30,364 nt of DNA from Methanobacteriota archaeon (GTDB lineage Archaea; Thermoplasmatota; Poseidoniia; Poseidoniales; SP79). Positions 1 through 30,364 of the stretch are shown piece after piece (the stretch's first letter is position 1; each line of letters starts with the position of its first letter). Below the pieces are notes generated by a model. The model saw nothing but the letters and a program-made list of their open reading frames with translations, was not told the DNA's origin and did not search any database. A program made the translations under genes and the position numbers. The stretch spans positions 7,093-37,456 of the forward strand of contig PAZI01000016.1 of assembly GCA_002715545.1 (NCBI GenBank), read 5' to 3'.

Positions 1-65
1 GTTTTAGTTTTCCCTTTTAAATAATTAACTTCTGTTTTTTTGGGTCTGCCTTTTTTCTTTTGCAT
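1..65 (-). CDS. Small basic protein, N-terminus only (runs off left end)
   Basis: The first 21 codons of a leftward gene are visible. The start ATG (bases 63-65) directly abuts the stop codon of the nuclease gene upstream (66-68), so it belongs to the cro-nuclease operon. The protein begins MQKKKGRPKKTEV, a lysine-rich stretch with a GRP core like an AT-hook, which suggests nucleic-acid binding. Similar basic N-termini occur on phage small terminase subunits and on small DNA-binding proteins, but too little is visible to choose between them. No function is assigned. Confidence 0.55.
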   Translation of the reverse strand, partial: MQKKKGRPKKTEVNYLKGKTK

Positions 66-371
66 TTACTTAACTCCTATCCAGTTCGATAAAGTTTGAA
101 CCACTAACGGCTCCTGGCGATCTCGCCATAAAACCAGGAGATCATTTTCTCCCAGCCATCTCTCTAATTGTACAAAGCCAGATCCGTTTGCCCTGGCTTT
201 TAATTCTGCAACAAGTGGCTGTTCACTTTTGCCATTAATATAAATATCAACATCACCAGAAAAACGTCCTCCAGCTGCACCAGATAGGGGAACACGCTCT
301 GCATGAATGTTATTATCCTTGAAGATATTAACCAGCTCACGTTCCCTTCTAGCTCCTTTGTCCCTGGACAT
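66..371 (-). CDS. PD-(D/E)XK nuclease, Holliday-junction-resolvase-like
   Basis: A 101-residue protein starting MSRDKGARRERELV. Residues E11, D40 (in FSGDVDIYI) and E56-x-K58 (VAELKAR) are laid out as in small archaeal-type Holliday junction resolvases and related phage PD-(D/E)XK nucleases. The basic N-terminus with an early glutamate, the RVPLSGAAGGRFSGDVD region and the ExK strand are typical. It probably cuts branched DNA formed during replication, recombination or packaging. An in-frame ATG exists 15 bases upstream (386), but I chose 371 because it follows the cro stop by one base (TAA-A-ATG), which indicates coupling. It is the second gene of the leftward early operon. Catalytic fold is well supported; the exact substrate is inferred. 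Confidence 0.8.
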   Translation of the reverse strand: MSRDKGARRERELVNIFKDNNIHAERVPLSGAAGGRFSGDVDIYINGKSEQPLVAELKARANGSGFVQLERWLGENDLLVLWRDRQEPLVVQTLSNWIGVK

Positions 372-372
372 T

Positions 373-594
373 TTACCCACTGGCATCTCTCATATAAAAA
401 TCATTAGGCATAACAGCTCCTCCAGTTACTTCCATGATTCGGTCCATGTTTGGACCTTTTCGTGGAATGAGCTGGTCCTGGTGACCAGGTGGCAAGCACC
501 AACGCCTGGCAATTGTTGCCTCCTTCTGTCCCAGTTTTTTGGCTAAGGCTCTATAACTCAAGCCGTTTTCTTTTCTCCAGGTGTCAAGTTTCAT
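373..594 (-). CDS. Cro-like HTH transcriptional regulator
   Basis: A 73-residue protein with an XRE-type helix-turn-helix across residues 11-33 (GLSYRALAKKLGQKEATIAR), followed by a short tail ending MPNDFY, a pattern common in Cro-type regulators of temperate phages. It is the first gene of the leftward operon and diverges from the CI-like gene at 932, the usual lambdoid switch arrangement. A candidate promoter (TTGACT-N17-TTATAT, 603-631) overlaps a degenerate copy of the phage operator. The -10 lies so close to the ATG that the mRNA would have almost no leader, and no Shine-Dalgarno is visible. I infer that it represses its own promoter and the lysogeny genes. Confidence 0.78.
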   Translation of the reverse strand: MKLDTWRKENGLSYRALAKKLGQKEATIARRWCLPPGHQDQLIPRKGPNMDRIMEVTGGAVMPNDFYMRDASG

Positions 595-602
595 AACTTT
601 AT

Positions 603-631
603 ATATAAATTAGCTTGACGTATTTAGTCAA
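603..631 (-). promoter_or_regulatory. Leftward early promoter of the cro operon
   Basis: On the minus strand a -35 TTGACT (626-631) is followed after 17 bases by TTATAT (603-608). Transcription would begin about at the cro ATG (592-594), giving a leaderless or nearly leaderless mRNA. The -35 lies inside the operator-like element at 616-630. Based on consensus matching only. Confidence 0.5.
616..630. promoter_or_regulatory. Degenerate phage operator between cro and the CI-like operon
   Basis: TGACGTATTTAGTCA keeps the left half of the perfect palindrome seen at 1760-1774 and 5462-5476 (TGACGT-N3-ACGTCA) and four bases of the right half. It sits between the divergent early promoters: leftward -35 on one side and a possible rightward TTGACG-N18-AATACT (615-644) on the other. 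It is probably a weaker binding site for the phage repressor or Cro. Confidence 0.5.
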
Positions 632-702
632 TATCATTAATACTTTTTTTTATATATTGTCATTAATCGACACTGTATAAAAAAATGAGAAGGGCAACTT
701 TA

Positions 703-957
703 ATGTTAAAAGCATTTAATCAACTTATATCACCAAATGGAGAATTTTTTCCTTTGTATAGAAACTTTACTCTGCACAAATTTAAAAGCTATTCATGCAA
801 TGCTAAATGGTTGTTTAAAACTAGAGAGAGTTTAGACATGAAGTGGTCTTTAAGACCCAGAACAATATGGGGTTGGGGTTTAAAAATTAGACTTAATTCA
901 CCACCCACAAATGTAACAAGGAGTAAATTTAATGAAGAGCTTAGGAACATTAAATAA
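703..957 (+). CDS. Small protein of unknown function upstream of the CI-like gene
   Basis: An 84-residue ORF. An in-frame ATG exists at 685, but 703 has the better ribosome site (GAGAAGGG, 687-693, about 9 bases upstream). The protein is basic and aromatic-rich, with a run around SLRPRTIWGWGLKIRL near the middle; I see no signal peptide, membrane segment or recognisable motif. Its last 26 bases overlap the start of the CI-like gene, so the two are probably co-transcribed and coupled. It carries no CCWGG site, unlike most genes here. It may be a small regulator or leader protein of the lysogeny operon, or a non-functional ORF; no function assigned. Confidence 0.45.
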   Translation: MLKAFNQLISPNGEFFPLYRNFTLHKFKSYSCNAKWLFKTRESLDMKWSLRPRTIWGWGLKIRLNSPPTNVTRSKFNEELRNIK

Positions 958-1720
958 CCAGTTAAGTTACTGGAAAGGACAGAAGAAAACGATTATCAAC
1001 CTGGAACAATACGAGAGGTTTCAAGGTTGTAAAAATAAATTAGAAGAGAAAGTAAGGAACAATGTTATGAACAAATTAGTTAAAACTGCTATGGATAGGC
1101 ATGGTTACACGCAAGCGAGTTTAGCTAAAGATTTAAATAAACCACCAGAAACTTTAAATAGGTGGCTTAAAAATAAACAACAAGCAAGTCGTGAAGATAT
1201 TTTGAAATTAGCTGAATTATTAAAGCTACCCCCTGGAGTGGTCCAGTTTGAACCAGAGCCACTAGTGATTAAAACAACTAGAAAATATTTAACCAGGGAA
1301 ACAATTACTTTAGAAGAGCCAGGCGAATTGCATCTTCCAACAAACTTTCCCTCTCATTTTGAGGGACAACGAATAGATACAACCAACCCCAATTCATTAA
1401 AATATGGAGCTGTTGATATTTTTGATATGCAAAATAAAGATAAGTGCATAGATGAAAGGTGCATAAACGCCTGGTCAATATGTGGAGCTGTCATAAATAA
1501 TAAAGAAGTAGTATTAACTGGACGTTTAATGCCAAGATCAGATGGTGATACATTTGATATAACTGGAATGTGGGAAGTTTCTAAAAGTCAAGAATCGCCA
1601 AACTATAAAGGAATCGTTGTTAAATGGGCGTGTCCAGTAGTGATTCAGCTGCAAAAACAATTCATTGACGCTTACACTGATGGAGAAAAAAATAACTATT
1701 CTAATCAAGGGTACAGCTAA
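932..1720 (+). CDS. CI-like HTH regulator (putative phage repressor)
   Basis: A 262-residue protein. The start at 932 is supported by AAGGAG (918-923) eight bases upstream. Residues 1-45 are a basic extension; an XRE-type helix-turn-helix spans about 51-96 (HGYTQASLAKDLNKPPETL followed by NRWLKN). The C-terminal half (about 110-262) has none of the Ser/Lys dyad of LexA/CI S24 peptidase domains that I can see, so RecA-stimulated self-cleavage is not supported. Position opposite cro and upstream of the operator-controlled recombination operon fits a lysogeny repressor. An alternative is an activator of that operon. HTH is confident; repressor role is inferred from context. Confidence 0.7.
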   Translation: MKSLGTLNNQLSYWKGQKKTIINLEQYERFQGCKNKLEEKVRNNVMNKLVKTAMDRHGYTQASLAKDLNKPPETLNRWLKNKQQASREDILKLAELLKLPPGVVQFEPEPLVIKTTRKYLTRETITLEEPGELHLPTNFPSHFEGQRIDTTNPNSLKYGAVDIFDMQNKDKCIDERCINAWSICGAVINNKEVVLTGRLMPRSDGDTFDITGMWEVSKSQESPNYKGIVVKWACPVVIQLQKQFIDAYTDGEKNNYSNQGYS

Positions 1721-1758
1721 ATCAGCGTCAATGTAATAAAAAAAATATATCAAGTGTA

Positions 1759-1787
1759 TTGACGTATAACGTCATCTAAATTAAGTT
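1759..1787 (+). promoter_or_regulatory. Promoter of the recombination operon
   Basis: TTGACG (1759-1764) is a good -35, followed after 17 bases by a weak TAAGTT (1782-1787). The -35 is embedded in the perfect palindromic operator at 1760-1774, so repressor binding would block polymerase. The first gene begins at 1817 behind the Shine-Dalgarno GGAGGA (1802-1807). Inferred from consensus. Confidence 0.5.
1760..1774. promoter_or_regulatory. Palindromic phage operator (TGACGT-N3-ACGTCA)
   Basis: TGACGTATAACGTCA is a perfect inverted repeat with 6-base arms and a 3-base centre. The same palindrome occurs in front of the integrase (5462-5476) and in degenerate form at 616-630. All three overlap a TTGAC-type -35 element. 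This is the expected arrangement for a repressor regulon; which of the two HTH proteins binds is unknown. Confidence 0.72.
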
Positions 1788-1816
1788 CTTCTAGTATTAC
1801 TGGAGGAACTTTTTTT

Positions 1817-2755
1817 ATGAAACCTTTAAAATTAGATTGGGCAACACGCCATAATTACCTACATCATAGTAACCCTATGAGTAAAACAAGGTGTAAAGCC
1901 TTCTTTGATAAGGTTCATATTCGACCAATAATTTCAAACGCCTGGGAAATTGTTAAGGACGAAAGTTCTGACAGTAATAAAAAGAAAGATGCCTGGGCAA
2001 TTCTTGATAAGTTAGATCCTAAACGTAACCAATCAGACAATGCTAATATGTTAGCTGGACGAGCTGTCCAGGCAATATGTGACCTGGTTATTATTAACGA
2101 GGTTAATTTTGAGGATGCATTGAAATCTGTAAAGGAAGAAATGCTACTTAAATATCAGCATAGAGAATGGGACGAAGGGACAGACTTTAAAAAGTATGAA
2201 CGCTACTACGAAGAAGTCCCCTTAGTAGCTAAAAATGCTATCGTAGGATTGACCCAGGCATTGCAAAAAGAAAATAAAATTGTTGGTGAAACTGATTACT
2301 TGGGATTACTTCCAGGGAATGAGCTGCCATATAATACCAAGCCAGATTATGCCAGGCGTGGAGATTTAAAAACTAAATGGTCAACTATAGCAGATACAAA
2401 AACTGGCTGGAGAGCTGCGTCCCTTCCCTCAACTTTATCTGGACCTTTCGAGAAATCGCATCTTTACCAGGTGGCTGGTTTCTGGGCAGTAAATGGAGGA
2501 CTTCCTCCTTTCCTGGTGTACGCTAACGCAAAAGACTACAGATTATTTACCCAGGAAAACTCACCAGAGCTGTCTAATGAAAACCTGGCACGAATTGTTA
2601 AAAACATTATTAAAGAAAATCTAGTAACAGAAAGATTTTTAAAAGTTTGCAGCACTAAAGAACAGTTATTTGAGATGGTGACAACTGACTATTCTGAGCT
2701 TTGCTGGAGAGAACCACCAGGCATAATTAAAGAGGCAAGGAAATTTTGGGAATGA
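1817..2755 (+). CDS. PD-(D/E)XK exonuclease, RecB/YqaJ-type
   Basis: A 312-residue protein, first gene of the recombination operon. It contains the RecB-family pattern: a helix GRAVQAICD (81-89), RRGDLKTK with D183, then ADTKTG with D193-x-K195, then HLYQVAGFW with Q218 (the QxxxY-type motif IV). Such phage proteins degrade one strand of a double-strand end, leaving ssDNA for the annealing protein encoded next to it. The next gene starts in an ATGA overlap with its stop, so the pair is translationally coupled, as in other phage exonuclease/annealase modules. The start is fixed by GGAGGA ten bases upstream. Fold and role are well supported; polarity of digestion is not visible. Confidence 0.82.
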   Translation: MKPLKLDWATRHNYLHHSNPMSKTRCKAFFDKVHIRPIISNAWEIVKDESSDSNKKKDAWAILDKLDPKRNQSDNANMLAGRAVQAICDLVIINEVNFEDALKSVKEEMLLKYQHREWDEGTDFKKYERYYEEVPLVAKNAIVGLTQALQKENKIVGETDYLGLLPGNELPYNTKPDYARRGDLKTKWSTIADTKTGWRAASLPSTLSGPFEKSHLYQVAGFWAVNGGLPPFLVYANAKDYRLFTQENSPELSNENLARIVKNIIKENLVTERFLKVCSTKEQLFEMVTTDYSELCWREPPGIIKEARKFWE

Positions 2756-3477
2756 AGAAAACAATACCAGCTGAAAGTTTAAGTGGAACAACTATACAGA
2801 TTATTTCTGCAATGGAAAAAGCTAACGCTAGGGTCCAAGAAGAAGGCGTTAGAGTAAAAGGTGGTAAAAATTATCTCCAGGTATCTAAACGCATGGAAAT
2901 ATTTAGAGAAACTTTTGGTATGGATTACGGAATAGATACTAATATCCTGGTCAATGATGGTGAAAAAGTTGTAGTAAAAGCACTTATAACTTTAAATGAA
3001 AAAGTTATTGGATCTGGACTAGCTGAAGAAGTAAGAGGTAGAGTTTTTGCAAATTCACCTCATGTAAATGAAACTTCTGCTGTAGAAAATTGTGAAACTT
3101 CAGCTATAGGCAGAGCTTTGGCAAGCCTGGGCATACATGGTGGCGAGTATGCCAGTATAAATGAAATAGAAAAAGCTGAAGGAATAAGAAAGCACCAGGA
3201 AGAAAACGAAGAGCTGCCAGATGTAACAATACAAGATATACCAGATGATCCAGATGTGAGTAGAGATGAAAATATCTGGCATAAAAAGTCTATGCAATGG
3301 ATAGCTGAAATCAATGCTTGCAAACACCAGGCACAACTTCACGCCTGGATAAATAAAAATTATTCAAGTATTGAGCAGCTGCGTGCATGGGACAAAACAA
3401 ATAATAAATCTTTAGCAGATGATATTGAACACACTTTTAACATGAGAAAGGAACAGCTTGAAAATGGCGAACAGTAA
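2752..3477 (+). CDS. ssDNA annealing protein, ERF/Rad52-like
   Basis: A 241-residue protein. The ATG at 2752 overlaps the exonuclease stop (ATGA) and has AAGGAA (2737-2742) nine bases upstream; a TTG six bases earlier is less likely. The middle part carries the signature VENCETSAIGRALASLG followed by GGEYAS, found in ERF and related Rad52-superfamily phage annealing proteins (Sak/ERF type). The C-terminal third is acidic and probably variable. Together with the upstream nuclease it forms a two-component recombination system for double-strand break repair, concatemer formation or circularisation. The family call rests on motif recognition; sub-family (ERF versus DUF1071-type) is uncertain. Confidence 0.75.
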   Translation: MKKTIPAESLSGTTIQIISAMEKANARVQEEGVRVKGGKNYLQVSKRMEIFRETFGMDYGIDTNILVNDGEKVVVKALITLNEKVIGSGLAEEVRGRVFANSPHVNETSAVENCETSAIGRALASLGIHGGEYASINEIEKAEGIRKHQEENEELPDVTIQDIPDDPDVSRDENIWHKKSMQWIAEINACKHQAQLHAWINKNYSSIEQLRAWDKTNNKSLADDIEHTFNMRKEQLENGEQ

Positions 3478-3823
3478 TTTTAGTAATGCAAGTATAAGGG
3501 CAATAGGTAATATAACAGTAGGACCAGACTACCAGGTGAGTTGTTGGATCCAGCCAAAAAATAACTGGGACAATGAAACAAATCAACCAATTCCTATTAC
3601 TACAGAACAGTACAATCAAATAAATGAGATAGTTGATTTAATGATTAAAAATAATTTTCAAATGTCAGTAAATATTCGTGAACGCAATGAAGGTCCAGCT
3701 CGAGGTTGGATAGATAAAATGAAATTTAAAATGTTTAATAACTCAGATGACTTAACACCTGGTCAATCTTCAGCTGCACCTAAAACACAAGGAGAAAAAG
3801 TTGGTTTCCCTGGTAAGCGATAA
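3464..3823 (+). CDS. Possible ssDNA-binding protein of the recombination operon
   Basis: A 119-residue protein whose start overlaps the annealing gene. ATG 3464 is chosen; an in-frame TTG at 3458 lies closer to the AAAGGAA ribosome site (3447-3453) and cannot be excluded. The N-terminal 85 residues alternate short hydrophobic strands (IRAIGNITVGPDYQVSCWI), compatible with a small beta-barrel, and end in a polar low-complexity tail (SSAAPKTQGEKVGFPGKR). A folded domain with a disordered tail next to a nuclease and annealase recalls phage SSB proteins, but I see no diagnostic OB-fold motif. Function is inference from context. Confidence 0.6.
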   Translation: MANSNFSNASIRAIGNITVGPDYQVSCWIQPKNNWDNETNQPIPITTEQYNQINEIVDLMIKNNFQMSVNIRERNEGPARGWIDKMKFKMFNNSDDLTPGQSSAAPKTQGEKVGFPGKR

Positions 3824-4061
3824 AAAATCTATGTTCACTCTTGAGGAGGCAGCTCCATATTTTTATGGGGAAGAGTGCCTGGATAAAGATGGGAAGGTAA
3901 TAGATAAATACAAACAGCGTTTACGTCATGCTTGCAAATTACACAGAGAAGGAAAAGATGGGATCTTCAATTTTAAAATGGGTTCAAAAGTTTATATACC
4001 CAAGGTCGTTATCGAAAGACTCCAATCAGAATTTACCAGACATGATATTAATTTATCCTAG
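3801..4061 (+). CDS. Excisionase-like HTH DNA-binding protein
   Basis: An 86-residue protein. The TTG start at 3801 is preferred over ATG 3831 because AAGGAG (3789-3794) lies six bases upstream, while 3831 has no ribosome site; the TTG start overlaps the previous gene. MFTLEEAAPYFYG followed by a basic helix and FKMGSKVYIPKVVIERL resembles helix-turn-helix/MerR-type excisionases, whose typical ending is a glycine turn, a YIP strand and a final helix. Its place at the end of the recombination operon, converging on the integrase, fits a recombination directionality factor. A simple transcription regulator is the alternative. Confidence 0.62.
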   Translation: MVSLVSDKKSMFTLEEAAPYFYGEECLDKDGKVIDKYKQRLRHACKLHREGKDGIFNFKMGSKVYIPKVVIERLQSEFTRHDINLS

Positions 4062-4200
4062 ACCTGGTGAAATGTGCGTAGTTGTTAATGGTAAATTTTA
4101 TTCAATTCCATACGACCAGGTACAGTTTCAAAAATTAGCTTATAATATTTTAGCTGCGTCCCTCGAAGGAGCTATGCACAATAAAAAACCCTCTGAATAG
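4042..4200 (+). CDS. Small protein of unknown function, last gene of recombination operon
   Basis: A 52-residue ORF beginning MILIYPRPGEMCVVVNGKF, overlapping the end of the excisionase-like gene by 20 bases. The reading frame extends upstream to 3928, but that part lies inside the preceding gene and is unlikely to be coding. No clear ribosome site precedes 4042; an ATG at 4072 with weak GGTGA is another possible start. The stop codon lies at the edge of the terminator hairpin (4188-4205). No family recognised. Confidence 0.45.
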   Translation: MILIYPRPGEMCVVVNGKFYSIPYDQVQFQKLAYNILAASLEGAMHNKKPSE

Positions 4201-4210
4201 AGGGTAATTT
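4183..4210. terminator. Hairpin terminator between converging operons
   Basis: ACCCTC (4188-4193) and GAGGGT (4200-4205) form a 6-bp stem with a 6-base loop. On the minus strand it is followed by a T-run (bases 4183-4188 are A on the plus strand), a good intrinsic terminator for the integrase transcript. On the plus strand it is followed by the weaker AATTTCTT, so it may also end the recombination operon. Confidence 0.6.
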
Positions 4211-4274
4211 CTTGGGTCCTTATATACCAGGAAGGTTAATTACACCCCCCTGGTGACTCTTAAAACGAGATTAT

Positions 4275-5426
4275 TTAGAGAACTGACCCTACTCTTTGTA
4301 GTTTTGCCCTGGTTGAGTTCTCTTTTAATGGGTCATCAATCCAATGTCCGTAAACCTCTTCAGTAATCCTGGTACTACCATGACCGAGCTGTTCACTAAT
4401 GGTTTTTATATCTTCTGGGATCCTGGCAATTAAGATACTTGCGTAGAAATGTCGGAGGTCATGCCAGGTGATTTGATCGTAGCCAGCTTTCTTACAAGCT
4501 GCTTGAAGTTTTTCTCTTTTCCTTCTTCTTTTCTGATAGCTGCCATCTCTAGTTGGAAAAACATATTTATCTGGAGCTGGTCTACCTTGTTTAATAAACA
4601 GCTCTTTTAATTCTGTTACTAATTCTGGAGCATGGTCCAGGTAAACTCTTCTTCTACTGTTATAAGTTTTTGGATCTCCAATTTTAGTATATTGTTTTGA
4701 TTTACCTTTAAGAGCTTTAGTAACATGAACAGTTAAATTATCCAGGTCAACATCACCCCAGGTTAATATAACTTGTTCACCAGATCTTAAACCAGTAAGG
4801 GCTGCAAACTTTGTCATAAGCTGCCAAGGCTCTGACAGCTCATTCAATGCAGCTGTTATAATATGTGGGTCAATCTTTTTAATTTTCTTAACTGAAAGAT
4901 TGCTTTCCCTGGTGAGCTTGGGTTTTATTTCATTAAATGGATTAGATGTCCTACAGCCTTTTTGAACTGCAAAACTAAACATACCTCTTAAATATGCTAG
5001 GTGTTCCTGGACAGTTCTTTTAGCTCTGCCTTTAACCAGCTGCTGCATTATTTCAAACTGGACCATTGATGCTGTTATGTAATGAACTTTAAGATCTGCA
5101 ACTAGCATACTGTCAACAGTATAATTTAAAAAGCTATTACAAACAAAATGAACTCTTGTGTAAACGCTATCACCAACCTCGCCTATATCAAACCTAGATT
5201 TTTCTTCTTTGATATATTCCTGGACTAATGTTTTCATTGTCCATTGAAAGCTGCCACTAGAGTTATTAGGTTTTTCGTTTTCTAATAATTTTAAATATCT
5301 ACCAGCTTCTTCTTTAGTATTAAAATAAGATCTAGGTCCTTGACGTTTACCCTGGACCATAACCCTTTCATCTACACACCATTGCTTTAAATATGGAACA
5401 TAATTTAATTTAACATTGTCTAACAT
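4275..5426 (-). CDS. int: Tyrosine-recombinase integrase
   Basis: A 383-residue phage integrase. All catalytic residues are visible: R214 (TGLRSGE), K253 (DPKTYNSRRR), H322-x-x-R325 (WHDLRHFYAS), H349 (EQLGHGS) and the nucleophile Y359 (EEVYGHW). An N-terminal arm-binding region (about 1-60) and a SAM-like core-binding domain (about 65-170) precede the catalytic domain. AAGGAGG lies just upstream of the start. The gene reads away from the attP at 5521-5760, the usual arrangement. The perfect operator 5462-5476 overlaps its likely promoter, so integrase expression is probably repressed in the established lysogen. Very confident in family and activity. Confidence 0.96.
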   Translation of the reverse strand: MLDNVKLNYVPYLKQWCVDERVMVQGKRQGPRSYFNTKEEAGRYLKLLENEKPNNSSGSFQWTMKTLVQEYIKEEKSRFDIGEVGDSVYTRVHFVCNSFLNYTVDSMLVADLKVHYITASMVQFEIMQQLVKGRAKRTVQEHLAYLRGMFSFAVQKGCRTSNPFNEIKPKLTRESNLSVKKIKKIDPHIITAALNELSEPWQLMTKFAALTGLRSGEQVILTWGDVDLDNLTVHVTKALKGKSKQYTKIGDPKTYNSRRRVYLDHAPELVTELKELFIKQGRPAPDKYVFPTRDGSYQKRRRKREKLQAACKKAGYDQITWHDLRHFYASILIARIPEDIKTISEQLGHGSTRITEEVYGHWIDDPLKENSTRAKLQRVGSVL

Positions 5427-5461
5427 ACTGTAACCTCCTTGATGTTATATACTTAATATAA

Positions 5462-5476
5462 TGACGTTTAACGTCA
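5462..5476. promoter_or_regulatory. Palindromic phage operator upstream of integrase
   Basis: TGACGTTTAACGTCA is the second perfect copy of TGACGT-N3-ACGTCA. On the minus strand it overlaps TTGACG (5472-5477), a candidate -35 of the integrase promoter 46 bases upstream of the start codon. The -10 is unclear. Like the copy at 1760, it is followed by a TTAAGT-containing AT-rich stretch. Confidence 0.7.
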
Positions 5477-5520
5477 ATTACAAGGCTGTTACTGGTGACC
5501 CCCCTATTTCATAAAATAGT

Positions 5521-5540
5521 TTGGTCTACGATTGGTCTAT
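5521..5540 (+). repeat. Integrase arm-type site, left copy
   Basis: TTGGTCTACGATTGGTCTAT matches the segment at 5717-5736 in 17 of 20 positions, and each copy contains TTGGTC twice. The two copies flank the tRNA-like core at comparable distances (about 37 and 118 bases). That is the layout of P and P' arm sites bound by the integrase N-terminal domain. Inferred from arrangement. Confidence 0.55.
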
Positions 5541-5576
5541 AAAAAAAATAATACTTAACAAAATCAATATGTTAAG

Positions 5577-5599
5577 TGGTCGGGGTGACCAGATTTGAA
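5577..5599 (-). other. attP core: 3' end of a tRNA-Pro-like gene
   Basis: Read on the minus strand this segment ends in the tRNA signature TTCAAATC (T-loop), CTGGT (T-stem), CACCCCG (acceptor strand), A (discriminator) and CCA. A CACCCCG-A-CCA end with a complementary CGGGGTG 5' end is typical of bacterial tRNA-Pro. Upstream, the T-stem pairing partly fails and no anticodon arm is present, so it is not a tRNA gene but a 3' fragment. This is what a phage carries when it integrates into a tRNA 3' end and restores it. It lies 150 bases upstream of the integrase. The tRNA identity is inferred from the acceptor sequence. Confidence 0.78.
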
Positions 5600-5673
5600 A
5601 TGGTGTCCCCCATCATTTTTTATGACTGCCTATGATCGTACATCAACGTCATTTGTTGATATTCCTACCATTA

Positions 5674-5709
5674 CGTTGATCTTCGGTCAAGAGCGTTGAT
5701 GTTCGGTCA
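5674..5709 (+). repeat. Tandem 16-base repeats in the attP arm
   Basis: CGTTGATCTTCGGTCA (5674-5689) and CGTTGATGTTCGGTCA (5694-5709) differ at one base and are spaced exactly 20 bases apart, about two helical turns. Such phased repeats fit binding sites for an excisionase or a host bending protein beside the arm sites. Confidence 0.55.
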
Positions 5710-5716
5710 CGAAAAT

Positions 5717-5760
5717 TTGGTCAATGATTGGTCTATGATTAAAAAATGCTATAGACCAAA
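5717..5760 (+). repeat. Integrase arm-type site, right copy, with inverted repeat
   Basis: TTGGTCAATGATTGGTCTAT (5717-5736) repeats the left arm site. Its end GGTCTAT (5730-5736) is mirrored by ATAGACC (5751-5757), giving a third, inverted copy of the TTGGTCTAT motif (5751-5759 on the minus strand). Confidence 0.55.
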
Positions 5761-5904
5761 TGCTGGTGAGAGCTACCTGGTATCGAGGAAATATTACATT
5801 TTGCTACATAAAATCAAGGAGGACCTTTCGTAGTGTTGTAAGTTCACCAGGCAACTCTCATAACTATGGTGAGGAATACTCGACACCCCAAGCACTCCTC
5901 ATAA

Positions 5905-6366
5905 CTATTCAGATTTTATATCTGATATTAAACCAGTTCTGTAACCATTAGTTCTATCAAAAGTTAATACTTCTTTCCTGGGTTCATGTATGTAGCTGCA
6001 ATGTACCCAGCCAGTATTACCACCTTTGTAGCATTCCAGAATTAATTGATCGAACTCCAGATTATCTTTTATATATTCAGCTAGTACCATGTTACTTATG
6101 CCTGGCACTTCAAAGTCTGCTGCTTGTCCTTTAGCGTGTTGAGATTTAATAGAGCTGCCAATAGCCAGGCATAACTCTGGACATCTATAGCCAGAAGAAA
6201 CAATAAAAGGTCTGCCATAGTGATCTCTTATAGGCTGCAAAATATTTTCACAAAGTTTTTTCATAGCCTCAATGTGATCTCTGTCTGGAAAATTATCTAT
6301 CCCTTTTCGCTCTGCTGTTTGAGATTTTATCATTTCATCCAGGCTAAAATTTTCTGAAAGCTGCAT
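5905..6366 (-). CDS. M15-family peptidase endolysin
   Basis: A 153-residue protein with the zinc-peptidase pattern of the M15/VanY-like family (Peptidase_M15_3): SSGYRCPELC (57-66), SQHAKGQAADF with H77 and D84, and WVHCSY with H122, the third zinc ligand. Length fits single-domain phage endopeptidases that cut the peptide cross-links of peptidoglycan. No signal peptide is visible, so export depends on the holin. The start codon overlaps the stop of the 29-residue microprotein (TAATG). It is the last gene of the rightmost late operon, and serves as the lysis enzyme. Family confident; cleavage specificity not visible. Confidence 0.88.
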   Translation of the reverse strand: MQLSENFSLDEMIKSQTAERKGIDNFPDRDHIEAMKKLCENILQPIRDHYGRPFIVSSGYRCPELCLAIGSSIKSQHAKGQAADFEVPGISNMVLAEYIKDNLEFDQLILECYKGGNTGWVHCSYIHEPRKEVLTFDRTNGYRTGLISDIKSE

Positions 6367-6455
6367 TACTTTTTCTTAGTTGTTTTCTTTACAGCTTTAG
6401 TCTGTTGAGGTTTAGCTTTTTCTTTTGCTAATCTACCTTGTCCTTTTCTTGGCAT
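6366..6455 (-). CDS. 29-residue lysine-rich microprotein
   Basis: A short ORF MPRKGQGRLAKEKAKPQQTK continuing with a lysine-rich end (KKTTKKK). It starts three bases after the previous microprotein stops, has AAAGGG just upstream, and its stop overlaps the endolysin start (TAATG). About 40% of residues are basic. The packing between two coupled genes argues that it is translated, possibly only to couple the endolysin; a nucleic-acid or membrane-surface binding role is possible. No family assigned. Confidence 0.5.
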   Translation of the reverse strand: MPRKGQGRLAKEKAKPQQTKAVKKTTKKK

Positions 6456-6458
6456 AAT

Positions 6459-6602
6459 TTACCCTTTCTTTTTCTTTTTAGGAAACCCAGCTTTCATATT
6501 TGCATAGGCTTTCTTAGTTATAGTTGATTTAGATTTAGGTCTGCTTATCCCCTTCTTCTTTCGTGCATTTATATTTGCGTATAATCCAGGTTTTTTAGCC
6601 AT
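6459..6602 (-). CDS. 47-residue basic microprotein (KKPGLYANI type)
   Basis: The ORF begins MAKKPGLYANINARKKKG and ends in a run of lysines (GFPKKKKKG). AGGAGA lies seven bases upstream of the ATG. The KPGLYANI start followed by an arginine/lysine-rich body and a second YANMKAGFPKKKKK block resembles small basic proteins often seen in marine phage genomes, whose function is unknown to me. The two YAN blocks form an internal near-repeat. It lies between the holin and endolysin genes in the late operon. Confidence 0.65.
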   Translation of the reverse strand: MAKKPGLYANINARKKKGISRPKSKSTITKKAYANMKAGFPKKKKKG

Positions 6603-6612
6603 GTATTATCTC

Positions 6613-7008
6613 CTATTCTTTTAATGATTTGCGAGCTATGCCCTTTGACTTTTCCCAGGACCTCATTCCACCTAATCCTAATAATGAAAGTGTAAGTGCC
6701 ATAAGTTGATCTGTATCTAAAGTTGGAAGAAACATATTTGGATACCAAATTGCAATGACCCACTCACCCAGGGGAAAGATTATAAAGTGGAAGAATAGAC
6801 CTATAGCTGCTATCCACATGATAGCTGGTCTAGCTCCAGCAACAAATATTGAGCTGTGCTTTGCTTGCTCTATATTGGCTTGTGCCTGGGCAAGATTTAA
6901 AGATATTAAACTTTGTTCCAGCTCTGCTTTTAATTTATTCTTCTGGTCTTTATCTTCAACAAACTTATCAACAATGGGAGCAACAGCTCCAAGTATAGTT
7001 CCTATCAT
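6613..7008 (-). CDS. Holin, 3-transmembrane GTA type
   Basis: A 131-residue protein: amphipathic, charged N-terminal helix (about 15-50), then RPAIMWIAAIGLFFHFIIF (60-78), a second hydrophobic stretch (about 79-92), and a third (about 102-114) ending in LLGLGGMRSWEKSKG (109-123). The C-terminal LLGLGG-R-xEK signature is that of the GTA_holin_3TM family (Pfam PF11351). It forms the membrane lesion that releases the endolysin. The start overlaps the upstream stop (ATGA) and is preceded by GGAGA. The family also occurs in gene transfer agents of Rhodobacterales, consistent with an alphaproteobacterial host. Confidence 0.85.
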   Translation of the reverse strand: MIGTILGAVAPIVDKFVEDKDQKNKLKAELEQSLISLNLAQAQANIEQAKHSSIFVAGARPAIMWIAAIGLFFHFIIFPLGEWVIAIWYPNMFLPTLDTDQLMALTLSLLGLGGMRSWEKSKGIARKSLKE

Positions 7009-7211
7009 TTCATTCTCTCCAATATTCTATCAACCTTCTCTTCAAGTCTGTTAATAGCTACAGTTACATCATCACGCTTTGCGTAATCTTCCCTGGTTTT
7101 ATTAAGGAGTATGGCTAGTCTTGAAACTTCTTTAGCTTGGGTACTTAAAAACCAACCACCCCCCAAAACTATTAAAGCAATTAAACCATCTATAATATGT
7201 ACTAGATCCAT
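7005..7211 (-). CDS. Small membrane-anchored coiled-coil protein of the lysis cassette
   Basis: A 68-residue protein with one N-terminal membrane segment (about 6-24, IIDGLIALIVLGGGWFLS) followed by a charged helix with heptad-like spacing (INRLEEKVDRILERMK). This layout, membrane anchor then cytoplasmic or periplasmic coiled coil, is shared by XhlA-type hemolysin-associated proteins (in reverse order) and by inner-membrane spanins. Being coupled to the holin (ATGA overlap) it is probably an accessory lysis protein. No family firmly recognised. Confidence 0.6.
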   Translation of the reverse strand: MDLVHIIDGLIALIVLGGGWFLSTQAKEVSRLAILLNKTREDYAKRDDVTVAINRLEEKVDRILERMK

Positions 7212-7400
7212 TTACTGACTTTCTGATTTAGATTGTGGCAAGCACCAGAATTGTGGAGAGTTATCCCCAGCTCGTTCCATGTGCATTGCCTGGTTTCGTA
7301 ATTTCGCCTGGATCTCTAAACAGCTATTCAATGATGAAAAGCTGATCTCTGAATATGGAGCTGGCTGTCCGTTTATAAAAACAACCAGGACCCAAAACAT
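7212..7400 (-). CDS. Small protein of unknown function, lysis cassette
   Basis: A 62-residue protein with a hydrophobic start (MFWVLVVFINGQ) followed by a polar body with three cysteines (CLEI, and WCLPQ near the end; the third residue is absent if the cysteine pair is counted alone, so at least two are certain). The N-terminus could be a short signal or membrane anchor, which would place the rest in the periplasm. The start overlaps the previous stop (TAATG) and its stop directly abuts the next start. Size and position recall outer spanin-like or antiholin partners, but no lipobox is seen. No function assigned. Confidence 0.5.
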   Translation of the reverse strand: MFWVLVVFINGQPAPYSEISFSSLNSCLEIQAKLRNQAMHMERAGDNSPQFWCLPQSKSESQ

Positions 7401-7714
7401 TAACGCCTGGTCATATAAGCTGTAGCTCCAAAATAAAAGCCAATGACACTAGCCTGGGCAAGATAGAACAATCCAAAGATTTCTCCCAGGGCATCAACTT
7501 TTGCTACACTTATAACTGGACTAAATAAAAATCCAGTAAATACAATCATTGCTATAAGACTTACCCAGGTCATTCGTTTATGAGCCTCTGCTTTTTCCTC
7601 TTTAAGTTCCAGCTCCATTATTTCTTTGCTTTGCTGGATCTCTTCTGTAGTTAATGTACCATCTTTGTTAAGATCAAAGGCAGCTTTGTATTGTTCTATT
7701 CTACCAGGAGTCAT
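7400..7714 (-). CDS. EF-hand membrane protein in the lysis cassette
   Basis: A 104-residue protein. The reading frame is open up to 7786, but ATG 7714 is chosen because it overlaps the upstream stop (ATGA) and has AAGGAG four bases before it. Residues 14-25 (DLNKDGTLTTEE) are a canonical EF-hand calcium-binding loop: D14, N16, D18, G19, T20, L21, T22 and E25 occupy the ligand and structural positions. A charged helix (27-48) and two membrane segments (about 49-70 and 76-101) follow. I infer a membrane protein with a soluble N-terminal calcium-binding loop, perhaps tuning lysis or holin timing. Only one EF-hand is present, which is unusual. Confidence 0.7.
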   Translation of the reverse strand: MTPGRIEQYKAAFDLNKDGTLTTEEIQQSKEIMELELKEEKAEAHKRMTWVSLIAMIVFTGFLFSPVISVAKVDALGEIFGLFYLAQASVIGFYFGATAYMTRR

Positions 7715-8172
7715 AGCACTCCTTGCTTTTGCATAATCATTACACCAGCTACAATTAAACCAGCTGCTAATGCTACGCCTAAACATATAAGTATAATTTT
7801 TCCTATCATTTCTAGTCTTTCTTTTCGTGCAAGTTTCCTGGCAATTTCTGCTTTTCGTTTTCGTTCTTTAATGTCTGCTCTAATTTTAATTAGCTCTTGC
7901 CATGCACCAAATCCCCTGGTTGCCAGGACTATTTCTCTAAGCTGATCCTCAAAGTCTTTTGCTTTTTGCAAAGCTACAAAAGTTTCCATAGCCTCTTCTT
8001 CAGTAGAGCCACGAAAAGGACTATTCCTGGCAGAGCTGTGGTTAGATCTTGCCTGGTCTATTGCACCCCATAGAGTGCCGATTTGTTTTGAAAGCTCATG
8101 CAGTTCTCGTCCAGCCGTAACTCCAGCCTTAATTGCTGCAAAGCTCGCAGCTGCCACTGATAAAGGATCCAT
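7711..8172 (-). CDS. Coiled-coil protein with C-terminal membrane anchor
   Basis: A 153-residue protein beginning MDPLSVAAASFAAIKAGV, with a long charged helical middle (about 60-125, including IRADIKERKRKAEIARKLAR) and a single C-terminal membrane segment (about 126-147). The MDPLS-type start followed by a glycine/alanine helix is familiar from small conserved proteins of marine phages that have no assigned function. No good ribosome site precedes the start. First gene of the lysis cassette as transcribed; it may link tail-end genes to lysis or be a membrane-associated accessory. Confidence 0.65.
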   Translation of the reverse strand: MDPLSVAAASFAAIKAGVTAGRELHELSKQIGTLWGAIDQARSNHSSARNSPFRGSTEEEAMETFVALQKAKDFEDQLREIVLATRGFGAWQELIKIRADIKERKRKAEIARKLARKERLEMIGKIILICLGVALAAGLIVAGVMIMQKQGVL

Positions 8173-8194
8173 TCATGTACGCCTGGGAAAAAAA

Positions 8195-8488
8195 TTATTT
8201 AGGATATTTGTCTTTTACTGCTTTAATAGTAGTTTTCCAGCCATCAATTCCATTGTGATAAATGTCATCTAACTGGTCTTTAATTGACGGATAAGCTACT
8301 GCTCTATCCCTTTGATACTTATTATTATCGTAAGCAGTTTGAAGTTCTGCTTGTTTATCTGTAATTTGTTTTATCGTTATATTAGTTGGGTTGCCATCAT
8401 GCCAAATAATTTTATTTATATCTTCATTAGCTGTACTAACTTGTGCATCTGATTTTAATGCTAATATTGCTTCAACTATACTAATCAT
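8195..8488 (-). CDS. Tail assembly chaperone-like protein (XkdW-like ending)
   Basis: A 97-residue protein. The frame extends to 8536, but ATG 8488 overlaps the upstream stop (ATGA) and has GGAG nine bases upstream. Its last third, AYPSIKDQLDDIYHNGIDGW then KAVKDKYPK, is the YPS-x-x-DQLD-x-x-H...W pattern common in small proteins located after tail-fibre genes (XkdW-like and related fibre chaperones). I infer that it helps fold or attach the receptor-binding proteins encoded upstream. The motif is recognised; the function is by association. Confidence 0.62.
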   Translation of the reverse strand: MISIVEAILALKSDAQVSTANEDINKIIWHDGNPTNITIKQITDKQAELQTAYDNNKYQRDRAVAYPSIKDQLDDIYHNGIDGWKTTIKAVKDKYPK

Positions 8489-9051
8489 CCAGCTATCTCC
8501 ATACAAGTAATTGTACTTGCTCCATTCCCTAACCAAGCATTGTTTGCCTGGTCTTGACTTCTATTAACAGTTATAGTTGAAGAACCAGATTGAACTGCAT
8601 ATTGAACTTTATATGTTACTTCATCAGTAGATCCTGGTGAATCTAAATACATTATAGCATTAGCATCTCCTCCAGTTTGTGCCTCTTCTCTTAAAAAAAG
8701 AGTGCAATCTGTTCTACTATTGCTTGTAGTATCTCCTCTTAAAATAGATTCAGAAGAACCCCCTATAACTCTTACTAAATCAAAAAACTTAACATATCCA
8801 TTGGTAGCATTGTTAGAGATATTTGCTTGAACAAAAACTTTATTTGATGTTGATGAAGGCGTTATGTTACATTCCCAAACAGAGCCATTACCAAGTTCAT
8901 CTGTACCACTAATATCTACAAATGAATTTGATGTTGAATTGGCATAAGCTGTATTAACGGAACTGACAATTTGAAGTATTGAACCAGTGCTATTTAAAAT
9001 AGGTTTATCACCAGTTGTCTTAATTGAATTAACTCTTAATATACTTGTCAT
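8485..9051 (-). CDS. Putative tail/receptor-binding protein A
   Basis: A 188-residue Ser/Thr/Asn-rich, beta-rich protein starting MTSILRVNSIKTTGDKPIL. Starts of the form MxxLRVxxI-x-x-x-G are frequent on short tail-fibre or decoration proteins of marine phages. The two genes upstream share the same N-terminal pattern (MTSQLNVDTIFG and MSKLSVDQFSG), suggesting a common docking peptide. Start overlaps the previous stop (TAATG). Few CCWGG sites. Probably a virion surface protein; no enzymatic motif seen. Confidence 0.6.
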   Translation of the reverse strand: MTSILRVNSIKTTGDKPILNSTGSILQIVSSVNTAYANSTSNSFVDISGTDELGNGSVWECNITPSSTSNKVFVQANISNNATNGYVKFFDLVRVIGGSSESILRGDTTSNSRTDCTLFLREEAQTGGDANAIMYLDSPGSTDEVTYKVQYAVQSGSSTITVNRSQDQANNAWLGNGASTITCMEIAG

Positions 9052-9452
9052 TATGCTAAATCTCCAGTGATTAATGTTGCTGTAATAAAAGTATCTACAT
9101 AAGAACTATTGTAATAACCTATCTTTGCATTGCTTGTAGTTTTATCTCTGTCGATTGCTCCACCACTATATGCACCAGCAATATATCTTTGATAATTGGC
9201 AGTTGTTGAATCATAACATTGACTTGTAACTTGATGATAATTTGCATGGCTCATATAGTTTGTTAAATTAATTCCATATTTACCAGCACCAGCATCTTCA
9301 GTAGTGCTTTCATTAAAGCTATCTAAAGATATTGCTGTTGTTGCATCAGCATCTATAACTGACCAGGCTTTTGCTGTTTGTTGTTTTGCAAGTGCAGCTG
9401 GTTTTGAACCATCTGATCCAAATATTGTATCTACATTTAATTGGCTAGTCAT
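9051..9452 (-). CDS. Putative tail/receptor-binding protein B
   Basis: A 133-residue protein with N-terminus MTSQLNVDTIFGSDG, matching its neighbours' docking-like start, and a tyrosine/serine-rich C-terminal half (YQRYIAGAYSGGAID, GYYNSSYVDTFITA) ending in GDLA. Composition suggests a beta-structured surface protein with aromatic loops, as in carbohydrate- or receptor-binding tips. Start and stop overlap neighbouring genes (ATGA, TAATG). Function inferred from place and composition. Confidence 0.57.
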   Translation of the reverse strand: MTSQLNVDTIFGSDGSKPAALAKQQTAKAWSVIDADATTAISLDSFNESTTEDAGAGKYGINLTNYMSHANYHQVTSQCYDSTTANYQRYIAGAYSGGAIDRDKTTSNAKIGYYNSSYVDTFITATLITGDLA

Positions 9453-9850
9453 GCTAAATGCCCATGAATTACTATAGCGTGGTCTGTATTATCATCACTT
9501 AAACCACCACCTGATTGATGCATTCTAACTATAAAACTTGATGCAGATGCATCATCAACAGCACCACCTCTTGCATAAAGTCCGTCATGGTTAGTCATTT
9601 GAGGAACAGCAGCTTTTGTTGCAGAAAAAGGATTTGTTACTGTTATAGTATTTAATCCAGTAGAACCATCTACTACAGAAGTTATATTAAGTGATGCATC
9701 AGCATTTGCATTTGCACCAGCTAAAGTACAACTTACAATAGCCTTTGCTATCGCAGCTTGTAGTATCTGGCTTTTATCATTTTCAAGTGAAAGAGTAATA
9801 CTACCAGGAGTTTGTCTACCACTAAATTGATCTACAGATAATTTACTCAT
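9449..9850 (-). CDS. Putative tail/receptor-binding protein C
   Basis: A 133-residue protein. ATG 9850 is chosen over the upstream in-frame ATG (9862) because it overlaps the previous stop (ATGA). The N-terminus MSKLSVDQFSGRQTPGSI again shows the L-x-V-D-x-x-x-G docking-like pattern. The C-terminal part has histidine/glycine-rich strands and ends HAIVIHGHLA, similar in shape to the end of protein B. A beta-rich virion accessory protein is likely; no catalytic motif. Confidence 0.57.
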   Translation of the reverse strand: MSKLSVDQFSGRQTPGSITLSLENDKSQILQAAIAKAIVSCTLAGANANADASLNITSVVDGSTGLNTITVTNPFSATKAAVPQMTNHDGLYARGGAVDDASASSFIVRMHQSGGGLSDDNTDHAIVIHGHLA

Positions 9851-10032
9851 ACAATTGTCCACTCACCTTTTACAGTTACTTTGGCAGTATCTGCTATTGT
9901 TATTGATCCAGCAGAAACTGCTCTGTCATTTGTATCAACTAAAACATTATTAAAAATTTTATGAGGATTAATTCTTATAGCTGGCTCATAAGATTTTGAA
10001 TCATGGTTTTTTCCCTTATATCTTTGGTCCAT
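9847..10032 (-). CDS. Small protein of unknown function in tail cluster
   Basis: A 61-residue protein beginning MDQRYKGKNHDSKSYEPAIR, with a polar N-terminus and a beta-rich C-terminal half (AVSAGSITIADTAKVTVKG). AGGAGA lies just upstream of its ATG and its stop overlaps gene C (ATGA). The SITIAD...VTVKGEWTIV stretch resembles edges of beta-sandwich decoration proteins. Probably a small structural or tail-accessory protein; no family recognised. Confidence 0.55.
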   Translation of the reverse strand: MDQRYKGKNHDSKSYEPAIRINPHKIFNNVLVDTNDRAVSAGSITIADTAKVTVKGEWTIV

Positions 10033-10043
10033 TTTATTATCTC

Positions 10044-10415
10044 CTATGTGTATGGATTAGTGCCAAGCACTGAAGTATCCCATGCAGCTTTGAGCTTAGT
10101 AATTGTATCTGCATTTGTTATTGCACTATTAGCTGGTGCATCTCTTAACGCTTTCTTTTTATTAATACTTGCAGTTTGTGCAGAGCTGTCAGAAGTTTCT
10201 AATGCTTTCATGTAGGCTACATCTTCAGCTTCCAGTAAAGGTTTTCTTACTTCTCTAATTTTATCTTTAAAAATTTCTTTTGCTTTGGTTATATCTTCTG
10301 AAATAACAGAACCAGAAATTGCCCAGGCATTTCTAAAATGTCTGTCTGACGGCTTTGATGATACATTTACTGCATTAATTTGATTGCCGTCTTTATCTAA
10401 AATAAAATTTCCCAT
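10044..10415 (-). CDS. Tail fibre assembly chaperone-like protein
   Basis: A 123-residue protein. Its N-terminal half contains DRHFRNAWAISGSVI followed by a charged helix IREVRKPLLEAEDVAYMKAL, the pattern of phage tail assembly chaperones in which an RNAW segment is followed by a helix ending in a conserved leucine/aspartate/alanine stretch. The gene downstream of the fibre cluster at 10424 carries a related HRKWRNAW motif at its end. I infer a chaperone for the neighbouring receptor-binding proteins. Motif similarity by eye, no search run. Confidence 0.62.
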   Translation of the reverse strand: MGNFILDKDGNQINAVNVSSKPSDRHFRNAWAISGSVISEDITKAKEIFKDKIREVRKPLLEAEDVAYMKALETSDSSAQTASINKKKALRDAPANSAITNADTITKLKAAWDTSVLGTNPYT

Positions 10416-10423
10416 ATTTACTC

Positions 10424-10897
10424 CTACGCTACTAATTTAATATCATCTTTAATTTGCCAGGCATTACGCCATTTCCTATGTTTGGGAAGTTGATGCAATC
10501 TGCATATAACCATTTTTGGTTTGTTTCCTTCGTCCCATGTTCTCCAAATTCTCTGAGGAACATCTTTCATTATTAAATAATCTATTGCTGCCTTTATTGT
10601 CATAGCCTCAATAGGTTTTGTGTCATGTAATAAATATCCCCTGGTATGTTTAACAAAATCTGGTTGAGATTCATCTTTTTCTAATTCCCAATAAACTTCT
10701 ACTGGTGGTAATATTCCACCTTGAATTGCACAAGCTAACCAATTAGGGTCTGGACTTAATATTTTAGCTGGACTTTCCATATCATTAGGATCTTCATATA
10801 CAATTCTAATATCACTTTTAACTGGCTCTAGGTTTTCTTTTGCCCAGCATAGTCTTTCCCATAAGTGAGTGCCTTGAAAGTTTGGAGTTTCTATCAT
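10424..10897 (-). CDS. Conserved tail-cluster protein with C-terminal RNAW motif
   Basis: A 157-residue protein starting MIETPNFQGTHLWERLCWAK. It is rich in tryptophan and proline (DPNWLACAIQGGILPPVEVYW) and ends LPKHRKWRNAWQIKDDIKLV, the same RNAW module as gene 10044. This ending suggests that it recognises a partner protein in the same way as fibre chaperones. The stop lies nine bases before the start of 10044. A tail-fibre assembly or host-contact accessory role is likely; no enzyme motif. Confidence 0.57.
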   Translation of the reverse strand: MIETPNFQGTHLWERLCWAKENLEPVKSDIRIVYEDPNDMESPAKILSPDPNWLACAIQGGILPPVEVYWELEKDESQPDFVKHTRGYLLHDTKPIEAMTIKAAIDYLIMKDVPQRIWRTWDEGNKPKMVICRLHQLPKHRKWRNAWQIKDDIKLVA

Positions 10898-11244
10898 GTG
10901 ATTTCCATAATTGACAAAGATGCGTCCAGCATACCAGCAACAGAACTTGAAACTTTTAAAACATCTGTTGCTTGTAAAACGTATTTATTTCCTGTCATCA
11001 TCTCAACACTACCACCACCACCAACAACTATATCTTTCTGAATATTTACATCTGAATTTGTTTCAGTATCTGAAGTATTACTTTCAATATTAACTGTTGC
11101 CTTTACTGCCTCACTATGATTGTTGCAAAGGTTAAGTGATAAGATAATTGTCGTAGTTGACCCTGGAACTGTGTAAAGAGTTTGCAAAGTAAATGCTTGT
11201 GTACTTACACCAGACTTTGTTTTTAATTTAAATGTATTTGCCAT
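10894..11244 (-). CDS. Virion beta-sandwich protein (MANTFKLKT type)
   Basis: A 116-residue protein with the ordered features MANTFKLKTKSGV, LYTVPGSTTTIILSLNLCN, and GNKYVLQATDVLKV followed by LDASLSIMEIT. This arrangement is familiar from small structural proteins of marine phages, where the YTVP turn and the final LxLxEIT strand recur. Probably a tail or capsid decoration protein. The start follows the 11247 gene by two bases; the stop overlaps the next start. Confidence 0.65.
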   Translation of the reverse strand: MANTFKLKTKSGVSTQAFTLQTLYTVPGSTTTIILSLNLCNNHSEAVKATVNIESNTSDTETNSDVNIQKDIVVGGGGSVEMMTGNKYVLQATDVLKVSSSVAGMLDASLSIMEIT

Positions 11245-11246
11245 AT

Positions 11247-11696
11247 TTAAGCAACATCATCTAATAAAGCAGCAACTACACAATCAACTGTTCCAGTTGA
11301 TGTAATCGCATGAATATCTGCTACTGTTGTATTTGGTAAATTTCCAAACCATGAATGACCAGCAGCTATTTTAATTCCATCACCAACTGATGTTGATGCT
11401 GTCCCAGCGTCCAGGACAATATAAACATCTGCACTTGCATGAGTGTTTTTAATAAATAAAAAATTTACTTTATCAGCACTTGCTACAGCCGTTGGTGCAG
11501 TATCATCATCTATTCCAGTATAATCTAAAAAATATCCAGCTATTAAATCTGTTGATGAATTAGATACATTGGTAAATTTATAATACCATTTGTCATTTGC
11601 ATCTGCTGGACTAATTGTGCAACTACCCTCAATTACTTTAGATATAGTATCTGGCAGCAATGTCGCAGTTACATTAATTGTTGCAGAGTTCGCCAT
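11247..11696 (-). CDS. Putative virion decoration/tail protein with strong leader
   Basis: A 149-residue, beta-rich protein (MANSATINVTATLLPD; KWYYKFTNVSNSSTDLI; ASADVYIVLDAGTA). Its leader contains a 17-base AT-rich element (11711-11727) and TCTCCT (Shine-Dalgarno on the minus strand) identical to those in front of the major capsid gene, which suggests high late expression. No membrane segment or enzymatic motif. Likely a virion surface protein; precise role unknown. Confidence 0.6.
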   Translation of the reverse strand: MANSATINVTATLLPDTISKVIEGSCTISPADANDKWYYKFTNVSNSSTDLIAGYFLDYTGIDDDTAPTAVASADKVNFLFIKNTHASADVYIVLDAGTASTSVGDGIKIAAGHSWFGNLPNTTVADIHAITSTGTVDCVVAALLDDVA

Positions 11697-11704
11697 TTTA
11701 TTTT

Positions 11705-11727
11705 TCTCCTATTAAAATTAAAATTAA
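11705..11727 (-). promoter_or_regulatory. AT-rich translation/late-expression element, copy 1
   Basis: Bases 11711-11727 (ATTAAAATTAAAATTAA) and the adjacent TCTCCT recur at 27761-27785, upstream of the major capsid gene. On the coding strand it reads as repeated TTAATTT units directly before AGGAGA. Could be a ribosome-standby AU-rich enhancer or a late promoter element. Confidence 0.5.
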
Positions 11728-11732
11728 AAATA

Positions 11733-13094
11733 TTAGCCAAGAGCAATGCTTAAAGCAGTACTATCTGCTAATGTTGCAGCACCAATATCAGATGCTAATT
11801 CAGTTTTACTAAGTCCCTCTAAACCATTTGCTGTAAATCTGGCATAGTCATTATCTGCAACACTTGCATGGTCTATTTTCACTGCATTAGTATTTGAGAT
11901 GCCAAAGGTCAAACTTGCTTGTCCACCTATCTGACTTAACACTTCAGATGCACTAAGACCTTCAATAGAAGTTCCATCTACTCGTAAAAAATCATTATCT
12001 ACTACACCACTTGTAAAAACAGCTATGTTCCCACTTGATATTCCAGTTGTAAATGTTGCTACTGTTTGCCAGGCAGAACCATTATAAACTTTCAAAACAT
12101 TTGAGCTGGTATTAAAATATAAATCTCCAGCTGTTAAAGCATCTCCATCATTATCAACAGTTGGATCACTTGACTTTGCTCCTAAGAAAATATCATCAAA
12201 ACTATCTAAAGATGCTGCTGCACTTGTTGCACTAGATGCTGCTGCTGTGGCACTGCTAGCAGCTGCTGTGGCACTTGCTGCTGCTTCATTAGCTTTTGTA
12301 GTTGCAGTATCTTTATGACCACTCGCAGTTGATGCACTACTAGCTGCTCCAGTAGCTGATGATGCTGCTGCCGTTGCAGATGACGCTGCTGCCGTTGCTG
12401 AAGTTGCAGCTGCTACAGCATCAACCAACAATTCAAAATGGTCTGTATCTGTTAAAGTATCTCCAATAACTGAATCTGCTACACAAATATAAATGTTGTT
12501 AAGTTGTGCAGCTGTGGAACCCTTTACTATATCTCTTTGAACAAAAGCTGCTGTAGTTGTTGTAGCACTTGTGCCTTTATATGTACCTAATTCTTGAGTT
12601 ACAGATAATTCCCCAGAACTATCAAAAGCCAGGATTTTACTTGCTCTGTCAGTTGCTGAAGTTGTAAATTCTGTACTTGTCATAGTATTTGTTACAGACA
12701 ATTTAAGAGATCTATCAACTTCCTCCTGGATTTGTTGAGCAATAAATGTCAGTTTGTCCAGGGCATCTTCATGTGTTGCAGCTGGAAACGGATCATTTTC
12801 TACATAATCGGTAGCCTGGGTTAAAGGAACTACTCTTTTAATAACAACTGTTTCTCCACTTGCTGGTGTGTAATCAGTTGGACTTGTACTAAAAACAACA
12901 TTACCTCCACTAGCTACACCAACATTTGTAACTGTATAATGAGTGTCTAATGTTTTTTTTGTTTCAGCTCCAGTTGAACTTCTAATGTAAACTTCTAATT
13001 CACCAGCAGCAGTAATTTTAAATCCGTAAGGAAAGCTAGTCGTAGAACCATTACCACTAGCACTAGCTGTTAAAGTAGTACTTGATACTGTCAT
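11733..13094 (-). CDS. Tail fibre with T7 gp17-like N-terminus
   Basis: A 453-residue protein. Residues 1-130 match the T7 tail fibre N-terminal domain (PF03906): SFPYGFKI (20-27), ELEVYIR, VVIKRVVPLTQATDYVENDPF (split around 84-104) and the helix DALDKLTFIAQQIQEEVDRSL. That domain docks the fibre on the tail tube. Residues 226-295 are an Ala/Ser/Thr repeat (SATAAASSATAAASSA) expected to form a trimeric stalk. Residues 323-346 (GDLYFNTSSNVLKVYNGSAW) are a recurring fibre module. The C-terminus has no chaperone or enzymatic domain. Receptor-binding probably lies in the downstream small proteins. Confidence 0.85.
   Translation of the reverse strand: MTVSSTTLTASASGNGSTTSFPYGFKITAAGELEVYIRSSTGAETKKTLDTHYTVTNVGVASGGNVVFSTSPTDYTPASGETVVIKRVVPLTQATDYVENDPFPAATHEDALDKLTFIAQQIQEEVDRSLKLSVTNTMTSTEFTTSATDRASKILAFDSSGELSVTQELGTYKGTSATTTTAAFVQRDIVKGSTAAQLNNIYICVADSVIGDTLTDTDHFELLVDAVAAATSATAAASSATAAASSATGAASSASTASGHKDTATTKANEAAASATAAASSATAAASSATSAAASLDSFDDIFLGAKSSDPTVDNDGDALTAGDLYFNTSSNVLKVYNGSAWQTVATFTTGISSGNIAVFTSGVVDNDFLRVDGTSIEGLSASEVLSQIGGQASLTFGISNTNAVKIDHASVADNDYARFTANGLEGLSKTELASDIGAATLADSTALSIALG
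12210..12419 (-). repeat. Ala/Ser/Thr coding repeat in tail fibre
   Basis: Imperfect repeats of a seven-residue unit (ASSATAA) made of GCT/GCA-rich codons encode residues 226-295 of the fibre, interrupted by a unique stretch (GHKDTATTKANE). Such repeats form the fibre stalk and can change length by slippage. Confidence 0.7.
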
Positions 13095-13102
13095 GTTAGT
13101 TC

Positions 13103-15574
13103 CTAATTAAATGCGTTATAAATGTTTGGTAATCTATCTGGTTTAAGTTTGCCTGGACGCCACCAGAACTTTTGACCATAATTTTTTCTCCAGGTCCTTT
13201 CATTTCTTCTAAAGGATTTTCTGGATCCTACTGGATCTGCCCATAATTTAAGCCTATCCAATATATTTCTTTCCATTGCTAATCTCATATACCAAAGAGA
13301 AGAGCCTGGAGTATATCTGCCTATAAAGTTAATTAATTCATTTGAAAAATTAGTATCTTCTCCACTGATTGCCTGGAGAATATTACCAGTTGTAAGATTG
13401 TTTAGATCTCCAACAAAACCAACAACTGGACCAGCTACTGTTTCTGGTAAACCTTTTCCATATCTGTTTATATCCCAGAACATAAAGTCACCAAAAATAC
13501 CTAAACCACCACCTTGCATAAATGCAGCTCCCCAAAACTGTGGAGTATTCATTGGTCTAGGATCTCTACCTTTTGCCATCTCTTTCATCTGCATAGCTAA
13601 TCCACCCATGATAGTGGCTGAAATAACCATATCTGCCAGGTACATCCCTTTTCTTTGAAAACCTACCTGGGATAATCCACGCATGATATGCGTATGTACC
13701 AGGGTAACGCCAAAGTTTTTATACATGGCAAAAGATCTAGTCATTTCACCAGCTATTGTACCTGGTTTAGTATCACCAGTTAAAAAAGCTCTACCTCTAT
13801 AACTTGTTGAAGGAACAGCAAAGTTAGTTTCTGTATCAACCATTTCCATTAACCTGGTTGAAAGTTTCCTGGAAACTTCTGGACTTATATCTGTTCTTGC
13901 CTCAATCTCTTCAGCTCTTAAAAATGTAGCTCCTTTATGCTCATACAGATCTGTAGATCGCATGATATTCCAGCTATCATTTTCTATGCCGTATTGTTTT
14001 AGAGTTTGTCTTAATTGTGGGTCCAGCTGGTCAAAAGTTTTTCCAACATTATCAGCAAGATTTCCCAGGAACTCCATTCCAAATGCCCAGCGTCCAGCCT
14101 GGGTCCAGGGTGATAATCCAGACGCTCTCATAACAAAGTCACCAATACGCCTGGTTATTTCTGGACCAGATATTTCACCTACAAATCTTTGTTGAGCTGA
14201 CGCTATTGAAAGCCAGCCTTCTGAAATAAGTCCTAATCTTACAGCTAATTTTTGTTGTTCATTTCTTCCTAATGGCTGCAACAATTTAAAATATTGACCA
14301 ATCATATTTACCTGGCTTAAACCAGAAGTTCTCCTGGCAATACGCTGAAAGTTTAAATCTGTTGTTGCCAGGACAGCTGCCATTCCTAATTGTGCTGCTT
14401 GTAATATTTGGCGTAATCCAGCAAAACCAGCTCCAACAGTTGAATCAATAGCATTATCATTACGTCCAGCAACTGCACTATAAAGTTGGTCTATATTATT
14501 ATTATCAATCCTTGTTCTTCTTTCCCCATCTTTTTTTGTAGCATTAGACTTTTTAACATTTTGTTTTATCAACTCTATTGTTGACGCTGGATTAGGTCCC
14601 AGGATTTCCATTTGACCTATATCCCTGGACATTGATTTTATATGACCAATCATCACATCAAAAGGCGTACCTTTTGCAAATCTTGCAGAATATTCTAACC
14701 AACCATCAGCAGTTTCAAATATTAAAAATCTATGGTCTGTTCTTCTATTGCCTAATGATTTTCCACCTTTAGCACGACTAGGACTAAATTTGTTTAATCC
14801 ATCTGTAACTATATTTTCGTAAACATCATATAATACAGCTTTAATTTCAAATAATGGGATTTGTTGACCAGTTTGTTCATCAATCATTTTTTTATGATCT
14901 AGTCTATCATAAACAAAATCTACCCATTCCTTGGGACCAACTTTACGAATAGCAACTGCGTCATGTGTTTGTGGCAATCCCCAGCCAATTCTTTTAGCAA
15001 TGGATCCACCAGCTGCATTAAATCGTTGTCGTAATTTTTCAGCTGTATTTGACCAGGCTCTTGCCATTTCCCTGGCAGCAACATCTCCAGTATCTTTTCC
15101 AAAAATCTCTCTAACCATATTATCGAGCTTGGCTTTGTTTCTTACAGCTCCTAATAGATTTCTTTTAAATGATACAAGAAAGTTATCTAAATTTCTTATT
15201 GCCTGGTTTTCAACAGCCTGGACCCTTTGTTTTACAGAAGAAAATTTACTACGTCTATCTTCTTCCAGGATAGCAAGAGCTGCCCTTCCCCAGTTTATAT
15301 TACCAGATCTATCTCTATATTCATTTACATTCAGTTCAATTTGTTTCCAGGCTTTAATTTGTGCTAATTGTTTTCTTTGTTTTTCAACACTTGCATATTT
15401 TAAAGCATCAAAAGTATCTCTACCAGCTTGAGCATCAGCTTCAGCTTTACCCATGCCTTGACTTTTTTCCAGCTCTACTTGTCGCTGTGTAAATAAGTCA
15501 AGAGCATTACGCCTTTGGTCAGCTGTAATTGTTCCTTCATCAAAAGCATTTTCAATGCAATCTACTAAGCTCAT
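13103..15574 (-). CDS. Large internal virion protein, polyvalent-protein C-terminal type
   Basis: An 823-residue protein. ATG 15574 overlaps the preceding stop (ATGA) with GGAAGG six bases upstream; the TTG two codons earlier is less likely. The N-terminal third is helical and charged. The middle has ADGWLEYSARFAKGTPFDVM and a GPNP turn, then hydrophobic helices (about 395-420, LRQILQAAQLGMAAVLATTD) and FGMEFLGNLADN, patterns seen in the C-terminal part of large multidomain phage virion proteins ('polyvalent' proteins). Probably ejected into the host with DNA or forming the inner core, replacing T7 gp16. The last 60 residues are strongly basic (RRNERTWRKNYGQKFWWRPG). Confidence 0.72.
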   Translation of the reverse strand: MSLVDCIENAFDEGTITADQRRNALDLFTQRQVELEKSQGMGKAEADAQAGRDTFDALKYASVEKQRKQLAQIKAWKQIELNVNEYRDRSGNINWGRAALAILEEDRRSKFSSVKQRVQAVENQAIRNLDNFLVSFKRNLLGAVRNKAKLDNMVREIFGKDTGDVAAREMARAWSNTAEKLRQRFNAAGGSIAKRIGWGLPQTHDAVAIRKVGPKEWVDFVYDRLDHKKMIDEQTGQQIPLFEIKAVLYDVYENIVTDGLNKFSPSRAKGGKSLGNRRTDHRFLIFETADGWLEYSARFAKGTPFDVMIGHIKSMSRDIGQMEILGPNPASTIELIKQNVKKSNATKKDGERRTRIDNNNIDQLYSAVAGRNDNAIDSTVGAGFAGLRQILQAAQLGMAAVLATTDLNFQRIARRTSGLSQVNMIGQYFKLLQPLGRNEQQKLAVRLGLISEGWLSIASAQQRFVGEISGPEITRRIGDFVMRASGLSPWTQAGRWAFGMEFLGNLADNVGKTFDQLDPQLRQTLKQYGIENDSWNIMRSTDLYEHKGATFLRAEEIEARTDISPEVSRKLSTRLMEMVDTETNFAVPSTSYRGRAFLTGDTKPGTIAGEMTRSFAMYKNFGVTLVHTHIMRGLSQVGFQRKGMYLADMVISATIMGGLAMQMKEMAKGRDPRPMNTPQFWGAAFMQGGGLGIFGDFMFWDINRYGKGLPETVAGPVVGFVGDLNNLTTGNILQAISGEDTNFSNELINFIGRYTPGSSLWYMRLAMERNILDRLKLWADPVGSRKSFRRNERTWRKNYGQKFWWRPGKLKPDRLPNIYNAFN

Positions 15575-18500
15575 ACGCAACCTTCCAGACGCTCGAGCAT
15601 TTTTTGATCTTGCTCTATGTCTGCTTTTATTTGTCTTGGTGTTGTTGTTGAAAGAATTTCATTACCAGTTGCATCATCAATTTTTACATCTGGTATTTCT
15701 ATATCAAGGTCCTCGATAGGTTCCTCAACTTTAGTACTTTCCTTATACCCTTTCAGATCATCTAAGGCAAGGTCATAATCATCTTTTATTTTTTCAGCAT
15801 TTCTATGTAAAGGTGAATTTTCTGTAACAATCAATCCACCATTATCAGCAATATCTACATCAAATCTTCCTGGATATTGTTCAGTAACAACTTTTGTAAG
15901 TTCGTCCAATGAAAGTGGACCTTTGGCAAAAGGATCATCTAAATCAACTTTGCCAGTTGTTAAATTTGCTTCTTCAATAATTGTGTCTAAATCTGGCTGA
16001 CTATCAGCTGCTTGGTCAAATAAATCTTTGTCTACTTGCCCTGGCGTTTGATCTCCTGGTTGATCTGGTCTACCAGTTTCTGCCCTCGTGGTGACTCCAC
16101 CAGGTTCCTGGCGTACAGTTCCTTCTCCCCCCAGCTTGTAGTCGATTGGGATTGGTTTAAGGAACTCTCTGCTATCTTCGAGGAGAGTTTGCCTTTCGCC
16201 TTTTGGCTGGTTGTTGTCGATTTCAAAGTAGCCATTAACTTTTCCTTTTATTTCATTATAATGTTTTTTAGGTAAATTTCCAATCTCTTTCATTACTTCT
16301 AATGGAATTAATCTACCTTGAGCTATAAACCTTCTAATCATTCGGTTCATTGCATTTTCAAATGTTACATCTACATTTCCTAGTGTAACATCATAACCAG
16401 CATCTACTAATAATTTAATGTTTCTTTCTATAGTTTCAAGTTTTCCCCCAGTTTGTGGAAGTACAATATTATCTCCATTTCTTACTGCATTAAATAAAAT
16501 AAGATCATTAATCATTGAGCTTTCACTATGAACAGCGTTTGCTCCTATACCACCTTGGTATTCTGGTAATATTTTTTTTGCTTCATCACTATCGGCTATT
16601 ATAGCTCTCATTTTCCTGGCGATTGGATTAGCTATTGAGCTTTTACCAGACGCTGGTTGTCCTAATAATATTACTGCTTTTTTTTCTCTTGCTACTGAAT
16701 TTACTGGTGGAGTTATATTATCATCTAACCAGGCAAATTTTTCTAAATATGAATATAAAGCTGCAATACCAGTTGTGTAACCTTTTACAGTTTTTTCTAA
16801 TCCATACTGATCTTTAATTATAAATGTACGATTTTCTAAATATTCTTCTGTAAGATCTGCAAGTGACTTTTTACCAGGTTCAATTGTTTCTGGTATATCG
16901 TACATTTGATTGACAGCTTTTTTAACAGCTGGGTGCTGTTCTATTTGCTCAACAGTAAAATTACCAGCGTTCATTTTACTTTCCAGGTCTAATCTTTCAT
17001 TTAAATCTTCCTGGAAAGCCTCTCGTGGAGGGTCTAAATCATTTATTAAACTGTCTGCTTGTTGTTGAGATTGAGTTCCCCCTGGCTCGTCAATTCCCTG
17101 GATCTCTTCATCCTTGCCTGGGTCCCTTTTCGTTTTAGCTTGGTAATTGTTTCCAGCAGCAAGTTCCTCGATAGATGAAAGTTCACCTCGTTCAATTGCT
17201 CTTCTGATAAACTGGAGAAAATCTGCTGTAGCGTTCTTCGTGTTTCCATCTTCCCTGGCTCTTTTTGCTGCCTGGTTGAGTTGCTCTGATAGTTCGCCTT
17301 TTCTGTTTGCGAGTTTTTCGAGGAAGTGGATCGCTTTTTTGTCATCATCTACTCTCTGTTCGTTTGCTTTTTTTGCTAATACGTTTCCTTCTTCTGCAAT
17401 ACTATTAGCATTTTTAATCAATGTTGCAAAGGTCCTGGTATCTTGTTTTAATTCTTTTACTGCATTGTCCAGGACTTTAGCTCTTTCTAAATAATAACTT
17501 TCTGCCAGGACCTCTTCACCAAATAAACTTGTTTGTTTTATTTGATCTGTTGGTAAAGTTTTTACCTGGTTAATTATTGACGTTGCTTGTGCAATGTTTG
17601 ATGGCTGTGTTTTTGATAAAACATTTATTGCTGCACTTTGCAGCTCTGGATTATCTGGTATCAGCTCACCAACTTTTGCACCAAAATTTGCTGGTATAAC
17701 TCTATTAACAACCATTAAAAAATTATCTTCAGATAAATTTACCATATTTCTAGCTGTTCTAACTAAACTAGAATTTGGAGGTAATTCTTTTACCTGGCTA
17801 GGATCACCTCGTAAAACTTTTGCAGCGTCAATAGCTGAACCAGATCCCTGGGCAATATTTTTAAGAGCTGCCATTATTCGTGCCATATCGACAGTAACAC
17901 CATCTGTTTCTCTTAAAACGTATGCTTTTAATCTTACGTCCTGGTTAGGATCTGTTTTTTTAATTCTTTTTGCTAATCCAAATCTTTGGTGTCCATCTGC
18001 AACAAATTGTCTACCATCTGCATATTCATAAATAGTAATTAAATCTGCTTTCATTGGGTCCCATTTAGTAACCCCTTGCAATGTTGGCAGCACTCCAAAT
18101 TCATCTCCACCTTCTTTATATTGAAATGACCTGGCATCTACTTCAACTTTATCAAAATCTACATCAATTATATCTACATATTGTGGATCATTGTCATAAA
18201 CGCTTTTTGGAGGGACTACATCAGATATTGGCTGTTCTGGTATATTTGGGACCTCATTAGAGTTTATTGCCCTCTCTGCCTCGTCTAATCGAGATAAATG
18301 TTCAGCTGTATCAGTAATTGGCTGGGTTTCGACAGTTTCTATATCATCAGCTACTTCATTTATAGCCTGGTTGTTTTGTGCCAGCTCTTCGTTTTTTCGT
18401 AAAAAATAATCAATATCTTGTTCTTTATACCCAAGCTCCTGGAGTTTATATCTTAATTCTTCTTTACTTTTTGCAGCAGCTTTTTTTAATTGTTCAATAT

Positions 18501-19362
18501 TTTTTGCAGCTGCCTCGGTAAATACATCTATTCCTTTGCGTACTAAATTAGCTGGTATTTTTAATCCTTTAACAGTTCCAGCTATTGCGTATGGAGTTCC
18601 AAAACCAAACAATCCACCAGCTGCTATTCTGGTATAATAATCTGCCCAGGACATTTCTAAACCTAGTTCCTCATACCATTGAGCTACTGATGGTTGTAAG
18701 ATAGCTTCAGAGCCAGCTCCTATGATTGCCTCGGTCAAAGCTATTTTAAATAAACCACCACTCATTCCACCACCAAGTATCATAGACCCAACAACAACTG
18801 GTTCATGGATAACACCACCAGCTTGACCAATAAATCGAGCAGATCCTTTTATAAATCCTGGTGAACGTGCAGCTATTTCGTCAAAGTTTTTTCTTTTAGT
18901 AGTTGCAACCTCCTTACCTTGTTGCTCTATTTTTTCTAATGATAAATCCTGGAACTCTGGATAAAGGTCTGGATTTTCTTTTATATGCTTTAAATATCTG
19001 TTTGCTTGTTTAACATAAGCTGAATTACCATTGCGTAATCTTTCATCTAAATCATTTAAAACACCAATTCTTAATTGAGTTGCTGGATTATAAATTTGCG
19101 ACATTCCAAAAAAATCTGCAAGTTTATCTTTTTTACCAAACACAAGATTGGGTTCTCTTTCCTTCATTATATCAATGATTGGTTCCCAAACTTCCTCTAG
19201 GACAATAGCTGGTGACCAGGTTGTTTCATTGGTCATAAACATATTGTAACCAGCTGCTAGGTTTTGTTGAAAAGACCCAGTTGCTTTGTTAGTAAAGTTT
19301 GTAGCGTAAGGCTGGACAGAATTATTAGCTGTCGCACTATTGTCATTAAATAAAAAACTCAT
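15571..19362 (-). CDS. Giant internal virion protein with ParB-like and zeta-toxin-like domains
   Basis: A 1263-residue protein. Residues 175-265 contain glycine-rich hydrophobic stretches that could span a membrane. Residues about 396-520 resemble a ParB N-terminal domain, with the signature FVADGHQRFGLAKR (453-466). Residues about 895-1035 resemble zeta toxin: Walker A LLGQPASGKSSI (899-910), ADSDEAKKILPE (923-934) and HSESSMINDLILFNAV (945-960). Residues 1050-1263 are acidic and low-complexity. Its start overlaps the 909-residue protein (ATGA) and its stop overlaps the next. I infer ejection into the host with an effector role. Domain calls are by motif; activities are not shown. Confidence 0.75.
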   Translation of the reverse strand: MSFLFNDNSATANNSVQPYATNFTNKATGSFQQNLAAGYNMFMTNETTWSPAIVLEEVWEPIIDIMKEREPNLVFGKKDKLADFFGMSQIYNPATQLRIGVLNDLDERLRNGNSAYVKQANRYLKHIKENPDLYPEFQDLSLEKIEQQGKEVATTKRKNFDEIAARSPGFIKGSARFIGQAGGVIHEPVVVGSMILGGGMSGGLFKIALTEAIIGAGSEAILQPSVAQWYEELGLEMSWADYYTRIAAGGLFGFGTPYAIAGTVKGLKIPANLVRKGIDVFTEAAAKNIEQLKKAAAKSKEELRYKLQELGYKEQDIDYFLRKNEELAQNNQAINEVADDIETVETQPITDTAEHLSRLDEAERAINSNEVPNIPEQPISDVVPPKSVYDNDPQYVDIIDVDFDKVEVDARSFQYKEGGDEFGVLPTLQGVTKWDPMKADLITIYEYADGRQFVADGHQRFGLAKRIKKTDPNQDVRLKAYVLRETDGVTVDMARIMAALKNIAQGSGSAIDAAKVLRGDPSQVKELPPNSSLVRTARNMVNLSEDNFLMVVNRVIPANFGAKVGELIPDNPELQSAAINVLSKTQPSNIAQATSIINQVKTLPTDQIKQTSLFGEEVLAESYYLERAKVLDNAVKELKQDTRTFATLIKNANSIAEEGNVLAKKANEQRVDDDKKAIHFLEKLANRKGELSEQLNQAAKRAREDGNTKNATADFLQFIRRAIERGELSSIEELAAGNNYQAKTKRDPGKDEEIQGIDEPGGTQSQQQADSLINDLDPPREAFQEDLNERLDLESKMNAGNFTVEQIEQHPAVKKAVNQMYDIPETIEPGKKSLADLTEEYLENRTFIIKDQYGLEKTVKGYTTGIAALYSYLEKFAWLDDNITPPVNSVAREKKAVILLGQPASGKSSIANPIARKMRAIIADSDEAKKILPEYQGGIGANAVHSESSMINDLILFNAVRNGDNIVLPQTGGKLETIERNIKLLVDAGYDVTLGNVDVTFENAMNRMIRRFIAQGRLIPLEVMKEIGNLPKKHYNEIKGKVNGYFEIDNNQPKGERQTLLEDSREFLKPIPIDYKLGGEGTVRQEPGGVTTRAETGRPDQPGDQTPGQVDKDLFDQAADSQPDLDTIIEEANLTTGKVDLDDPFAKGPLSLDELTKVVTEQYPGRFDVDIADNGGLIVTENSPLHRNAEKIKDDYDLALDDLKGYKESTKVEEPIEDLDIEIPDVKIDDATGNEILSTTTPRQIKADIEQDQKMLERLEGCV

Positions 19363-22088
19363 TGTTGTGCAGCTATTAAATCAGCAATTAAAATTTGAAT
19401 AATGTTACCATCATTATCAACTGCAATAGTTGTTTGATGTGAAAGAGATTGTTGAAATTGATATAAACCATTGCCCACAGATACGACTTTATAAGGACTT
19501 GAGAATCCAAACATTGCTTTGAAACTTCCTTTTATTTCTTTAAATAAACCATCATCAACATTGTAACCAACAGATCTTAGATAATCCTGGGTAATACTAT
19601 TTAAAGCTGTTTCAACCATATCTCCAGTAAATCCTGGAGGAACAAGAGTTCTTTCTCCTCTTACTTCTTGAATACCACCAGTGCCATTATCCAGGTTAGC
19701 ACCAAATGCCATTTGTATTGCATCTTCATAAATACCATCTTCAAAAACATTAAAGCCTCTTTTTGTTGCTATTGCTAAATAAATTGCATCAGCAATGTTT
19801 CTACCACTTGCCAGGTCCCCAGCCATAGACATATTAGCACCTAAAGCTGATCCTACTACTTCGTCAAAAATTTCATTTTTATTTATTGAAGTGAAATCAG
19901 TTGCAGTAATGCCATCTTTTTTTAGATCTAATCCATCTAATGCCAAATTTACAGCTGACATATTGCCTAGTAACATTAAGCCACCAATATGAGCAAACTC
20001 TGGACCTTCACTAGCAAGCTCACCTAAAACATCTGGAGCATCAGCACCAAATCCCTGAACAAGAGCTGTGAGAAAATTAAGCCTGGTTTGTTTCGGTGAA
20101 TTATAAAGTGTATTGACTAGCAACTGTTTTTCACCTGGACGTAAAAAAGTTGGTTGTGCCATACCATAATGTGCTGCAACTTCTAACGCCTGGTTTCTTC
20201 TTAAAACTATAGAACCAGCTGTTGTTCCCATATCGTTAGGATCAAACATTAACACGCCTGGCTGATCTAAAACCCCAGCAGTAGCTGCCCATCCTATAGG
20301 ATCATTATTTAATCCATTAAGTATATTTGATTGTAATGTTTTTGACGCTTTAACTAAAACTTTTTCAAATTCAGTATTTACTCCAGGTCCACCAAACTCA
20401 ATAGTTTCTGTTCTTCTATCTGGTCCTTCCCTGGTAACTGAATAACCTTGAGCAAAACTTGAAGTAGCTGCCTGGACCATATCTGGTCGCATAGATCTCA
20501 TATTGCCTAAAATAGCGTTTAGATCTTTTGCCTGGTTAATATTGGGAATAAGTGCCATTCCATAATCACCAAGATTCGCAGCTTTTTCTTCTAATGCTGT
20601 GAATTGATCTTCATTAATTTGTCCACCACCTTCTATAATGGACATAAATGATTTTAGCCTTTTAGATAATTCAGAAACAGCTGCATTACTTTTACTTTCT
20701 AATTTAGATATTTCAGATGAAAGTGCATTTAATGTACCTAAATAATTTGCTGCGTCTGTTTTTGCTGCGTCCTCATCACCTAGAAGTTTTAGCAATTCTT
20801 CATTTAAACCAACTAAATCCCCAGCTATTGCCATTTTTTTTATTTTTATTTTTTCATTGTTTAGTAAATCAATAGAATCTTCTTTTTCAAGAAGTTCAAT
20901 TTTAGCTTGGATTACATTGCCTATTGCAGCTATTTGTCCTGGCTTTAAAAAATCTAATGTTGGATCTATCTCTTTTACTTTATCTAATACAGCTTTAATT
21001 TTTTCTTCATCATCACCAGCCTCAAACAATTCCAGTTGTATATTACCCAGGTTTTTTAATTGTTTTTTATTACGTTTTAATTCTGCATCATTTTGTAAAA
21101 AACGTATGCGAGATTGTATTGTTTGTTTTGTTTTATTGTAATCTCCAACTGTCATTAATAAATCTTCTGGAGAAAATTCTTTCAATACAGCTAATTGTTC
21201 TATTAACTCTTCTTCACTCATATCTGGCAAACCATCCAAAAATTTTGAAACTTCTTCTTTTGAAGTAATGTTTTTAAGTGTCCTGGCTTTATTTATATTT
21301 GTGTCAATAATGTTAGTTAATTTCCTGGATATATCATCAACAGTTAAAGGCATAAGATCTTTAGGAGGATTAGCTTTTAAATTTTCAACAAACGCTTGTT
21401 TTTTCTCAACATTATCTAAACTATTAAATTCTACTATTATTCTTTCTTTAGCTATTTGCTTTTTAACTGTTTCACTTCTATTAAAAGCATCTCCTGGGTC
21501 CATTAAGTTTCCAGACATTCCCTCATAAAGACCTGGCAAACCCATGCTATCATTACCAAACAATTCATCTAAAGCTGCTACTCTTTCTGCACTGTTGCCA
21601 TTAACAGCATTATTAATTAAAAATTTTTCTCTTTTAACTTTCTCTCCAAAAGTTTTTTGAATTTCTTTTTTTCTCACCTGGTTATTTATATTAATATTAT
21701 AATTGGTAAGTAAGCTGGTTCCTTTGTTTACAAATATAGATCTTGTATCTTTACTTGTAATTGTACTAGCTGTGTCTGATATTAAGTTTGCTGTAAGCTC
21801 GTCAAACTTTGGTCTTATTTTACTTGGATCTTGTTCTTTGTTTGCTTCAATAGACGCATTATCCAAACCTTCTGCAAAAGCATTAACAGCTGATGTTAAT
21901 TGGTTATCATCTCTAATTTTAAGTTCTTTTTTATAAAAATCACTTGATATTTTATAAGCAGTATCAGCAAAATTTTTCATTGCTATTTGTGGAGATGACA
22001 AAATACTAGGATTAGCCTTTGCTGTTAAAGGAGAAGTATTAGATTCAGTTGTCCTTTGACTTTGTGTTTGGTAAGTAGGAACTTTCAT
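19359..22088 (-). CDS. Large internal virion protein, gp15-like by position
   Basis: A 909-residue, mostly helical protein without membrane segments. Residues 1-250 are rich in Asn, Lys and Glu with coiled-coil character; the middle (about 290-520) has repeated acidic helices (LPDMSEEELIEQLAVLKEF, NLGNIQLELFEAGDDEE). The C-terminal third is glycine-rich with a terminal beta segment (SVGNGLYQFQQSLSHQT). It follows the gp14-like gene and precedes the giant ParB/zeta protein, matching the T7 gp14-gp15-gp16 order. I infer a core/ejection protein forming part of the DNA-delivery channel. No enzymatic motif seen. Confidence 0.7.
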   Translation of the reverse strand: MKVPTYQTQSQRTTESNTSPLTAKANPSILSSPQIAMKNFADTAYKISSDFYKKELKIRDDNQLTSAVNAFAEGLDNASIEANKEQDPSKIRPKFDELTANLISDTASTITSKDTRSIFVNKGTSLLTNYNININNQVRKKEIQKTFGEKVKREKFLINNAVNGNSAERVAALDELFGNDSMGLPGLYEGMSGNLMDPGDAFNRSETVKKQIAKERIIVEFNSLDNVEKKQAFVENLKANPPKDLMPLTVDDISRKLTNIIDTNINKARTLKNITSKEEVSKFLDGLPDMSEEELIEQLAVLKEFSPEDLLMTVGDYNKTKQTIQSRIRFLQNDAELKRNKKQLKNLGNIQLELFEAGDDEEKIKAVLDKVKEIDPTLDFLKPGQIAAIGNVIQAKIELLEKEDSIDLLNNEKIKIKKMAIAGDLVGLNEELLKLLGDEDAAKTDAANYLGTLNALSSEISKLESKSNAAVSELSKRLKSFMSIIEGGGQINEDQFTALEEKAANLGDYGMALIPNINQAKDLNAILGNMRSMRPDMVQAATSSFAQGYSVTREGPDRRTETIEFGGPGVNTEFEKVLVKASKTLQSNILNGLNNDPIGWAATAGVLDQPGVLMFDPNDMGTTAGSIVLRRNQALEVAAHYGMAQPTFLRPGEKQLLVNTLYNSPKQTRLNFLTALVQGFGADAPDVLGELASEGPEFAHIGGLMLLGNMSAVNLALDGLDLKKDGITATDFTSINKNEIFDEVVGSALGANMSMAGDLASGRNIADAIYLAIATKRGFNVFEDGIYEDAIQMAFGANLDNGTGGIQEVRGERTLVPPGFTGDMVETALNSITQDYLRSVGYNVDDGLFKEIKGSFKAMFGFSSPYKVVSVGNGLYQFQQSLSHQTTIAVDNDGNIIQILIADLIAAQQ

Positions 22089-22095
22089 TATTATC

Positions 22096-22584
22096 TCATT
22101 TTTGCATTAGCAATGATGCACCAGACATAATAGTATTTCCAGCTCCTATCATTCCAGATTTTTTAGCTGCTTGTCCGTACATTCTATTTAAATTAGCTGA
22201 TAACCTATCATTAACAGCACTCTCTTTAATTTGTTGTTCGCCTACAGATGCATTGTATTCTTTTATTGCAATCTCTTCGTCTGCATTTTGAGCGTTTTCT
22301 AAGGCAACTAACAATGGAGTTCCACCAGTTGCAACAAAACCATTTTTCCTAAATGCCTGGCTTGTTGCATCATTTAAACGTCTAAAGTCTTGTCTAAACT
22401 TTTGTATTTGTAAGTCTTGGTTTCTTTTATAAACTTCTGCCTGGATTTCTTTTGCCAGGGCATTTCTTTCATCTATCTGAGCATTATAATCATAGGCTGC
22501 TTTCTGTTGCCTACCAGCTGCGATTGAAGATGCTGCTGAAAGAGCAGTTGATGCCATACTTGCCATCATTAATTTTGGGGACAT
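22096..22584 (-). CDS. Internal virion protein, T7 gp14-like
   Basis: A 162-residue protein. The N-terminus (MASMASTALSAASSIAAGR) is a small-residue hydrophobic helix, followed by a long helix rich in Gln, Arg and Asn (YNAQIDERNALAKEIQAEVY) and RKNGFVATGGTPLLVALENA, then a terminal glycine/methionine helix. This is the pattern of podovirus gp14-type ejection proteins, which insert in the outer membrane at the start of DNA delivery. It lies between the gp13-like GNAT gene and the large internal proteins, as in T7. Confidence 0.75.
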   Translation of the reverse strand: MSPKLMMASMASTALSAASSIAAGRQQKAAYDYNAQIDERNALAKEIQAEVYKRNQDLQIQKFRQDFRRLNDATSQAFRKNGFVATGGTPLLVALENAQNADEEIAIKEYNASVGEQQIKESAVNDRLSANLNRMYGQAAKKSGMIGAGNTIMSGASLLMQK

Positions 22585-22586
22585 AT

Positions 22587-23039
22587 TTAATTACCTATAA
22601 TTATAGCATATCTAATGTAGTCAAGACCATCTGGTCCATACTTGCACATTAAACCTTCATTTTTAAAACCTAATAGCTCAACAAACTTTTGTGAGCTTTT
22701 CCATTCATTAGAAACAACACATTGTATTCTTTGATACTTTTTTGTCTTAATAATGATTTGAAATCTTTTGGCTAAAAGCCTGGTTAATGATATTCCTTTT
22801 TCATTAAGAAATTTTGAGCCTAATAACCAAGCCTCTCCAACACCTTTCCAAAGATCAAAGATACCAGCTGAACAAATAATTCTACCTTCTTCATCAATCG
22901 CAGTGAATGATTGACCTGGAACATTTAATGTTGATGCGAATAAAAGATATTCTTCTTTACTGGGTGGACAGCCAATATTCATACCATTATAAAAAATTTC
23001 CTTTGCATGAACTTCTTTATAACTAATTACTCTTATCAA
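22587..23039 (-). CDS. GNAT-fold virion-module protein, T7 gp13-like
   Basis: A 150-residue protein with acetyltransferase-fold features: FTAIDEEGRIICSAGIFDLW (45-64), GEAWLLGS (68-75), a helix-rich middle and QKFVELLGFKNEGLM (117-131), the usual final GNAT strand-helix region. In T7-like phages gp13 has the same fold and is made from the same place, between tail tube and internal core genes. Acetyl-CoA loop (Q/RxxGxG/A) is not clear, so it may be a structural relative without catalysis. It could acetylate a virion or host protein; not demonstrated. Confidence 0.75.
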   Translation of the reverse strand: MIRVISYKEVHAKEIFYNGMNIGCPPSKEEYLLFASTLNVPGQSFTAIDEEGRIICSAGIFDLWKGVGEAWLLGSKFLNEKGISLTRLLAKRFQIIIKTKKYQRIQCVVSNEWKSSQKFVELLGFKNEGLMCKYGPDGLDYIRYAIIIGN

Positions 23040-23040
23040 T

Positions 23041-25641
23041 TTATTGATCGAAAGTTTGAAGTCTTGGATAGATTGCCAGGACAGTTATAGGCATTGAGTC
23101 ATCTTGCAATACAACTATAAAACCATCATTATCATAGCCACCTCTAAATTCAACTTCCTTATCTCCAGTAAATAAATCCAATGCCTCGTCCATTTCATCT
23201 GCACTTGAACGAAAAGGTATTAGGTCTATTAATGTTTCAGAAGATCCTATTTTAGAACCGATTGATCTAAACAATCTTAAAGTTACATCATGTATTCTTT
23301 TAATCTTACCCTGGCTAGTTCCTTCTTCTCCTCCAACGTCCAAACGCATTGTTTGTAATGTTGAAGTATAACCCAACCCTACAAAAGCACTTGTTGTAGA
23401 TCTATCTAAAGAAATAGCTGCACTTGAAACTGTTTTTCTAGGATGCGTTGCACCATTAGCAACAACAGTTACTGGTTCACCTTCTAGGTGTGTTAAACCA
23501 GATAAAGATGTAGCAGCACTTCCATCATAAGACAGCCCACTATCAACAAAATAAGCGTCAAGAATATTATCTCCAAAGTTAAAAGAATTTAAGTATTCAA
23601 CGTATCTTTTTGTGGATCCATTAATTGTTCTTTGAACAACCATGTAAAGACTATCTTCATTAAGAGATCCTGGAATAGTTGAAATACTTTCTACCAAAGC
23701 ATGACTTTGATCTGTAATAGCAAGTCTGGTTGTGTCTGAACTAACGATTGTTATAAAACCATTGCCAGCTCTTTGTGTTTCTTCAACTGTCACTACAGCT
23801 GCTGCTGGATTAGCAACAGTAAAATCATCATGTGCATTTATAGCAGTATAAATATTATCTGCCGTTGTATTGTTACTCTCATTATGAAAAAACTTATTTG
23901 TATCTGGTGTACCAGCTCCAGCTCCCTGGCAAGTAAAAGTAATTGTTTCCCCATTTGATTTTGTAATTTTTAAAGTTGTGTTAGTAGCTATGTTTGAATA
24001 ATCAGAAACTGTTATAGTTGCAGCTCCAGAAACGCCACCAATAATATGTTCATGCCAGGCTACAACTTGCTCTTCTCTTCTGTAAGTCATGCCAACAAGT
24101 TTGCCATTATTTAAAACACACCAGACTATATTATCTGGTTCTTGCATATAACTAATTTCTTTTATGCCACTTTCAGTTATATGTTCTGCTAATAATGTTA
24201 AATCTGGTGCTAAATAACTATCTGAGTTGTAATCATAAACCAGCTCTCTTAATTTTCTCCTGGCTCTTTGAACAAATAATGTAACATTGCCAACGCTTAC
24301 TGGCTGTATATCTGCACTACCATAACTCGCCTGGCGTTTAATCTGGGCATTAGTTGGTGTCAAAGGTTCAGAACTACCAGATGCAGTTACAGCAAATTCA
24401 CCACCACTTGTCCCTACAATCAAAGATCTACCAGAACTTAAATACCTAATAACATTAACCTGGTTAGATCCAATCGTATAAATTAAAGCATCATCACTAT
24501 CTGTTCCAGCTGTAAAGTTTTCAAAATCACCACCTACTGAAAAGAAAATTGTTTGTGGTTGTGTAGAAGTATTTGCAAAAACCAGGCGTTGCTCAAAAAA
24601 AGCTGTTGCACCTGGATAACCAGTTGTTGCAGAAAATGCACCTAATGAAAAATTTGAATCAGCCGTCAAAGCTCCATTAATAGTAATTGTAGCACTTGCA
24701 GTTTCATTAACCAGGTCAACTGACGGAGCAAATAAAATAGTATCAGCTGTAACCTGGACAATTAAAACAGCTGTGGATTTATTATTGCCACCATTACTAG
24801 CACCACTTATTGTAACCTTTTGATTAACTTTAAATCCCTGGTCAATAAATGCAGCTGCACTATCAGTAATTCTGTCATTATGTTCTAATCCAGTAGAGCT
24901 TGGATCACCTTCATGGAAAGCAATAGTATTTGACGCATAAGAAGGAGCAAGCTCTGCTACACCAGATTCATTATCCTGGACAGTTGCAACTACAGTTGTT
25001 GCATTAGTATAACCATCTGAATTAATTTTGGCATATCCATCATGCAATTTAATTAAACGCCCAACATCTGTTGCTACAAATGTATCAGCACTTGCTGAAA
25101 TTGTTACGCTACTACCAGTTCTTGCATTTGCTGTTAAAGTTGTTGTGGTTGTATTAGGATCTTGCATAGGTCCACGCACAAAAGTAACTTCAGTAATTGA
25201 CCAGGCTGTATGACTTGTCCTGGTAATTTTTCTTGGTGCATGGCTTGGATGAACAATATACATTACGTCAGCTGATTGTGTAAATTTCAGCTCACTTAAT
25301 TCTGTATGTGCATAAGGCGTTGTTACTTCTACAGCACTTCCACCATCTACAACCTGTCCACCATCTTTATAAACTCTAAAATATTGATTGCCAAATTCCA
25401 GGACATAAGCCTGGGTAACATTAAATTCAAATGGTATTAATCTACAGCTATGAGAACTGTTTTTAACTTCAGCAATATGAACTGTTCCTGGACGCCTACT
25501 AGCTCCACCATGAGGGTGAATTAAAAAGTTCTGTAATTTTTTGCAGCCATTAAAGTATTTAGATAAATCTGTCCTTCCATCTAATCTAGGCGATAACTCT
25601 CCCCCAGTAAAATTTGATAATGCAGCAGATGCCTTTGCCAT
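23041..25641 (-). CDS. Tail nozzle protein (tail tubular B/gp12-like)
   Basis: An 866-residue beta-rich protein. The N-terminus FTGGELSPRLDGRTDL (11-26) then HPHGGASRRPGT (42-53) is diagnostic for a widespread family of podovirus nozzle/tail tubular B-type proteins. VLEFGNQYFRVYKDG (75-89 region) and RQASYGSADIQPVSVG in the middle are other family features. It follows the adaptor gene and precedes the gp13/14-like genes, the classic order. It forms the distal tail tube through which DNA passes. Size is typical. Several inserted beta-domains (about 170-330 and 570-680) look like Ig-like or decoration modules. Confidence 0.85.
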   Translation of the reverse strand: MAKASAALSNFTGGELSPRLDGRTDLSKYFNGCKKLQNFLIHPHGGASRRPGTVHIAEVKNSSHSCRLIPFEFNVTQAYVLEFGNQYFRVYKDGGQVVDGGSAVEVTTPYAHTELSELKFTQSADVMYIVHPSHAPRKITRTSHTAWSITEVTFVRGPMQDPNTTTTTLTANARTGSSVTISASADTFVATDVGRLIKLHDGYAKINSDGYTNATTVVATVQDNESGVAELAPSYASNTIAFHEGDPSSTGLEHNDRITDSAAAFIDQGFKVNQKVTISGASNGGNNKSTAVLIVQVTADTILFAPSVDLVNETASATITINGALTADSNFSLGAFSATTGYPGATAFFEQRLVFANTSTQPQTIFFSVGGDFENFTAGTDSDDALIYTIGSNQVNVIRYLSSGRSLIVGTSGGEFAVTASGSSEPLTPTNAQIKRQASYGSADIQPVSVGNVTLFVQRARRKLRELVYDYNSDSYLAPDLTLLAEHITESGIKEISYMQEPDNIVWCVLNNGKLVGMTYRREEQVVAWHEHIIGGVSGAATITVSDYSNIATNTTLKITKSNGETITFTCQGAGAGTPDTNKFFHNESNNTTADNIYTAINAHDDFTVANPAAAVVTVEETQRAGNGFITIVSSDTTRLAITDQSHALVESISTIPGSLNEDSLYMVVQRTINGSTKRYVEYLNSFNFGDNILDAYFVDSGLSYDGSAATSLSGLTHLEGEPVTVVANGATHPRKTVSSAAISLDRSTTSAFVGLGYTSTLQTMRLDVGGEEGTSQGKIKRIHDVTLRLFRSIGSKIGSSETLIDLIPFRSSADEMDEALDLFTGDKEVEFRGGYDNDGFIVVLQDDSMPITVLAIYPRLQTFDQ

Positions 25642-25644
25642 TCT

Positions 25645-26235
25645 TTATAACCTTGCAGCTGTAAATATATCTGATTGTAAACCACCAGGCTCTGTAACAG
25701 ATGAAATAGCTCCTGGTGTTCCTTCTGTCGCATCTACAAATCGTGCTTCTTTTAATTTGTTTTGATAAATAGTATACATCTGTCCAGCTAAAGTTGAGCT
25801 GCCAATAAGAGGATAAGCTATATCAGCTGCTAATGATGCAGATATAGTTTCAATTAAAAGAGTATCATAATTATTTGGATCTGTGTCCCTACCTACATAG
25901 ATAATATTAAGAGTGCTTTCATCACTTGCAATCTTTCTGCCTTCAACTCTGTGAACCAGGTCTAAACTTGATAGCTGTAAAATCCTTAAACAATATGGGT
26001 CTGTCGGTAGACTAAAGTAATTCGTAAAACCAAAAGCTGGACCAGTTGTATCTGGAGCTAAATTTACTCTATTGATTAAACAATTCCAGGGGTGAGATCT
26101 AAAAGTGGCATCTCTTATAAATTCATATCTTTGATTGCATACCCTGGCAGCTTTACTATCTTCAGTAAGAGCTGTAATCGTTGATGCTCCCAGCATATTC
26201 AATGCACTATTACAAATATCTACGACACTTGCCAT
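25645..26235 (-). CDS. Tail adaptor (tail tubular A/gp11-like)
   Basis: A 196-residue protein with VDICNSALNMLG (5-16), DSKAARVCNQRY (26-37) and RDATFRSHPWNC (41-52), the well-known pattern of podovirus tail tubular A / head-to-tail adaptor proteins. Twelve copies would join the portal to the nozzle. It is the first gene after the terminator at 26330-26363 and has TTGGAGAT before its start. Family confident. Confidence 0.85.
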   Translation of the reverse strand: MASVVDICNSALNMLGASTITALTEDSKAARVCNQRYEFIRDATFRSHPWNCLINRVNLAPDTTGPAFGFTNYFSLPTDPYCLRILQLSSLDLVHRVEGRKIASDESTLNIIYVGRDTDPNNYDTLLIETISASLAADIAYPLIGSSTLAGQMYTIYQNKLKEARFVDATEGTPGAISSVTEPGGLQSDIFTAARL

Positions 26236-26375
26236 TTAATTATCTCCAAAATTTGGTGAGGTCCCTGGTTAAAATTTATATCCAACTACAAAAAGTAACC
26301 AATTCTGCTTTGAAAATATAGGACCTCATAAATGAAAAGAGAGCAGCCATTTAATAGCTGCTCCCCAGGTTTTAT
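26236..26375 (-). promoter_or_regulatory. Leader of the tail operon with nested inverted repeats and candidate promoter
   Basis: Between the capsid terminator and the adaptor gene, TGAGGTCC (26257-26264) pairs with GGACCTCA (26321-26328) and, inside it, TGGTTA (26266-26271) pairs with TAACCA (26296-26301). On the minus strand TTGGTT-N16-TATAAA between them could be a promoter. The structure may be an RNA element or a paired binding site. Confidence 0.45.
26330..26363 (-). terminator. Intrinsic terminator after the capsid operon
   Basis: On the minus strand GAGCAGC and GCTGCTC (26357-26363 and 26341-26347) form a 7-bp GC-rich stem with a 9-base loop followed by TCTTTTCATTT. It lies just downstream of the accessory capsid gene and separates capsid from tail transcription. 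Confidence 0.72.
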
Positions 26376-26879
26376 TTAAGTAACAATATACTCAATGATG
26401 AAACTTAGATCACCAGCTGTATCTCCAGCTGCGTCAAATTTCAAACCAACATGATAATAACCACCTGGATCTGTTGTATCTCCAGCGTCTTTATAGACTT
26501 GCTGTCCCATTAAGTTAATATTTCTTGCCTCAAATGCTACTTCAGTTCCAACAGTAACTGCTGCTCGTAAGTCTGTAATAGCAGATGCATAGCAATCGTC
26601 ATCTTTTGCTGTCACATTGCCATCAGCTGTATATAAACCTACGTCACAAGTGTTTGTTGATCCAGAGTCTAAATCATCATTGAACAACATAATACTTGTG
26701 ATAGCTGCATTTGTTGGAATTGGAGCTAACATTACTGTGTCAGTTGCTGATAAATCACCAGCAGCAAGAGCTATTGTCCCACAAGCTACACGCTTAACGC
26801 CATGTAAATTGTGAGCAGCGTTCATTTCCATAGGACTTGCATGGAAATTAGTAACTAGAGTTGTATTAACATTCGCCAT
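26376..26879 (-). CDS. Accessory capsid/decoration protein
   Basis: A 167-residue protein directly downstream of the major capsid gene. It is rich in Ala, Asp and Thr with alternating strands (TIALAAGDLSATDTVMLAPI) and ends GDLSFIIEYIVT, a beta-rich outline common in phage decoration or head-fibre proteins. It has GGAGG upstream and is followed by the strong terminator. Position suggests a protein bound to the capsid surface. No family firmly recognised. Confidence 0.65.
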   Translation of the reverse strand: MANVNTTLVTNFHASPMEMNAAHNLHGVKRVACGTIALAAGDLSATDTVMLAPIPTNAAITSIMLFNDDLDSGSTNTCDVGLYTADGNVTAKDDDCYASAITDLRAAVTVGTEVAFEARNINLMGQQVYKDAGDTTDPGGYYHVGLKFDAAGDTAGDLSFIIEYIVT

Positions 26880-26889
26880 AATCTACCTC

Positions 26890-27753
26890 CTACGCTGACT
26901 CGTCACAATTAATTTCTACAACCTTCGCTTCCTCCATACGAGTACTTCCGAATGTTGCACAGTAATAGACTTGAGTTGAATAACTCTTGTCTGCACGCTC
27001 GTCAATTTTTGCCATGACATCTTTACCGACAGCCAATTTAATACCATCTTCTGCCCAGGCAAAACATTTACGGATGCTACTTGCTACAGTTAAACGATTT
27101 GAAACTATAAATTTAAATCCCAAAAACGAATCTACAAGACCTTGAGAAAGAGCTTTCACTGTATTGAAATCGCTAGATGTGACTTGCGTTGTATTTAACA
27201 ATGCAGAAATTTGTGCTGGTGCAACTGCGATATAACGAGGTATATCTGGGTCCACATCAGCAGCGTCCAGGATTTCTTTAGCCGATAACAGTTTGGCAAG
27301 CGTTAAATCAGCAGAGCCATGAGCAATCTGATTAGCAGACAACATTGTAGTTGAAGTTGCACCAGCTTTACCAGTTAAGGCTGTGCCAGTTGCAGCTGCA
27401 ATGATCTTATCGTCCATTGCTTTGCCCATTGCATTAGCAGCTGTTTGAGCATAAACACTTGTTGGATCAGCCAATAATCTTACTTTATCAGCATCATCTA
27501 TAAGGTCAGCCCATTCAAACGTAGACATCACTGCCATTCGTCTTGAGTGGGGGGTTTCAACCAGGGGTGTATCCCCATGGCGAGTAGTTCTTTCGATAGC
27601 AGCTACTGAACCAATCTGGTCAAAAAATGCTTTTTCACCAGTTACACTTTCCTCATCAACGGATCCTCTAAGTCTGGAACCTTTCTGAGTAGATAAAAGC
27701 GTAATATTGGAGCTAAATTGCTGCACGAAAGCTGTCGTGATTTGTGTACTCAT
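26890..27753 (-). CDS. Major capsid protein
   Basis: A 287-residue HK97-fold capsid protein. The frame is open to 27798, but ATG 27753 is chosen for the GGAGAT in the preceding leader and because MSTQITTAFVQQFSSN is a typical capsid start. Family features: RHGDTPLVETPHSRR (about 64-78, around the N-arm), FEWADLIDDADKVRLLADP, ANAMGKAMDDKIIAAATG and a C-terminal DKSYSTQVYYCATFGSTRM. These match the Phage_capsid_2-type podovirus major capsid group. No frameshifted longer form is evident. The leader contains the 17-base AT-rich element shared with 11711-11727. Confidence 0.85.
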   Translation of the reverse strand: MSTQITTAFVQQFSSNITLLSTQKGSRLRGSVDEESVTGEKAFFDQIGSVAAIERTTRHGDTPLVETPHSRRMAVMSTFEWADLIDDADKVRLLADPTSVYAQTAANAMGKAMDDKIIAAATGTALTGKAGATSTTMLSANQIAHGSADLTLAKLLSAKEILDAADVDPDIPRYIAVAPAQISALLNTTQVTSSDFNTVKALSQGLVDSFLGFKFIVSNRLTVASSIRKCFAWAEDGIKLAVGKDVMAKIDERADKSYSTQVYYCATFGSTRMEEAKVVEINCDESA

Positions 27754-27760
27754 TTGTACA

Positions 27761-27785
27761 TCTCCTATATTAAAATTAAAATTAA
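27761..27785 (-). promoter_or_regulatory. AT-rich translation/late-expression element, copy 2
   Basis: Bases 27769-27785 are identical over 17 bases to 11711-11727, again followed by TCTCCT (AGGAGA on the coding strand) upstream of the major capsid start. See copy 1. Confidence 0.5.
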
Positions 27786-27824
27786 GATCGCTACCCAATT
27801 ATTTGGACGAAAGGTTTTTGCACT

Positions 27825-27881
27825 TTACGTTTGCCAACGTAAGGACCTAATGGCTACCCTTAATTCCTGGTTGCCCAGGAA
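27825..27881 (-). promoter_or_regulatory. Two hairpins in the capsid gene leader
   Basis: TTCCTGG/CCAGGAA (27864-27881) has a 7-bp stem; on the coding strand its loop is GCAA, a GNRA tetraloop. TTACGTT/AACGTAA (27825-27842) has a 7-bp stem and loop GGCA. Neither is followed by a T-run, so they look like RNA-stability or processing elements rather than terminators. Confidence 0.5.
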
Positions 27882-27884
27882 ACT

Positions 27885-28724
27885 CTATTCATCTGGATAA
27901 AGTTCTCCATTTATCCTGGTAACTTCATTCACATACCAATCATGCTGGGGGTGCTTGCTATCCCAGTATGGAGTATCTGGTGCTGATAGCTCTGCTATTT
28001 TCCCTTCTAATTCATGTTTGGTTGCAGCTCCAGAAGTTTTAACACCTTCTAATTTATCTTCTCCCATTTTTTCTTTCATAAAAACGCCCATGTTTGAAAC
28101 CATTTTTATAAAGTCTGGGTGATTGCCCAGGAGAGAACCATCAGCAAGTTTTACTTCATGCAAACTTTCATCACCTTCAGTAAATTGAGCTGACACAGCT
28201 CTAGCCAGTTTTACTCTATCATCAAATGCTGGTCCATAATGCTGTTTCAGCTCATTAGTTTTTTCTTCTAATTGAGCTTGTTCAGCAGCTGTTACTTGAG
28301 CTGTGTTATCTACCAGCACATTATTATACCAATCAAGTAAAGATTGAGCTTGTTTAGTATTTAATCCAGCAGCATGAGCAGTATTTGTAAAGCCACCCAT
28401 AAGCTGTTCATTAACTTCTTGCCCTTCTGGAAGTTTATTTGACAATTCATATTTATCAGCAGCCTCTGGTCTGCCTAATTTAGAATATATTTCACTCCAT
28501 TGTTCTGGGGTAGATGACTTTCCAGGTAATGCAATTTTATCTGCACCTATCATAGATTGAGCATTAACATAGCTCTTTGCTAATGATGGTACGTCCTGGA
28601 TAGTTTCTAATGATTTATGTCCCCTTATCTCTTCTGGAATTGACGCCTTCCAATCCACAGATGCTTGTCCATTAGCTTGATCGACTAAATCAGCTGCTGG
28701 AGCTTCTGCTACTTCTTCACTCAT
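27885..28724 (-). CDS. Capsid assembly scaffolding protein
   Basis: A 279-residue acidic, helical protein lying between the portal/Bbp19 genes and the major capsid gene, where podoviruses encode their scaffold. DWKASIPEEIRGHKSLETI (about 24-42), DVPSLAKSYVNAQSMIG (44-60) and KIALPGKSSTPEQWSEIY follow the usual pattern of phage scaffold/assembly proteins (short proline-rich start, then LAKSxxxxQxxIG helix). The C-terminus (YWDSKHPQHDWYVNEVTRI) could contact capsid protein. AAGGAG lies ten bases before its start. Confidence 0.8.
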   Translation of the reverse strand: MSEEVAEAPAADLVDQANGQASVDWKASIPEEIRGHKSLETIQDVPSLAKSYVNAQSMIGADKIALPGKSSTPEQWSEIYSKLGRPEAADKYELSNKLPEGQEVNEQLMGGFTNTAHAAGLNTKQAQSLLDWYNNVLVDNTAQVTAAEQAQLEEKTNELKQHYGPAFDDRVKLARAVSAQFTEGDESLHEVKLADGSLLGNHPDFIKMVSNMGVFMKEKMGEDKLEGVKTSGAATKHELEGKIAELSAPDTPYWDSKHPQHDWYVNEVTRINGELYPDE

Positions 28725-28929
28725 CTTGTTTAATCTCCTTTTCGTCTGTTATTGATCTTAAAATAAATAGCACTACGCTACGTTGACCTTCTAAAAATGC
28801 CATCTCCAGGGCATCACTAGAAAAAGTTGATTGATCTACATGAAATCTTTTTTGCATATCATCTAAAACTTTTGTTCCATCATCTGTTGCAAACAGAACC
28901 TGGTAGTTTTGTTTTAAATCTTTATCCAT
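28717..28929 (-). CDS. Bbp19-like small protein next to portal
   Basis: A 70-residue protein with KRFHVDQSTFSSDALEMAFL and AFLEGQRSVVLFIL (44-57), the pattern of Bbp19-family proteins, which are encoded between portal and scaffold in many podoviruses. The precise role is unknown; position suggests capsid assembly. Its start overlaps the portal stop (TAATG) and its stop overlaps the scaffold start. Confidence 0.8.
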   Translation of the reverse strand: MDKDLKQNYQVLFATDDGTKVLDDMQKRFHVDQSTFSSDALEMAFLEGQRSVVLFILRSITDEKEIKQDE

Positions 28930-30364
28930 TAACTTAGAGCTTGAAGAGCTGGTGCAGCATTCCCAGCAGCTTCAGCTGCATCTAATGCGTCTTGTTTCTC
29001 TTGTTGAGCAGCCTGGGCAGCTTGTCTTTCATTTCTGACAGCTGAAACCTCTTCATCACTTCTTATAGCCGTTGCTGGGACTCCTAGAGTCTTTATGATA
29101 TGTTTAGACATTCCATCAATATCAATATGGTCCATAATTCCTGGATCAACCTGGGCAAGTGGAGCCATAATTTCTAAGAGCTGTAGAGCTGATTGAACAT
29201 CTCCCTGGCGTTGAGCTTTTGCCAATGGAGATACATAATCAATTTCAATGTCATTTCCTTGCAAGATCTCTGGTGCATTTGGAAAAGCATTGGTTCTCGA
29301 AAGAATATTATAAGTTCTTTCGATTAATGGTTGTAGTAGCTCTGCTTGTTGGCGACCCATCACAGGACCCAACAGTTTCATCTTTTCTTCATTTCTCTGA
29401 ATTACTTCTGTTGCTGTCATGTTCGGTGACGCTCCCAGGATTAATTGGTCCACATAGAACGCCTGGCGTATCATTTCACGCCTTTGCTGCTCCATCTGCA
29501 TACCAAGAGGATTACCACTATTAATATTAAGTGGTTCAATGTTATCCCTGGTCCCAGATCGTTTAAAGTTTAATCCACCTGGAACAGTTCTAATAGGCAA
29601 CATAAAGCCATCATCTGGAACTATAAGAGGAGGATCTACCAATTTCTGAGCATATCGGATAGATACCTCACTCATTTTATTTAACATTTTTGTATCAGCA
29701 AGAGCTGTCATTGCTGGAGATCTACCATACCCAATTTCAAATGAAGATTTTAAATACCTGGGACAACAGTATGGCAATTCATCAAAGCCACCTTCTGATA
29801 AGGTCACCTTCTCGTCATGGTCCACATAAATAGATGCAAAAGGCTTATTAATGTTGGTAACTTTTGTTATATCTCTTTCATTATTTGGAAAAACTGCATG
29901 AAGTAAAGTAGTAGTGTCATAAGGTTTATCTTTAATTTCTGTTAATCTTTTTGTGGATAATACCTTCTCACCAAATCTTTGTAGCACTGCACGATTTGGC
30001 ATCTTAAATGTTCTATAAACTGTATCAACTCTACCCTTTTCATCTTCTGATAAATAACATTCTGATATGTGTCTGGTTGAAAATTGGAGTTGATACTTAG
30101 GGTCACTTTCAATAAACATTACAGCTGTACCAAAACAGATTAAATCATGGTAAAGCTCATGCACTTGTTCGTGAAAGTTTGACCTGGAAAAAGCCAGGTA
30201 CATAACATCTTCTACAGATTGCAGCCATTCTTTTGCTTCATCATTTCCATCAAGTTCTGCATTACGAAAGCGTAAAGAAAACCAGGCTGTACTGGAATTA
30301 GTAAGCATACCATGTAAACTAGCTGATAATAGTTCAGCTGCATGAAGAGCTGTACCATCAAAAA
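28929..30364 (-). CDS. Portal (head-tail connector), 5' end outside window
   Basis: At least 478 residues are visible and the frame stays open to the right end, reading FDGTALHAAELLSASLHG before the internal ATG at 30308, so that ATG is not the start. Features of the podovirus head-tail connector family (PF12236): the helix ending STAWFSLRF, FGTAVMFIESDP, GYGRSPAMTALAD, the VPGGLNFKRSG region and the conserved QLILGASPNMTATEVIQR with RQAELLQPLIERTYNIL. The C-terminal tail is Gln/Ala-rich. Twelve copies form the DNA entry channel and tail attachment point. Confidence 0.9.
   Translation of the reverse strand, partial: FDGTALHAAELLSASLHGMLTNSSTAWFSLRFRNAELDGNDEAKEWLQSVEDVMYLAFSRSNFHEQVHELYHDLICFGTAVMFIESDPKYQLQFSTRHISECYLSEDEKGRVDTVYRTFKMPNRAVLQRFGEKVLSTKRLTEIKDKPYDTTTLLHAVFPNNERDITKVTNINKPFASIYVDHDEKVTLSEGGFDELPYCCPRYLKSSFEIGYGRSPAMTALADTKMLNKMSEVSIRYAQKLVDPPLIVPDDGFMLPIRTVPGGLNFKRSGTRDNIEPLNINSGNPLGMQMEQQRREMIRQAFYVDQLILGASPNMTATEVIQRNEEKMKLLGPVMGRQQAELLQPLIERTYNILSRTNAFPNAPEILQGNDIEIDYVSPLAKAQRQGDVQSALQLLEIMAPLAQVDPGIMDHIDIDGMSKHIIKTLGVPATAIRSDEEVSAVRNERQAAQAAQQEKQDALDAAEAAGNAAPALQALS

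Follow-up and report, generated by a model that had tools for sequence, protein, structure and literature searches.

Some short DNA words occur far above expectation throughout a genome, as HIP1 does in cyanobacteria, and to our knowledge HIP1 does not follow a phage-encoded enzyme. We observed a HIP1-like abundance of the word CCWGG in a stretch of 30,364 nt, referred to here as the window. The same motif is the self mark of DISARM class 2, but there it belongs to a host system. In the account of DISARM drawn on here, the system is described as methylation-repressed, not sequence-activated (PMC9142583).

Phage DNA can also be modified by enzymes of the DpdA type. The DpdA proteins of Escherichia phage CAjan and Enterobacteria phage 9g were reported to insert 7-deazaguanines by base exchange, and protection against many restriction enzymes was reported as well (PMC6884629). 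The contexts GA and GGC are given for CAjan DpdA in work cited in PMC8306585. As positive controls for motif enrichment by DpdA phages, CAjan and 9g turned out negative: we observed no GA or GGC enrichment in these genomes (GA 0.96 and GGC 0.81 in CAjan), unlike CCWGG in the carriers of clade-I DpdA described below. Singleton-type phage DpdA, that is a dpdA gene without preQ0 synthesis genes, is reported for phages such as Pantoea phage MED16, whose DNA is stated to hold 7-amido-7-deazaguanine (PMC8306585). The MED16 protein is homologous to the DpdA-like protein of a contig closely related to our window (32% identity) and shares its invariant residues. It differs in belonging to clade II and in the CCWGG ratio of its genome (1.2), and MED16 DNA is reported to be cut by EcoRII at CCWGG (PMC8306585).

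CCWGG sites in the window

An initial annotation had counted about 217 CCWGG sites by hand and described a tenfold excess. Exact recounting over positions 1–30364 gave 217 sites as well (133 CCTGG and 84 CCAGG), and GGCC and CCGG were both at 0. For bases 1–6360 the recount reproduced the 56 sites annotated as nearly evenly split (31 CCTGG and 25 CCAGG), together with the control counts of 14 GGWCC, 0 CCGG and 0 GGCC. The tenfold excess holds against a null of base composition alone (20.4 sites expected). Because stricter nulls give higher expectations, the robust excess is smaller, about 2.3- to 4-fold: for the whole window 32.4 sites were expected at Markov order 1, 54.5 at order 2 (trinucleotides) and about 93 at maximal order (46.4 per strand word). 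Shuffling synonymous codons in the coding sequence yielded 47 expected sites versus 197 observed. Applying an MCMC null over synonymous codons, which keeps protein, codon usage and codon-boundary dinucleotides, we obtained 54.0 ± 4.8 sites compared to 193 observed; adding a manually compiled set of 29 avoided words raised the expectation to 58.7 ± 4.3, and forbidding CCTGH (CCTG not before G, equal to DCAGG) in addition raised it to 71.0 ± 4.7. The excess thus persists under both the Markov and the codon-preserving models, by which the annotation had proposed to recognize a composition artefact. The sites are unevenly spread over the 14 intervals counted: two tail-fibre intervals hold 2.8 and 3.7 per kb and the capsid gene holds 3.3, against 4.8 to 12.8 in the remaining 11.

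Codon choice follows the motif closely. The leucine codon CTG is used in 43 of 61 cases in the context C_G, versus 3 of 98 in A_G and 3 of 86 in T_G; for glutamine before G, CAG is chosen in 58 of 65 cases after C and in 2 of 74 after the three other bases. Likewise, NCN codons followed by TGG end in C in 24 of 32 cases, those followed by TTN in 10 of 187. Overall, where synonymous codons offer the choice, the motif is completed in 70–89% of the cases counted in the window, and sites were found in all three reading frames, so that the placement of CTG and CAG codons and the occupation of every frame are as the annotation had described them. As the codon-preserving nulls are exceeded and the codon contexts favour C_G, the excess is an attraction to complete the CCWGG motif at the DNA level, which bears out the DNA-level signal claimed initially.

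The phage and its sister contig

The window is a marine virus of bacteria, a temperate HTVC010P-like podophage. It encodes a major capsid protein of the HTVC010P type (26890–27798, minus strand; PF19821, E 1.7e-86) along with kindred structural genes, and the capsid protein is 57–66% identical to Pelagibacter phage records (22 listed of 23). We call the phage temperate because a tyrosine integrase is encoded in the window (4275–5426, minus strand; PF00589, E 3.9e-19, phrog_1); a repressor-like HTH protein is found at 932–1720 on the plus strand (PF01381, E 3.2e-9). A 41-nt candidate attP (5577–5617) is identical in the window and the sister contig G001 amid diverged DNA. Its minus strand resembles a tRNA 3′ end, which by eye we take to be that of tRNA-Pro, and no tRNA is listed at this position by Rfam or ARAGORN. 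A search of genome contigs with the capsid protein returned one Desulfobacterales contig and no host genome; the integrase homologues bore no informative host name and a scan with the integrase returned the sister contig only.

Both ends of the window have counterparts in G001. The left end, with a RusA-like resolvase and small HTH genes (51–649), corresponds to G001 28061–28661 (blastn 82.4%; protein identity 92% for RusA and 82% for HTH), and the right end, with the portal gene (29659–30364), to G001 35297–36002 (blastn 88.7%). The intervening 6.6 kb of G001 (28,662–35,296), containing DpdA, TerS and TerL, is missing from the window by blastn. The DpdA-like gene thus lies past the left border of the window, and we infer from the sister that the phage of the window carries one as well. 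Exact conservation between the two sequences was observed for 143 of 200 CCWGG sites, which we left out as evidence because it is not clearly above that of other GC-rich words (CCAGH, 179 of 242; CCACC, 35 of 46).

The G001 protein was assigned as DpdA-like (7-deazaguanine transglycosylase) by its match to phrog_887 (E 1.7e-29), which four further records match too. Pfam and PADLOC gave no match at the thresholds used and NCBIfam none that was meaningful; a DpdA profile run against PDB sequences and a scan with the homologue P0031 returned no relative. The predicted structure, based on a shallow alignment (pLDDT 71.7), is consistent with a TGT-type barrel, with generic barrels as its sole matches. 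Across 19 homologues, that of MED16 among them, D50 (in DNGAF), D91 and D204 do not vary, and they may include the equivalents of the two catalytic aspartates of TGT.

Enrichment across DpdA clades

We next compared CCWGG enrichment with the presence of the gene. All 30 contigs with a DpdA of at least 69% identity are enriched, 2.5- to 7.4-fold at order 1 and 1.8- to 6.2-fold at order 2. Of 109 records, 46 could be judged for DpdA. Among those with the gene, 30 are enriched and none is unenriched; among those without it, 6 are enriched and 10 are not. This tally covers loci of at least 3,500 bases, with neither duplicates of longer contigs nor the distant-DpdA loci L140 and L142–L144 included. 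In the DpdA tree, a CCWGG ratio of at least 1.36 was observed in 36 of 39 clade-I loci versus 2 of 50 in clade II, with medians of 2.41 and 0.72 (distinct proteins of at least 150 residues, loci of at least 4,500 bases, at least 5 expected CCWGG). When the clades were contrasted over all 5-mers (22 clade-I and 28 clade-II loci, the three unenriched clade-I loci lying outside the set), CCWGG came first and CCTGC and CCTGA last. Contigs of 65–67% GC with a DpdA 50–56% identical show no match to the podophage terminase, capsid or tail-B, and among those of at least 6,000 bases CCWGG ranks top of 512 5-mers in L170, L171 and L172 and fourth in L169. CCWGG enrichment tracks one DpdA clade, even though the phages concerned have few or no further genes in common. 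Rows of the tree and the tables are related by kinship, so that statistics on them overstate independence, and one scan was limited to the 80 best of 570 confirmed stretches.

The association has exceptions in both directions. The podophages G007, G017 and G022 are saturated with CCWGG and have no DpdA match, and no decay is seen in G007 (10 losses and 14 gains) or G017 (5 and 8). L034, L038 and L077 also scored as enriched without the gene, as did L257 of G064 in a survey of loci of at least 5,000 bases, G064 being gene-less but perhaps incomplete. Conversely, L247, L176 and L178 have a clade-I DpdA and are not enriched. In line with a tie to the gene, CCWGG sites are being lost in the gene-less lineages L034 and L074. 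The relatives G008, G016 and G025 have none at all. These three avoid the motif, as known for restriction sites in phages, the opposite of the accumulation in the window; since they lack CCWGG altogether, some hosts do act on it.

CCTGH occurs 5 times in the window versus 134 expected. The initial annotation had missed this deficit; many further words are near-absent from the window, and every phage examined for missing words has its own list. In the clade-I contigs of 65–67% GC, CCTGH is likewise at about 0.1 beside the CCWGG excess. The deficit varies in strength among relatives; G038, G041 and the majority of single clade-I loci show it mildly or not at all. Because the deficit recurs in the unlike contigs of high GC, CCTGH is less likely to be solely a host restriction target. 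Shielding of residual rare words by overlap with CCWGG is not supported: of 7 contigs, 3 had more overlap than the control words and 4 had less, and in the window it was found for 0 of 74.

The searches do not point to a phage methyltransferase as the source of the excess. The annotation had noticed none, and none is found among 20 distinct window proteins in a PHROGs comparison, extended to Pfam for 10 of the proteins. Of 38 related records, 2 contain the C5-methyltransferase family PF00145, namely the contigs of L054 and L074 (CCWGG 1.10 and 1.34, neither classed as enriched); G001 and the enriched records tested do not.

Possible origins of the signal

We favour, with somewhat better than even confidence, the explanation that a phage-encoded clade-I DpdA-like enzyme works at CCWGG and that the genome has evolved to fit it. 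Among the sources named initially (methylation, a host nucleoid or uptake signal, binding by a phage protein) a phage-encoded enzyme other than a methyltransferase is most favoured. More tentatively, and with slightly less than even confidence, we suggest that this clade inserts a 7-deazaguanine at the 5-bp near-palindrome CCWGG and that carriers saturate CCWGG and erase CCTGH. The enzyme would exchange a guanine of CCWGG for a 7-deazaguanine, with preQ0 from the host as the probable precursor. Modified sites would help the phage, probably because they conceal its DNA from nucleases of the host, and copies would therefore build up at synonymous positions. CCTGH might be lost if the enzyme's action on it is incomplete or harmful, or if a host nuclease cuts unmodified CCTG. 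Counting against this explanation are the saturated podophages without a DpdA match, the three unenriched carriers of clade-I DpdA, the unenriched contexts in CAjan, and the residual rare words, which show no preference for overlapping CCWGG.

It is unlikely, if still worth serious attention, that CCWGG is instead a self mark of hosts that methylate it (Dcm-like or methylation-restrained, DISARM-type), from which phages gain by having many sites, while DpdA merely co-occurs as the same hosts favour it. The saturated podophages without DpdA, two of them without decay, and the relatives with zero CCWGG fit this reading, and methylation-repressed DISARM, as described, would reward extra marked sites (PMC9142583). 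However, the signal tracks one DpdA clade in contigs of 37–67% GC with few common genes, and a mark on CCWGG alone leaves CCTGH at 0.1 unexplained. A word common to the host chromosome, whether Chi-like, for uptake, for the nucleoid or HIP1-like, would fit a density that is high whatever the strand or frame, but we regard it as improbable given close relatives with zero CCWGG and an enrichment that tracks a protein clade across unlike genomes. That forbidden words push codons into CCWGG is very improbable: many window words are near zero and such displacement is real in Hodr (GCWGC avoided, GCSGC high), but the MCMC null speaks against it, with 71 expected versus 193 observed sites even when the avoided words and CCTGH are forbidden. 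Hardly credible, finally, is Vsr-type very-short-patch repair of CTWGG to CCWGG, for although TTGG/CCAA falls short in the window (121.5 per strand where 190.3 are expected), such repair would raise the near-zero CCTGH and would not attract C before Gln-G or NCC before AGG, and CTAGG is not depleted (20/18) and CTTGG is down to just 0.66.

If clade-I DpdA does act at CCWGG, the target of a DNA-modifying enzyme would be readable from the genomes of its carriers, whose composition would record sequence specificity. Marine phages would then use a 7-deazaguanine mark of restriction-site size, a longer context than those published for CAjan. The gain of a modification motif, as opposed to the loss of restriction sites, would be an unfamiliar strategy between phage and host, and would raise the question of what rewards extra modified sites.

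CCWGG excess and missing words in the window

A recount reproduced the hand counts of the initial annotation exactly. The tenfold excess of CCWGG (CCAGG/CCTGG) claimed there amounts to 10.6-fold compared to composition alone (20.4 sites expected) and is smaller under stricter nulls: 4.0-fold against trinucleotide composition and 4.2-fold under synonymous-codon shuffling (197 versus 47). A codon-preserving null, as the annotation had proposed, was realized as a Monte Carlo model holding protein, codon usage and codon-boundary dinucleotides fixed. It gave 54 sites compared to 193 observed, 59 when 29 avoided words were forbidden and 71 when CCTGH (CCTGA/CCTGC/CCTGT) was forbidden as well, so that the excess stays against a prediction of 54–71. 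As noted earlier, the sites occupy every reading frame, and the suspected preference for CTG and CAG codons where they complete the motif is evident from the Leu and Gln contexts. Leu is written as CTG in 43 of 61 cases where that codon completes CCTGG, compared to 6 of 184 where A or T precedes it and G follows; Gln is written as CAG in 58 of 65 cases where that codon completes the motif, compared to 2 of 74 in comparison contexts. These codon contexts show directly a pull towards complete CCWGG.

In the window CCTG almost always has a G after it: the three alternatives CCTGA, CCTGC and CCTGT add up to 5 occurrences, compared to 134 expected. No other single-base variant of CCWGG shows a comparable loss there except CCSGG, within which lies the missing CCGG. 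GGCC, GCGC, CCGC, GAGAC, CATCG, CAGTC and several 6-bp palindromes are also missing. Among 12 phages examined (the window, L001 and L085–L104) the sets of missing 4–6-bp words differ from phage to phage, and the words are often non-palindromic 5-mers, e.g. GAGAC, CATCG, GAAGG and GGTGA. These lists look like restriction avoidance, as if against a dozen or more systems; CCWGG is the opposite. The residual rare words show no preference for sitting on CCWGG. In Pelagibacter phage Hodr (L001), GCWGC is avoided (3/28, observed/expected here and below) and GCCGC/GCGGC strongly raised (34/4). Avoidance has clearly displaced codons there, which sets Hodr apart from the window and its CCWGG.

The window phage and its sister contig

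Its PF19821 capsid, integrase and M15 endolysin identify the window as DNA of a temperate, HTVC010P-type podophage. Its closest contig, G001 (IMG/VR 3300030328_001411, 36,004 bases), is 83% identical across 25.2 kb and contains 288 CCWGG and 0 CCTGH. The tail-fibre region (window about 8.2–12.6 kb) cannot be aligned with G001, and G001 28,662–35,296, where its DpdA-like gene lies, has no counterpart in the window. Positions 5577–5617, 41 nt identical to G001 amid diverged DNA, are a likely attP since they resemble a tRNA 3' end, which by eye we take to be tRNA-Pro, and adjoin the integrase (4275–5426). The integrase protein cluster spans 16 contigs, the longest of 37,456 bases, which makes it probable that this phage also has a full-length record. 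A virion-region protein of 1,263 residues (15571–19362) matches the kinase-like Pfam domain Zeta_toxin (residues 892–1029, E 9.5e-14) inside a podophage structural gene.

CCWGG and DpdA among relatives

The comparison with related phages suggested in the initial annotation revealed CCWGG states from zero to enriched: the motif is absent from G008, G016 and G025 (Hodr 1/20), neutral in HTVC010P (16/15) and G032 (56/49) and enriched in many further relatives. It is thus not simply a family trait. All 30 contigs found to encode a G001-type DpdA at 69% identity or above are CCWGG-enriched. The gene slot is not judgeable in 63 of 109 records, the window included; among records with a judgeable slot, 30 carry the gene and are enriched, 6 lack it and are enriched, 10 lack it and are not enriched, and none carries it without being enriched. 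Carriers fall at four places in the terminase tree, some forks of which are weakly supported. Among gene-less kin of carriers, sites are being lost in L034 (11 losses, 4 gains) and L074 (6 and 1), and are at balance in G007 (10 and 14) and G017 (5 and 8). G022 is saturated and gene-less with no carrier nearby in the terminase tree; G007, G017 and G022 are genuine exceptions to the DpdA association. A C5-methyltransferase (PF00145) occurs in two DpdA-less relatives, the contigs of L054 and L074 (L082 and L083; E 7.4e-59 and 5.5e-32), neither classed as CCWGG-enriched.

DpdA beyond the podophages

A profile search for distant homologues yielded 570 loci, of which the best 80 were kept, and a second query gave 11. 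In a DpdA tree of 89 rows, which draws on the best 80 of 570, the split into clades I and II is fully supported. Among the tree loci, CCWGG reaches at least 1.36 in 36 of 39 of clade I (exceptions L178, 0.42; L176, 0.93; L247, 0.98) and in 2 of 50 of clade II (L231, 18/11; L232, 9/6), with medians of 2.41 and 0.72. Of 29 clade-I loci compared, two sets hold together by at least 3 common proteins besides DpdA, the podophages and the L170 type; nine others stand alone, the short L137 aside. The L170-type contigs and the single locus L169 (GC 65–67%, DpdA only 50–56% identical) show no match to podophage terminase, capsid or tail-B; their tail genes appear siphophage-like by eye. CCWGG ranks first of 512 5-mers in L170 (221/93), L171 (193/80) and L172 (122/51), and the L170-type group shares the CCTGH loss (CCTGA 15/153, CCTGC 23/223, CCTGT 12/105). 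Six single loci are enriched (L169, where CCWGG ranks 4 of 512, L173, L175, L177, L179 and L180) and L176, L178 and L247 are not; CCTGH loss in the nine is mild or none. Contrasting all 5-mers between 22 clade-I loci (L176, L178 and L247 not included) and 28 clade-II loci places CCWGG at the top (t 8.1) and CCTGC and CCTGA at the bottom. Next after CCWGG in clade-I specificity comes GATCC, with t 5.8 in this contrast and 888/406 among the L170-type contigs. A gene annotated as VUT family/vitamin uptake transporter, perhaps importing preQ0, adjoins the DpdA homologue in Pseudanabaena phage Pam5 (L142 17262–17795) and in a Flyfo siphovirus (L144 19513–19989).

Possible role of DpdA at CCWGG

In a literature search, with bioRxiv and most subscription journals outside its scope, no paper paired a pelagiphage with queuine, none joined phage restriction site avoidance to CCWGG, and DpdA and CCWGG came together only in the paper on phage MED16. 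MED16 DNA is reported to be cut by EcoRII, in keeping with its place in clade II. In the CAjan genome the contexts reported for its DpdA are not enriched, so enrichment is not a general outcome of carrying dpdA.

The main rival explanation is that hosts mark CCWGG as self, for example by way of a DISARM-like system, DISARM being reported to be repressed by methylation (PMC9142583); such a mark would better fit the gene-less saturated phages but fits the tie with one protein clade more poorly. The simplest account of the sequence data is that clade-I DpdA acts at CCWGG, where, judging from its protein family, it would put in 7-deazaguanine. Carriers would then evolve to offer complete CCWGG and to shed CCTG without the final G. 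Because 7-deazaguanines are reported to protect phage DNA (PMC6884629), an obvious guess, though one that gains no support from the placement of the residual rare words relative to CCWGG, is that extra sites may bring shielding from host nucleases.
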